Source: a virus
Virus record (IMG/VR): IMGVR_UViG_3300044630_004167
Coordinates: 1-51,154 of that record
Direction: 5' to 3' (one strand)
DNA length: 51,154 nt
The notes under the pieces were generated by a model. The model did not search any database and was not told the origin of the DNA. It saw only the letters and a program-made list of their open reading frames with translations. Positions 1 through 51,154 of the stretch are shown here, in pieces (position 1 is the stretch's first letter; each line of letters opens with the position of its first letter). The position numbers were made by a program, and so were the translations under genes.

Positions 1-420
1 GATAAAAGCAAGAGGGTAAGCCGATACAAGCAAGGCAGGGCTAGGGGCAGGGCAGGGCAGGGGCAAGGCTGAGGGCTGAGGCTAGGGCAAGGCTGAGGCT
101 AGGGCTGAGGGCTAGGGCTGAGGGCTAGGGCTAGGGGTTAGGGGCTAGGGGCTAGGGCTAGAGGCAGGGGCTAGGGCAAGCAAGGCAGGGGCAGGGCAGG
201 GGCTAGGGCTGAGGCTGAGGGCAGGGGTTACGGCTAGGCAGGGGCAAGGGCAGGGGCTAGGGCTATACGGGCAAGGCAAGACAAGCCGTCTACAAAAAGC
301 CGTCTATAACAGGGGTTAGGCAGGGCTAGGGGCTTAGGCAAGACTAGGCTAGGCAGACTTAGGCAGGGCTAAGGCGATGCGGTGAGGGGTTAGGCAGGGC
401 TAAGGCGATGCGGTGAGGGC
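1..420. repeat. G-rich low-complexity non-coding region
   Basis: No gene is visible here. The plus strand is built from short units such as GGGCTAGGG, GGGCAGGG and GGGCTGAGG, so G is heavily concentrated on one strand and TAG stops are frequent. The run at 134-157 has four G3-G4 tracts separated by 3-nt loops, a classical G-quadruplex pattern. A 30-bp unit is repeated directly at 359-388 and 390-419, and AAGCCGTCTA is repeated at 283-292 and 297-306. The region lies upstream of the structural module. A genome end, packaging site or origin is possible, but nothing in the sequence decides between these. Confidence 0.75.
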
Positions 421-423
421 AAA

Positions 424-454
424 ACTAAACCCCCCTATTGCTAGGGGGGTTAGT
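424..454 (-). terminator. Rho-independent terminator of the Cys-rich gene
   Basis: Read on the minus strand, ACTAACCCCCCTA pairs with TAGGGGGGTTTAGT across a 4-nt loop, with one bulged base. T-rich sequence (TTTAGTTTT) follows. It begins about 14 nt after the stop codon of the minus-strand gene at 468-773, as expected for its transcription terminator. Confidence 0.8.
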
Positions 455-467
455 CAAGGGCTAGGGG

Positions 468-773
468 CTACCTGCTAAACAGTTTAGGTTTACAAGTTAG
501 GCAGTAGCCAGCAACCAGCAACACCTCGACAAACTCATTTACGCAGTGTTCAGCATTTAGGCAGGTGTTAGTTGTAATGTTGCGTGGCAGTGTCTGTGTC
601 TCGATTATCTGTGTCTCGCAAGTTGAGCAAGCAAATTGCTCAGGCTCAGGGTAAGTGTTCCAGATAACACTTGTGGCAAGTGTCTTACAGTTCTTAGTGT
701 CGCAAGTGTAGCCATAAATAGCGTCTAGTTCGCCAGCAAAAAACTTGTTGCTTGTTGTGTTGTTAGTAGTCAT
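468..773 (-). CDS. small Cys-rich, probably zinc-binding protein
   Basis: This is the only convincing minus-strand gene, about 101 residues. I chose the ATG at 773 because GAGAGG lies 7 nt upstream on the minus strand; an in-frame ATG at 800 would add nine residues but has no comparable ribosome binding site. The protein has eight cysteines in four pairs (CDTKNC, CSTC, CLNAEHC, CLTC), a pattern that suggests two zinc-ribbon-like or knuckle-like metal sites. No signal peptide or membrane segment is seen. The gene is divergent from the structural operon, has its own promoter candidate and terminator, and lies next to a LexA-type palindrome. Its function is unknown; a small regulatory or nucleic-acid-binding role is inference only. 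Confidence 0.65.
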   Translation of the reverse strand: MTTNNTTSNKFFAGELDAIYGYTCDTKNCKTLATSVIWNTYPEPEQFACSTCETQIIETQTLPRNITTNTCLNAEHCVNEFVEVLLVAGYCLTCKPKLFSR

Positions 774-823
774 TTTGGAGCCTCTCATTTTTTTGGACAT
801 TAGGCATTTACCTAACTAATAAA

Positions 824-851
824 AGAGTACCAAAAAACAAGGATTACACAA
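824..851 (-). promoter_or_regulatory. candidate promoter of the Cys-rich gene
   Basis: On the minus strand, TTGTGT (846-851) and TACTCT (824-829) are separated by 16 bp, a plausible -35/-10 pair. It would give a leader of about 44 nt before the ATG at 773. This rests on pattern matching only. Confidence 0.35.
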
Positions 852-906
852 GACAAAAACATAACTTTTTTGGTAACTTTTTGATAACAAGTTTCGATCG
901 ATTTTA

Positions 907-922
907 TCGAACATCTGTTCGA
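907..922. promoter_or_regulatory. LexA-type SOS box
   Basis: The sequence TCGAACATCTGTTCGA is a perfect palindrome in its arms (TCGAAC-N4-GTTCGA), the known binding-site consensus of LexA in Actinobacteria and close to that of other Gram-positives. It sits in the divergent region between the Cys-rich gene and the HTH gene. It does not overlap either of the two promoters I can propose, so the controlled promoter is uncertain. Confidence 0.6.
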
Positions 923-935
923 AGCTTGGAAACGA

Positions 936-953
936 TTTTGAACAGTTCGAAAA
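936..953. promoter_or_regulatory. second GAAC/GTTC palindrome
   Basis: TTTTGAAC and GTTCGAAAA face each other across a single base. The half-sites are those of the nearby LexA-type box, but the spacing is 1 instead of 4, so it is not a standard SOS box. It could be an additional operator for LexA or a phage repressor. Confidence 0.3.
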
Positions 954-1038
954 ACACCCGTTGGCAGATCGCAGGCCAAAGTCAAAAAAAGTAAAGGTAT
1001 CATTTTTAAATAAAGTACGTAAACTTAGCACGAAAAGA

Positions 1039-1054
1039 TGATACACTAGATCCA
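1039..1054 (+). promoter_or_regulatory. candidate extended -10 promoter giving a leaderless mRNA
   Basis: TG-A-TACACT resembles an extended -10 element (TG at 1039-1040, hexamer 1042-1047). The ATG of the next gene lies 6 nt downstream, at the position expected for the transcription start. No Shine-Dalgarno sequence precedes this ATG. The layout suggests a leaderless transcript, which is common in Actinobacteria. No good -35 element is seen. Confidence 0.4.
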
Positions 1055-1560
1055 TGACTAGACGTTTAGCAAGAGACTTACCTCTCCCTCAATCCGAAGT
1101 CGACCTCCTCAATAAACTGGACCGACGTCGACTACTTTCCAGAGTGCACCAGCTCTACCACGCTGGATGGACTCTTTCATCCATTGGGAATGCCTTCACG
1201 CCCCCAAAGGGTCGATCGACTGTCAAGGCTTGGGTAGATCAGAACGACACGTTCAACCAGATCGACGTCCCTATTCCAAACCCCGAGCACAAGACCCCCA
1301 AAAACGGCTACCAACGTTTGACCCCCGTTTCCCCCGGAGTTCCTCCAATCACAGCTGAGCAGCTCCGCACCCTAGCCCCCGTTGCCCAACAGTATCGAGC
1401 TCGTACGCCAAGCGGATCTCAACCTGCGATCGCAAACGCCCTTATGAACCAGATCATCCGTGATCTACGTTCCATTGACGTCTCTATTGCCGACATTGCT
1501 CGTGCAGCTGGAGTTACGCACCGTGCCATTTCAAAACGAATTTCTAAGCTAGGATTGTAA
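1054..1560 (+). CDS. actinophage-type double helix-turn-helix protein
   Basis: 168 residues. Two helix-turn-helix-like segments are visible. One is near residues 25-62 (LYHAGWTLSSIGNAF then RSTVKAWV), a resolvase or terminase-small-subunit style HTH. The second is at the C-terminus, residues 137-168 (SIADIARAAGVTHRAISKRI). A Pro-rich linker with VSPGVPPIT joins them. Proteins of this layout occur in actinophages close to the terminase and portal genes and are usually labelled HTH DNA-binding protein. A small-terminase (DNA-recognition) role fits the position directly ahead of the portal, but no terminase large subunit is in this window to confirm it. A transcription regulator is the alternative. 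It is probably translated from a leaderless mRNA. Confidence 0.6.
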   Translation: MTRRLARDLPLPQSEVDLLNKLDRRRLLSRVHQLYHAGWTLSSIGNAFTPPKGRSTVKAWVDQNDTFNQIDVPIPNPEHKTPKNGYQRLTPVSPGVPPITAEQLRTLAPVAQQYRARTPSGSQPAIANALMNQIIRDLRSIDVSIADIARAAGVTHRAISKRISKLGL

Positions 1561-1561
1561 T

Positions 1562-1930
1562 ATGCAAATACTTCACGACGTTTTCCCAGCACACGTTGCT
1601 CTAGTTCCTGCAAACGCTATCGTCGACGTCCACACTTTGACCTCGTATCCAAATCCTATGGGAAGCTACTACATCGGCACCGCCCGAGTTATTATTACCG
1701 ACACTAACATCACCATTGCAGCCGACGATGCTGCAGGACCTCAAATAGTTTTCAACGAACGTTACACGTCCTTTGAAAAATCAACAAGCCCAGAAACGGA
1801 CTCATACGTAATTACTGAATCCGGAAAAATGCTTGCTTACAAAAAAGACAACAACTGTGGCTGTGGCTCACGTCTACGTAGCTGGAATCCATATAAAACC
1901 CTACAATCGAATCGAGATCCAATTGCTTGA
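1562..1930 (+). CDS. small structural-module protein, Cys-containing C-terminus
   Basis: 122 residues, starting 1 nt after the previous stop codon, so probably translationally coupled. The N-terminal 95 residues look beta-rich (PMGSYYIGTARVIITDTNITIA). The C-terminus carries CGCGSRLRSWNPYK, a conserved-looking tail I associate with small actinophage proteins of unknown function encoded near the portal. The end overlaps the next small gene. There is no signal peptide or membrane helix. Function is unknown. Confidence 0.6.
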   Translation: MQILHDVFPAHVALVPANAIVDVHTLTSYPNPMGSYYIGTARVIITDTNITIAADDAAGPQIVFNERYTSFEKSTSPETDSYVITESGKMLAYKKDNNCGCGSRLRSWNPYKTLQSNRDPIA

Positions 1931-2210
1931 TAATCCATACCTTACGTTCATCATTCTTGCCTTAGCAACGTTCAGACTTACTCGGCTAGTTACCACCGAC
2001 GTTATTTTTGACACCCCCAGACAGTGGATTTGGAAAAAGTTTCCGCCATCAACTCCGCTAGGATATTTACTAACTTGCGACTGGTGTTCAAGCATTTGGG
2101 TCGCATCAGTGATCACAATTTCGTATACAATAATACCAACGATAACTTTAATCGGGGCACTGCCTTTTGCCTTGTCTGCGGTTGTCGGGATCTTGGCCGC
2201 ACGTGTTTAA
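1923..2210 (+). CDS. DUF1360-like small membrane protein
   Basis: About 95 residues if translation starts at the TTG at 1923, which overlaps the end of the previous gene; an ATG at 1833 would add 30 residues inside that gene in another frame. The sequence has two hydrophobic segments (LTFIILALATFRL and the C-terminal ITLIGALPFALSAVVGILAA), a FRLTRLVTTD motif and LLTCDWCSSIW. These are features of the DUF1360 family of small phage membrane proteins. Members are common near the portal or terminase genes of actinophages. The biochemical role is not known. Confidence 0.6.
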   Translation: MLDNPYLTFIILALATFRLTRLVTTDVIFDTPRQWIWKKFPPSTPLGYLLTCDWCSSIWVASVITISYTIIPTITLIGALPFALSAVVGILAARV

Positions 2211-2248
2211 CCATAACAACGTTCCGCTACTAATGACAGGAGAAAATT

Positions 2249-4045
2249 TTGGGCATTTTTAATCGTAGCCAGGGTGATTCAACCCCTAGGCAACCACGTC
2301 AAGGCATTCGAGCAACCTCTGCCGGACGACGTCCAACCTCTAACCCAACAGGTCTCCCGTCTAACTCAGTTTTTATCAATCCAAACTACTCTCCTGCTGA
2401 AACAGCACCATACTCTTCTATACGTCCGCTTACTGCAGCTGCAGTTCAGGTCCCTCTTAATGACCGCGGCGAGGCAGAACGTTTCCGTAGCCGTAGAAGC
2501 TCTACATCTTCCAGCTGGCAATCAGACGCTTGGGAATACTACGACGCTATTGGTGAAATTAAATACGCATTTTCTCTTGTTGCGTCTGTTGTTTCTAGAA
2601 TCCGTCTTTATGCAGCCGTTGTTCAGGATCCTGCAGAAGCTCCAACTCCTATACGTCTAGCAGATAACATCCCACTGGACCTAGCTTCTGCTGCAGAACG
2701 TGCTCTCTCACGTCTAGACTCAGCTTATGGAGGCCAAGCAGGTCTTCTTCGCGACTGTGCCCTTAACCTTGCTGTAACTGGCGAATGCTATTTAGTCCAA
2801 TCTCCTGCAAGAGCTGGACACGGAGTCGCAGAAAGCTGGGACATCCGCTCTATAGACGAGCTTAGCGTTGACTCAAAGGGCAACTACCTAATTGCTGGAC
2901 GTCGAGACTACACTCAGGGTAACTCTCCGATGACTTCTACTAACAAAAACGTTCTCAAACTCCCTTCAAACGCTTTCGTTGGACGTATTTGGAGAGCTCA
3001 CCCACGTTTTTCTGACGAAGCTGACTCCAGTTTAAAGGGAATGCTTGATCTTTGTGCTGAATTGCTGCTTTTAAACCGTACTTTCCGTGCTACTGCAAAA
3101 AGCCGCCTCAACGCTGGTGCTCTTTATTTGCCAGACGGCCTCTCTGTAGCCTCTACACCTGACCCAAACTACCCTTACGAGGACGCTGACGGTCTTTATT
3201 CCGAGCCAACCCCTGAAGAACTGCAGGATGAGTTCGAAGATCAGCTAATCGACGCGATGACTACCCCGATTCGTGACGAAGATTCAGCTTCAGCCGTTGT
3301 TCCACTGATTATTCGTGGTCCGGCTGACCTTGGCGACAAAATTAAGCAGTTCAAGTTCGAGCGTAGCTTCGATCCAGCCCTTGCAGAGCGTTCAGACCGC
3401 GTTTTGGACCGTATTTTGCAAGGAATCGACGTCCCTAAGGACGTTGTAACCGGTCTAGCCAACGTAAAGTACTCAAATGCGATGCAAATCGACGAAAGCC
3501 TCTACAAAGCACACATTGAACCTCTAATGTTGCTGATTGCAGACGCTTTTACCGTTGTTTACCTACGTCCTTACCTAATTGCCAACGGATACAACCCTGC
3601 AGACGTTGAAAGAGTCGTAATTTGGTACGATCCATCCGCAGTTGCAACTCGTAACGACCGTGCAATGGACGCAGACTCTGGTTTTGACAAGATGGCGGTC
3701 TCATACGACACTTGGAGACGTGCACACGGCTTCACTGATCAAGATGCACCTGGCCCAACTGAGCTTGGCCTACGTCTTTTGATCGAAAAGGGTGTAATCA
3801 CCCCAGAGTTGACCGAAGCATTGCTTGCTGCGGTAGCACCAGAGGTTATGCAAGCAGCACGAGAGGCCCAACAAGGGGCTAGCGTTGCTCCAGTACCTCC
3901 TGATGTATCACAACTACTTCAAGGCGTCCAGCCAGGTGCAGAAGCCCCTACAGGGGCACCTGAAGCGGCTCCTACCCCACCCGCTCCAGCTGAAGAAGCT
4001 CCACCAATTCAGTTGGCTGAACCGACAACAACCCCTCAACAATAA
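2249..4045 (+). CDS. portal protein
   Basis: 598 residues. The start is the TTG at 2249, preceded by CAGGAG with 6-nt spacing. The sequence has the hallmarks of actinophage portal proteins. A disordered Ser/Pro/Arg-rich N-terminus is followed by WEYYDAIGEIKYAFSLVASVVSRIRLYAA (around residues 94-122, wing region). A central part contains VWRxxPRFSDEADSSLKGML-like helices. A helical stem region follows (ILQGIDVPKDVVTGLANVKYSNAMQIDE, about residues 389-416). The C-terminal 70 residues are Pro/Ala/Glu-rich and disordered. The portal dodecamer forms the DNA entry vertex and nucleates head assembly. It is followed at once by the Dps-like fusion gene. Confidence 0.88.
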   Translation: MGIFNRSQGDSTPRQPRQGIRATSAGRRPTSNPTGLPSNSVFINPNYSPAETAPYSSIRPLTAAAVQVPLNDRGEAERFRSRRSSTSSSWQSDAWEYYDAIGEIKYAFSLVASVVSRIRLYAAVVQDPAEAPTPIRLADNIPLDLASAAERALSRLDSAYGGQAGLLRDCALNLAVTGECYLVQSPARAGHGVAESWDIRSIDELSVDSKGNYLIAGRRDYTQGNSPMTSTNKNVLKLPSNAFVGRIWRAHPRFSDEADSSLKGMLDLCAELLLLNRTFRATAKSRLNAGALYLPDGLSVASTPDPNYPYEDADGLYSEPTPEELQDEFEDQLIDAMTTPIRDEDSASAVVPLIIRGPADLGDKIKQFKFERSFDPALAERSDRVLDRILQGIDVPKDVVTGLANVKYSNAMQIDESLYKAHIEPLMLLIADAFTVVYLRPYLIANGYNPADVERVVIWYDPSAVATRNDRAMDADSGFDKMAVSYDTWRRAHGFTDQDAPGPTELGLRLLIEKGVITPELTEALLAAVAPEVMQAAREAQQGASVAPVPPDVSQLLQGVQPGAEAPTGAPEAAPTPPAPAEEAPPIQLAEPTTTPQQ

Positions 4046-4062
4046 ACTAAGGAAAAAATCAA

Positions 4063-5220
4063 ATGGATATGGTAATTACTCAAGGAGCAGTTCCGGGCAA
4101 GCAAGATCTTGCCCAGGCTCTAGCTGTACTGCTTGCAGATACAGTGACATACAAATTTCTAGCTCAAGGCTATCACTGGAATGTACGTGGAATGAACTTT
4201 GTTCAGTTCCATGACTTCTTCGGAGATATCTATGAAGATCTAGAGTCAGCTATAGATCCGATTGCAGAGAGCATTCGTGCACTCGGATTTGATGCTCCGT
4301 TCTTGCTGTCAGATTTTGCTGCTCTTACATCTGTTGGAGCAACTCCAGTATCAGCTGATCCTGTTGACATGTCTAGATCTTTGTACGAAGCGAACCACTG
4401 CCTTATTGGCTGTACACGTTCAGCATTCGATATTGCCAACGCTTTGAATGAGCAGGGCATCGCTGACCTACTAGCAAGCAGAGACAGCTCTCACACCAAG
4501 TTTGCATGGAAGCTAGGTACCATTTGTGGAATTGACGCAACATCTATGGGTGACTTGGGAAAATTTGAGGCTGAACTACCTTTAACAGCATCGCAAGATG
4601 TGGTAGATCAGCCTGCTAACCCAGTTTATGTTTCAGCAAAAAACACTGATGGTTATCTAAGCAAGAAGTTGACTTTCTCGGCTAACACTGAAAAGCAAAT
4701 CTCTAGCTGGGCCAAAGAACATAACTCGGGTAAAGATTTAGATGACATTGTTTCTGTAGCAACTGTTCGTGCAGTGTATCGCAGAGGTGTTCGTGCTTTC
4801 ACTGCTAGCGGTAAGCCGGACAGCGAACGCGATTCATGGGCGGAAGCTAGAGTACAGGCATTTCTATCTTTGGTAGAGAACAAGAAGCCGTCTAACGTAC
4901 GTTACACACAGGACAACGACTTGCTCCCACTAAATCACCCATTAAGCACTATTGATAAGAATTCAGGTCTCACAGCATCTATTGTTGCTAGCCGAGACCT
5001 GTCTATTGCTATCAAGCCTGAACTGGACTATGACGGTCCAGAAGATGCAATCTACTCCTTAGCTGAATATTCAGGTTTGGGGTATGAAGTAGTTCCAGCA
5101 CTGCGTGCTGTTTGGAAGCGAGCTATCGACGATTACGAGCCTCCTTTTGATAGAGCAGTTCAGTTAGCTACTAAACTGTATCAAAGTAAAGACGCAGACC
5201 TTTTGCCAACTAAGCAGTAA
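4063..5220 (+). CDS. Dps/ferritin-like protein fused to a phage C-terminal module
   Basis: 385 residues, with AAGGA upstream of the ATG. Residues 1-155 match the Dps (DNA protection in starvation) fold. YHWNVRG at 37-43 gives His38, FHDFFGDIYE gives His50, and AIDPIAESIRALG gives Asp65 and Glu69, the same spacing as the Dps ferroxidase ligands. The usual acidic ligand four residues after the second His is Gly54, with Asp55 next to it. Residues about 190-385 are a separate domain (TVRAVYRRGVRAFTASGKP, WAEARVQAFLSL, DLLPLNHPLST with Asp286) that I associate with actinophage structural proteins. A degenerate copy is near the N-terminus of the next gene. Position between portal and giant proteins suggests a virion component that could coat or protect DNA or sequester iron. 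Ferroxidase activity is uncertain. Confidence 0.7.
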   Translation: MDMVITQGAVPGKQDLAQALAVLLADTVTYKFLAQGYHWNVRGMNFVQFHDFFGDIYEDLESAIDPIAESIRALGFDAPFLLSDFAALTSVGATPVSADPVDMSRSLYEANHCLIGCTRSAFDIANALNEQGIADLLASRDSSHTKFAWKLGTICGIDATSMGDLGKFEAELPLTASQDVVDQPANPVYVSAKNTDGYLSKKLTFSANTEKQISSWAKEHNSGKDLDDIVSVATVRAVYRRGVRAFTASGKPDSERDSWAEARVQAFLSLVENKKPSNVRYTQDNDLLPLNHPLSTIDKNSGLTASIVASRDLSIAIKPELDYDGPEDAIYSLAEYSGLGYEVVPALRAVWKRAIDDYEPPFDRAVQLATKLYQSKDADLLPTKQ

Positions 5221-5234
5221 GAAAGATCTCTCAC

Positions 5235-8200
5235 GTGAGTAAGAAAATTAATCTAATTAAGCAGTTTGACGACCACCTAGCAGTGGAGATGCCGGAAGAT
5301 GTTTCCGTATCCGAGCTAATCTTTAATCTAACTTTGGAGCAAAACTCTAAAGTAGACGAGATCCGCAGGGTCACCGAAGAACAATTAGAGACTGTTGCAA
5401 CTAGAGCATTGACTGCTTCAGCATCAGATAATCTTACTGTTGACGTACGCTATTTCAACGTTGTCCGCGAGCTTTCCCACTTCCTTAGTCTGGCTACAGA
5501 AGGTCCACGCCCAAACGGTGAAGACCGCAACACCGATCTACTACCTGAGTACCACCCAAGCTCTACTGCCGAATTGTCACTTGACCCAGCCATGTTCCGT
5601 ATTCGCCGTGGAGAGTGGTATTCAGCAGATCCTCGTATTGAAGATGAAGAGGCTCGCCCGTTAGTTGCAGCTGTATATGGCTCACACCCAATGGACGTTA
5701 AGTTTCAGCACGCTTACACAAGATTACTAGCTCTACCTGCAGGTGCAGTGCCTAGAGATATTATTGTAAGCCCGATGACTGCAAGCCTTTGGGGCAAAGT
5801 AAAAGGCTGGGCTGCAAATGTTTTCAAGGGTAAAAACTCTAGATACTGGCGTTCGCTACGTGCCAGCCAGCAGCTTCGTGATTCAAAGGGTCGCTGGATC
5901 GAGATGGGTGGCGGTGGAAAAGTAAACGTTCGATTCCCTAGAGGAAACGTACGCAGCGTTACAGGTAAAGTTGCTGGGTACTCCACAGAAGCTGGATTCA
6001 TCGACTTTGAAGTAAAAGGCATTCCTGGTCTAAAAGACGGTCTCTATAAGATCCCTGCAGCTGCTTTTGAAGGCGTTGCCGCCATTCTTCCAGCAGAAGC
6101 TGTTAAAGATCTCCCAATACAAAATGCAGTTCCAGACAACGATCTGATTCTAGACATTAAGGATTTAAAACCTACTGAATACCCAGAAGGCTGGGCTCCA
6201 TCTCCTTACACTGTAACTAACCCTGCTTTTGACGCAGAAGAAGTTAACGCAGATGCTCAGTACATGTCTGGTGACGGGTACAACGTTGTATACATCAAGA
6301 ACCCTAAAGCCAGAAGCAGCAACCCAAAGCGTACTCAGGCTTTCATCGATAAAGCCAAAGAGCGTTATGGCGACAAACTTCAAATTATTGGCGATGACGG
6401 CACTGAAAACTTGGATATGTCTAAGCCACTATATTTCTTGTGGGGCTCAAAGCGTAGTAAAGGAGCTACCCCTATTGGTATTGCTCAGGACTGGGCTGGT
6501 GTACAGAAGATTGCTGGAAATGAAGATGATCGTTTTGGTGACAAAGATAACCAAAGCCTTACTCCTGAAGAGCAACCTAGATCCGTTAAGCCAAAGGCTG
6601 AAGTAGGTCCGTCGCCTAAGGAAGAAACCCCTAGTGAAGAGTCTGACGAGACTGAAACATCTAAATACGACGATGGGTCAAATCCTGACGGTACTATGCC
6701 TGCAGGCTGGACTAAAATTGACAACAATACCTACCTATCTAAAAACCGTAGATACAAAGTAACCTACGGATATGGACAAGCTGACACAGAAATTGTTTAT
6801 GACCCGATCAGCGGGGAAGTGTCTTTTTACCCTGTAATGGCCGATAACGTCTACACTCTTACCGAAAGAGACGGCAACGCTGACTTTACTAAGGATGTTC
6901 CAGTACCGTTCTTCAACTGGTTACAAGTGCAAGAGCAAATAAATGCTATTGAAAAACTTGAAGCTCTAGATCCGCTATTCAACTCAAACATAGACAGAGT
7001 TCCACCTCAGGATAGAGAAAAGTATTCTGAATTTGATCCATCAGAAAGATTCGAATACGACTACTTCGGTCCTGATTCTAAGGTCATTACAAGAGCTAGT
7101 GCAATCGTTGCGGAATTTTTAGAGAGAGCTTTTCCAGGATCCTTTAAAGACGAGAAGTTTAACGAAAACGGTTTTTGGACTTCTAGACTAAAAACAGGAA
7201 CTTCAGCTAAAATATTTGATGCTCAGGATGGACTACAGACAGTTCAGATTTCCGAAGAAGGCGTTGGGATAATTAAGAGTATTCCAGTATATCCTGGCGA
7301 AGATCCAAACACTATTTTAAACGAGGCTCTTAGAGAGTACTTAGTCTTACCTGACGAGCTAGCCAACTTTAACCTAATGAACTCTTTTAAAGATTTTGAC
7401 ATTACCAATGGGAGAAATGCAAAAAAGATTCTAGACGGTATCCAGTCGACCATATACGAAATGTATATGGCAAAAGAAGCCGGCAGCGATAACAGAATTG
7501 AAGACGATCTATACGATCTAGGTAAGTTAGCTAAAGGACTAAAAAGCTTTATCTCAGATAAAGAAGCTAGAGACACAGACCTAGGCCCATCTCCTAAGGA
7601 AGAAGATGGCCGTGCCAACCCTAGAAATGCAGACGACATTCCAAACGAAAGGCAGATTGGACGTCTAGTTGCAATCTTAAACTCTCGTTTTATGGCAGAC
7701 AACCCTGAGATAGTTACTAAGGTTCGTGAAATTAAAAAGAACCCAGAAAACCACACAGTTAGAGAAGTTAACGAACTTGCATATCAGATCGAAAAAAACT
7801 TTAGAGAGCTCAGTAAATCAGAAAAAGAGCTAGCTACTTGGATTCAAAAAGATGCTCTAAATTGGGCACTAGACAATAAAAAGTGGCCTGAAGGTTTAGA
7901 AGAAGAATACAGAAAAAAGATCCAAGACAACACTCTAACTAGAGATGAAGCTTCCACAGCGTTTGATATTTCTAGAGCTGCACCTTTCAAGCCTAGAGTT
8001 GCACCTCCATTAACTGAAAAAGAAATAGCAGATATGGAAGAGGCAAGAGCTGCTGCTCAGACTGTAAACGGTAAGCCTGACTACTGGCTAGCTGATCAGC
8101 CTACAGAAAAGCCTAAGTATCTATCTACCAAGCTAGGTCCCGGAGAGTTTCCTCCTAGCGACGGTCAGCTAGTTGGAATCGAAAGATTCCTAGAAGACCG

Positions 8201-11200
8201 CGATATTCCAGAAGATGTTAAGCAAGAGTTCTTAGACACCTACCAGCAGATGAACTCTCGTGAGATCCGTGAGTGGTACTACAACTTTAAAGAATACCCG
8301 TTCAAAGAGCAGTACCGTCCAAAGAACAAGTATGGGTTGGTTGCTAAAGCGTTTGACGGTGCTAGCGATAGAATGCTTGCAAGCATCGAGCGTATCTTTG
8401 ATAAGGGTCTGGCAAGCGACCAGGAAATAGCCAATATTGTAAAGCTTATTCCTAACCTAAATATATATGAAGTAAGCACTCAGATTATTGGCGAACTTAA
8501 AGCCCGTGAAGATGCTCACGATAGCATTATTCTTCAAAAAGCTACTGCAGACGGTACCTCCATAAACGATCTAGATCTACTATCGCTTATTGGACGTTCA
8601 AACGCTCCTGACGGCTGGGAAAACTACAAGCCTACAGAAGAAGCTAGAACTGAGATCGCTGCTGACCAAGCAGACCAGGAAGAAGTAAAGAAGTTTGCTG
8701 GAAGAGAAGCACGTAAAAATGCTGCTCGCAGATCACGCTATGCTCTATCTCGTTTAATGGCTCATATTGCCAAGCGTAGAGATGAAGTTAATGCAGACGG
8801 CAAGAGGATTCTTGATGGTGCGTTAGAGGACGTTCAAGATTTAAAGCGTCTACTAGACCTACGTAACAAGTATGTAATCACCCCTGCTAAGGTTATGGAA
8901 CGTCTTCAGACCATCATGAAGGGTCTAAATGACTCGGATGATGCTCATACTTATGGCCGTATCCGTAAGCCTAATCCAAAGACTATGGATGTCTTAAACA
9001 CCCTTTCTGGCATGGTAGACGAGGTTATTGGCCGTGACGGTTACCACAATGGGCCTTACGAGTATGACCCTGTAGCTGAAGACGAGCCTGCAGAAAGCAC
9101 ATCCGCTACTAGCTTTGAACCTAACTCTGGAATGTCTTCAGAGATTCCGTCTGCAAACGATCCAGTTCCTGGACTTATTGACTACTCTAACCACCCAAAC
9201 AGGCCTAGACCCCCTAGAAGAGTTAAACCTAAAGCTTTCTGGGGAGTTGTTCGTAACTGGCTATCTGGAGCAAAGACTTGGGACGATGTTGACGAGGCTC
9301 TAGAGGGTAAGACCCTACACTATGTAGACATAGAAACTACGGGAGTATTTACTCCTCTACAGCCAGATATTAAAAACGATCCGATTCAGATTGCTATTAA
9401 TAAAGTTGTAGACGGACAGATTGTTGACACATTTGTAAGCTACGTAAACCCTGGATCTCCTTTGAGTGCATGGGCTATGGCAAACCTAAAAGATGATAAA
9501 GGAAACCCGATCACTCAGGAGTGGATAGCGAGTCTTCCAAGCAAGAGTGAAGTTATAGCTAAAGTCTTAGAGTTCTTAGGTCCAGATGCTGTATTAGCTG
9601 GGCACAATGTTGCTGCTTTTGACTTAGAAGTTATCAACAGAACGCTAAGAGAAGCTGGATTAGACGAGTACGTTCCTGCTGGAATAATCGACACTCTTGG
9701 ACTAGCTGACTACATCTATAACCCATTCAGTAAGACTAACCCAAGTGGGCCATATAAAATGGGTGACTTTGGGCCAAGCGGTTCTACCTCCCTAGAGGCT
9801 TTGGGAAGATATGAAGGAATTTCTTACGAAGGACTTCACAACTCAGTCAATGACCTAGACCTAAACATTAAACTTTTAAGTCAGATGATTAAAAGAGCTA
9901 AATCAAATACCGATCTAATTAAAGACAATGTTTTTGATCTTGATTTATCAGACAATGATTACGATGCAAAACTTGCTAAATACGAGCCAGCATATGAAGC
10001 TTATATTCAACGTGCTTTAAAGTTTATAGCCGATAAAGCTATTGAAGCAGCGGCTAGAGGGTCTGAAACAAGTGTTCAAGATCTGGAGAATCAAGCAAAC
10101 AATGCTCGTAACTCTACATCTTCAGAAGGTACTCCTGCAAGTGACCGTCCTACTTTCTCAAGTTTGTTCCCTCCAACAGACGATGGTGAGCAGCCTATCA
10201 CTGTAAGTAACGTTGTTGCAGATCCTGTAAATAGAATCAAACCTCCTAGCCCTAAGCAGCTGAAGAGCGTTGAAAGACGTCTACTAGACCCTAGAGGATT
10301 AGTTTCAGCTGAAAGAGCAGCTGAGATATGGGACCTACTGCCTAACGTCAACTCCAATGAAATTGGTGATCTAGTTAGGGAGATGGATAGTTTAGAGCTT
10401 GACTATGCCATTGCTAATGATCTAGAAGTAGATAGTCTTCGAGTCCCTATTGGGTATGACCTAGACAAGTTGAATGCTTACCTAGATAGAAAATTCCCTA
10501 ACCGTAGAAACAACACTGGCCCATCTCCTAAAGAAGAAACTCCTTTGATTGAGTCAGAAGGAAACCCAAGAGGAAATATTTCTCGTCTAATATATTCAAT
10601 GGTGGAATTGGAAGATGCACTTAAAACAGCTGAGACTCCAAGTGAAAAGCGTAATATAGCTTCGGCTATTGAAAGAGTTGCAGGTGCTATCGATCAGATC
10701 AGTACTAGACCGTCTCCTAAAGAAGAACGCCCAGCGGATAGAAAAAATAAAGCAGATCTTGCTGCTAACAAAATGGATATCTCCTTTATCGGAAAAGATT
10801 TTACTGACGAGCAGAGAGATGCCATTGAAGCTGGCTTACGCGGCTGGTCCGTTGTCATCAAAGCTTTAGCTGGTACAGGTAAGACCACTACTCTAATTGG
10901 ACTTGCAAAAGCTATTCTGAACTATTACCCTCAAAAAAGAATTCTAGCGATGGCTTTCAACAAAGCTATCAAGTCTGAGCTTGAGACTAAGTTCCCTGGA
11001 AATACTGAAGTAAGAACTATGGACTCTCTTGCGTTCCAAGCTGGAGCGAACAGTAAACTATCTAAAAAGTTTAGCGCTATGCGAAAGCAGTCTGACAATA
11101 ACAATAGACCAATTAGCGGACTTGCAGATCTAGCTGACTACTTTAAAGTTCCGGATGAGGTAGAGCTTGTTAACGGAGAAAGAATCTCTAAGTTTTTGGC

Positions 11201-14200
11201 AGTCAAAATTGCACTTAAAGGCCTAAATAACTGGACTATTAGTGGTGACGAAGAAATATCTAGAAAGCATTTTGAAGAGCTTATTCCAGCAAAAGTAGGT
11301 GGAAATGAAGCTTATACTCCTTCGTTGCTAGCACTGGCTAAAAAGATCTGGGCAGACAAGCTATCCCCTCACGATGCATCTGTTCGTCAGGTTTCAGTCA
11401 ATTTCAATGACATGATGAAGAACTTCGCCTTAACTCACCCTAACCTTAAAGAAACAAACTCTAAGGGAGAGAGTATCCACGGATTAGGTGCTATTCCTGA
11501 CATTCTTCTTATTGATGAAGCTCAGGACACCAACGGAGTATTCTATAAAATGCTGGAAGAGCAGTCCACCCTACACAATAACGGAATTCAACTCGTTGTT
11601 GTTGGAGATCCTCACCAATCTATCTATGGATTCCGCGGGGCAGTAAACAGCCTAGGAATGTTCCAAAGAGATGTTACAGTCCCTCTTACTATGATGTTCC
11701 GAGCTGGTCAAGAAGCCGCTGACTATGCCAACCAAGTTCTAGAAATTAAGGACGAGGATGACGAGAGATTAGTTGGAAACCCGAATAAAAAGACAGAGGT
11801 TGTAGTTCCTGGAAGCATGGTTGATCCAGATGCAATTTTGACCATGTCAAATGCCGGTGCTCTAGATGAGATTATGACACTGCTTGGTAGAGGACTATCT
11901 ACTGGTGTAACTAGAGAATTTAAAGTGGAAATGAACAGCTTCTTGGCTACTGCTAAGTGGTTGCTATTTGGTGCAAACCCTAAGTATCGTCCAGGAAACA
12001 TGCATGAAGATCTTTCTGGATACGATAGTTGGAAGCAGATGATAGATCTTCACACAGAGGATAAAGACCCGTCTGTATCTAAGCTTCTTTCTATCCTTGA
12101 AAAAACCGAGGAAAGACTTCAAGCCGCTAAACAGCCTTCGGAAAGCAAGGACGTCTTTAAAGAGCTAGAAAGAGTTGTATATAACTCTAGAATTATTGGA
12201 ATCCCGGGATTTGTTAGACCTGAGGATGGTAATTGGGGTACCGCTGGTAATCTTGGAAACTTTATTAGCTACCAAATTAAAAATGGCAACATCCGTCTAT
12301 ACAACACCGGAGATGCTAAGCCTTGGACTCCAGAACTAAAAAACCCGAACAATGGAACTAAGAATAACTCTGACACTCTAAAATCTATGGGATACGTCTG
12401 GGATACCGGAAAGACTTGGGACTGGAACCTGCCAGTTGAAGGTGACGGCAGTGCTCAGCTTGAAGCTCTTTACAATGCACTAACTGGTAAGGATGTCGAC
12501 ACTGTAGTTCTAACTATTCATAGATCTAAAGGTTTAGAGTTCCCTAAGGTTCGCCTAGGATCTGACATGGCAGTACCAAACGCTAAAAAAGATGCAGAGT
12601 CTATCAAAAAAGGTATGATGCCTAGACCTCTAGCTACAGAAAACTTAAATCTAGTTTATGTAGGTCTTACTAGAGCTATGGACGAACTTGATCCTGGATC
12701 AGCAGACTGGCTTGACGACAAAGTTGAAGAGTTTAGAGAAAAGCGTAAAGACTATCAGGCTCAGCTTGAGCTTCAATCAGATAAAAAAGACAGCGCTGGC
12801 CCGTCAGCAAAGCAGGAGCCTCTTTCTGGATTTAGAGTTGTTGAAGTAGACCCTAATACTCTGCAAAAGGGTGACATTGTAGTTACTCCTAAGGGAAACA
12901 AAAGAATCAAGATGATAAGTCGCCACGATAGCGACGAAGTTAGCGTATTCTTTGAAGCTCTTGATGGCGGGGGCGGTGCGTCATATGTCAACGGCCAAAT
13001 GGCTAAGAAAGTTATTGAAGGCCCTTCTCCAAAAGAAGAGTCCCCAGCTTCTGCCCTTAACCCGAACAGCAAGTATGACTACACTACCGGCTGGGACACT
13101 AGCTACCTAGGTGGGCCTAATAACGATGTATACAAGCACTCTTGGAAGTCTCCAGACGGTAAGTATGAAGCCAACATTATAAACGCTAAGATATCTGTTC
13201 GTAAAAATGGTAAGACCATATTTGAAGGAGATAATGCTCCTGACGCTGTGGCTGATCAAGAAACCGTTAAAGAATCTAGTTTAGACTTAGTTGCGCAGGC
13301 AATTGAGTCCGACTCAGACGTGGCTTTAGTTATGCCTAAAGCCAAAGATGGAGAATCTCAGACTACCTACGAGTCAAGCACTCTTTCTAGAAAGATTAAA
13401 TCATTGAAAGATTCTATTGCTTCAACTGACGATCTTATTTCTTACATGGAAGGCCGAGGCAGAAATCTAGCTGAGACTGACCCAGAAGTTATGCGCGACT
13501 ATGAAAAAAATAAAGCTAAGCTAAAAGGTTTAGAGTTTGTTGAATCATATCGTAAACAGACTGGTAAAAATAGAGTGACTGCCCCTAACTCTGTTTTAGA
13601 TGGTACAAACGAAATGTTTACTGGGTCAACTTCTATGCAGACAGCAATGTCTCAGGAAGAGATTGATGCAGCATACGACGCCGCTATTCAAGCCGAGTAT
13701 GACTACCAAATGTCTCTTGAGCCAATCTCTCGTGACCCTCAGTTCCCTGGCGGAGAGCGTGGTCTTAAGGAGCTTACAGCTGCAGTAAACGCTGCTGAAA
13801 GAGTATCGGCTCAGCTAGAAACTCCTGTTCTTGACCCTATCCCTGCTGGGTTAGATCCAGAAGAGTACGTAGCTCAACTTAGATCCGCTCTGCCAGATAA
13901 GAAAGTAGAACTGTTTACCGATGAGAATGGTGACAAGTTTGTAAAAATCTCTGAAGCAGTAAACAAATCTGGAATTCTTGGGGCATCCCAAGCAATCTTT
14001 GGCTGGAAAGATCTAGAAGATACTGGCCCATCTCCTAAAGAAGAAAGCCCTAAGAAGCCTATAAAGAGTAACAAAGACGCTGTAGATCAAGTTATGGCTC
14101 AGGTCTCAGAAGCTATGGACAAGGGAATCATTCCTTGGAAGAAGCCTTGGACTGGCGGCGGAGCCTACCTACCTACATCAGGAGCTACTGGCAAAAACTA

Positions 14201-15290
14201 CAAGGGTGGAAACTTAATCATTCTAGAAGTTCTAAGCCAATTTAGAGGCTACAAAGGTACTCGCTGGTATACAAAGAACGCTATTGCTAAGCTTGGTGGC
14301 TACGTCGACGATAACGATGGCGTACTTATTACTAAGGTTGTTAAGAGTAAGTACACTGTAAAACCAGACGAAACTAAAGTTGTAGTTGACCCAAAGACTG
14401 GAGATCAGAAACCAGACGATGGCTCTAGAACTAGGACTAGACTCGATGTTGACGTTGTTTACAACGAGGATGTGGTTAAGGGTATTACTATTCCACCACT
14501 TCCTAGAAAAGAGCCTCCTGCAATTCATGAGATTGAAGACATTATTCTAGAGTCTTACGCAGGAGGACCTAACATTGTATATACCCCTGGCGACTCAGCT
14601 TTCTGGTCACCTCAGACTGACACAATTAGCTTGCCTCTAAGAGAGCAGTTCAACAGCACTGAGGAACACCTAGACACCTTGTTCCACGAACTTACTCACA
14701 GTACCGGTGCTGCAGATAGACTAGACCGTAAGGATCTACTAGAGAACTACGGTACACACAAGGATGTCCGTGCTCGTGAAGAGCTTATCGCGGAGATTGG
14801 TTCGGCTATTCTAGCTGCTATGTTTGGTGTAAACACCAGCATTGAAAACGTAACTGCTTATGTTCAGTCTTGGAAGAGATTCCTAGAATCAGAGCCAAAC
14901 GCTCTATTCGAGGCAGCTTCTATGGCTAGCAAGGCAGTTGACTATATTCTAGCTGGCTACTATGAAGATAACCCGGATGAAGAGTATGATCCAGAGAAAC
15001 AGACTGAAGCTGAGTCTATGCCAATTGAAGAGATAACTGGTGAAGACAGTACTTTTGGTGGTCTTGGAAACGGCATAAACTATCGCATCGAAGGTAACCG
15101 AATCTTCCTGATGGGTAGCACTATGGCTGCTAAGGATCTAATTAAGAGCCTATCTATAACCCCTAAGGGTAAGAGCATACCGTTCTCATTCTTCTGGGAT
15201 AGAAAAGCCAGCAACTGGAGTATTAGTCTGGCCGATCCTGAGGATAGAGTAAATATTCTTAGCCAGCTAAGAGATGCTTTAGGTGGATAA
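5235..15290 (+). CDS. giant polyvalent protein A: DnaQ exonuclease, SF1 helicase, ArdC and metallopeptidase
   Basis: 3351 residues, GTG start. The N-terminal part has FLSLATEGPRPN...DLLPEYHPSST (about 80-110), a weak copy of the C-terminal module of the preceding Dps fusion, then RDSKGRW at 215-221, a signature also found in proteins B and C. Seven GPSPKEE-type linkers (residues 458, 784, 1762, 1825, 2522, 2596, 2931) cut it into eight segments. Recognisable domains are a DEDDh exonuclease (1359-1555), a UvrD/Rep-type helicase (1849-2488), a small SH3-like barrel (2529-2595, with a LQKGDIVV core) and ArdC plus zincin (2945-3243). Segments 465-783, 791-1350 and 2603-2930 are not recognised. 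The combination matches polyvalent proteins of phages and conjugative elements, which are delivered with DNA. Whether it is cleaved is unknown. Confidence 0.85.
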   Translation: MSKKINLIKQFDDHLAVEMPEDVSVSELIFNLTLEQNSKVDEIRRVTEEQLETVATRALTASASDNLTVDVRYFNVVRELSHFLSLATEGPRPNGEDRNTDLLPEYHPSSTAELSLDPAMFRIRRGEWYSADPRIEDEEARPLVAAVYGSHPMDVKFQHAYTRLLALPAGAVPRDIIVSPMTASLWGKVKGWAANVFKGKNSRYWRSLRASQQLRDSKGRWIEMGGGGKVNVRFPRGNVRSVTGKVAGYSTEAGFIDFEVKGIPGLKDGLYKIPAAAFEGVAAILPAEAVKDLPIQNAVPDNDLILDIKDLKPTEYPEGWAPSPYTVTNPAFDAEEVNADAQYMSGDGYNVVYIKNPKARSSNPKRTQAFIDKAKERYGDKLQIIGDDGTENLDMSKPLYFLWGSKRSKGATPIGIAQDWAGVQKIAGNEDDRFGDKDNQSLTPEEQPRSVKPKAEVGPSPKEETPSEESDETETSKYDDGSNPDGTMPAGWTKIDNNTYLSKNRRYKVTYGYGQADTEIVYDPISGEVSFYPVMADNVYTLTERDGNADFTKDVPVPFFNWLQVQEQINAIEKLEALDPLFNSNIDRVPPQDREKYSEFDPSERFEYDYFGPDSKVITRASAIVAEFLERAFPGSFKDEKFNENGFWTSRLKTGTSAKIFDAQDGLQTVQISEEGVGIIKSIPVYPGEDPNTILNEALREYLVLPDELANFNLMNSFKDFDITNGRNAKKILDGIQSTIYEMYMAKEAGSDNRIEDDLYDLGKLAKGLKSFISDKEARDTDLGPSPKEEDGRANPRNADDIPNERQIGRLVAILNSRFMADNPEIVTKVREIKKNPENHTVREVNELAYQIEKNFRELSKSEKELATWIQKDALNWALDNKKWPEGLEEEYRKKIQDNTLTRDEASTAFDISRAAPFKPRVAPPLTEKEIADMEEARAAAQTVNGKPDYWLADQPTEKPKYLSTKLGPGEFPPSDGQLVGIERFLEDRDIPEDVKQEFLDTYQQMNSREIREWYYNFKEYPFKEQYRPKNKYGLVAKAFDGASDRMLASIERIFDKGLASDQEIANIVKLIPNLNIYEVSTQIIGELKAREDAHDSIILQKATADGTSINDLDLLSLIGRSNAPDGWENYKPTEEARTEIAADQADQEEVKKFAGREARKNAARRSRYALSRLMAHIAKRRDEVNADGKRILDGALEDVQDLKRLLDLRNKYVITPAKVMERLQTIMKGLNDSDDAHTYGRIRKPNPKTMDVLNTLSGMVDEVIGRDGYHNGPYEYDPVAEDEPAESTSATSFEPNSGMSSEIPSANDPVPGLIDYSNHPNRPRPPRRVKPKAFWGVVRNWLSGAKTWDDVDEALEGKTLHYVDIETTGVFTPLQPDIKNDPIQIAINKVVDGQIVDTFVSYVNPGSPLSAWAMANLKDDKGNPITQEWIASLPSKSEVIAKVLEFLGPDAVLAGHNVAAFDLEVINRTLREAGLDEYVPAGIIDTLGLADYIYNPFSKTNPSGPYKMGDFGPSGSTSLEALGRYEGISYEGLHNSVNDLDLNIKLLSQMIKRAKSNTDLIKDNVFDLDLSDNDYDAKLAKYEPAYEAYIQRALKFIADKAIEAAARGSETSVQDLENQANNARNSTSSEGTPASDRPTFSSLFPPTDDGEQPITVSNVVADPVNRIKPPSPKQLKSVERRLLDPRGLVSAERAAEIWDLLPNVNSNEIGDLVREMDSLELDYAIANDLEVDSLRVPIGYDLDKLNAYLDRKFPNRRNNTGPSPKEETPLIESEGNPRGNISRLIYSMVELEDALKTAETPSEKRNIASAIERVAGAIDQISTRPSPKEERPADRKNKADLAANKMDISFIGKDFTDEQRDAIEAGLRGWSVVIKALAGTGKTTTLIGLAKAILNYYPQKRILAMAFNKAIKSELETKFPGNTEVRTMDSLAFQAGANSKLSKKFSAMRKQSDNNNRPISGLADLADYFKVPDEVELVNGERISKFLAVKIALKGLNNWTISGDEEISRKHFEELIPAKVGGNEAYTPSLLALAKKIWADKLSPHDASVRQVSVNFNDMMKNFALTHPNLKETNSKGESIHGLGAIPDILLIDEAQDTNGVFYKMLEEQSTLHNNGIQLVVVGDPHQSIYGFRGAVNSLGMFQRDVTVPLTMMFRAGQEAADYANQVLEIKDEDDERLVGNPNKKTEVVVPGSMVDPDAILTMSNAGALDEIMTLLGRGLSTGVTREFKVEMNSFLATAKWLLFGANPKYRPGNMHEDLSGYDSWKQMIDLHTEDKDPSVSKLLSILEKTEERLQAAKQPSESKDVFKELERVVYNSRIIGIPGFVRPEDGNWGTAGNLGNFISYQIKNGNIRLYNTGDAKPWTPELKNPNNGTKNNSDTLKSMGYVWDTGKTWDWNLPVEGDGSAQLEALYNALTGKDVDTVVLTIHRSKGLEFPKVRLGSDMAVPNAKKDAESIKKGMMPRPLATENLNLVYVGLTRAMDELDPGSADWLDDKVEEFREKRKDYQAQLELQSDKKDSAGPSAKQEPLSGFRVVEVDPNTLQKGDIVVTPKGNKRIKMISRHDSDEVSVFFEALDGGGGASYVNGQMAKKVIEGPSPKEESPASALNPNSKYDYTTGWDTSYLGGPNNDVYKHSWKSPDGKYEANIINAKISVRKNGKTIFEGDNAPDAVADQETVKESSLDLVAQAIESDSDVALVMPKAKDGESQTTYESSTLSRKIKSLKDSIASTDDLISYMEGRGRNLAETDPEVMRDYEKNKAKLKGLEFVESYRKQTGKNRVTAPNSVLDGTNEMFTGSTSMQTAMSQEEIDAAYDAAIQAEYDYQMSLEPISRDPQFPGGERGLKELTAAVNAAERVSAQLETPVLDPIPAGLDPEEYVAQLRSALPDKKVELFTDENGDKFVKISEAVNKSGILGASQAIFGWKDLEDTGPSPKEESPKKPIKSNKDAVDQVMAQVSEAMDKGIIPWKKPWTGGGAYLPTSGATGKNYKGGNLIILEVLSQFRGYKGTRWYTKNAIAKLGGYVDDNDGVLITKVVKSKYTVKPDETKVVVDPKTGDQKPDDGSRTRTRLDVDVVYNEDVVKGITIPPLPRKEPPAIHEIEDIILESYAGGPNIVYTPGDSAFWSPQTDTISLPLREQFNSTEEHLDTLFHELTHSTGAADRLDRKDLLENYGTHKDVRAREELIAEIGSAILAAMFGVNTSIENVTAYVQSWKRFLESEPNALFEAASMASKAVDYILAGYYEDNPDEEYDPEKQTEAESMPIEEITGEDSTFGGLGNGINYRIEGNRIFLMGSTMAAKDLIKSLSITPKGKSIPFSFFWDRKASNWSISLADPEDRVNILSQLRDALGG
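9309..9899 (+). other. Protein A domain: DnaQ-like 3'-5' exonuclease
   Basis: Residues 1359-1555. The three exonuclease motifs of the DEDDh class are present: DIETTG (Asp1365, Glu1367), GHNVAAFDLE (His1457 to the following Asp) and HNSVND (His1535, Asp1540). It should hydrolyse single-stranded or mismatched DNA, or RNA, 3'-5' with two metal ions. A divergent paralogue is in protein B. Confidence 0.85.
10779..12698 (+). other. Protein A domain: UvrD/Rep-type SF1 helicase
   Basis: Residues 1849-2488. In order: Q-motif-like FTDEQRDAIEAG, Walker A ALAGTGKTTT (Lys1883), AMAFNKAIK (Ia), LLIDEAQD (Asp2094), VVVGDPHQSIYGFRGA (III), LTMMFRAGQ (IV), TIHRSKGLEFPKV (V, around 2433) and LVYVGLTRAMDEL (VI, Arg2480). 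All catalytic motifs look intact, so an active 3'-5' DNA helicase or translocase is expected. It is preceded and followed by GPSPKEE-type linkers. Confidence 0.9.
14067..14963 (+). other. Protein A domain: ArdC-like antirestriction domain with zinc metallopeptidase
   Basis: Residues 2945-3243. The N-terminal part has the ArdC signature (IIPWKKPWTGG near 2965, then SGATGKNYKGGN and RGYKGTRWYTKNA), known to bind single-stranded DNA. It is followed by a zincin with HELTH (His3151, His3155) and a downstream REELIAE (Glu3182-Glu3187) that can supply the third ligand. ArdC proteins from plasmids protect incoming DNA from restriction, so this domain probably protects injected phage DNA. It is the last segment of protein A. 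Confidence 0.85.
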
Positions 15291-15315
15291 CTAAGTCTTT
15301 AGTTGTATCTTTTGC

Positions 15316-15351
15316 TATACTATACTTAGACTTATTAAGACTTTTGAGGAG
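15316..15351 (+). promoter_or_regulatory. candidate promoter and ribosome binding site between A and B
   Basis: TATACTATACT (15316-15326) contains two overlapping good -10 hexamers in the 69-nt gap after protein A. No strong -35 is visible. GAGGAG at 15346-15351 is the Shine-Dalgarno of the short gene starting at 15360. The promoter could drive the small genes and protein B separately from the upstream operon. Confidence 0.4.
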
Positions 15352-15359
15352 ATCCCCCT

Positions 15360-15506
15360 ATGGAAAATTATCTTAACCCTGATGACTACACTCCTGAAGA
15401 TGAAGAATATTGGACTGCCATTTCTTTTCCAAACCCTGATCCAGACTTCCTGTATGATAATGAGAGCACAGAAAATACTGAGCTAAAAAACACACCGTCA
15501 GAGTAG
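15360..15506 (+). CDS. 48-residue acidic protein
   Basis: ATG at 15360, preceded by GAGGAG with 8-nt spacing, and a TAG stop at 15504-15506. The translated protein (MENYLNPDDYTPEDEEYW...) is very acidic, rich in Asp, Glu, Pro and Tyr, with no membrane segment. It sits between the two giant genes, 17 nt before the next small gene. The strong ribosome binding site and tight spacing support a real gene. I recognise no family. Confidence 0.6.
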   Translation: MENYLNPDDYTPEDEEYWTAISFPNPDPDFLYDNESTENTELKNTPSE

Positions 15507-15523
15507 AGACATAGGATATATAA

Positions 15524-15727
15524 ATGGACGAAAATAAAAAGTCTAATCCAGAACCTATGCTGACCGTCAGCTATTATGAAGACGACAAGCACGTTATGGA
15601 AGACGTACCTTACTCCTCTCTAACTATCGACAGATTAGTTGATCTAGCCATAAACGGATCTCTAGATGCTCGTAAAGAGTTAGAGCGTAGATCTGGTGTA
15701 GACGTCTTTAAGGATGTTGAAAACTAG
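15524..15727 (+). CDS. 67-residue small protein ahead of B
   Basis: 67 residues with AGGA 7 nt before the ATG. The stop codon overlaps the GTG start of protein B by one base (TAGTG), so translation of B is probably coupled to it. The C-terminal half (SLTIDRLVDLAINGSLDARKELERRSG) looks helical, and the N-terminal half (TVSYYEDDKHVMEDVPY) beta-like. No family is recognised. Position suggests it accompanies or regulates production of B. Confidence 0.65.
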   Translation: MDENKKSNPEPMLTVSYYEDDKHVMEDVPYSSLTIDRLVDLAINGSLDARKELERRSGVDVFKDVEN

Positions 15728-18700
15728 TGGATTTCGAATACATCAAACCTTTGCTAGCTGACGCCTCCGGAACCGGAGACGGAGAGTATACCGATGCCGA
15801 ACGTCGTGCCGACGTTGCGTCCCAGTTTCGTGACAAGTACGGACGCTGGATTGAAATGGGCCGAGGAATTAAAGGTAAGGTACGCCTAGGTAAAAACAGA
15901 GGAACAGATGCGGGGAGAACTGCACGTATCGTTGGTAAGTTTATTAATGCAACTCCTGATGGCAAATTTGCGAGAGTCTTAGTTGACCCTAGCGATCCTA
16001 ATTTTGGTGGAAAAATTGTCCACATTAGAAACGATAATGCTGAAGAAATACTAGCAACACTGGATCCTGAATACCTTAAAAAACGAGGCATCCAACTAGG
16101 TAAAAATACCGAAGGATTTGAAGTCGGGGATGAGGGTATTCAAGATGAAGATACTCTTACAATAGAAGACCCGACCCCACAGGATCTTGAAGACTCTAAA
16201 GCGGATCTACCAGATCCAGGCGACTACAAGCAAGAAGCGTCTACGCTCACTCAGGCTGCTGTAGCGGGTAGAGATCTAGCTACTGGAAATATTGTCTATG
16301 ACCAAGGGTCTGACCAGTACGGAAAAGTTACCCAAGTTAGAACTCTAGCTAACGGCACTAAGCAAATATTTATTCAGTTCCAAAATGGACGTCGTGCAAT
16401 TATGAACATTGCTGCTGACCACCAAATCACAGCGTGGGTAGGAGCTAGAGAAGATGGGCAACAGGCTCCAGCCACAGGGCCGTCTCCAAAAGAAGAGAAC
16501 TCTGTAGCTGCTCTAGGTATTGACCTGCAGACAGCAACAATGGATGCTAACGGTGCACGTCTTCCAACTCCAGGTGCATTTACCGGGGCATTCCAAAGAA
16601 TTGTAGGCGGAGCCAAAAACTGGGCAGACGTTGCTAAAAGACTTTTTAACCAAGTAGTCACCTACTTCGACTTTGAAACAACCGGCATTAGCAACTACGA
16701 TGGCGACGGAATTAAAAACTCCCCTATCCAGCTTGGTGCAGTAAAAGTTAAAAATGGAAAGATTATTGGCAGATTCAATGTTTACATGAACCCTGGCAGC
16801 AAGCTTTCTGAGTGGTCTGCAGATAACCTTAAGCGTGACGTTGTTGATGAGAATGGGAATGTAGTTTTAGATGAAAACGGTAAGCCACAGTCTACGCTGG
16901 TAACTCCTGAGTGGCTAGCCGAGCAGATGAGTCCGGCTGAAGCTCTCAAACTGTTCTTAGAATTTATTGGCCCTAAAGCTTTACTAGGTGGACAGAACGT
17001 TCCATTTGATCTAGAAATTCTTCAGCGTATGGCAGACGAAGCTGGCGTAAAGCTAGACATTGCTGGAACTATTGACTCTAAAGACCTAGCTTCACTGCTA
17101 CCCACATATGACCCTGAAAAGGGAGTTGACGGTCCTAAGCAAATAGCAGACAAAGAAACAGGTCGGATGCGACCTAGCTCTAGCCTTGGCCCAGTTGCTA
17201 ACTTCCTAGGGTTTGAGCCTGCTAACTGGCACTCAGCTGATGGCGATGCAGAAGATTCTTACAATCTCGTTAGAGCAATCATTGACCGTGCTGCTAAAGA
17301 AGACAATCAAGACATGCGTCTGCTTAATTTTCCAGAAATGCAGAGACTCTATAAAGAACGCATGGCTGCGTTTAAAAACTCTATATCTCAGAACAATCCA
17401 GTCACACAGAAGCAACTAGATGCTTTAAACGAACTTGCTAACTCAGACAACTCGGTAGTTGCTGAAGAAGCTAGAAAAGCTATAGCCGAGGCTACTACTA
17501 GAGGAAAAGCAGCAGAAGTTTTAGCTCGCCTAGATAACGATATCTCTAGGCCTAATAACAACACCGGCCCATCTCCAAAGGAAGAGCGTGGTGGTCCAGG
17601 GCTTTCAAACGATGTACTAGACGTATTAGCAAGACTTCGTAGACGGGTTGGCTTAAAAGAAAAGAAAGTCAAAAAACTTAAGAACTATGTCCCTATGGGA
17701 TTTGGCAGAATGTCTGGCTGGGATCAGTACCCTCAAGAATTTAAAGATATATATGACTCTGCTGCAGATCTAGATCAATTTGTAAAAATGTTCTGGAATC
17801 TAAGAAGACCTGGTCGACCTGTAGATGAAACTATGTATGCAATAGCTGCAGCTATTCATAGAAGCATGGACGCAATTGATAATGGTAGAGGTATTCTCAC
17901 ATACCGAGGAATTAGAATAGAGTTTGATAGCAACTCTGACATTGACGGTAGGTTACTAGACGAGCTAAAAGGTTATTTAGATACAGCTGTAAAATTTGGA
18001 TTTAAGTTGCCAACTACCATTATCTTTGGTAAGGCTGGAGCCCTAACATTTGATAAAAGAAAACTAGGATTTAATCCGGAAACTGGAAAAGTTTGCTTGG
18101 GAGAATCTGACGTAGATGAAAACGGTGGTTTAAGACTTATACTGTGGGATCAGCTCCACAACCTTGAGGGCGATAATGACATGGTTCAGTTTATGGGCAC
18201 TGACCCTAAGACTGGTCAAGATCGTTATGGAACTCTAGGTGGAGAGCGTATCTCTCTTCTCCTATCTACATTTTCTCACGAGCTTGGCCACCTATTTAAC
18301 AGAGAAAAACATGGAAAAATGACTGGAAGTCCAGTCTGGGCAGAACTAAAAAAGATTTTCTGGGGATCTGATTCTGCACCATTCAAGAGATTTAACATAG
18401 TTCCAAAAAGCTCCGATATTGATTTTGATGAAAGAATGGCCGACCTATTTATGGGAGCTTTCATTGCATTCCACAATAAAGAAGATCAGGTTTTACCTTC
18501 CGTTGCTCATTTCTGGAAGATCGCTATTGAGCCATATATTGACGCGGAGCCGGCCTACTGGACAGACAACGCTAAAAGATTAAATAAAAAAGCTAAATCT
18601 GTAAAAGACACCGCTAAGCGTCCAAAAGACATTGCAGTCGGAGATGTTCTATATGACAAAGATGGAAATCTTCACGGAAAAGTTGTAAGAGTAAGCAAAG

Positions 18701-21700
18701 ATAAAAACGGAAACTGGCACTACTGGGTTGAAGGTAAAGATTTCAAACCTGGAGACGTATTCCCGACAGGTTTAGATGAGTATATAGTCCACGGAGAAGG
18801 TATTGTTTATCTAAGCAAAGACGGTGTGCACTTTGTACCAGACAACGCACCTGACTTCCCAGAAAAAGTTCCAAAAACTCTAGATGACTCTAACTCTTCA
18901 GAGATTAAAGTTGAAGACATAAAACCTGGCATGATCTATAACAGCCCTGAAGGTCCGGCTATTGTAGTAAACATAATTAAGCAGGGCGTAAACTCCGATC
19001 CTAGAAAAAATAGAGGCGCTAAAGAACGCGTTATTGTTTACGTTGATCCTATAACCGGTGATATCAAACATGCAGTGGTTCCGACAGGAGATCTAGTAAG
19101 AGTTATGTCTGCTCCTAAGACAGACTCCAGCGAGCCAGAAGGCGGAAGTGGATCGTCAGAACCTGAAGATCCTAATTTAGCAGCAATAAGAAATTGGCTA
19201 AAAATTGCGATAAATATAGGTATGGTAATTCGTCCCGGTGAAGATCTAGATGAGAGAGATCGATTCATATCCGATCTTGCAGACGGTGTAATAGAAGAAA
19301 TTAAAAAATTAGGCCTAAAAGATTATGCTGCACTAGCTGAATATTTGAAAGAAAATCTTTCCTATATAGGGAAGGGCAACCCGTGGTACCAAGTTAGAGA
19401 TTATGTAAGAGAATTCTTGGACCCAGGTTATGGGGAGAGACAGGCCAAAGCTTTAAACAGCATAAAAGAACTTCTCAAAGAAAGAATTATATTTGAAGAT
19501 GAATCTGGCGAAAAGACCGACCCAGCAGGCGGTATTCTAGATGACATCTTACGTCCGTACCTAGCTGAGGCAGCAGACACTAATTACGAAGAGCTTCTAG
19601 ATCTTTTAGATAAAAACCTAAAATCTGGTGAAATCAAGCACGTTCAAAAACTTGAAGGAAATAGCTTCAGGGGAAACTGGGAAGAAGTTGTCAAAGCTGT
19701 ACAAGATATTATCAGCAGCAACCTAGGTAAGCAGCAACCTGTATCTGAAGAATCTGCTAAGCCTACCGAGCAGGGGGAAAATTTTGATGCTGACGGAAAC
19801 CCTATTAAAGTCGGAGATCTTGTAGATGTAATCGATGAATACGGTCAAAAAAAGACTATTAGGATCTACAAATACTTTGTTCAAAAAGGCTATGACTATA
19901 AAATTAATGAATTTCTTTCGTATGAAGAGGGATATGAAATTCTAGGGGGGTACATTGTAAATGTTTTAAATTCAGAAATAGGATATCCACTTAATAAATC
20001 TAAGTTAAGTCCTAAGAATGGGTCTCAGGGAGACAAAAAAGATAGAGAAAAAATAAGAAATAATAAATTTTCTTCTGTAAAAAACTTAATGTATAACAGT
20101 TTTATTAAAAAGCATCGTAAAGAAAATCCTAATATGGATATAGAAGTTGTAAAAAAACTTGCTGAAAGGGATGTTGCAACAGCTTTAGAAGAACTTAAAA
20201 AACTTGGCGTACTTGATTACGATATTTTTAATGGCGAGTTTGATGAGTTTACAAATCACATGTTCTGGACTAAAACTGAAGATGGCAAATATGATACACC
20301 TAGAAAATTCAATAGTATAGAAGATGCTGTATCTGCGGCAAAAGAATACATTGAGAAAAAGAACGCCAGTTCTGAGCCTGAGACAGGGACTGAAGAAGAA
20401 GAAGCTGAAGCCACCGCCACTGAAACTACCTCAGAATCAGAAATAACAACAGACGACCCTATTGGCCGAGGAAAAATCGATCCTAAGGGCTATGGAACAA
20501 ACGAGGGTTATGTAAGAATGACCCATCCTACCCCGGACTTTCCTGCCGAAACCGACGAAAAAAATCTTATTGAAAAAGGTTTTGAGATTGAAGAGCAAGA
20601 TAATGATACTAGACCTTCCCCTAAAGAAGAAGAGTCAGAAGATGACGAAGAAGGTGTAATTCCTTCAGAAGACCCTGCAAAGTTTGCAGTTGGCAAAAAG
20701 ACAACAATTATTTGGCACAATAAAGATTTCAGTTCTCCAGGTGGACGTATAAAGATTACCTACACAAGAAAAGCTGATGGATCTTTGGATAAATACTATA
20801 AAGAGATTCAGTGGATTAATTGGGATGGAAAAATCTCTGGAGATGGGTATGGCCCTGGAGACGTACTAGAGTTCGAGAGGGATCAAGACGAGCAAAAAAC
20901 TTTTAGAATGGCATTCGAATTTGCTACAAAAGCTCTTGCAAAAAGAAATAAAGAGTACAACAACAACGAACTTCCAGGACAGTTTCCGCACCCGTTTAAA
21001 AAAGTTGGTAATGATCACATCTGGAGAGTTGTAAAAGATGCTAAGACTGGAAAACTAAAAGCTGGTAGAGATACCAAGAAAGATATGGAAAAGAAGCCTC
21101 CATTCGGAGCCGTCATATCCCACAAAGATGGCAAATGGACTGCCAACATTCTAGACCCGAAGGGTAACGTAGTTGCAACTTTTGAAGTTGACGGAGATGC
21201 TAACGATCAATCTGCTCTAGAAAATATTATGAACCAGTCTTACGCTGAGCTTGCTAAGAAGTATAGAGAGATTAATGCTCCTACTACTACTCCAGCGGCT
21301 AGACCTGCCGGTAAAGCAACAGACGGGCACAACTTCCCTCTACCTGATGACGTAGAGATGTTTAAAATTAGAAATGGTGGCTTAACCTTATACGGTATAA
21401 ACCTAAAAGCAGATGTAGATATATTTGGAGAGACCTCAGCTAGCATCCGTGATGGTTTAAGATTTGGTGCAGTAATTGAGTATATCGAAGGTAAAGGCCA
21501 TTGGTATGTTGGATTAAGAGATGCTAATAGTTCTTTAGATCAAGAAAGAGGCATAAAAGATCTGTCTCTTTCTGAAACATATAAAACTATTAAAGGTGAC
21601 ATAGATGACCCTAAAGCCTGGGAAGAAGCTGTAAAAGAAGCTAGAAAGTTTGTGTCTGACGCAATAGCTCGTCATGGCGGTAAAAATATTCGTTATGGCT

Positions 21701-24700
21701 ATGAGCACCGTCCAATAAAATCTTTAGATGATGTTAGGGTAAATGACTATATAATTTTTAGAACTAGCTACCCGCCTTCCGTAAATTTTTCTGATACTGA
21801 CCGTCCGGAAGAATATATTTCAAGCATTATAGGTAAAGTACTCTCTATCGGTAAAGATAAAGAAGGTAATCGTACTTTTAAAATTCAAGGAAAAGACGGT
21901 AAAATTAAAAATCTTACCGACAAAAAACTAGATTACGTCGGTGGTGCAGTAAGATTCTCTGATGATGATCCGACTATTGAAGTATCTACACTCGAGATTG
22001 TTAAAAAACGAGTTGCAAAACGTGAAATGAAAGAGTTACGTTATTTTATTGGGATGGATATAGATAAAGATCCTAACAAATCTGAAGATTCTTTAGAAAA
22101 AATTTATAAAGCTGTAGAAGATAAAATTGGACCTGATCTTAGTGAAGATCATATATTTGTACAAAGTTTGAAAAAAGCTCTTTCCAAAAAAATGTATGAT
22201 AAGTCAAACACTAAAGGTTACCTAACTGAGGAAGAAATTTATGAAATAGCTGATAAAGCTATAGAAAAATACTCTACTGGAAAGAAATCCACAACCGAGA
22301 CTGAAGATGACTCAGAAGGAATAACCGGAGCGCACACCCACCCGCTGCCAGATGATGTCGAGATCTTCCCTGCCCACGGCCCAGCAGGGGGTATAGAGGG
22401 TGATTCTTATATCTACTATGCAATAAATGGAGAAGGGTTCCGTCACGAAGCGGACTACAACGACATTGGTGTGAAAGATGGACTTCGTTTTGGGGCTCAA
22501 ATTCACTACGAACCTGCCTATGAATCTATTGGAAGAAAAGGCCAGTGGAAAATAGAGTTACTTAGTAAAAACTGGCATGAAGATTACTACAGAGGCAGAC
22601 TGATTGAAGATAGGAACGCTGTAGTTCTAGGTGACATCAATGACCCTGAAGCGTGGAAAAAAGCTGTAGAAGAAGCTAGAAGAATGATAGCTAATGCTGT
22701 GGCTAAAACAGGCGGCGAGAACGTTCCTTACACATCCGAATACATTGCATTAGAATCTCTAGATCAGCTTCAAGCTGGCGACTATCTTATGAATAGTGCA
22801 TTCTTTCCCCCTGATTTCCGTTGGGCGGGTACTAAGAGCCAATCTTTGTCTACAAATTTCTACGCGAAGATTCTTTCTGTCGGAAAAGATAAAGATGGCA
22901 ATAGAATTTTTGAAGTCGAACGTGACGCAGTTAAAGATTCAAAACCTTATACAACAGTATTTACTGATGAAGAGTTTATAAAAGAATTTGGTATAGACGG
23001 AGGTATAGCTCGCTACTCTGACGAGAACCCAAATGTCGGCGCACCTGCAGAAACTGGGACAGAAACAGGAACAGAAGAACTTACTGAAGAGCAACTTCAA
23101 GCCAATAAAGACGCTTGGACTGAAGTTGGGCTACTTTACAGAAAGTATTTAGCCGCTAAACGAGGCAAGAATATGAAGCGCGAAGCTAAGCGTTTGAAGC
23201 AAGAGCTTAGCACGTTCCCTGTTGTAGTGCTGCATGATAAACTTAGCGATTATAAGGACATCTTAAGCAATACTAGAAACACTTCGACGGATGAGAATGA
23301 AAGAAGAGCTATTACTAAGAGAGTAGCTGAACTTTTAGACGCAATGAAGCAGCTAAACATACTAGTTAGAAAGGGTGTAGATGAGGGTGCTGGCAAACCT
23401 ACTGACGCTTTAAAGTTTAACTTTGACAACCTACTTGAAGAGATCGATTTTAAGGTAGGCACTACTACAGAAGAAGTTACTGAAGAAGAAGAAGAAGAAG
23501 AAGAAGAAACTGCAGAAGAGACTACAACTACAGAAGAGCCTGCAAAGAACGTAATTGAAACTGCTGGCGGAGTTCTTGACTTCAGCGGCCTATCTCCAAT
23601 GCAACTTGGTAAAATCAACAAGCACCTCGACTCCAAAGTTGTTTGGGAAGGCGAGAGCATGACCTACCGCGAACTCTATAAGAGATTCGCTATCGGTAAA
23701 CGTAAATTCCAAGTTAGAAAAGACACAAACTATGTAAATGGAAAACCTGTACACTCGTGGGGGCCTGTAGAGTACCGTCTATTTATTGACGAAAAACGCG
23801 GCACAATCAAAGTGCCTAAGATGATTTTTGATGCTTTTAAGCCTACAAGTTCCGACCCTTCACTAAATGAAGACAGGACTTCTGCAGTCATAGAAGCCGA
23901 GTGGGCCAAAGAAGAGTCTGGAAAGGCTGGAGCTTCTACAACTCCTACAACACCTAAAGGTTTTGGTCCGGTTGCTCTTAATAGCAATATAGCTAAAAAG
24001 TACCCTGCTATGAATGTTGACAAAGACTGGACTATCTACGGTCCAGACGGGTACGCACTCGGTATGGTAACTAAAAAAGAGACTGCTGGTAGCGTATCCA
24101 AAATTACTGTAAGAGATCTTCAAGGTAAAGAGACTACTTACAACTACAACAATCTTGTAAAGATCCTTGCTTTAAGTCCTAAAGACAAAAAAGATATTGA
24201 AAAAGCCGAAAAAGATAAGGCTAAAAAAGAAGATACTACTACTCCTGCTACTCCTGCTACATCAACCGAAACTCCAACTACTGAGTCTAAAGATGATTCT
24301 GTCACTAAAGTTGTTAAGAAAGAGATTAATGATGCGTATAATGTAAATTTAAAGTTGTCAGTGGATGAAAAGCTAGAATTGTGGAAATCTTTAAGAGATC
24401 GTGGACTAATTACAGTTAAAAATATTATGGATGTAGTTCCTGGAGACTATGTTTTAGCCATAAGAAATTTAGACTACCCTAAACCTTTCAATTGGGATAA
24501 ATGGGGTGCCAAAGGGTACTATGAGCAAGAATTTAGAAAAGTAGTTTCAATAGAAAACGAACCGCAGAGAGGTAAATTAAGACCTATACTGGACGACGGG
24601 TGGGTGAGCCACTCTTCCAACCCTGCTAAGGCTGACGTTCTAGTCTTGACTCCAGATGCGTTTGAATCTGGAGGTACACCCCCTGAGCCTGAAACTTCCG

Positions 24701-27700
24701 ACTCTATTGAATTTATACCTTCTTCAAAAATAAGAGGGCTTCAAGCTGGGGATCTTTTCTATATCTATGAAGATGGCAACGGCTATGCCAAGCAATACAT
24801 AGTTGGTTCCAATGGAAAGAGTGTATATGAAACAGTAAATGGGGAACTTCCAGGGGGGGCTGAAGAAAATGTTAGAAGACCTGACGATCTAGACTCTATT
24901 GCAGAAAGAGTAGCTACCGGTAGTGGAGAAAAAGTTTATAGAGGACTTATCCCTACAGATGAAAATGGGAACCCTCTCTCAGCTAGACAGCACAAAGCTA
25001 GAATTGAGTCGGCTGCTACCAGTGCTCCCGAGGCTAAGCCTGCAGAAGAGAAGCCTGAAGTTAATCCAGCAGTTGGGACCGAGTACAACAAAGACCTAGA
25101 GAATGACCTAGCTGTATTTAGAAATGCTCTAGAAGATATAATTGAAAACTTTAGAAACCAGCCTGGTGCTGATAAGGACGTCTACAAGGCAGCTACTAAA
25201 GAGATCTATAACGAACTGAAGAAGCTAAACTCCCTACACAATGAGTCAGAAAATAGCGGAGAAGATCTAGAAAAGATCCGAGAAGTTTATGACCAAAAAA
25301 TGCGTGATATTGGAGATATCCAAGCAGCTAAGGTGCGAGACCTAGGCCCGTCTCCAAAAGAAGAAGAAGTGTTTGCTCAGTCAGCTGCAGACCTACAGAA
25401 TGCAATCATCCAAGAAGCTGTAAGACTCGGTGAAATTGAAGATAGGTACGACGAAACTCTCCGGGACACGCTATTTAGAGTGGCCAACTCTCACAGCATA
25501 GGAGAGGCTCTCAAACAAGTAGCTGCCAAGCGTATTTATAGGTATATGCCTGACGTTAAATTTGACGGCCTACTAAAAGCCATAACAACCAATACAGATG
25601 CTCTTGACCTACTTCACGCTGGTCAAACTTTAAATGTTATGTACTCTACAATGCTCTCTCCTACCGAATGGGTTTATACTGAGCCACGATCTTCACAAAA
25701 AGATTCTGCATGGGTTTATAATGCTTTTAATGCAGATTTGTCTGATATAAAAGATGGTACAGAGCTTTTAGTCCAACCAATTAATAATTCTATGATTGAC
25801 GGCTTATCTATATTTACTGTTGATAGCAATCTTATTGATGCAGTTAAAAAATCAAAGGGCGATGCTTTTGGTCCAGCGGAATCTATAGAGTCAAAAGACA
25901 TTATAGATTACATGAAAGACAAATTTTACCTTAGGGTATTCTCGAGCTTCAACCAGGATGATGTTGATCACCTAAAGCAGGGGATGATCGGGTACTTAAT
26001 TAAGAGCTGGGCAATATCTTCTAATGACAATAACTTAAAAATGCACGCCATGCAGCACCTAGCATCCGAAATTTTTGCTATGGATAGTAAAGCCACTGCT
26101 GGCTGGAACTTTGTAGAGAATGAAAATGAGTCTTATATTGCAAACATGCGTAGGGCTGGTAGGGCACCTGCAGGTGTTAATACATTAGATGACCTACAAG
26201 ACTATCTGGATCAGCGAATTGTAGCTGAAGCAAACGAGCATAAAGAAGTTTACACAAAGTTTTTATACGCTATGTACAACTCTACCCAAGATGCTCTAAA
26301 AGAAGCCGGAATTGACGGAATGATTCTTTATAGAGGGACTGGTGTTTCAGAATTTAAAGACAGTGACAAGCTTCCTTTACCATTTTCACTTTTTGGGTTT
26401 GGTACCAGAGATTTAAGAGATCCTAAGTTTGACGACTTTGTTAATGCTCCTCAAGAAGGTTATGTATATCACAGACCTATGTCATCATGGTCAACTAAAT
26501 TTGAGATAGCTAATACCTTTTCAAGTAGGTACGGAAGTAATACACCGCTAATTGCTGGTGTAAAAATCCCTGCTGAAAGAATTTTTGCATTGCCTGGTAG
26601 CGGTTTTGGGTGCTATAACGAAGCTGAAGTTGTCGTGTTGGGAGGCGAACTAACTCCAGCTACTTATGTTGTCCCAAGAGACCTTTCTTTGATGGGCAGA
26701 AACGAGTTCCTAGAAACTGTAAAAAACAAAGTTGGACCTAAAACCATTCTTACAACGGAAAAAGAGAACGGTAATTTTGTTGAGGTCCTAGCCTCTAGCG
26801 AAGACTTTGAAACTGGTCCAAGCCCTAAAGAAGAGGGTCCAAGTATAAATCTAGACAGCTCTAGCGAAAATGCTGACTGGATTAAGCAAGTCAGCTGGGA
26901 TCTTCCAATTGACATGGGTGAGTTCCTAAGCATGTTCTCCACAAGGGATCAGCTTTCCTACTTTATGACTGAGCCTGTTGCAGTCGGTATGCCTGAAGAA
27001 ATGTCTCGTAACCTATGGCCAGCTGCAGATGAGCACTTTAAAAAGATAGATGAAATGCCTAAGCCAGAAGAGCCTCGATACCTCCCTGAGCCTTTTGATC
27101 CCCAGGACCCAAATCTTGATCTAGAAGCCTTTTACAATTTTGACTACAGTAAAAATCCAGACGGATCTCCATTTACCAGAAGTCAAGCAGGAGATATGGC
27201 CTATGCAGAACTTGCAGTTCTGCGTGAAATACATAATGGAACTGAAGAAGATATTAAAAATGCTATACGTCACAGACTTGATACATATCTAAAAGTTACT
27301 GCTAAACCTGACCCAAAAGCTACTACAACTGTAGAATCGGTTGAGGACCAGATTGAAGGGGATTTTGATTTAGACTCTCCAGTTGAGGAATATCCAAATC
27401 CTTTCAATGCGAGCACCTCTATAAAAAGATATCTAAACTACTATACAGACAAGTACGGCAGACGTTATGCTTTGCTAACCGATATTTTCCAGAACAATAC
27501 GGGCAATCTTTACGTTACTGCTTATGACACTACTGGAAAAACTCCAGAGCAAGTTCAAGAAGATTTTATAGATTCAAAAAACTACCTAACTCCAGACTTA
27601 CATATTGCATTTATAGGGACTACATATGCTACCCCGGATCCTAATGATAAAAATTATGAATCTAAGAGATATATTGATCTTGTAACAACATGGCCGGAGT

Positions 27701-30700
27701 ACCGTAGACGTGGTCTAGCCACAGCACTTCTTAATGTTGCTAGAAAGTATTCTAAAGAGCCTATTGTTCATAGCACTTCACTATCAAATGCTGGATTTGC
27801 ATTTTCTAATAGTGTAGATAGGAATCCTCAAGACCACACGAGCGAAAAGTCTATAGCATGGCAAGAAGAGAACTCTAACACTGGCCCATCTCCTAAAGAA
27901 GAAACTCCAGTAGGCAATTTCTTACCCGAGCCTTTTGATCCTAGAGATAAAAAAATTGACTTAGATACAATCTACAACTATGATTACACTCAAATGCCTG
28001 ACGGTACTCCATTCAATGATGCTGATCAAGAGCAGATGGACATTATATCTAGAAGAATAGAAAACACTCTTAAAGCTAATAACGGAGACGAGACTTCATA
28101 TCCAGTTCTGAATCTAAAAAACTTTAGAAGAACTTTATATCAACAAATAATTGCTAAGCCAACCGAAGGCTCTTCTACTACAAGAGAGAGCATTCTTAAT
28201 CAAGTAGAGTTTAGCGATAAGCCAGCCGTTAAGTATTTTGATCAAGCTAGCAAAAAAGAGTATACAAGATACGTAGACACGTTTACCGATAAGTACGGTA
28301 GAAAATACTACATAGTAACTAACATAGACGAAAGTTCTGGACGTCAGACTGTAGTAGCTTATGACGAGAAAAACTTTGAAGGAATGCCTCTACCGGAGGA
28401 CTATGTAAGAAACGATCAGCCAGTCTCCGGTATGAGTGATGTTGGGGCACTGCAAACTTATATCTATAGAGATCCATCTGTTACAGAAATCCAAAGTGCA
28501 ATGGTTAAAGATAACTACCAAAGAAGAGGTCTAGCAACGGCTATGGTTGCTATCTTAGAAAAGAGAATTGGCCTTCCGGTAGTACACTCTGACAATCTTT
28601 CTAAAATGGGTTTTGCTTTTTCAAACAGTATTGATCCTGGAAAGCCAGAACTTCACAATAATGAAGAATCTATTAAGATACAAAGCGAGACCGGTCCATC
28701 GCCTAAGGAAGAGATCCCAGAGGATGACGGAGGAGATGAGGTAGACACTAATCGTACTCCAGGTAATATCCTCGCAGCTCAGCTAAAAGTTCTAGCAGAT
28801 GGGCTAGGAAAAGATTTTTCTGAGAATGCTGACTATAAGGATATATCGGTTGACCCAGAGAATCTACCAGAATCACTAGACATTTGGAAAAATCTACAGT
28901 TCATGGCACCGATGTCACAGGATCTAAAAATAGTTGCAGCTGAACTAATTTCCGCTGAAATGAAATCTTCTGCAAAGAACATCCTCAGGTCACTAGCCTT
29001 AGCAAATAATGAAGAATTACTGTACATTGGTGAAGAAGTATATGATCTATTAGCGGATAATGAAGATGAGTCTGACGATTACGACATTATTATGAAAGCT
29101 TTTGGGACAGATCTAAACAATCTAACTAGGGACTCTCTAATCCTTTCTTATGATGCAGAAGACGTGACTATGTATGTAAGCACGGTAAATGCTTTTATAG
29201 ATGACGATGAAGATAGACCTGACTCATATTTCACTCCAGAAAGACTTAAAAAGCAAATAAGTAAGTATGCAAATAAAAATGATATGACTATATTGTCTAG
29301 CAATAGCCCTGACATAAGTGAATCTATGAGATACGTTGGATCGGTTCTTTTTATTAAACAGTGGTCTCAGACTTCAAACAATGAGACACTTGCCGATGCC
29401 CTACAAAAAGCAGCCGTTGAAGCTTTTAATATGAAAGATGGAAGCTGGGCAACTTCAACATCATATATAGAAAACGAGCCAGACGAAAAACTAAAAGAAG
29501 TGATGAGAGAAACTAGTAAAAGTTATAAAGAAAAACTTGACTATCTTTATGACATGAACTCTCAAGTGTATATGGACTTTATTAAAAGTATGTACAAAGT
29601 TACTCAGGCGTATTTAAAAGACCTAGGTATTAAATACGTAAGAGTGTATAGAGGTACTGGCGTGACTGAAGCTAGAGATGTACAAGGAGATTCTGACTTT
29701 AAGTCCTCTGGTGTAGGTATGGTAAATGTAATGCAAAGACCTATGTCATCATGGTCTTTTGACGAAGAAACCGCTTTAGGATTTGCTGCAAATAGTGGAG
29801 ATAATGATGTCAGAGATCCAATGTTTGTAGCAACTTTAGTTCCAGCGGGTCAGGTGCTAGGCTTCCCTGGAACCGGTTTTGGTTCTTTTGAAGAAGGAGA
29901 GCTTGTCCTTCTTGGCGGGTTCCCGAGAAAAGTTATGGCAGCTGTTCATAAAAATAATTCTCAGGAGAAAAAATCCACAGGAAATTGGCTGTCCGACGCT
30001 GTGGTTTCAAATGATCCTGTCTCAGAAAGAGACTTCTTCCTTAGAAAAGCTTTGCCTCAGATAGACGAACACTTTACTAATTTAAGTGAGTCGGATACTC
30101 AAGATCTTCTTAACCGCAACTCGGGGATATCTGACTCTACTGGCCCGTCACCTAAGGAAGAGGAAGTTTCTGATGATCAAAACCAACCGTACAACTTAGA
30201 CAATAGTAGTAGAAATGCAAACTGGGTGAAGTTTGTCCCGTCTCCTAAAGAAGAGGTCACGGACGCTATTGCTAAAGCGTACAAAGATTTCTTAGATAAA
30301 AAGCACCCTAACTTAGAGTACCAACCTTTTGACGTGAATACTCAGATAGGTATAGGTCCAGATAACGACATCATCGGCCTAGTTCGTCCTGAAGCCTTGA
30401 AAAAGATTCAAGGCAACTTAGCTGCAGAGCCAACTACTGTAAACAGTATTGAACAAGATTATAGAAGTGGAGAGGGACTATACGAGCCAGTACTAGTAGG
30501 GTATAACCCGGATACTGGGTATGCTACAGTACTGGAAGGTAACCACAGAGTACAGGCAGCTATCAACGCTGGCGAAGAATTTATACCTACAGTTCTAGTG
30601 ACTTGGGGTATATCTGCTAGAGATGAAGACGATTCCGAGGACTTTACCCCCGGCATAGTAGAAAAAACTCCTGGTAACCCTTTCAACACTGACGTCAGCT

Positions 30701-33700
30701 CAAAAACAACAAAAGAAGTAAACCCTTACTTCGTGTTCCCTGACTCTGACATTTACATCCCGGAGGATCTGGGACCATCTCCTAAAGAAGAGAAGCCATC
30801 TAAAAAGCTTCTTAAAGAACCGTTTGACCCTACAGACTTCACCATTGATCTAGAAAAGTTCTATAATTTTGATTACAGCAAGATGCCTGACGGTACACCG
30901 TTCGATGTATATAGGCAACAACAAATGGATATTCTTACAGATGCAATTAACAATGAAACTAATAACTTTGAAAGAAAACTACGTATTGCTGAAAGAAGAC
31001 GTATCTATCAAGGGTACTTTGCTAAACCAAACTTAAAGTCCAGCACTAATATTGAAACGATTAAAGATCAGGTAGGACTTCTGGATGACAATACCTCTAG
31101 AATGAACTACACTGGGGCTGGTAAGCCTTACGCAGATCTACCATCTGAGTATAAACAAAGTACTCAGTACGTTGACGAATTTACTGACAAGTACGGAAGA
31201 CAGTACTGGGCAGTTACTAAGGTGGTATCTGGACTAGGAATGTCAAACGTAAAGTTTTACGATAAGAGTGAGAACTCTTTACAAGATATTAAAGATACTT
31301 CAGAAAATATAAGTCCTATATCTATGTTAGATGTCTTTAATAACAAAATTAGCATGGTCCACACTTCAGATAGATACTTAAGAAGAGGTCTAGCTACTGC
31401 AGCTCTTTACTTAGCAAGAGAGCGTTCTGGAAAAGAAGTTCAGCATTCAGAAATGTTGACCTCTTTTGGTAGAGCATTCTCTCTTTCAGTTGACCCTAAC
31501 CCTGGTCTTCATAAAAATGACGAATCTAAAGCTTTGTTGCTAGCTAATGAGTCTGGACCTTCCCCTAAAGAAGAAGCACCGGCTGGAGGGTTCTTGCCGG
31601 AGCCTTTCAACCCTAATGATCGTACTCTTGATCTAGATAGTATCTACAACTATGACTACACCAAACTTCCAGATGGAACTCCATTCAACGCCAAGCAGCA
31701 AAAAGCAATGGATCACGAGAATAAAATTCTTGAAGAAGCCATAGCCTCTGGAGACGAAGCAAAAATACGTGCAGCTAAAATTGCTAGAAGATATACATAT
31801 AATACATTTATAACTGTAGCTAACCCAGACTCCAAAACAAACACTGAAACTATAGCTAATCAGATTACCCCTGGTAAAACTAAACCTAAAAAGTTTACTG
31901 GATTTGTTCGTTACACAGATAATTTTACAGATAAATACGGTAGAAAATATATAATTTTCACTGACATAAGTACTGATGATAGCTCAGACAACGCTGTAAT
32001 TGTAACAGCACACGATCTTGAAAGTCAATTCTTAGAGCCACTCTTTACACCTGAAGGTATGGAAAATGTGGATCGTTTTGGCGGAAAATATCTGCACATA
32101 TCTTCGTTAAAGGTTAATGATAGTGACCGAAAAGATTTAAATGGAAGTGCTGAAATTGGCATTATAGGGACTGATGATGCTTATAGACGTAGAGGTCTTG
32201 CAACAGCACTATTGTATTTAGCTCGTAAGCACTACAGCAAGCCTATTAATCACTCAAGCACTCTTACCATGTATGGTAAAGCTTTTTCTAACTCTGTAGA
32301 TGCTGGAAAACCAGAAGTACACGATTCTATAGAGTCTCAGCAACTACAACGCGATATTCTTAAAAAGAAAGGTCTTCCTGTAGAAGAACCTGAGCTTGAT
32401 GGCGATGAAATCGATTACGGGCCTTCTCCTAAAGAAGAAACTCCTTCAGGGCAACCTACAATTGTTACAAATAAGTATCTTGAAGTAATTCCTCTTAATA
32501 ATGCTTACAGAGATAAGAATGACCCAGACCTAGACATTACAGAGTGGATGACTAAAGGCACTAACATATATGGAATAGGTAATGGTGGGAACCCGCTAGG
32601 CTACGTTAGAACTGAAAAACTTGCCACAATGAAGGGCAATCTTGCAGACATGACGAGTAGTGTTGATTCTATATCTCAGGATTTGGAAGACGGAACAGGA
32701 TATCTAGAGCCAGTACTAGTTTGGTACAACCCTATTACTGGAAGATCCTTTATTGCAGAAGGAAACCACAGAGTTGAAGCCGCGCGTCTGACTGGGAGAG
32801 AATACGTCCCTGTTATTGTTGGCGTTAGTACTGTAGATTTTAAAAATCCTTCAAAAGTGGAGAAGGCTGGTGGAGTTGGGGACACGGTTTTAAATAAAGA
32901 TGGAAGCTTAGGAAAATTTAGAAACGTAAAAGACGGTGCCATCATAAACCCGTACCACTTGTTTAACGATGAGGATCTTCTATATCCTAGAGTCAACTTA
33001 GATCCAAATGATGTTCCTGGATTCACAGACGTGCTTAAAATACAGTCCGAGCTTTTAGACGAACGTATGGTTGAAAACCAAGAAACTGGGATCAATGACA
33101 TTGCTAAGTGGTACGATCCGAACACATTTGATGTTGATAGTCCGATTGCCTTCATGGGTGAAACTCCTGAAAAACTAAAAGACATCACTGCTAGAAACAT
33201 AGGCGATAATATGATGTCTTCTGTTGAAGACATGCTAGCAGCGGTAAACTACGGTATATGGATTGGCAATTTACTGCGTAATAAGTTTAATCCAATGGGT
33301 CTAGATAGTGAAAAAATTGCTAAAAAAGCTCTAGACACTAAATCAGATAAGTTAAGTGCTGACTCTATTGTACTATTTATAGACGAATCTGAGCACTCCT
33401 CATCCCAGGGAATAGTAATAAGAACTTTAGGAGACCTTCTAGATGAAATGGATCCAGATGATGAAGAAACTTATGGGACAAATTGGAATAACGCTGATTA
33501 TAAAACTCTTTTAAAAGATTACTATGCTAATGAAGATTTTAAAGCAATTTTCTTTGATAAGCCAAAAGATGTATTAGCATTTAAAGCAAAAGTAGCTTCA
33601 ATGCTTGTTGCACAGTGGGCGGAAACTTCTAACGGTAATGATATGCAGTCTCATGCTTTGCAAATGGCTGCTGTTGACGCATTTAAAATGCCTGATGGCT

Positions 33701-36273
33701 CGTGGGCAGAGTGGAAGTTCCCTAAAGGCTCATACGGGGATCAGATTAAAGAAAACGCAGAGTACCACTACTTAACCTATGGAACGGTACTTAAAGATTT
33801 CTTAAAAACTATGTATAACCTAACTCAGGATAGATTTAAAAACTACGGAGTAAAGTACCTAACACTTTACAGAGGTACCGGAGTAGACGAAGAATCTCTA
33901 AAGATAGATACCGGTATTGAATACAATGGCATAGGAGACGTCGAGGTGTTACAAAGACCTATGTCAGCTTGGACTTGGCTTTACGGCACTGCTCTTAACT
34001 TTACTAACAGTAGATTGGCAGAAAGAGCCGGAATGTTTATGGGTACTATTGTTCCGGTTGAGCAAGTACTCTCTATTCCTGGAACCGGTTTTGGTTGCTT
34101 TGAAGAAGCCGAGGTAGTTCTACTGGCAGGTAAACAGAGGTTAGTACGAGCTGTTACTAGTGATAGTTCTGATCCCGATCTAAATCAAAAAGCATTTATT
34201 AATCAAAACAAGGATCAAGTAATTTCTTACTTACTGGACCAACTTCCTAAAGATAGAAATGCCTTTGACAACCTCATTGAGTTTAATAAGAGCGACTTTG
34301 GCTCTACTGGCCCGTCGCCTAAGGAAGAAGAGCCACTAAACGTTGACAACAGCATAGAAAACTCCGACTGGGTTATTTCTGAGTTTGCAAAAAAGAAGGA
34401 TGCTACAGAACCTGTAGATAAGCAAACTATTCTAGCTGCAATAAATGACATACAATCCATCGCAGACGTAGGCCTTCCTGTAGAGTTTGAGCCCCCAGCA
34501 CGTAGCGGTGGTACATCCCCGAGCAAGAGGACAACTAAGCGTGGAACTGTTGTAAGAGGTACTCCAATGCTTTCAAAAATTGAAACAGACGCTGGAGACA
34601 TTGAGATTTCGTATGAACAAGTTGCTATTCAAAACTCTAAAGAATTAGCTGCTAAACCTACAGAAAAAGCTATAGAAGTTAAGAATAAAATTATAAGTTT
34701 AGGAAATAAAATTCTAGGCCCAGCTAAAAAAGCTGTAGATAGAAGAATGATTGATGAAGGTCTTCTACCGGAGGGGGTAGATTTAGACCAGCACAGGTTA
34801 GATCTTGCAGATGATATTGCAGCTAGAACTGAAATAATTAAAGAAAAAAATCTTGCTTTACTTAATGCTATTGAAGACATAAATAGAAATGCTTTTAAAA
34901 AGCTTCCTTACGAAGTTCAAGAAGAGATTTATCAAATACTTAGAGAAAATCCAGCTATGTACACTATTGACGATTTTTTCAAGGCAAATGATAATTTAAA
35001 CATGGCTAGAACAGATGGTGAAGGTTTAGAACAGCTCTATAAACAAGCTACTATGGAGGTAGACAGCTATAGGGCGATAAAACTATTCTCTGGTAGAAAA
35101 ATCTGGCTGGAGCGGAAAAAAGCCAAAGGCAGAGGATATGAAAAAGTACTTGAAGATTATCCAGATTTCGTAGGTACCCTTGACGGGACAAATGGCGCAG
35201 ATAGACTTGAAAATATTCTACTTGTTACAGCTTTAAATAAAGGTTTTATAGACTTATCTGAAGTTAAAAAAATGTCAGACGAACTGAGATCTTTAAGAGA
35301 GTCTGCTACTGAAGTTCAAAATCCTAGACAGTTTGTTAATAAATATCACCGATATCTGGGCGAAGAGGTTAAAAAGCAGCTCGAAAGTCTAGGTATGGAG
35401 TTTGGCTCGGTAGATATGTCTAATGTTATTGGAATGGTAAAACCTATAGCTAAATACACTACCGATCAGTATAGATACGGATATCTTAGCGCTGACGACT
35501 ACAAAAGCTTTATGAATCAGGTAACTCCTAGCATAAACTCGCTAGATCCAAAAATCTTAGAAGAACTTAAAAAAGCTATGGATACCCTTCCTAAGTCATT
35601 CTTAATGTCTATGAAAAACTACTACGAATCAATTTCTAAAAAACTTGGAATTAGACCTTCTGAAGCTAGGGCTCATTTCTTCACCGCGTCAAACGGAAAT
35701 GGGATAGTTAGAGGAGACAAAAAAGATGACTTCTTACACGAGTTTGCGCACTTCTTTCAAGGAATAAATCCAGAACTTATTGCTATAGAACATGCATTTA
35801 CGTATGATAGGGTTCGAAACGAAGACGGTACATTAAAGCCTATAATGGAAGTCCCTTATACAAACGATGTTAAGGATAACTCTGATACTTTTTCTGGTGC
35901 AAATGTGGTGGAGCCTTACATTGTAAAACAGTATGAAACTAACACCGCAAAAAGATTGGGCGCACGTAAGTACACTGAAGTGCTCACCATGGGAATTCAA
36001 GATCTTTTTGGAGACGAATCTGCTGGACGCTCCGTTACTCCTACTGGAGTTACTATTGTAACGGGGAAAGGTTCTAGGAGAACGTACTACTCGGAACCTC
36101 ATATGGACATTGCCACTGGAATTTGGTACACTGATAAAACTATGACTAACAAAATAGATCTTAAAAAGATAACTGGAATTTCAGGACTAGACAAATCTAG
36201 CCCGACTGACTGGGACTTTAAAGCACTGACTATTGGACTACTTTTAGCACTAGCTGATTTGGAAGATAACTAA
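15727..36273 (+). CDS. giant polyvalent protein B: exonuclease, metallopeptidases, ADP-ribosyltransferases, GNATs and ParB-like domains
   Basis: 6848 residues in one uninterrupted 20.5-kb frame. GTG start, with AAGGA about 12 nt upstream. The N-terminus has YTDAERR...FRDKYGRW (residues 21-42), a signature shared with A and C. Thirteen GPSPKEE-type linkers divide it. Order of recognisable parts: DnaQ exonuclease (297-523), zincin (719-939), SH3-like GD modules, an unrecognised tandem domain pair (1866-2438), acidic and Thr/Pro linkers, ART1 (3214-3696), GNAT1, GNAT2, ART2, ParB1, GNAT3, GNAT4, ParB2, ART3 (ending at 6194), and a C-terminal segment with HEFAH. Large parts (about 960-1865 and 2440-3206) are unrecognised. 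The gene sits between structural genes in the late operon, so delivery with the virion is likely. It ends in TAATG overlapping the next start. Confidence 0.85.
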   Translation: MDFEYIKPLLADASGTGDGEYTDAERRADVASQFRDKYGRWIEMGRGIKGKVRLGKNRGTDAGRTARIVGKFINATPDGKFARVLVDPSDPNFGGKIVHIRNDNAEEILATLDPEYLKKRGIQLGKNTEGFEVGDEGIQDEDTLTIEDPTPQDLEDSKADLPDPGDYKQEASTLTQAAVAGRDLATGNIVYDQGSDQYGKVTQVRTLANGTKQIFIQFQNGRRAIMNIAADHQITAWVGAREDGQQAPATGPSPKEENSVAALGIDLQTATMDANGARLPTPGAFTGAFQRIVGGAKNWADVAKRLFNQVVTYFDFETTGISNYDGDGIKNSPIQLGAVKVKNGKIIGRFNVYMNPGSKLSEWSADNLKRDVVDENGNVVLDENGKPQSTLVTPEWLAEQMSPAEALKLFLEFIGPKALLGGQNVPFDLEILQRMADEAGVKLDIAGTIDSKDLASLLPTYDPEKGVDGPKQIADKETGRMRPSSSLGPVANFLGFEPANWHSADGDAEDSYNLVRAIIDRAAKEDNQDMRLLNFPEMQRLYKERMAAFKNSISQNNPVTQKQLDALNELANSDNSVVAEEARKAIAEATTRGKAAEVLARLDNDISRPNNNTGPSPKEERGGPGLSNDVLDVLARLRRRVGLKEKKVKKLKNYVPMGFGRMSGWDQYPQEFKDIYDSAADLDQFVKMFWNLRRPGRPVDETMYAIAAAIHRSMDAIDNGRGILTYRGIRIEFDSNSDIDGRLLDELKGYLDTAVKFGFKLPTTIIFGKAGALTFDKRKLGFNPETGKVCLGESDVDENGGLRLILWDQLHNLEGDNDMVQFMGTDPKTGQDRYGTLGGERISLLLSTFSHELGHLFNREKHGKMTGSPVWAELKKIFWGSDSAPFKRFNIVPKSSDIDFDERMADLFMGAFIAFHNKEDQVLPSVAHFWKIAIEPYIDAEPAYWTDNAKRLNKKAKSVKDTAKRPKDIAVGDVLYDKDGNLHGKVVRVSKDKNGNWHYWVEGKDFKPGDVFPTGLDEYIVHGEGIVYLSKDGVHFVPDNAPDFPEKVPKTLDDSNSSEIKVEDIKPGMIYNSPEGPAIVVNIIKQGVNSDPRKNRGAKERVIVYVDPITGDIKHAVVPTGDLVRVMSAPKTDSSEPEGGSGSSEPEDPNLAAIRNWLKIAINIGMVIRPGEDLDERDRFISDLADGVIEEIKKLGLKDYAALAEYLKENLSYIGKGNPWYQVRDYVREFLDPGYGERQAKALNSIKELLKERIIFEDESGEKTDPAGGILDDILRPYLAEAADTNYEELLDLLDKNLKSGEIKHVQKLEGNSFRGNWEEVVKAVQDIISSNLGKQQPVSEESAKPTEQGENFDADGNPIKVGDLVDVIDEYGQKKTIRIYKYFVQKGYDYKINEFLSYEEGYEILGGYIVNVLNSEIGYPLNKSKLSPKNGSQGDKKDREKIRNNKFSSVKNLMYNSFIKKHRKENPNMDIEVVKKLAERDVATALEELKKLGVLDYDIFNGEFDEFTNHMFWTKTEDGKYDTPRKFNSIEDAVSAAKEYIEKKNASSEPETGTEEEEAEATATETTSESEITTDDPIGRGKIDPKGYGTNEGYVRMTHPTPDFPAETDEKNLIEKGFEIEEQDNDTRPSPKEEESEDDEEGVIPSEDPAKFAVGKKTTIIWHNKDFSSPGGRIKITYTRKADGSLDKYYKEIQWINWDGKISGDGYGPGDVLEFERDQDEQKTFRMAFEFATKALAKRNKEYNNNELPGQFPHPFKKVGNDHIWRVVKDAKTGKLKAGRDTKKDMEKKPPFGAVISHKDGKWTANILDPKGNVVATFEVDGDANDQSALENIMNQSYAELAKKYREINAPTTTPAARPAGKATDGHNFPLPDDVEMFKIRNGGLTLYGINLKADVDIFGETSASIRDGLRFGAVIEYIEGKGHWYVGLRDANSSLDQERGIKDLSLSETYKTIKGDIDDPKAWEEAVKEARKFVSDAIARHGGKNIRYGYEHRPIKSLDDVRVNDYIIFRTSYPPSVNFSDTDRPEEYISSIIGKVLSIGKDKEGNRTFKIQGKDGKIKNLTDKKLDYVGGAVRFSDDDPTIEVSTLEIVKKRVAKREMKELRYFIGMDIDKDPNKSEDSLEKIYKAVEDKIGPDLSEDHIFVQSLKKALSKKMYDKSNTKGYLTEEEIYEIADKAIEKYSTGKKSTTETEDDSEGITGAHTHPLPDDVEIFPAHGPAGGIEGDSYIYYAINGEGFRHEADYNDIGVKDGLRFGAQIHYEPAYESIGRKGQWKIELLSKNWHEDYYRGRLIEDRNAVVLGDINDPEAWKKAVEEARRMIANAVAKTGGENVPYTSEYIALESLDQLQAGDYLMNSAFFPPDFRWAGTKSQSLSTNFYAKILSVGKDKDGNRIFEVERDAVKDSKPYTTVFTDEEFIKEFGIDGGIARYSDENPNVGAPAETGTETGTEELTEEQLQANKDAWTEVGLLYRKYLAAKRGKNMKREAKRLKQELSTFPVVVLHDKLSDYKDILSNTRNTSTDENERRAITKRVAELLDAMKQLNILVRKGVDEGAGKPTDALKFNFDNLLEEIDFKVGTTTEEVTEEEEEEEEETAEETTTTEEPAKNVIETAGGVLDFSGLSPMQLGKINKHLDSKVVWEGESMTYRELYKRFAIGKRKFQVRKDTNYVNGKPVHSWGPVEYRLFIDEKRGTIKVPKMIFDAFKPTSSDPSLNEDRTSAVIEAEWAKEESGKAGASTTPTTPKGFGPVALNSNIAKKYPAMNVDKDWTIYGPDGYALGMVTKKETAGSVSKITVRDLQGKETTYNYNNLVKILALSPKDKKDIEKAEKDKAKKEDTTTPATPATSTETPTTESKDDSVTKVVKKEINDAYNVNLKLSVDEKLELWKSLRDRGLITVKNIMDVVPGDYVLAIRNLDYPKPFNWDKWGAKGYYEQEFRKVVSIENEPQRGKLRPILDDGWVSHSSNPAKADVLVLTPDAFESGGTPPEPETSDSIEFIPSSKIRGLQAGDLFYIYEDGNGYAKQYIVGSNGKSVYETVNGELPGGAEENVRRPDDLDSIAERVATGSGEKVYRGLIPTDENGNPLSARQHKARIESAATSAPEAKPAEEKPEVNPAVGTEYNKDLENDLAVFRNALEDIIENFRNQPGADKDVYKAATKEIYNELKKLNSLHNESENSGEDLEKIREVYDQKMRDIGDIQAAKVRDLGPSPKEEEVFAQSAADLQNAIIQEAVRLGEIEDRYDETLRDTLFRVANSHSIGEALKQVAAKRIYRYMPDVKFDGLLKAITTNTDALDLLHAGQTLNVMYSTMLSPTEWVYTEPRSSQKDSAWVYNAFNADLSDIKDGTELLVQPINNSMIDGLSIFTVDSNLIDAVKKSKGDAFGPAESIESKDIIDYMKDKFYLRVFSSFNQDDVDHLKQGMIGYLIKSWAISSNDNNLKMHAMQHLASEIFAMDSKATAGWNFVENENESYIANMRRAGRAPAGVNTLDDLQDYLDQRIVAEANEHKEVYTKFLYAMYNSTQDALKEAGIDGMILYRGTGVSEFKDSDKLPLPFSLFGFGTRDLRDPKFDDFVNAPQEGYVYHRPMSSWSTKFEIANTFSSRYGSNTPLIAGVKIPAERIFALPGSGFGCYNEAEVVVLGGELTPATYVVPRDLSLMGRNEFLETVKNKVGPKTILTTEKENGNFVEVLASSEDFETGPSPKEEGPSINLDSSSENADWIKQVSWDLPIDMGEFLSMFSTRDQLSYFMTEPVAVGMPEEMSRNLWPAADEHFKKIDEMPKPEEPRYLPEPFDPQDPNLDLEAFYNFDYSKNPDGSPFTRSQAGDMAYAELAVLREIHNGTEEDIKNAIRHRLDTYLKVTAKPDPKATTTVESVEDQIEGDFDLDSPVEEYPNPFNASTSIKRYLNYYTDKYGRRYALLTDIFQNNTGNLYVTAYDTTGKTPEQVQEDFIDSKNYLTPDLHIAFIGTTYATPDPNDKNYESKRYIDLVTTWPEYRRRGLATALLNVARKYSKEPIVHSTSLSNAGFAFSNSVDRNPQDHTSEKSIAWQEENSNTGPSPKEETPVGNFLPEPFDPRDKKIDLDTIYNYDYTQMPDGTPFNDADQEQMDIISRRIENTLKANNGDETSYPVLNLKNFRRTLYQQIIAKPTEGSSTTRESILNQVEFSDKPAVKYFDQASKKEYTRYVDTFTDKYGRKYYIVTNIDESSGRQTVVAYDEKNFEGMPLPEDYVRNDQPVSGMSDVGALQTYIYRDPSVTEIQSAMVKDNYQRRGLATAMVAILEKRIGLPVVHSDNLSKMGFAFSNSIDPGKPELHNNEESIKIQSETGPSPKEEIPEDDGGDEVDTNRTPGNILAAQLKVLADGLGKDFSENADYKDISVDPENLPESLDIWKNLQFMAPMSQDLKIVAAELISAEMKSSAKNILRSLALANNEELLYIGEEVYDLLADNEDESDDYDIIMKAFGTDLNNLTRDSLILSYDAEDVTMYVSTVNAFIDDDEDRPDSYFTPERLKKQISKYANKNDMTILSSNSPDISESMRYVGSVLFIKQWSQTSNNETLADALQKAAVEAFNMKDGSWATSTSYIENEPDEKLKEVMRETSKSYKEKLDYLYDMNSQVYMDFIKSMYKVTQAYLKDLGIKYVRVYRGTGVTEARDVQGDSDFKSSGVGMVNVMQRPMSSWSFDEETALGFAANSGDNDVRDPMFVATLVPAGQVLGFPGTGFGSFEEGELVLLGGFPRKVMAAVHKNNSQEKKSTGNWLSDAVVSNDPVSERDFFLRKALPQIDEHFTNLSESDTQDLLNRNSGISDSTGPSPKEEEVSDDQNQPYNLDNSSRNANWVKFVPSPKEEVTDAIAKAYKDFLDKKHPNLEYQPFDVNTQIGIGPDNDIIGLVRPEALKKIQGNLAAEPTTVNSIEQDYRSGEGLYEPVLVGYNPDTGYATVLEGNHRVQAAINAGEEFIPTVLVTWGISARDEDDSEDFTPGIVEKTPGNPFNTDVSSKTTKEVNPYFVFPDSDIYIPEDLGPSPKEEKPSKKLLKEPFDPTDFTIDLEKFYNFDYSKMPDGTPFDVYRQQQMDILTDAINNETNNFERKLRIAERRRIYQGYFAKPNLKSSTNIETIKDQVGLLDDNTSRMNYTGAGKPYADLPSEYKQSTQYVDEFTDKYGRQYWAVTKVVSGLGMSNVKFYDKSENSLQDIKDTSENISPISMLDVFNNKISMVHTSDRYLRRGLATAALYLARERSGKEVQHSEMLTSFGRAFSLSVDPNPGLHKNDESKALLLANESGPSPKEEAPAGGFLPEPFNPNDRTLDLDSIYNYDYTKLPDGTPFNAKQQKAMDHENKILEEAIASGDEAKIRAAKIARRYTYNTFITVANPDSKTNTETIANQITPGKTKPKKFTGFVRYTDNFTDKYGRKYIIFTDISTDDSSDNAVIVTAHDLESQFLEPLFTPEGMENVDRFGGKYLHISSLKVNDSDRKDLNGSAEIGIIGTDDAYRRRGLATALLYLARKHYSKPINHSSTLTMYGKAFSNSVDAGKPEVHDSIESQQLQRDILKKKGLPVEEPELDGDEIDYGPSPKEETPSGQPTIVTNKYLEVIPLNNAYRDKNDPDLDITEWMTKGTNIYGIGNGGNPLGYVRTEKLATMKGNLADMTSSVDSISQDLEDGTGYLEPVLVWYNPITGRSFIAEGNHRVEAARLTGREYVPVIVGVSTVDFKNPSKVEKAGGVGDTVLNKDGSLGKFRNVKDGAIINPYHLFNDEDLLYPRVNLDPNDVPGFTDVLKIQSELLDERMVENQETGINDIAKWYDPNTFDVDSPIAFMGETPEKLKDITARNIGDNMMSSVEDMLAAVNYGIWIGNLLRNKFNPMGLDSEKIAKKALDTKSDKLSADSIVLFIDESEHSSSQGIVIRTLGDLLDEMDPDDEETYGTNWNNADYKTLLKDYYANEDFKAIFFDKPKDVLAFKAKVASMLVAQWAETSNGNDMQSHALQMAAVDAFKMPDGSWAEWKFPKGSYGDQIKENAEYHYLTYGTVLKDFLKTMYNLTQDRFKNYGVKYLTLYRGTGVDEESLKIDTGIEYNGIGDVEVLQRPMSAWTWLYGTALNFTNSRLAERAGMFMGTIVPVEQVLSIPGTGFGCFEEAEVVLLAGKQRLVRAVTSDSSDPDLNQKAFINQNKDQVISYLLDQLPKDRNAFDNLIEFNKSDFGSTGPSPKEEEPLNVDNSIENSDWVISEFAKKKDATEPVDKQTILAAINDIQSIADVGLPVEFEPPARSGGTSPSKRTTKRGTVVRGTPMLSKIETDAGDIEISYEQVAIQNSKELAAKPTEKAIEVKNKIISLGNKILGPAKKAVDRRMIDEGLLPEGVDLDQHRLDLADDIAARTEIIKEKNLALLNAIEDINRNAFKKLPYEVQEEIYQILRENPAMYTIDDFFKANDNLNMARTDGEGLEQLYKQATMEVDSYRAIKLFSGRKIWLERKKAKGRGYEKVLEDYPDFVGTLDGTNGADRLENILLVTALNKGFIDLSEVKKMSDELRSLRESATEVQNPRQFVNKYHRYLGEEVKKQLESLGMEFGSVDMSNVIGMVKPIAKYTTDQYRYGYLSADDYKSFMNQVTPSINSLDPKILEELKKAMDTLPKSFLMSMKNYYESISKKLGIRPSEARAHFFTASNGNGIVRGDKKDDFLHEFAHFFQGINPELIAIEHAFTYDRVRNEDGTLKPIMEVPYTNDVKDNSDTFSGANVVEPYIVKQYETNTAKRLGARKYTEVLTMGIQDLFGDESAGRSVTPTGVTIVTGKGSRRTYYSEPHMDIATGIWYTDKTMTNKIDLKKITGISGLDKSSPTDWDFKALTIGLLLALADLEDN
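16615..17295 (+). other. Protein B domain: second DnaQ-like exonuclease
   Basis: Residues 297-523. DFETTG (Asp315, Glu317), GGQNVPFDLEIL (motif II) and HSADGDAEDS (His502, Asp507) are all present. Its flanks resemble the protein A domain: both have a YxNPGSxLSxW segment after motif I. The two are probably paralogues. It follows the first linker at 16477. Confidence 0.85.
17881..18543 (+). other. Protein B domain: zinc metallopeptidase-like
   Basis: Residues 719-939. HELGH gives His851, Glu852 and His855, and FDERMADLF at 900-908 is a good third-ligand segment, as in gluzincin-like peptidases. It follows the second linker (17566). It could process host proteins or the giant proteins themselves. 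Confidence 0.7.
21322..21984 (+). other. Protein B tandem domain, copy 1 (unrecognised)
   Basis: Residues 1866-2086. It shares with copy 2 an HxxPLPDDVE opening, a DGLRFGA core, DIDDPKAWEEAVKEAR-type helices, a 'LDxxxxxDY' barrel entry and VLSIGKDKEGNR. The pair is an internal duplication. No family is recognised; the second half looks like a small beta barrel. Confidence 0.6.
22327..23040 (+). other. Protein B tandem domain, copy 2 (unrecognised)
   Basis: Residues 2201-2438. It parallels copy 1 throughout (HPLPDDVEIF, KDGLRFGAQI, DINDPEAWKKAVEEAR, LDQLQAGDYL, ILSVGKDKDGNR, ending in ARYSDENP). An unrelated helical linker of about 115 residues separates the two copies. Function is unknown. 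Confidence 0.6.
25366..26814 (+). other. Protein B domain: ADP-ribosyltransferase-like ART1
   Basis: Residues 3214-3696. A helical N-terminal part is followed by an R-S-E class core: ILYRGTG (Arg3536), RPMSSWS (Ser3586-Ser3589) and NEAEVVVLGG (Glu3632 and Glu3634, an ExE pair). Mono-ADP-ribosyltransferases of this class use NAD+ to modify protein arginines or other targets. T4 Alt is the known example of a virion-delivered ART. Confidence 0.8.
26836..27882 (+). other. Protein B domain: GNAT-like acetyltransferase 1
   Basis: Residues 3704-4052. It begins with the NLDxSxxNxxW element, then LPEPFDPQDPNLDL and PDGSPF, then YTDKYGRRY, then YRRRGLATALL (3992-4002), a GNAT motif A (R-x-x-G-x-A) for acetyl-CoA. 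It closes with HSTSLSNAGFAFSNSVD. The substrate is unknown. Confidence 0.65.
27904..28692 (+). other. Protein B domain: GNAT-like acetyltransferase 2
   Basis: Residues 4060-4322. It has the same plan as GNAT 1: LPEPFDPRD, PDGTPF, TDKYGRKY, QRRGLATAM (4265-4273) and HSDNLSKMGFAFSNSID. Separated from GNAT 1 only by a GPSPKEE linker. Confidence 0.65.
28714..30141 (+). other. Protein B domain: ADP-ribosyltransferase-like ART2
   Basis: Residues 4330-4805. RVYRGTG (Arg4642), RPMSSWS (Ser4674-Ser4677) and FEEGELVLLGG (Glu4723, Glu4725) form the R-S-E triad. A helical region of about 300 residues precedes the core, as in ART1 and ART3. Confidence 0.8.
30256..30771 (+). other. Protein B domain: ParB/Srx-like 1
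   Basis: Residues 4844-5015. GLVRPEALKKIQGN, then a YEPVLVGYNPDTG strand pair, then LEGNHRVQAAINAG (Gly4938-Arg4941) matches the phosphate-binding GxHR region of the ParB N-terminal fold. Some members are CTPases or nucleases, others small-molecule kinases. Catalytic status is unclear. Confidence 0.7.
30793..31554 (+). other. Protein B domain: GNAT-like acetyltransferase 3
   Basis: Residues 5023-5276. LKEPFDPTDFTIDLE, PDGTPF, FTDKYGRQY, LRRGLATAALYLAR (from 5218) and HSEMLTSFGRAFSLSVD. Same architecture as the other three copies. Confidence 0.65.
31576..32418 (+). other. Protein B domain: GNAT-like acetyltransferase 4
   Basis: Residues 5284-5564. LPEPFNPNDRTLDLD, PDGTPF, FTDKYGRKY, YRRRGLATALLYLAR (from 5486) and HSSTLTMYGKAFSNSVD. 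The closest-looking match to GNAT 1 around motif A. Confidence 0.65.
32440..33000 (+). other. Protein B domain: ParB/Srx-like 2
   Basis: Residues 5572-5758. GYVRTEKLATMKGN, YLEPVLVWYNPITG, and AEGNHRVEAARLTG (Gly5679-Arg5682). Clearly paralogous to ParB-like 1. Here no GPSPKEE linker separates it from the following ART3 region. Confidence 0.7.
33001..34308 (+). other. Protein B domain: ADP-ribosyltransferase-like ART3
   Basis: Residues 5759-6194. TLYRGTG (Arg6049), RPMSAWT (Ser6080, with Thr6083 in place of the last Ser) and FEEAEVVLL (Glu6127, Glu6129). The triad is still complete, with a slightly altered second motif. Confidence 0.75.
34330..36270 (+). other. Protein B C-terminal segment with HEFAH metallopeptidase motif
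   Basis: Residues 6202-6848. It opens with the third NLDxSxxNxxW-type element (LNVDNSIENSDW). A long helical stretch follows. Near the end, FLHEFAHFFQG gives His6671, Glu6672 and His6675, a zincin-like site. A possible third ligand is in RKYTEVLTMG (Glu6751). The helical part resembles internal head proteins only in general character; no family is recognised. Confidence 0.55.
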
Positions 36274-36641
36274 TGGATGAAATCAACTACAATGCACCAA
36301 TCGATCCCTGGGATTTTTCTATAGAAGGGGTTAAGTGTTTTTGGACTCCAGAATATCCATTCTTAACATCTGACGGATCTGAAGACGGTAGTCTTATTAT
36401 AGAAAACATAACAAAGTTTTTAGACGATCAGTGGGACTTTGAGGATGGAATGTTTAACATCCCTCCTACCGGCCCTGCCCTATATAAAAACGTCTCTTCT
36501 CCATATGCTGTACTTTACGCGATATTATACATTTACGGAGATGAGCCAGAGCTTATTTCTTTTTCAGAAAATGCCCCCAAATGGTCATACATTGATCCAG
36601 ACGATAATGGCGATTTGCAAGATAGTCCTATAGTAAATTGA
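36273..36641 (+). CDS. 122-residue protein after B
   Basis: 122 residues. The ATG overlaps the stop of protein B (TAATG), so it is probably coupled to it. The protein is acidic and rich in Trp, Tyr and Pro (PIDPWDFSIEGVKCFW, DDQWDFEDGMFNIPPTGPALY). It has no signal peptide or clear membrane segment. Composition resembles the small acidic proteins before B. No family is recognised; a partner of the giant protein is an inference from position only. Confidence 0.65.
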   Translation: MDEINYNAPIDPWDFSIEGVKCFWTPEYPFLTSDGSEDGSLIIENITKFLDDQWDFEDGMFNIPPTGPALYKNVSSPYAVLYAILYIYGDEPELISFSENAPKWSYIDPDDNGDLQDSPIVN

Positions 36642-36673
36642 TAGATTTTAAGTAGATAAAAAAGACACTAAAT

Positions 36674-36747
36674 AATAGTACTGATAGAATAGTACTGCGT
36701 ACAAACGTTATATTTGCCTACGCTGACGTTACCATCCATTATGGAGG
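36674..36747 (+). promoter_or_regulatory. intergenic region with direct repeat, candidate -10 and strong RBS before C
   Basis: AATAGTACTG occurs at 36674-36683 and 36688-36697. TAGAAT at 36685-36690 lies between them and could be a -10 element. GGAGG at 36743-36747 is the ribosome binding site for the ATG at 36759. The gap suggests a new promoter for the capsid protease and capsid genes. Confidence 0.35.
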
Positions 36748-36758
36748 ATTTTACTTAG

Positions 36759-39700
36759 ATGTTTGACTTAGAAAACACTCCCACTTTCTCTGGTAGAGAC
36801 GGGTCTTTGGCCCTATTTACCTTTGAAAATAAAGGAGTTATTGTTGACACTGAAGTCAACCTCGTGGTACAAACTGGATCGTCAGACTCTCTCTTATCAT
36901 CTAAAGACTGGAAGACCGAGTCCGAAGAGTTTTCTTCCAATGTGCTAGAGCTTGCCAGTGGGGCACTTTCAGATTTAAATATGAAGATCTTGGCTTCAGC
37001 CAATAGACTCTACACTATACCAAAAGGTGCTCAAGCTGAAGCTAAAAAAGCTTTGGAATGGCGTAAAGAGCACGATCGCGGGGGTACCCCTGTAGGGCTT
37101 AACACTGCACGCACTCTTGCTAAAGGTGGGCAGATTGGCCTAGCCAAAGTTCGCCACATTGCTAAGTATTTCCCTCGTCACGAAGTAGACAAAAAGGGCA
37201 AGGGCTACAAGCCTGGCCAAGATGGCTTCCCTTCAAACGGACGAATCGCGTGGGCCTTGTGGGGCGGTGACACCGCCTGGAGTTGGGCCAGAGCCATTGT
37301 CGAACGTGAGAACAAGGCCGTAACTGCCGATGCTTACATCGAGTCTGAATACACTTCTTATCTTCCAGAGCAAAATTACGATGCAGATCTAGAGGATTTT
37401 ACTAAATCTGTATATCTAGATCCGACTACAGCTCCAGAATTTATTGCTAGAGTTCGAATGGACGGGTCTGGAATAGATCGTTTATATAAGATTATTAGAA
37501 GTGGGGACGTCTTTGTTTGGGACGACGGTCAATGGGATAATCTTGGAAATATCAATGGGACTATTTGGGACTATGACAGTCAGCTTGATGAAGATTACGA
37601 TGACGTAGAAAAGACTCATATCTCTATCGATCCAGATTCTGCAATTATCATATCAGCTAGACTCCAACAGAATCCTTACAAATGCGTTTCTGTATCGGAC
37701 ATTGATGCCGATGAAGCAATGCTTGCAGCGGAAGCTTATGTAGAGCTAGACCTAGTTACTATTGACAGATCTTTAACTGCTGCTGGTGAAGACCCTATTG
37801 GATCCGACGGCTACACCGACGCCGAGCGAGCCGCTAATGCTGATCGTCAATCTAGAGATCGAGGCGGCAAATTTGCCCCTCAAGGTGGAAGTGCTCCCGG
37901 AGCTGCTCCTGTTGCCGAAAGAGCTAAACAGAAGACTATTCCATTAGGAGACTCTTCTCGCCCTCTAGATACATCAGGTATTCTTGGACGCCCACGCTCG
38001 CCAATCGATAAGCCTCAGGCTAAGATTAAAGGCGATCTTCCTGCTATGACGCCTAAAGATCTTCACAATCTACTCTATGACTGGACCGGTTGGGTAGACT
38101 CCCAGCGTGCTGTAGCAGGGGGCGGGCCGACTCAGGGGATTCAGAGCTCTGCTGCCGAGAAAGAAGAGCCTACTAATGTAGAAACCTATGACCACCCTCT
38201 TCTACAAAAATGGATTAAATCTGTAAATGAGCCTAAGAAGACTCAATCTGAAAATGAAGATGACTCCTGGGCTAAGCCTGTAGTTGCTGCAACAGAAGCT
38301 CCTAAGGGTAAAGAGATGACCCCTAAAACTTCTGACGTAAAACCTATATACCTAGCTATAGTGGCTCCGGACGATCCACGTGCAGTTTTAAACTTAGTTG
38401 CCATAGTTCCAGAAAACTCTGCTTCACCAAAACCGATGACATACCTTCGCAAGGAGGGCGAGTGGGTAAGAGACCCTAGCGTTCTAAACGATCTTAAGTC
38501 AGCAACCCCACCTCCAGTAGTTCCGTTAGACAAATCCACTCTTAACGACGTTCTTCTTCAAGTAGATAAGTCTTCTAAACCGGTAGCTGCTTCGGCTCTT
38601 CTAGACGTTGACCATCTACTAACTGTTTTGTGGGGGCCTAACCCGCTAGTATCTGCTGGCGGCCTCGATCGCAACAGAGGTAAAGCCGAAGAGCTTCGTC
38701 ATTATTGGACAATCGGCAAGGGTGGTTTAAAAATTAGATGGGGCACAGCCGGAGACTGGACACGTTGCGTACGTAATCTAGGTAAATACCTTGGCCCACG
38801 TGCTAAAGGATACTGTGCCTTGCGTCATAAAGAAATGACTGGCATGTGGACTGGCGATAAAAAACATCGTCAAATCTATGGAAATAAGCGTGGCGGCAAA
38901 AATGTCTTTAGCACAGAGCTGATTGAGTCAACAGACAACATCATAGTTAAATCTGAAGTTTCAGCCAGAGCTGCCGATGCAAAACTTAGAGTCGGACTCA
39001 CTGCTGCGTCTGGGATTATTGTTACAGAGGGCCTTAAGTTTAAGATTCCTCTAGTTATCCCTGAAGAAATGGAGTCTGGAGATGGACGTTCATTTATTCG
39101 CGGTGCTCTGAGTGTTCGTGAACTTCCACTACCTTTAATGTGGCAAATGAAGACAGCTGAGGGGCACATGGGCTCTGTTGTTGTCGGCCGTATTGATCAT
39201 ATGGAGCGTACTTCTCAGGGTATTGGAAATGCCTACGGTGTATTTGACACCAGCCCGTTTGGTAGAGAAGCGCAGAGACTGATTCAACATGGATTTATAA
39301 AAGGTGTATCAGCTGATCTAGATCAGTTTGAGGCAAAAGAGATCAAACCAGAAGCTTCTGAAAACGGGGATGATCTAGGAAAGAGCAAACTTTCTATAAA
39401 TAAAGCACGCGTAATGGCTGTTACAATAGTACCAAAGCCAGCATTCCAAGAATGCAAAATTATTATAGAAGATCTAACAAACACTTATCAGGAGGATAGC
39501 ATGATTGCCGACGGCATCTATCAGGATGACTCGGACGCCGCCAATGCTCAAGCACTAGTTGCTTGTGGCATTATTGCTGGCGTAATCCCAGTCGTTCCGC
39601 CAAACGAGTGGTTTAATGATCCTAAGCTAGATAAGGCCACCCCTATCACTGTCGATGACAATGGTAGAGTTTTTGGCCACATTGCAGCTTGGCACGTTGA

Positions 39701-41270
39701 CCACATTGGACTGGCATTTGGAACCAAACCACCGCGTAGCAAGAGTGGCTACGCATATTTCCACACCGGAGTAGTGAGAACTGACTCGGGCAAAGATGTA
39801 CCTGTCGGTCAGCTCACTCTAGCAGGTGGACACGCTTCTCTAGAAGCTAGTGCATTTGAAGCAGTAAAGCACTATGATGACACAGCTTCTGCAATTGCCG
39901 ATGTTCACGCAGGCGAAGATGCTTATGGAATCTGGGTGGCTGGTGCTCTACGACCTGGGGCTAAGCCAGAGCAGATTCGTGCACTCCGTGCATCTGCTCC
40001 ATCAGGTGACTGGCGTCCAATCCGTGGAGGCCTCGAGCTTGTTGCTGTGTGTCAGGTAAATGTTCCTGGATTCCCTATTGCCCGTGCTCGTGTTGCTTCT
40101 GGTGCTATTATGGCTCTAGTTGCTGCAGGTGCACTACCTCTAGCTAGAATGAAAGCCGACCCTACATCGGAGTTGAGTGCACGCATCGAGCGTCTACAAA
40201 ACCTACGTTTTATTGAGTCCGCAACAGCATCGACTGAATCTATCCAAGACTATTCAGATAAGATTGCTGAACTATCTGCCAGAGTAAAAAGCGGAGAGTT
40301 GTCATACATCTCGCGTGAAAAACGTGAAAAGCTAGCTAAAGAAGGCAAGGCTCTTCCAGACGGATCATTCCCGATCCAGAACGTTGAAGATCTCCGTGCT
40401 GCCATTAAATCTTATGGTCGAGCAAAGGAAGCTAATAAGTCAGCTGTTCAGAAGCACATCATTAAGATGGCCGGGAAGTTGAACGTAAGACATCTTATTC
40501 CAGAGAGTTTTAAGGATCAGTCGCAGGATGCAGTAACCGCAAGCGTAGAAAATCTACGTGACCGTATTGCTGCTCAGGCTTTGGTAGCTAGTGCAAATGA
40601 AGTACAAGCTCGCGTACTTGCTATTAAGGCAAGCCTGGGAAAAGCATTAGCGGCTGATGGATCTATGCCGGAGGAAGCTCCTGCTCCAGTAAGTGAAGGT
40701 AACGTCCCTGTGCCAAGTGAAGGCGACAAGGAAATTATTGGAAACCCTGAAGAAGAGGGTTTTAAATTCACACCTGGAATCAATCAGCCGCGTGACTATG
40801 CCGGACGTTTCCAAGACGTCCTAGCTCGACTAAAGCAAGATCTAGGTACCTCGGGTCTTCAAAATGTAGTTGACAAAGTTAGTGACGTTGAAAAGGTCTA
40901 TAAAACTGGTAGCTATTCAGATGCGGCTCAGGCAGCAGGGGAATTAGTTGCTCTACTAGACCGTATAGATTCAGGTGCTCTAGGATCCTCTTTAGAGAGT
41001 GTCCGAGAAGCATCTGCAGAACTTGGAAGAGTTATAGGCAACTTGCCTCTTCCATTTGAAAACCAGAACGCCAAACTTAGGTTTAGCGATCTACCACCTG
41101 CCCTTAAAAACCTTATGAAAAATATGGTTGAAAGAGTAAGTGAAAAATTAGGTGAAAAAGAGGGCATGGAGGCTACCTCCGATATCGCAGAGTTTATGCG
41201 TGGTGGAGACCTGTTTAGTCAAGGAGACATATCGTCTACTATGGCTAGGATGCTCAGACTACTAACTTAA
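36759..41270 (+). CDS. capsid maturation protease polyprotein C
   Basis: 1503 residues, with GGAGG before the ATG. Domains in order: an actinophage domain with EWRKEHDRGGTPVGLNTAR...RHEVDKKGKGY...GRIAWALWGG (88-190); YTDAERAANADRQSRDRGGKF (352-372); RHYWTIGKG...KIRWGTAGDWTRCVRNLGKY (about 620-715); the prohead protease (about 761-903; His803 in EGHMGS, Ser851 in GVSADL); a domain with DDNGRVFGHIAAWHVDHIG (about 965-1125); a DUF6582-like KLAKEGKALPDGSFPI...DLRAAIKSYGRA (about 1190-1245); and a helical C-terminus with RDYAGRF. The protease should cleave the capsid protein's N-terminal part and scaffold during maturation. It is directly upstream of the capsid gene. An internal start at 39501 may yield a separate scaffold-like product. 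Confidence 0.85.
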   Translation: MFDLENTPTFSGRDGSLALFTFENKGVIVDTEVNLVVQTGSSDSLLSSKDWKTESEEFSSNVLELASGALSDLNMKILASANRLYTIPKGAQAEAKKALEWRKEHDRGGTPVGLNTARTLAKGGQIGLAKVRHIAKYFPRHEVDKKGKGYKPGQDGFPSNGRIAWALWGGDTAWSWARAIVERENKAVTADAYIESEYTSYLPEQNYDADLEDFTKSVYLDPTTAPEFIARVRMDGSGIDRLYKIIRSGDVFVWDDGQWDNLGNINGTIWDYDSQLDEDYDDVEKTHISIDPDSAIIISARLQQNPYKCVSVSDIDADEAMLAAEAYVELDLVTIDRSLTAAGEDPIGSDGYTDAERAANADRQSRDRGGKFAPQGGSAPGAAPVAERAKQKTIPLGDSSRPLDTSGILGRPRSPIDKPQAKIKGDLPAMTPKDLHNLLYDWTGWVDSQRAVAGGGPTQGIQSSAAEKEEPTNVETYDHPLLQKWIKSVNEPKKTQSENEDDSWAKPVVAATEAPKGKEMTPKTSDVKPIYLAIVAPDDPRAVLNLVAIVPENSASPKPMTYLRKEGEWVRDPSVLNDLKSATPPPVVPLDKSTLNDVLLQVDKSSKPVAASALLDVDHLLTVLWGPNPLVSAGGLDRNRGKAEELRHYWTIGKGGLKIRWGTAGDWTRCVRNLGKYLGPRAKGYCALRHKEMTGMWTGDKKHRQIYGNKRGGKNVFSTELIESTDNIIVKSEVSARAADAKLRVGLTAASGIIVTEGLKFKIPLVIPEEMESGDGRSFIRGALSVRELPLPLMWQMKTAEGHMGSVVVGRIDHMERTSQGIGNAYGVFDTSPFGREAQRLIQHGFIKGVSADLDQFEAKEIKPEASENGDDLGKSKLSINKARVMAVTIVPKPAFQECKIIIEDLTNTYQEDSMIADGIYQDDSDAANAQALVACGIIAGVIPVVPPNEWFNDPKLDKATPITVDDNGRVFGHIAAWHVDHIGLAFGTKPPRSKSGYAYFHTGVVRTDSGKDVPVGQLTLAGGHASLEASAFEAVKHYDDTASAIADVHAGEDAYGIWVAGALRPGAKPEQIRALRASAPSGDWRPIRGGLELVAVCQVNVPGFPIARARVASGAIMALVAAGALPLARMKADPTSELSARIERLQNLRFIESATASTESIQDYSDKIAELSARVKSGELSYISREKREKLAKEGKALPDGSFPIQNVEDLRAAIKSYGRAKEANKSAVQKHIIKMAGKLNVRHLIPESFKDQSQDAVTASVENLRDRIAAQALVASANEVQARVLAIKASLGKALAADGSMPEEAPAPVSEGNVPVPSEGDKEIIGNPEEEGFKFTPGINQPRDYAGRFQDVLARLKQDLGTSGLQNVVDKVSDVEKVYKTGSYSDAAQAAGELVALLDRIDSGALGSSLESVREASAELGRVIGNLPLPFENQNAKLRFSDLPPALKNLMKNMVERVSEKLGEKEGMEATSDIAEFMRGGDLFSQGDISSTMARMLRLLT
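39039..39467 (+). other. Protein C domain: prohead serine protease
   Basis: Residues 761-903. FKIPLVIPEEMESGDGRSFIRGALS, TAEGHMGSVVVGRID and FIKGVSADL follow the order of HK97-type capsid maturation proteases. His803 and Ser851 are the likely catalytic pair, about 48 residues apart. It ends with VMAVTIVPKPAFQECKI, the usual last strand. Confidence 0.8.
39490..41270 (+). CDS. possible internally initiated scaffold product of C
   Basis: AGGAGG at 39490-39495 lies 5 nt before an in-frame ATG at 39501 (residue 915 of C). Initiation there would give a 589-residue protein (39501-41270) lacking the protease. It would contain the DDNGRVFGHIAAWH domain, the DUF6582-like segment and the helical C-terminus. 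Nested scaffolds made from the 3' part of a protease gene are known in lambda (C/Nu3). The site falls at the boundary just after the protease domain, where such a start makes sense. Confidence 0.5.
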
Positions 41271-41365
41271 ATAATAAACAAGTAAAAACTAATGTAAAAT
41301 AATAACTAGGTGGAGTGCCTTCACGTTTCTATGCGTGCTAGTCCCTTTACCTTGAACCGATTAGC

Positions 41366-41389
41366 ATGATGTTCAAAATATGACATCAT
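41366..41389. promoter_or_regulatory. inverted repeat in the leader of the capsid gene
   Basis: ATGATGT (41366-41372) and ACATCAT (41383-41389) face each other across 10 nt in the 143-nt gap before the capsid gene. TTGAAC at 41352-41357 upstream could be a -35. AAGGAGG shortly before the GTG at 41414 is the ribosome binding site. The repeat could be an RNA stem-loop or an operator. Confidence 0.35.
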
Positions 41390-41413
41390 CAACTGTCCTA
41401 TTAAGGAGGAACA

Positions 41414-43456
41414 GTGGACCACATTAAATCACAGGTAGATCGCCTGTCAGAGCTAGATAATGAACAACTATCAGCTCTTCAGGATCAGATCATTGGTGAA
41501 TTTGAGACGGTCGAAGGCCAAGAGCCTACCGCTGAATCAGTTGACGCTATGACGTCACTTGCCGATATGCTTGATGCCTGCAGAGGCGAATCAAAGCGTC
41601 GCGAAATGGCCGCCCAGGAGCTTGCACAGCAAGCTGCCGAAGCTGCTATGCGTGTTAAGGGAAGTGACGAGGAGAATATGGATGGTGCAATGCCAACTGA
41701 GGATATGCCTGCAGAGGATATGCCAGTTGAGGAAGTTCCTGCAGAGGAAGTTCCAGCCGATCCAGAAGAAGCCCCAGTCGAGGGAGAGCCTGTAGAAGAA
41801 GCTCCTGAAGACGAAATGGGTATGACTCCTGAGGAAGAGGATGAAGAGAAGAAGAAGAAGGCAACTGAATCTACTTACTCCACCGAATCTGTCGATGCGT
41901 CTGCTACTGCGGTAGAGGGTTCTGAACTTTCAACCGATGAAAATCCAACCGTTGAGGTCGTCGAAGACGTCCCAACACCAGAAACAGAAGAGGCTCCAGT
42001 TGAGGTCGTCGAAGACGTCCCAGCAGAAGTCCCAGCAGAAGACACAGCGTTTTCTACTGAAGAACCACAAACAAACACTATTGCTCCAGAAGAGCAGGAA
42101 GGGCAGGCCCCAGTGACCGCCACAGCAGAACAGCCTTTCGAGGCCCCAGCTGACCGTCAGCCTGTAGTTCAGGTTTCAGAGCCAGCACCGGTAGCGATTA
42201 CCGCTGGTGCTGACATTCCTGGCTACACCGCCGGCAGCGAAATTAAAGACATGCGCGAATTAGCAGTAGCTATGGAGAAGAGACTACACTCTCTTCGTCG
42301 TGTAAATGGAGGAGACGGAGAACAACACATCGTTGCATCTTTCGCTACTTCATTCCCGGAAGAAAGAACACTAACAACTGATGCAGAGTCAAACATGCTT
42401 AAGATTCAGGCAGTTGCAGGACCTGAGGCACTTGTTGCTTCTGGTGGTCACGCAGCTCCGTTTGAAGTTAAGTATGACATCTACTCTGTAGGTTCAACCA
42501 ACGTTCGCCCAATTCGTGACTCTTTGCCACGTTTCCAGGCTGACCGCGGTGGTATTCGCTTCATCACTCCACCAAGCTTGGCTTACGGTTTCAGCAACAA
42601 CACTACAGTTGCTAGCTCAAGACTTGCTTACGACAACGCAGTAGGTATTTGGACCGCTTCAGCTGACTCAGCTGCTTCGACTTCAAAGACTAGCCTAACT
42701 ATCGTCTCATCCGCTGAGAACGTTGTTGCAACTGACGCTGTTACTTTGCAGCTAAAGTTTGGTAACTTGATGACTCGTGCTTACCCAGAGTTGATTCAGC
42801 GTCACAACGAGATTGCTCTAGTACAGCACGCTCGTGAAGCTGAGCAGAACCTTGTATCTAGGATCTCAGCAGAGTCTACAGCAGTAACTACCGCTAGCCT
42901 TCTAGGTTTCGGTCGTGACTTCTTGGTACAGGTTCGTCGTTCAGCTGTTGGCTACCGTCAACGTCACCGTCTAGCACCTGAGACCCAGCTACAGGCTATT
43001 GTTCCTGTATGGTTCTACGATGCAGTGGCAGCTGACTTGGCTCTAGCTATGCCAGGTGATGGTACTCTATCTGTTTCAAAGTCTGAAATCGATGGTTACC
43101 TATCTGCTCTAAACGTAACAGTTGTTCCTTACATGGATTCAAACACATCGTCAAACACCTTGCTTACAGCTCAGGCTGCCGGTACTTTGAACCAGTTCCC
43201 AAACACCCTAGTTTGGTATCTATTCGCTGAAGGTACATTTATCTTCCTTGATGGTGGTACCCTAGACCTAGGTATCGTTCGTGACAGCACCCTTGTTGGT
43301 ACAAACGACTACCTAATGTTCCTCGAAACATTCGAGAACGTAGCAAAGGTTGGTGTCGAGTCTCTAGCGATCACTTCAACTATCAACATTAACGGTGCTG
43401 CTGCAGCTCTACGTGACGTCCTTGGTGGCGTAACCGCGGCTGTAATCGAGTACTAA
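41414..43456 (+). CDS. major capsid protein with long acidic N-terminal domain
   Basis: 680 residues. GTG start, preceded by AAGGAGG. Residues 1-268 are a scaffold-like region: helical at first (SQVDRLSELDNEQLSALQDQI), then a low-complexity acidic Pro/Glu/Val-rich part (EDMPVEEVPAEEVPADPEEAP). From about 270 the HK97-fold capsid protein begins (EIKDMRELAVAMEKRLHSL), with PIRDSLPRFQADRGGIRFITPPS, the middle AREAEQNLVSRISAESTAV helix, and LNQFPNTLVWYLFAEGTFIFLDGG near the end. The N-terminal part is presumably removed by the protease in C. Arginine is mostly CGT here, unlike in A and B, as expected of a highly expressed gene. Confidence 0.88.
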   Translation: MDHIKSQVDRLSELDNEQLSALQDQIIGEFETVEGQEPTAESVDAMTSLADMLDACRGESKRREMAAQELAQQAAEAAMRVKGSDEENMDGAMPTEDMPAEDMPVEEVPAEEVPADPEEAPVEGEPVEEAPEDEMGMTPEEEDEEKKKKATESTYSTESVDASATAVEGSELSTDENPTVEVVEDVPTPETEEAPVEVVEDVPAEVPAEDTAFSTEEPQTNTIAPEEQEGQAPVTATAEQPFEAPADRQPVVQVSEPAPVAITAGADIPGYTAGSEIKDMRELAVAMEKRLHSLRRVNGGDGEQHIVASFATSFPEERTLTTDAESNMLKIQAVAGPEALVASGGHAAPFEVKYDIYSVGSTNVRPIRDSLPRFQADRGGIRFITPPSLAYGFSNNTTVASSRLAYDNAVGIWTASADSAASTSKTSLTIVSSAENVVATDAVTLQLKFGNLMTRAYPELIQRHNEIALVQHAREAEQNLVSRISAESTAVTTASLLGFGRDFLVQVRRSAVGYRQRHRLAPETQLQAIVPVWFYDAVAADLALAMPGDGTLSVSKSEIDGYLSALNVTVVPYMDSNTSSNTLLTAQAAGTLNQFPNTLVWYLFAEGTFIFLDGGTLDLGIVRDSTLVGTNDYLMFLETFENVAKVGVESLAITSTININGAAAALRDVLGGVTAAVIEY

Positions 43457-43470
43457 AAAAACGCAGTGGA

Positions 43471-43494
43471 GGGGGGCTCGTCAATGGGCCCCCC
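43471..43494 (+). terminator. GC stem-loop after the capsid gene
   Basis: GGGGGGC (43471-43477) pairs with GCCCCCC (43488-43494) across a 10-nt loop, 15 nt after the capsid stop. No T-tract follows, so it may be an incomplete terminator, a transcript-stabilising 3' hairpin or a processing site that sets the level of downstream genes. Confidence 0.5.
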
Positions 43495-43533
43495 AACACA
43501 GCAAACATACAGACTTTAAATTAAGGATTTCAG

Positions 43534-44625
43534 ATGGCTTTCCCTAAGAATGGCGTAGTAGAGGCACCAAAGATTGTGCCCTCCGCTTTTGGCCTACTTG
43601 CAGTAGTCAAGCCTGAAAACTCAGCTGACGAAGATATGTGGGTTCGTGGTTTTTCACAGGAATATGAGACCGAACTTTACGCAGCAAAAAACTGGGACGT
43701 TACTGACACTACTAACTCTGTAGTTGTAACCGCAGGTGTTCCTAATTATTTTACTAAAATTGATCCATTTTTTGTCGAAGCAGAGGAGCTTCGTTCGGCT
43801 TTAGGATTTCTAGGTCTTGACCGTATTGCAAGAATAAAGCGTCAACTTGAGGGTATTACTCAAGATGCTATGGAGCAAGAACTTTGGGATGGCGGCATTA
43901 GAATTACACAAGGGCACTCTAATCGCGGCTTGGTTTCTTCCGGTGTCACCGTGCTTGACGGTTCAGGGCTTTCATCAAAACGTGCTTTAGCAGTATTAGA
44001 AAATGGTATTGGTAGAGCATCAGAAAGCGGCGAGCAGGGAGTTATTCACGCTACCCGAGATGTAGTTGCTCTTCTTTCGAGCAACTCAAATATGATTTTT
44101 CACGAGACAGGTAGGGATCACTTACAGACGTTAGGTGGCACTCCAGTTATCGCTGGAAGTGGTTACACAGGTAACGGTCCTCGTATTGCAGCTGCTACTG
44201 CAACTATTAGCGGTAGCACTACGCTGACTATTAACACAACTGGTGATCACTATTTACTTGCGGGCGACACTGTTCGATACTCTGTTGTCGGAGCAAACAT
44301 CAACCAGTCTTCTACTTCTACAGCGGTTGTAACTAAAGTAGATGCCGACACAGTAACAATTACTATTGCAAGCGCCACTAACCAAGCTCAAGAAGCGGTT
44401 ACTGGCTTTATTCAGCAGTTGGGAACCAACTCTGCAAAATGGATTTACGCCACCGGAACCGTTCGCACTTTTGTGGGCGATATCGATGTTGTAAACGACA
44501 ATCTGGCTCAGGCTTATGATGTCGCAGGAAATCAAAATGACATGAGACTCAAAGCAATCCGCCCTGCTGCGGTTTATTTTGATACATCAATCCACCTAGC
44601 TGTCAGAGTCGATCTAACAGCCTAA
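43534..44625 (+). CDS. head-associated structural protein
   Basis: 363 residues, with AAGGA before the ATG. N-terminal sequence (AFPKNGVVEAPKIVPSAFGLLAVV, then DEDMWVRGFSQEYETELYAAKNWDVTD) is of a type found next to the capsid gene in actinophages and often called minor capsid or structural protein. A Thr/Val-rich beta insertion (about residues 220-290: TISGSTTLTINTTGDHYLLAGDTVRY) resembles the add-on domains of the next gene. The C-terminus (LKAIRPAAVYFDTSIHLAVRVDL) completes the core. It could be a decoration or vertex protein; the exact role is uncertain. Confidence 0.6.
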   Translation: MAFPKNGVVEAPKIVPSAFGLLAVVKPENSADEDMWVRGFSQEYETELYAAKNWDVTDTTNSVVVTAGVPNYFTKIDPFFVEAEELRSALGFLGLDRIARIKRQLEGITQDAMEQELWDGGIRITQGHSNRGLVSSGVTVLDGSGLSSKRALAVLENGIGRASESGEQGVIHATRDVVALLSSNSNMIFHETGRDHLQTLGGTPVIAGSGYTGNGPRIAAATATISGSTTLTINTTGDHYLLAGDTVRYSVVGANINQSSTSTAVVTKVDADTVTITIASATNQAQEAVTGFIQQLGTNSAKWIYATGTVRTFVGDIDVVNDNLAQAYDVAGNQNDMRLKAIRPAAVYFDTSIHLAVRVDLTA

Positions 44626-44645
44626 ACAAATAAGGAGAATAGGTA

Positions 44646-46199
44646 ATGCCTACTCAAGAATATGCAGCCAGCATCCAAGGTGTGTCGATCCGTGTCACTC
44701 GCCTGGACGCTGCTGGCAATCTACAAACAGGCCCAGGTGACAGCTACACTACGTCAGCTTTCATGCGTCTGTCATTTACCCCAGAATACGAAGAAGGCGA
44801 CGAGATCACCGAAAAGGGTGCTAACGGAGCTGTTTGTGTGACTTTCAAGTCTCCAGACACTTTGAAGCGTATCACAATGGAACTAGCAATCTGTGAACCA
44901 GACCCTGAACTTTCTGCACTTATCTCAGGTGGTCTACTACTTCGCAAGAATGTTGGAACTTTTGCCTCAGCAAACAACCTATCAGTAGGTTGGGCTTCAC
45001 CAGGTGTTGGCGATGACCCAGCAGGTAACGGTGTTGCTATTGAAGCTTGGTCATGGGCTGTCAAGGATGGTAAGCGTGCATCTACACGTCCTTACTTCCA
45101 CTGGGTATTCCCATTCGTTAAGCTACGTCAGTCTGGCGACCGTGTAATTGAGAATGGTATGCTTGCAAACACATTCCAGGGTTACGGTCTAGGAAACGTT
45201 TCGTTTGCATCTGGTATCGATGGCCGTTGGGAATTCCCGACCGCTTCTGAACGTCCATATGCTTACTCACGTGCTAGCTGGGCTCCGATCGGTTTAAACG
45301 GTTTCTACACATGGAACTACGCTGGTGAAGGTACTAGCGAACTTGGTGCTCCAAACTACCGCGAAGTTACATCTCTTGATGGCATTAACTATGCTCTGTC
45401 TACACAGGCAATTACTGCTGCAGGTGCTATCACTCTAGCAACATCTGCAACCCACACCTACAGTGTTGGAGACAGACTAGATGTTGGTAACGCAGATGCA
45501 ACATACTTAGTAACTAACAAAGCTGCTACCACTTCTACTGTAACGCTCACGCTTGCAGCCGGTCACGGTGTAGTTGTTGGAGACAGAATCATTGTTTCAA
45601 TCGGTGATAGTGCATTTGACGGTACTTATGGTGTAGCTACAGTGTCAACTAATGATGTTACTTACGCAAAGGTTAACGCCGTTGCCGTGACTAGCGTTGC
45701 AGTTAGCAGTCCATCTGCTGTTGTTACTCGTAACATCTTCAATGGTACATTCACTGCTCTTGCAGGTACTTCAGGAACTGGTATTTCAGTTGCTCGTCGT
45801 GCTGCAGTACAGTCAGCTATTGCTACTACAACTACCCTTGGTACATTCACTGCAGCAAACCACGGTCTAGTTACAGGTCAGATTGTTACAATTACCGGTT
45901 TTGTGACCACAGCAACATTTAACGTTACTACTCAGGCAATTACAGTAACTGGTCCAAACACCTTTACTGCAACCCTGTCTACAACAACACTGAATGCTAC
46001 TGAAACTATTTCAGCTACTGCTCAGGTAACTCGTGGTACTGCTATTACAACTGTTTCAGTTCCTTACGGTGCTTCTGTATCATCAGCTATTGCTGGTACC
46101 TCATCTACAACTGGCTACAACGTCCCTGGTAACCTAGCGTTCAACGCTGATCTACCAGTTGACCGCGTAATTAAGTCAAACGAGGATCCAACCTCTTAA
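44646..46199 (+). CDS. probable major tail protein with beta-domain repeats
   Basis: 517 residues; AAGGAG lies ahead of the ATG. Residues 1-250 look like an actinophage tail tube protein: MPTQEYAASIQGVSIRVTRLDAAGN, FMRLSFTPEYEEGDEI, then a TRPYFHWVFPFVKL core. From about 255 it carries a Thr/Ala/Val-rich extension with at least three related units of the form HxxxxGDxIxVxxxxxxFxGTxxVxxV...TFT, typical of surface-displayed beta-sandwich add-ons on tail tubes. Its location before the head-tail connectors is less usual than after them, so a head-surface protein remains possible. A strong hairpin follows the gene. Confidence 0.65.
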   Translation: MPTQEYAASIQGVSIRVTRLDAAGNLQTGPGDSYTTSAFMRLSFTPEYEEGDEITEKGANGAVCVTFKSPDTLKRITMELAICEPDPELSALISGGLLLRKNVGTFASANNLSVGWASPGVGDDPAGNGVAIEAWSWAVKDGKRASTRPYFHWVFPFVKLRQSGDRVIENGMLANTFQGYGLGNVSFASGIDGRWEFPTASERPYAYSRASWAPIGLNGFYTWNYAGEGTSELGAPNYREVTSLDGINYALSTQAITAAGAITLATSATHTYSVGDRLDVGNADATYLVTNKAATTSTVTLTLAAGHGVVVGDRIIVSIGDSAFDGTYGVATVSTNDVTYAKVNAVAVTSVAVSSPSAVVTRNIFNGTFTALAGTSGTGISVARRAAVQSAIATTTTLGTFTAANHGLVTGQIVTITGFVTTATFNVTTQAITVTGPNTFTATLSTTTLNATETISATAQVTRGTAITTVSVPYGASVSSAIAGTSSTTGYNVPGNLAFNADLPVDRVIKSNEDPTS

Positions 46200-46216
46200 T
46201 AGAACCAACCGATGAA

Positions 46217-46257
46217 GGCGGCGTGCCTTGGTATGCAAGACATGCCAGCACGCCGCC
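46217..46257 (+). terminator. long GC stem-loop between tail protein and adaptor genes
   Basis: GGCGGCGTGC (46217-46226) pairs perfectly with GCACGCCGCC (46248-46257). Inside it TGGTATG pairs with CATGCCA, including one G-U pair, separated from the outer stem by a 2-nt bulge. The loop is 5 nt. No T-tract follows. It probably attenuates transcription or protects the 3' end of the abundant upstream message. Confidence 0.6.
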
Positions 46258-46281
46258 TAAGTCATATCTAGGAGATACACT

Positions 46282-47394
46282 ATGGGAACTTCATTGTGGG
46301 TTCAGCCAGAAGAGCTTGGACCATATGCAAGTACTGAATATGCTCAGGAAGCTTGCCAGACTGCATCATATCTGATGTGGACTATGTCTGGTAGAAAGTT
46401 TACTGGCGAAACAACCGTAACTGAGCGTTACGTATGTGCTAAGCGATCCTATCGTCTTGGTCCATCTTCTAGAAACTATTATGGAACTTTAGTCAGCGGT
46501 CAGCTCTACAACATCCCTGTAGCTGACTTTAACGAGTATACAGAACTTGTGTCCGACGGTCTTTCTCCCGAATCAAGAATCAAACTACGCGGACGTCCTG
46601 TAACTAAAATTCACACCCTTAGAAATATCGGTGGAGAAATAATTAGCCCAGATCTCTACTACCTTGTGGATCACTCTACAATTCAAGCTTCTGCCGGTAT
46701 TCCGTGGACCCCTTGTAACGTAGAGGTCACATACACTTACGGCTCTCCAATTCCTATGGCTGGAAAAATGGCTGCTCGCACGCTAGCTATGGAATTTGCC
46801 AAGCTATGGGCAGGTGACGATGATTGTATGTTGCCTCAGCGTATCACTTCTATTTCTCGTCAAGGTGTTTCTTACACGCTTCTAGATTCTCAGGACTTTA
46901 TTGATGATCTTCGTACCGGTGTGTACGTCATTGACTTATTCTTAAAGTCTGTAAACCCAGATAAGGCTCGTGCTCGTGCCCGCGTGTTCAGCCCTGATGC
47001 TCCTAGAGCCAGACGCTACACTCCAAAAGAAGCTGTTCTAACTGCAAATGCCAACTTTGACATTACTATAGTTCAAGGCAATCCAACTACTTGGACATCT
47101 GTAGGTAAAGTCGGAGCAGATGTGTCAATCTTTTTTGATGAAGCAGGTTGGACTCCAGTAGTTACTATACGCAGTGCCGGTGGAAGTAAAACTTTAGATA
47201 TTGCATCTAGCAATATAGTTGTAAATAATGCAAATGATTCTGTATCGTTTACAGTTACATATAATGATGCAAAATCGGTACTGGGTTTTATTGACCCAGG
47301 CACATGGACTCTGTACGCGACTAAGACCGTTGATGGTGTTACAACCGTGTCAGAGCTTGAAACTGGAAACCTCCAGATCAAGTTAAATAGCTAG
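46282..47394 (+). CDS. head-tail adaptor protein with C-terminal beta domain
   Basis: 370 residues; AGGAG precedes the ATG. The N-terminal 250 residues fit actinophage head-to-tail adaptors (HK97 gp6-like connectors): WVQPEELGPYASTEYAQEACQTASYLMWTMSGRKF, VTYTYGSPIPMAGKMAARTLAMEFAKLWAGDDDC, and a DLRTGVYVIDLFLKSVNP helix. These bind below the portal. The last 100 residues (NFDITIVQGNPTTWTS to LQIKLNS) form an extra beta domain, Ig- or BppU-like in appearance, not usual for connectors. Confidence 0.7.
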   Translation: MGTSLWVQPEELGPYASTEYAQEACQTASYLMWTMSGRKFTGETTVTERYVCAKRSYRLGPSSRNYYGTLVSGQLYNIPVADFNEYTELVSDGLSPESRIKLRGRPVTKIHTLRNIGGEIISPDLYYLVDHSTIQASAGIPWTPCNVEVTYTYGSPIPMAGKMAARTLAMEFAKLWAGDDDCMLPQRITSISRQGVSYTLLDSQDFIDDLRTGVYVIDLFLKSVNPDKARARARVFSPDAPRARRYTPKEAVLTANANFDITIVQGNPTTWTSVGKVGADVSIFFDEAGWTPVVTIRSAGGSKTLDIASSNIVVNNANDSVSFTVTYNDAKSVLGFIDPGTWTLYATKTVDGVTTVSELETGNLQIKLNS

Positions 47395-47408
47395 GAAAGA
47401 AGATAAGT

Positions 47409-47633
47409 ATGTCAGTACAAACTAACTTTACTGCTGCCGATATGATCGGTGGCGTTGCATACCAAGCTCCTGTTACCAAAGTGGTAGAGGAGAAAAAGGT
47501 TGCTGCAAAACCAGCCGCAAAGAAGGTAGAAGCTAAGGTTGAAGAAGTTCAGCCGGAAGTTGTAGAAGAGCTAGAAGTTGTAGCCGAGCCTGAAGTTGAA
47601 GTTGTTGCAGAAGAGACTCCAGAGGTTAAGTAA
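47409..47633 (+). CDS. small Val/Glu/Lys-rich protein
   Basis: 74 residues. The N-terminal SVQTNFTAADMIGGVAYQAPV is followed by an alternating basic then acidic low-complexity tail (VAAKPAAKKVEAKVEEV, then EVVEELEVVAEPEVEVV). It is packed between the adaptor and the tail terminator genes, with a purine-rich ribosome binding site (GGAAAGAAG). Such small genes are common between connector genes of actinophages. It is probably disordered. Function is unknown. Confidence 0.6.
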   Translation: MSVQTNFTAADMIGGVAYQAPVTKVVEEKKVAAKPAAKKVEAKVEEVQPEVVEELEVVAEPEVEVVAEETPEVK

Positions 47634-47635
47634 TT

Positions 47636-48139
47636 ATGTCTGTGGCGGGGAACATTGGTGATTTTTCTGAAGATGCTTTAAATCTAAAGTATATGATGGA
47701 CGGAGTGCTTGAAAAAGTAGAAGCCGTTTTTCAGTCATACAATGTTCCACTGCCTCAGCGTAGATACTGGACAATGGGCGTTCCAGCTATTGATTGTGCT
47801 CAAGTAGTAGTTGCTTTTAATCAAATGTATCTTGGATCTCCTGGAGATCAAGTGAGTAGCCCTCAGCGTTGTAACGTTCCACGTACAGCTATTATCACTA
47901 TCAGCATTGCACGCGAAGTTCCAACTGTTGGAATGAATGGTCGTCCGCCAACGGGAGAAAAGATTCAACAAGGAGCTGCACTGTCAGCTGTTGATGCTTG
48001 GGTTCTAATGTCCTCTATGAAATCCTTCGATATGTGGGATGGTGTTTTTGGTCTGGGTATTATGGCAACTGTTGAAGCTGGCGACATAGAGGGTGGGTTC
48101 CAAGTTGTAAACATGGAGCTAACTATGGCGGTCCCATAA
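47636..48139 (+). CDS. tail terminator protein
   Basis: 167 residues, starting 3 nt after the previous stop codon. The sequence VPAIDCAQVVVAFNQMYLGSPGDQ, RCNVPRTAIITISIAREVP and GRPPTGEKIQQGAALSAVDAWVLM has the pattern of actinophage tail terminators, which cap the tail tube and join it to the connector. The stop overlaps the next start (TAATG). Head-tail stopper is the alternative name for this slot. Confidence 0.7.
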   Translation: MSVAGNIGDFSEDALNLKYMMDGVLEKVEAVFQSYNVPLPQRRYWTMGVPAIDCAQVVVAFNQMYLGSPGDQVSSPQRCNVPRTAIITISIAREVPTVGMNGRPPTGEKIQQGAALSAVDAWVLMSSMKSFDMWDGVFGLGIMATVEAGDIEGGFQVVNMELTMAVP

Positions 48140-48537
48140 TGGCTAAACAAATGATTGTAGTCCTGTATCAGGACAAGATAGATAGAATGTTAAACCACCC
48201 TGATGGGATGATGGGTAAGCACTTATCTAAGCAAGCTAAAAAAGTTCAAGTTGCAGCTAAGCGTCAAGTAGGGGTTAACTCGGGGAGACTAAAGAGATCT
48301 ATCAGAGTTTACGGTCATAAAAGAACTGCAATGGGGCAGGAACTTTTTATAGGATCATCTGTGCCTTATGCTCGTATGCATCACGAAGGAACTAAAAAAC
48401 ACCGAATATCTGCTAAAAAACGTTCATATTTAAAATTTAGAAGTGGATCTGTCTTAACTTATAGAAGATCAGTTAATCATCCTGGAACTAAGCCAAATAG
48501 GTATTTGTCAGATAATTTATACTTATTCTATAGCTAA
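48139..48537 (+). CDS. HK97 gp10-like head-tail joining protein
   Basis: 132 residues, translationally coupled to the tail terminator by a TAATG overlap. It is basic, with QVGVNSGRLKRSIRVYG and SSVPYARMHHEGTKKHRI, the two characteristic segments of the HK97 gp10 family (neck or tail-completion proteins). Position between the terminator and the chaperones is the usual one or close to it. Confidence 0.75.
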   Translation: MAKQMIVVLYQDKIDRMLNHPDGMMGKHLSKQAKKVQVAAKRQVGVNSGRLKRSIRVYGHKRTAMGQELFIGSSVPYARMHHEGTKKHRISAKKRSYLKFRSGSVLTYRRSVNHPGTKPNRYLSDNLYLFYS

Positions 48538-48583
48538 ATCGGCTATAAATACGCATGTATTAACTACAAATTAAGGATAACAA

Positions 48584-48922
48584 ATGACTCGATTTAAAGA
48601 TTTTGGCGTCGGTGTATCTCGCCTAAACGCTGAGCCTATTTCGTTCAAACTACACGGTGAAGAATTTCACTGCGTAAAAGAGCTTCAAGGAAAAGTAATG
48701 CTAGAGCTTATCTCTGGTAGCAGCTCAGATGACCCAACTAGAAATGCTGACTCTGTCAATCTATTCTTTTCCAAAGTTCTATTGAAAGAAAGCTACGAAA
48801 AATTTCTAGCTTTGCAGGACGATCAGGAAACAATTGTGTCGGTTGACACTCTAGCAGAGATCACTTCGTGGCTCGTCGAGGAGTATTCAAACCGCCCTAC
48901 GGATCGGCCAGCAGCCTCCTAA
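48584..48922 (+). CDS. tail assembly chaperone (upstream frame)
   Basis: 112 residues with AAGGA before the ATG. It has the features of actinophage tail assembly chaperone G: GEEFHCVKELQGKVMLELI, an acidic helical body, and the C-terminal EEYSNRPTDRPAAS. It directly precedes the tape measure gene, whose folding it assists. A second open frame in -1 overlaps its 3' end, as expected for programmed frameshifting. Confidence 0.8.
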   Translation: MTRFKDFGVGVSRLNAEPISFKLHGEEFHCVKELQGKVMLELISGSSSDDPTRNADSVNLFFSKVLLKESYEKFLALQDDQETIVSVDTLAEITSWLVEEYSNRPTDRPAAS

Positions 48923-49332
48923 GTTGGGGGGTTGATCTCTGGCCGTATGTCAACGGAAAGGCACTAGTGTACGGACTGCAACTCGCAAGTATGGAAGCAT
49001 CAGACATGCTTGACGTCCTTCACTATTTCCTGGAGGAAGATTTTCGCTATTCAAGCGAGTATGAACCTCTATACAAGGACAACTTCAGAAAAAACATTTA
49101 CAGCTCTATGTATGGCACAGAGTATAAATATATGAGTAATGAAGATGAGGAAATTACCTCGTCCGCTGACAACATTAGTGGTTTAGATGGTCCAGAAGAA
49201 GAATCTGAACCTGAAGAAGTTATTGAGCCTTTCAATCCAAGAAAGGCTTCAGTAAAACCATACATTGAACCTACATCCGTATCTGATGGAGCACTTCCTT
49301 TTGGAAGTATTCTAGATCAGCCTATGGGTTAA
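48868..49332 (+). CDS. tail assembly chaperone, -1 frame extension
   Basis: This frame is open from 48847 and overlaps the end of the upstream chaperone gene; a GTG at 48868 has no convincing ribosome binding site, so it is probably made only as a -1 frameshift fusion (48584-49332). It encodes SLLSWGVDLWPYVNGKALVYGLQLA and DMLDVLHYFLEEDF, then an acidic tail. No classical X-XXY-YYZ heptamer is seen in the overlap. The slip must occur between 48847 and 48922; TTCAAAC at 48886-48892 is a weak candidate. Function is as for the G-T chaperone of lambda. Confidence 0.7.
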   Translation: MARRGVFKPPYGSASSLLSWGVDLWPYVNGKALVYGLQLASMEASDMLDVLHYFLEEDFRYSSEYEPLYKDNFRKNIYSSMYGTEYKYMSNEDEEITSSADNISGLDGPEEESEPEEVIEPFNPRKASVKPYIEPTSVSDGALPFGSILDQPMG

Positions 49333-49355
49333 TAGCAGTAAGAAGGAGGTGAGTC

Positions 49356-51154
49356 ATGGCTGAGACCGTTGGTAAAGCTAAAATTGTTGCAGAATTTGAC
49401 AATAAACAAGCTTTAGATAATTTAGAGCGATATCGTAGACGTCTCATGGAGACGGGTCGCAGCTATGACAAACTCTTTAAAGAAGATCTTTCTAGAAGAT
49501 TCTCTGAAAATTTTAGAAAAGGTTTTGAGCAAGGTGTTCTTCGCGGTTTAGAAAAAGGCGAGAACCAATTCTACCAATTAAATAGAGCTATAGGAATAGC
49601 TTCCTCATCATTAGAAAAAATTAAAGCTCCTGCCCAAATGGCTGCAGATGGATTTATGAAACTCCAGAGAACTGGATTAAAGTTTCAAGCTGCTGCTGGA
49701 GCAATAGCAGGAACCATTGGAGATCTTGCTGGAGGATTTTACACTCTAGTAGGAGTAGTAGGAGCTGCTGCCCCGGCTCTTGTTACTCTTGGCAGTACCA
49801 TGGTTGGGGTTGGCATAGGCTTTGTTGGTGTAAAAGTTGCAATGGCGGGTGTGTCTAATGCAATTGGTGCAGTCTGGCAGTCTCAAACTGCACTTAATGA
49901 CACTTTCCGTGCAGCTCGCCAAGAATACATTAATCTAAAGTTTGCTGCTGAGGGAGCTGCTCTATCACAAGAAAGTGCGGCTTTAAAACTTGAATCTGCG
50001 CGTGAAGCACTTGCACGTGTTCAAGATCTTCCACCAGACAATCGTTTGCGTAGGCAGACAGAGCTTGCATTTAAACAAGCTGATTTACAGCTTAGACAAG
50101 CTAAGCACCAGAGCGAAGAATCGTTCCGAGCCGTTAAAAAAGGTATTGAAGCTACGAGTGCTTATCAGCCTCTGGCCTCACTAACTGCAGTTCAACTTGA
50201 GTTTGTTAAGTTTATGGTCACTCTTAGACCTCAGATGCAGCAAATGAAAAAAGAAGTTTCTGAAGGATTTATTCCAAAACTTCAAGAATCAATTCAAACT
50301 ATTATGAAGTACGGTTTTCCTGTACTTAAAGTAGGACTAAAGCAGGTAGCTTCTGCAATGGGAGATGCTAGTAAAGTTTTTGCTAGTGCGTTTAAAGATC
50401 AGGGTAACTTAGTCAATCTTGCCTCTCTTTTTGACAGTTCCGCAAAAACTATTGGGCATTTTGGTGACTCTATAAAGTCTTCTTTTGGCGGTCTTTTAAG
50501 CGTTTTACATGCCGCTGAACCTTTAACTGAAAGATTTGCCTCGTGGGTAAATAAAACTTTAGGAAACTTTGCTAAAAACTCTAGAATTAGAGATTTTAAT
50601 GGTGATCTAGATAGAACTTTTGATCTTGCAGGAGATGTATCAGCTAGATTAGGTGACGTATTTAGAGGCGTATTTGATGGTATAAAAAACATAATAAAGG
50701 CTACATTCCCTAGCGGACCTAGAAGTGGTGCTGGTGGAGTACTACTTGATTTCATAGACAGCATAGTAGTTGCGTTTAAAAAGTTTACTGGCGACAAAGG
50801 ATTTTCTGAGTGGCTAAAAAATGCTACTACTGGTGCCGTAGAGGCACTAAAAACAATTGGGCAATTTTTAACTATCTTTACCGATTTAGCTGGAAGTAAG
50901 GCTACTCAAGATTTTTGGATTGTTCTAAGAGATGCAATTCCATATGTAAAAATAATATTAGAAAACGGTCAAAAAGCTGGTAAAGAGTTAGCTTCAGTTT
51001 TAGTGAATTTTACTAAAATAATAGCCGCTGTTGCAGATGCCGGAGCCGTAATAACGTTCTTCAATACTTTAAATATTATTATGGGTATCTTTGCGGATAT
51101 CCTTCTTAGCCCAGCTTTTCAAGCATTCTTAGCTTTTATTGGCCATATTCATGG
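49356..51154 (+). CDS. tape measure protein (5' part, runs off the window)
   Basis: An excellent ribosome binding site (AGAAGGAGGT at 49341-49350) precedes the ATG at 49356. The open frame continues to the end of the window, about 599 residues so far. It begins MAETVGKAKIVAEFDNKQALDNLERYRRR. A hydrophobic stretch follows (AGAIAGTIGDLAGGFYTLVGVVGAAAPALVTLGSTMVGVG, about residues 115-165). Then come long amphipathic helices with FVKFMVTLRPQMQQMKKEVSEGFIPKL, typical of siphovirus tape measure proteins. It sets tail length and takes part in DNA ejection. Its place after the chaperones supports the call. Confidence 0.88.
   Translation, partial: MAETVGKAKIVAEFDNKQALDNLERYRRRLMETGRSYDKLFKEDLSRRFSENFRKGFEQGVLRGLEKGENQFYQLNRAIGIASSSLEKIKAPAQMAADGFMKLQRTGLKFQAAAGAIAGTIGDLAGGFYTLVGVVGAAAPALVTLGSTMVGVGIGFVGVKVAMAGVSNAIGAVWQSQTALNDTFRAARQEYINLKFAAEGAALSQESAALKLESAREALARVQDLPPDNRLRRQTELAFKQADLQLRQAKHQSEESFRAVKKGIEATSAYQPLASLTAVQLEFVKFMVTLRPQMQQMKKEVSEGFIPKLQESIQTIMKYGFPVLKVGLKQVASAMGDASKVFASAFKDQGNLVNLASLFDSSAKTIGHFGDSIKSSFGGLLSVLHAAEPLTERFASWVNKTLGNFAKNSRIRDFNGDLDRTFDLAGDVSARLGDVFRGVFDGIKNIIKATFPSGPRSGAGGVLLDFIDSIVVAFKKFTGDKGFSEWLKNATTGAVEALKTIGQFLTIFTDLAGSKATQDFWIVLRDAIPYVKIILENGQKAGKELASVLVNFTKIIAAVADAGAVITFFNTLNIIMGIFADILLSPAFQAFLAFIGHIH

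Follow-up and report, generated by a model that had tools for sequence, protein, structure and literature searches.

A portal-adjacent Dps mini-ferritin in an uncultured actinobacteriophage-related lineage, probably made for the virus head

The sequence studied here, called the window below, is the whole of a 51 kb IMG/VR virus record (IMGVR_UViG_3300044630_004167, positions 1 to 51,154). Its head operon runs in the order portal, Dps ORF, giant A, giant B, protease protein, major capsid protein and tail genes. The portal protein (598 aa; 2249..4045, + strand; phrog_776 portal, E 1.7e-101) is 70% identical to that of its nearest record, Actinomycetia phage DSL-LC01, and its relatives in the phage collection belong to actinobacteriophages almost without exception. 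Directly downstream, starting 17 nt past the portal stop codon and preceded by a ribosome-binding-site-like AAGGA with its spacer (4049..4062, +; read from the sequence), lies a 385-aa ORF with an ATG start (4063..5220, +), in which Pfam, PHROG and PDB matches and an AF2 model identify a Dps, or mini-ferritin, domain fused to a C-terminal module; features within this ORF are likewise on the + strand. Giant A (3351 aa; 5235..15290, +) combines, by domain matches, a divergent copy of the module with exonuclease, UvrD helicase, ArdC-N and MPTase-PolyVal domains. It is followed by giant B (6848 aa; 15727-36273), by a 1503-aa protein of the same operon that contains a head maturation protease (36759..41270, +; phrog_859, phrog_18402, phrog_29860) and by the major capsid protein (41414..43456, +; phrog_777, E 1.7e-76).

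The largest proteins of this operon show features of their own. A GPSPKEE-like heptapeptide, possibly a linker or processing site, occurs seven times in A (5235-15290) and twelve times in B (15727-36273), often between recognisable domains; among relatives from the first scan, only L012 has several copies (5). A motif resembling RDxxGRWIEMGGG lies towards the beginning of several late proteins (around residue 215 of A, around residue 30 of B and in the protease protein) and also occurs in DSL-LC01 proteins (L001), making it a second module common to the head operon. By eye, giant B contains acetyltransferase-like (RRRGLATALL) and ADP-ribosyltransferase-like (YRGTGV) repeats as well as an exonuclease-like stretch. 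A phrog_2859 domain occupies residues 86-186 of the protease protein (36759-41270) and is found again at the N-terminus of the protease-capsid fusion of Roseobacter phage CRP-821.

The N-terminal part of ORF 4063-5220 is a genuine Dps domain (residues 1-158, core ~12-158; 4063..4536). Residues 19-155 match Pfam Ferritin above its cut-off (E 7.5e-12), the domain matches phrog_3636 in PHROG (E 7.2e-19), and the nearest solved structure is PDB 8ff9, the Pseudomonas aeruginosa Dps PA0962 (E 7e-22 over residues 14-154). In an AF2 model of the full ORF, made from an alignment of 36 window and viral-contig sequences, the Dps domain blocks mostly reach pLDDT 93-98 and form the canonical helices A, B, short BC, C and D (residues 13-40, 46-73, 82-88, 100-127 and 131-155), i.e. 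a four-helix ferritin-like subunit in which B and C are separated by a short helix. The best structural matches of the model are all Dps, with a Foldseek E of 1.4e-7 for 8ff9 and a structural alignment at Z 22.9 and 2.0 A over 148 residues, and the Dps fold that a first-pass annotation had proposed for residues 1-155 is thereby confirmed. Profile scores, structure and purifying selection together rule out a chance match or a pseudogene. Among named types, the NCBIfam equivalog cut-offs for E. coli Dps and DpsA are missed (best 38.9 bits vs 170 and 37.9 vs 114); on these scores, the window protein would be classed as a Dps that is not an ortholog of the E. coli or cyanobacterial/halobacterial types named by NCBIfam. 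Most of its nearest cellular relatives among the matches listed (80 genome loci, pattern-based scan) are Dps of proteobacteria, with 34-40% identity. The domain, which would be expected to assemble as a 12-mer, has a net charge of -11 (mostly -5 to -21 across the family), and its N-terminal 20 residues, with one lysine and a net charge of -1, do not form the basic terminal tail of the DNA-binding Dps subgroup; such a tail does not define all Dps, since the title of PDB 1o9r describes DNA that is protected without being bound. Beyond the domain, a predicted disordered linker of ~36 residues (160-195; 4540..4647; AF2 pLDDT below 50) leads into the C-terminal module.

Is the iron site intact? His38 (4174..4176), His50 (4210..4212), Asp65 (4255..4257) and Glu69 (4267..4269) align with H37, H49, D64 and E68 of PA0962, in which Fe1 is bound by H37, D64 and E68 and Fe2 by H49 and E68 (PMC10002758), so that the ligands of the inter-subunit ferroxidase site match the PA0962 set. 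The same four ferroxidase residues had been picked out in the first-pass annotation, and they are invariant in the 48 first-set sequences covering the site and in the 72 aligned second-set sequences (window included), although Dps identity between portal clusters averages only 47%. A reservation had been attached to Gly54 (4222..4224), the place of an extra acid in some Dps; the glycine is indeed there, but PA0962 has no ligand at this position and relatives carry G/A/Q/K/E/S/R, so the idea of a lost ligand is ruled out and the reservation falls away. Judged against PA0962, the nearest solved structure, the diiron site is thus complete, and the protein would be expected to have ferroxidase activity, oxidising Fe(II) with H2O2.

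The C-terminal module (residues 196-385; 4648..5217; module length about 182 residues) consists of a DUF5824 half, which runs to the motif DNDLLPLNHPLST (residues 284-296 of the Dps ORF; 4912..4950), and a second helical half that ends in the tail DADLLPTKQ (5191..5217). The Pfam DUF5824 (PF19141) match scores 27.6 bits vs a gathering cut-off of 25, the module modelled alone by AF2 is helical (pLDDT 89.9, pTM 0.85), and DxDLLP lies at most 15 residues from the C-terminus in 58 of 64 distinct module proteins. The first-pass annotation, whose span of 4063-5560 reaches past the Dps ORF into giant A (which begins at 5235), held that this module recurs around residues 80-110 of A. The recurrence is real, with NTDLLPEYHPSST around residue 101 of A as the counterpart of DNDLLPLNHPLST, but that range was too narrow: in hhalign, the module profile aligns with the profile of the giant A N-terminus over 103 columns (probability 97.5, E 5.5e-12), which puts a divergent DUF5824 half at ~residues 18-120 of A (5286..5594, +). 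When all A sequences are left out of the profile, it still picks up the N-terminus of A in many relatives, and at this position (E 1e-6 to 6e-3). Elsewhere, DUF5824 stands upstream of an S78 protease and a capsid domain (MCP) within one chain of Roseobacter phage CRP-821 and, in Salinibacter phages, immediately precedes the capsid gene; among viral proteins, those named XkdF, prohead protease and ChaB match the predicted module fold. Against the PDB, the fold finds no recognised relative (Foldseek E 0.62 and Z 5.5 at best), which is no proof of a new fold. The company that the module keeps, i.e. giant A, prohead proteases and capsid genes, suggests a role in head assembly, and in the window phage the module is likely a docking part for the prohead.

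Two further motifs accompany the module in relatives. A four-cysteine cassette (GVKCxNCxxYxGGxxCx~10CRF) sits between Dps and module in longer fusions (L015-L018, L021-L024, L052, L056, L063), and it is also present in L039, L048 and L075, which have no Dps, in L043, L069 and L078, and near the C-terminus of a DSL-LC01 head-protease ORF (L001 33430-35985). We do not claim iron-sulphur binding for this cassette, as its match to Pfam HIPIP is below the cut-off (E 0.013). The second motif, CWxGYxQVGMKxKxGKxVPNCV, lies upstream of many modules (L016, L022-L024, L037, L054, L063, L075, L084, L001).

How general is the arrangement? Loci were picked by two portal-based scans of contigs without regard to Dps, and the resulting Dps counts therefore carry no selection for Dps; one false match (L077 13276-13650) was removed from the first Dps tally, and L001 was left out of the second structure alignment. 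Dps is the first ORF after the portal in 129 of 142 informative contigs, defined as those extending 400 nt or more past the portal, which greatly strengthens the earlier placement of the gene in a phage structural operon. With portals clustered at 95% identity (n=88), Dps is present in every member of 80 clusters, in no member of 7 and in some members of 1. Its start lies -4 to +24 nt from the portal end in all but one case, stop and start codons often overlapping, and Dps divergence is correlated with portal divergence (Mantel rho 0.57, 0/999 permutations). Selection is purifying, with dN/dS against L007/L008 of 0.20-0.24 for the Dps domain and ~0.10 for the module, and of 0.03-0.24 for the Dps domain across the tested pairs with unsaturated dS. 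The portal-adjacent Dps is no passenger but belongs to the core genes of a large, uncultured, actinobacteriophage-related group, and the two portal scans rule out an oddity of the window only. A single-protein search of viral contigs with the Dps-module fusion as query returned no matches. Phage-encoded Dps is already known; the core position in the head operon and the module fusion look new. In the virus literature searched, with subscription papers mostly outside its reach, we found no paper that describes a portal-adjacent Dps and none that names DUF5824.

The module and the Dps domain are not inseparable. In the first 73 informative loci (window included), the module is fused to Dps in 35 and encoded by the next ORF in 15, and behind other Dps no module was seen; the second set contains many standalone Dps of ~150 aa, several without a recognisable module alongside. 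In DSL-LC01 and nine contigs, a module protein follows the portal without Dps. L052 and L056, with Dps and module, share a portal cluster (at least 95% identity) with L048, L050, L051 and L039, in which the start of helix A (the first ~30 residues) and the module are kept in frame and the rest of Dps is gone, an evolutionary deletion that spared the module. Dps is thus dispensable, being absent from 7 clusters and lost from some members of one. In Gordonia phage Phendrix, which is cultured and more distant (40% portal identity), the portal is followed by a 1480-aa protein and not by Dps.

What might a mini-ferritin do behind a portal gene? The best explanation, to which we give a probability of roughly 45%, is an active mini-ferritin that consumes Fe(II) and H2O2 and is loaded into or onto the prohead; the Dps protein is probably either a component of the virus head or made for it. 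That it is active is argued from the Dps fold, the invariant ligands and purifying selection. That it is packaged is argued from the portal-adjacent position in most of the lineage, from a module common to A and prohead proteases, and from the retention of this module where Dps has been deleted in frame. Dps would be produced along with the portal and retained in or on the prohead, with the fused module providing the docking in the window phage. Inside the head, Dps would use H2O2 to consume Fe(II), and Fenton chemistry would thereby be kept from the packaged genome and from co-packaged giant effector proteins, with less hydroxyl-radical damage as the outcome; Iyer et al. (2017, PMC5512222) argue that large proteins with the domain types of giant A are packaged and injected. 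We count against the prohead reading that Dps is dispensable and that the Dps of other phages lies outside the head genes, and, because many lineages have a standalone Dps free of the module, the module cannot be the general route into the head. More tentatively, and with the odds somewhat against it, we propose that in this phage lineage the head itself serves as an encapsulin-like compartment, in which a portal-adjacent mini-ferritin, loaded into the capsid in some cases via a C-terminal module, removes iron and peroxide around genome and effectors.

The main rival places the same chemistry in the cytoplasm. As a late antioxidant, Dps would spare host and replicating phage DNA from peroxide, and its place in the head operon would serve timing only. 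Phage Dps outside head genes, as in S-SRM01 and in Streptomyces and Aeromonas phages, have been read as helping the host cell (PMC8008677), standalone Dps without a tag occurs in many lineages, and peroxide may limit hosts of the acI type; freshwater acI actinobacteria, here a candidate host only, needed added catalase in pure culture (PMC7308576). This explanation accounts neither for the constant position of the gene right after the portal in 80 clusters nor for its repeated fusion to a module common to A and prohead proteases, and we regard it as possible but rather doubtful. Less probable by a good distance is an injected effector, with Dps subunits exiting the head alongside A and the DNA to sequester iron or peroxide in the newly infected cell. 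The module that the Dps ORF has in common with giant A, whose polyvalent-protein domain types are argued to be injected, speaks for such an effector; the module has no known injection signal, however, and an assembled dodecamer of ~9 nm (size from PMC10002758) should not cross portal and tail intact, so that passage would require unfolded or dissociated subunits. Of the earlier suggestion that the protein scavenges iron and peroxide on entry, the scavenging fits the invariant ligands and the entry is doubtful. We think it more improbable still that the Dps fold has been reused structurally, as a prohead scaffold, core or portal-side organiser with metal chemistry secondary, since portal adjacency and the fusions would suit such a role but four ligands invariant at 47% average identity would not, and the Dps gene is sometimes lost while the head genes remain. 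Finally, condensation of packaged DNA by a nucleoid protein, also suggested in the first-pass annotation, is very improbable given the acidic domain, the one-lysine N-terminal tail and a family that is acidic throughout, even though the family name recalls DNA, some Dps bind it and PA0962 Dps cleaves it in vitro (PMC10002758).

If Dps is in the head, an enzyme that detoxifies iron and peroxide would be a standard virion part, an echo of encapsulins that bears on how virions withstand oxidants in water, and DUF5824, a domain of unknown function, would gain a testable function in prohead docking. Were Dps confined to the cell, it would still be a late-expressed stress gene, unusually fixed in this large group of uncultured phages.

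Known systems each resemble part of this picture. PA0962 (8ff9) shares the fold, ~34% of its residues and the identical four diiron ligands, and differs as a cellular protein without the C-terminal module and outside any phage head operon. Other Dps proteins of phrog_3636 are phage-borne as well, in Gratiaviridae, Synechococcus phage S-SRM01 and Streptomyces, Aeromonas and Lactobacillus phages; those of Gratiaviridae are discussed as metabolic stress genes (PMC8008677), the S-SRM01 gene, the one checked, lies away from portal and capsid genes and has no DUF5824 module, and, as far as checked, known phage Dps lack the portal and module context. DSL-LC01 (OQ999401; PMC10611076) has the head-operon layout, the closely related portal and a module protein followed by giant A, whereas its module protein has no Dps domain. 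Phage polyvalent proteins (PMC5512222) are represented here by giant A, in which several effector domains, including ArdC-N and MPTase-PolyVal, form one chain in a phage head operon with portal and terminase and are joined to the module that the Dps ORF also carries; the words Dps and ferritin are absent from the main text of that survey. For encapsulins, the IMEF cargo (PMC6668986) is likewise Dps-related, with a flexible ~37-residue linker, a C-terminal targeting part and a shell of capsid type, and the Dps domain is a fitting cargo where ferritin-like or peroxidase proteins are the rule. The window has no encapsulin gene, however; the neighbours are portal, protease and phage major capsid protein, the shell is a genuine phage capsid with portal and protease, loading is here our inference, and the tail DADLLPTKQ, compared with the IMEF tail only, is unlike the IMEF-type targeting tail (HKKKGFTVGSLIQ). 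The Dps-module protein is not a member of the encapsulin iron systems, which are the nearest parallel to how it might work.

Follow-up and report, generated by a model that had tools for sequence, protein, structure and literature searches.

A seven-residue tag between the modules of two giant polyvalent phage proteins and a candidate metallopeptidase reader

In phages and conjugative elements, polyvalent proteins join unrelated effectors in one chain (ArdC-N, a zincin metallopeptidase or MPTase, helicase, GNAT and ParB-like domains), are encoded beside portal and head genes (Iyer et al. 2017, PMC5512222), and are presumed to travel in the head and to enter the host along with the DNA. That work also proposed that zincins process the polyvalent chain, so neither the proteins nor their proposed processing by zincins is new. 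The passages of it that were searched, however, describe no inter-module tag shared between modules, no uniformity of such a tag within a phage and no concerted switch of tag and peptidase, and neither 'linker' nor 'short motif' nor 'conserved motif' appears in its text. Among the comparable systems, phage P1 packages the internal head defence proteins DdrB, DarA and DarB. According to PMC5512222, DdrB, which bears a C-terminal MPTase, is processed to 76 kDa before packaging; the processing site of DarA has not been determined (PMC9024508). In prohead processing, as by SPN3US gp245 and T4 gp21, one phage protease cuts several internal head proteins at a shared short motif, but this motif is three residues long, and what is cleaved off is mostly an N-terminal propeptide (PMC10052503). 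The virion RNA polymerase of N4 is likewise giant and has a zincin domain, yet it is packaged unprocessed (PMC5512222).

Here we describe two adjacent giant phage proteins whose modules are separated by a uniform tag, which is seven residues long and internal, unlike the prohead-protease motif. We know of no repeated tag in DdrB, DarA or DarB, and a literature search covering few subscription titles found no paper describing inter-module tags that are uniform, that differ by lineage or that switch in concert with a peptidase.

The giant-gene block and its tags

The window, meaning the whole stretch of DNA analysed, is a 51,154-base IMG/VR virus contig with an actinophage-type head region in the order portal, Dps-like protein, A, B, protein C, major capsid protein and tail genes. 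The main features are as follows.

2249–4045, + strand: portal protein, left edge of the giant-gene block (PHROG 776 portal, E 1.7e-101)
5235–15290, + strand: giant polyvalent protein A, 3351 aa, 7 tag copies (Pfam, tag scan)
15727–36273, + strand: giant polyvalent protein B, 6848 aa, 13 tag copies (Pfam/PHROG, HExxH, tag scan)
36759–41270, + strand: protein C, 1503 aa, head maturation protease fusion (PHROG 18402/3244)
41414–43456, + strand: major capsid protein (PHROG 777)

Directly after the portal gene, 4063–5220 encodes a fusion of a Dps/ferritin-like domain with a DUF5824-like region, possibly a DNA-binding head protein. Pfam analysis of A revealed a DnaQ/RNase_T exonuclease (PF00929), a UvrD-like helicase (PF00580), ArdC-N (PF08401) and an MPTase-PolyVal zincin (PF18818). 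B contains an RNase_T exonuclease, GNAT and ParB-like modules by Pfam/PHROG, HExxH modules by motif, and ART-like modules by eye; the last had been named in the sequence-only reading that preceded this analysis, and they have no profile-library match in the window. Across the C-terminal half of B (25366–34308), GNAT-like, ART-like and ParB-like modules are repeated, and their copy number varies among close relatives. An AlphaFold model of the GNAT-GNAT-ParB-ART stretch has a mean pLDDT of 41 and is usable for local helices only. A and B each unite several unrelated catalytic and DNA-binding domains, and their genes lie between those of the portal and the head protease and capsid, in a layout shared by relatives. 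By these features both fit the definition of polyvalent proteins, and their gene position is consistent with packaging and injection. Among named phages, the closest is DSL-LC01 (OQ999401; capsid 64%), an Actinomycetia phage assembled from a metagenome. It shares the portal, giant ORF, protease and capsid layout with the window, as do cultured Microbacterium, Arthrobacter and Gordonia relatives; all of them, however, are tagless, with Pro/Ala/Glu-rich linkers and giant ORFs that lack HExxH. In DSL-LC01 (L042, 14960–19879), three consecutive ORFs with the annotation capsid maturation protease stand in place of the single protein C of the window. A prophage search for the host found no locus encoding protein C among genome contigs.

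A six-frame scan of the window for [GRV]PS[PA]K[EQ]E found 20 copies, seven in A and 13 in B, and none elsewhere. They comprise 16 GPSPKEE, two RPSPKEE, one VPSPKEE and one GPSAKQE, exactly as the sequence-only reading had counted them. All are internal, and the termini of A and B carry no tag. The sites below were located by scan and alignment, together with the sources given in brackets.

6606–6626, + strand: tag 1 (A), GPSPKEE; the sister clade has PSQNRE or PSQRRE there
7584–7604, + strand: tag 2 (A), GPSPKEE
10518–10538, + strand: tag 3 (A), GPSPKEE; the next tag begins 56 residues past its end
10707–10727, + strand: tag 4 (A), RPSPKEE, immediately N-terminal to the UvrD helicase module (Pfam)
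12798–12818, + strand: tag 5 (A), variant GPSAKQE, window only
13020–13040, + strand: tag 6 (A), GPSPKEE
14025–14045, + strand: tag 7 (A), GPSPKEE, immediately N-terminal to ArdC-N/zincin (Pfam)
16477–16497, + strand: tag 8 (B), GPSPKEE
17566–17586, + strand: tag 9 (B), GPSPKEE
20611–20631, + strand: tag 10 (B), RPSPKEE
25345–25365, + strand: tag 11 (B), GPSPKEE
26815–26835, + strand: tag 12 (B), GPSPKEE, AGC serine codon
27883–27903, + strand: tag 13 (B), GPSPKEE, GNAT modules on either side, window-specific (Pfam/PHROG)
28693–28713, + strand: tag 14 (B), GPSPKEE
30142–30162, + strand: tag 15 (B), GPSPKEE, window-specific
30235–30255, + strand: tag 16 (B), VPSPKEE, 24 residues past tag 15, window-specific
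30772–30792, + strand: tag 17 (B), GPSPKEE, C-terminal to a ParB-like module, window-specific (Pfam/PHROG)
31555–31575, + strand: tag 18 (B), GPSPKEE, GNAT-like modules on both sides
32419–32439, + strand: tag 19 (B), GPSPKEE, N-terminal to a ParB-like module (Pfam/PHROG)
34309–34329, + strand: tag 20 (B), GPSPKEE, final tag, N-terminal to the C-terminal module

For the PSPK core, 0.17 copies are expected by chance in A and B versus 20 counted (ln p = -78; the count includes one unrelated PPSPKQL), and block shuffles of the two proteins give ln p of about -14 to -18. The codon variation seen earlier, including the AGC serine at 26815, is confirmed, and as many as 14 DNA spellings occur among the 16 exact copies. 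Their codon identity is 0.52 versus a composition null of 0.43 (95% range 0.38–0.49); in sister genomes it falls inside the null range, and the DNA flanking one copy matches that flanking another at 30% of positions, near chance. The diverse spelling, the near-chance flanks and a codon identity little above the null support selection acting mainly on the peptide and not on the DNA, as first suggested, to which a DNA-level process such as module duplication may have made a minor contribution in the window. Within one tag type, conservation of the tags is 0.85–1.00 versus 0.39–0.88 for their flanks; across tag types it drops to 0.42–0.55 and no longer exceeds that of the flanks.

The proposal that tags mark module borders holds in part. 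None of the Pfam/PHROG matches (exonuclease, UvrD helicase, ArdC-N, zincin, GNAT, ParB) contains a copy, but the borders within 20632–25344 of B (1,571 residues) are tag-free and have T/E/P-rich low-complexity linkers instead, between which small beta domains are apparently repeated. Behind each ART-like module, a short NLDxSxxNADW[IV]-like element follows the tag (26836–26880, 30163–30234 and 34330–34380); the second of these is a piece of 24 residues that ends at another tag.

Two readings of the tag were rejected on its sequence. Internal translation starts, suggested by the resemblance of AARGARGAR to a Shine-Dalgarno sequence, would require a nearby start codon, and an in-frame ATG, GTG or TTG lies within 18 nt in only 2 of the 20 copies; moreover, the sister tag PSQNRE has no comparable purine run. 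Ribosome skipping of the 2A type at G-P is disfavoured as NPGP is absent and the GFxQxxG and VEESS tags of other lineages contain no G-P.

Concerted replacement of the tag in relatives

Relatives were gathered by capsid and by protein C. In five genomes (G002, G005, G006, G007 and G018) with capsids 86–88% identical to that of the window, A and B keep the window order as far as the contigs extend, and the linkers read PSQNRE. At 15 orthologous junctions, PSPKEE of the window aligns with PSQNRE of these genomes or with variants such as PNQNRE, PAQNRE, PSQLRE and PSQFRI; the junction at B 3698 aligns loosely, and there nothing but TSQNRE is present in G002. The outgroup G009 has PSPK[EQK]E at those junctions that it possesses, and G003 mixes PSPKEE with an intermediate PSQKEE. 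The portal tree (SH-aLRT 96) places the window as sister to the PSQNRE clade, as do A and B, with identities of the window to this clade versus G009 of 71% versus 62% in A and 63% versus 44% in B. Given an outgroup that keeps a PSPK-type tag and a window that is sister to the PSQNRE clade, PSPKEE is the older state, and all junctions switched in concert on one branch. The same replacement at 15 junctions needs one shared reader, and there is good support for recognition of the tag by a partner that co-evolves with it.

In long sister genomes (113–137 kb) PSQNRE occurs in the A/B block only, and across IMG/VR DNA arrays of GPSPKEE are found in the window, G009 and G003 only, the remaining matches being single. 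G007 (L085), G006 (L091) and G009 (L089) carry an extra tag-bounded HEIGH/HEIAH module just N-terminal to the C-terminal module of B; the window has neither this module nor its closing tag.

A motif scan of the polyvalent blocks lying between portal and protein C revealed further tags, each repeated throughout one phage. GFxQxxG occurs in 23 copies in G011 and 18 in G012, with GFDQAPG in G029 and GLDQ in G054; VEESS is found in G022 and G031; and PxVDxK (G010), PEQEM (G034) and NMA[VI]P (G047) lie closer to the noise limit. Some of the G010 and G022 tags coincide with junctions of the window. Many lineages, including all cultured ones examined, are tag-free, and in DSL-LC01, Zooman, Pumpernickel, Atuin, Sixama and Phendrix the scan found low-complexity linkers only and no specific tag. 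In the GFxQxxG phages G011 (L062) and G012 (L063), the last giant ORF ends in tandem ArdC/MPTase-PolyVal copies, and Tc-38 (kinetoplastid p38) domains are also present; tandem MPTase copies occur in five genomes (G011, G012, G029, G054 and G047), all of them tagged, G047 weakly.

A zincin-like module as candidate reader

Four reader candidates were compared in the window family. Two HExxH-bearing regions of B stand out.

34330–36270, + strand: C-terminal HExxH (zincin-like) module of B, candidate processing peptidase (similarity by tag type, branch burst)
18277–18291, + strand: HELGH of the internal zincin-like module of B (motif; second-fastest region on the switch branch)

The C-terminal module contains HEFAH at 35737–35751 and a glutamate at 35788 (module residue 494), both invariant in seven orthologues and in L226, a contig with a third tag, NIAPDAEG, and the same C-terminal module family. 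HExxH with a conserved downstream glutamate is the layout described for polyvalent zincins in PMC5512222, and helices are predicted at low confidence for residues 472–486 and 488–502. The AlphaFold (AF2) model has a mean pLDDT of 46 and is usable for local helices only. Searches of Pfam, NCBIfam and PDB with the module gave no useful zincin-family or fold match, and the module was found in none of 50,697 named-phage records.

Comparison of 200-residue blocks of A and B showed that the window is nearer to G006, of the PSQNRE clade, than to G009 in all comparable blocks except those of the C-terminal module. There the order is reversed (G009 0.39/0.54, G006 0.27/0.42), apart from the block at which the module starts, which is level (0.35/0.34). 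On the tag-switch branch, change in the module reaches 0.225 per residue, where the mean is 0.043 (SD 0.039); of 176 blocks, the seven that changed most are all found in it, and its estimated stem is about 1.03 versus at most 0.47 in other blocks. Thus, among about 10,000 residues in A and B, this module, which was chosen post hoc as one of about 21 large blocks, evolved by far the fastest on that branch. The next two blocks belong to B 605–914, the second-fastest region, which holds the other HExxH motif of B. In a module tree rooted with L226, the window joins G009 and G003 (99/97), and a clade of window and PSQNRE genomes is rejected (AU p 0.017, a result that long branches could affect), whereas a control tree of the exonuclease module recovers this clade with modest support (72/83). 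L226 was found by a search with the C-terminal module and played no part in forming the hypothesis. The shared change of tag and C-terminal module makes this module the candidate reader.

Across genomes, at least two HExxH motifs occur in the block of all 11 tagged genomes versus 4 of 32 untagged ones (Fisher p 2e-7, not tree-corrected); with tree correction there are only four independent pairs and the association is not significant. It persists in blocks of at least 3500 residues (p 1.5e-4), so that block size alone does not explain it. Exceptions without a detectable tag are G019 and G030, whose HExxH module is related, and G041 and G045, which have other zincins. Two other candidates fared worse. 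The ArdC zincin of A changed in 2 of 120 columns on the switch branch, among the lowest values. The prohead protease is disfavoured, as the sequence-only reading had argued for the capsid protease: the capsid N-terminal region (EAPADRQPV...ITAGADIPGY) is conserved for every tag type, and protein C and capsid carry no tag, show no change that tracks it and had no burst on the switch branch (stems 0.05 and 0.00).

What the tag may do

We propose that the tag is a short recognition site for one self-encoded partner, most likely the C-terminal HExxH module of B acting as an active metallopeptidase. This peptidase would cut at or beside each tag, in cis on B and in trans on A, so that each module would become a polypeptide of its own, whether prior to packaging, inside the head or once injected. 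A change in its specificity, or its replacement, would lead to the rewriting of every site, and tags would hence be lineage-specific yet uniform within one phage. We put the chances that the tag is the cleavage site of such a self-encoded enzyme at about even. Against cleavage, freed fragments of 24 and 56 residues are unlikely to be independent effectors, and the N4 polymerase, which likewise bears a zincin, is packaged uncut (PMC5512222). The sequence-only reading had offered a processing site or a dedicated linker: the concerted switch at 15 junctions strengthens a specific role, though the tag may also be a linker dedicated to threading modules separately. Homologues with unrelated linkers, which that reading had expected to speak against specific processing, do exist, yet they argue for a recognised site, because one uniform new sequence occupies all junctions and a zincin-like module changed simultaneously.

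A serious rival is that the tag is bound and never cut. A co-evolving partner, be it a scaffold, a packaging adaptor, a chaperone or the C-terminal module of B as a non-peptidase, would dock on it for head loading or to hold an unfolded ejection state. Docking accounts for peptide-level selection and the concerted switch equally well as cleavage, the spacings of 24 and 56 residues fit binding better than release, and the capsid-localisation signal of P1 DarB can bring a foreign protein into the head (PMC9024508). We nevertheless consider it rather unlikely: the module that changes with the tag retains its invariant HExxH and glutamate, and the window-specific extra modules bring their own tags. 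Moreover, the tags lie between modules and are never terminal, unlike the packaging signal of T4, which is terminal.

Less probable still is cleavage of the tag by another protease: that of the prohead, in protein C, one of the host, or one that the phage encodes beyond the window. Prohead proteases do cut short motifs, for instance SPN3US gp245 after A-X-E (PMC10052503), the tag is glutamate-rich, and a change of host could cause a concerted switch; but the constant capsid N-terminal region and the burst-free stems of protein C and capsid count against the first of these enzymes, and VEESS, GFxQxxG and PSQNRE have no common motif. A physical spacer, in which a flexible linker is favoured with no specific reader, seems very improbable, for although the Pro/Gly/charged composition and the tagless PEA- or T/E-rich linkers of other relatives suit it, a spacer needs no exact sequence and gives no reason to switch all junctions to one new one. 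Slightest is the chance that the linkers are alike through duplication or recombination at linker DNA and the peptide is functionless: B does consist of repeated GNAT, ParB-like and ART-like modules and tag codon identity in the window is slightly above the null, but DNA-level homogenisation conflicts with the many spellings of the exact copies, the chance-level flanks and the null-like codon use of the sister clade, and the 15 orthologous replacements would be 15 separate conversions of 18–21 bases between unlike flanks.

Polyvalent-protein processing has been open since these proteins were named, and the window supplies the sites, a protease candidate and a switch of specificity that occurred naturally, which makes the question approachable with peptides and two recombinant modules. 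In its full form, to which we give somewhat less than an even chance, the model describes a polyprotein DNA phage: about 10,000 residues of injected effectors would be made as two chains with about 20 near-identical sites and cut by a self-encoded metallopeptidase, tag and peptidase being replaced together as a lineage-specific code. Such a code might avoid cross-cutting in co-infection or follow a host change. If true, linker tags would delimit the modules of giant phage proteins by sequence alone, orthogonal protease and site pairs would be useful as tools, and tailed phages would have a polyprotein strategy that recalls that of RNA viruses.
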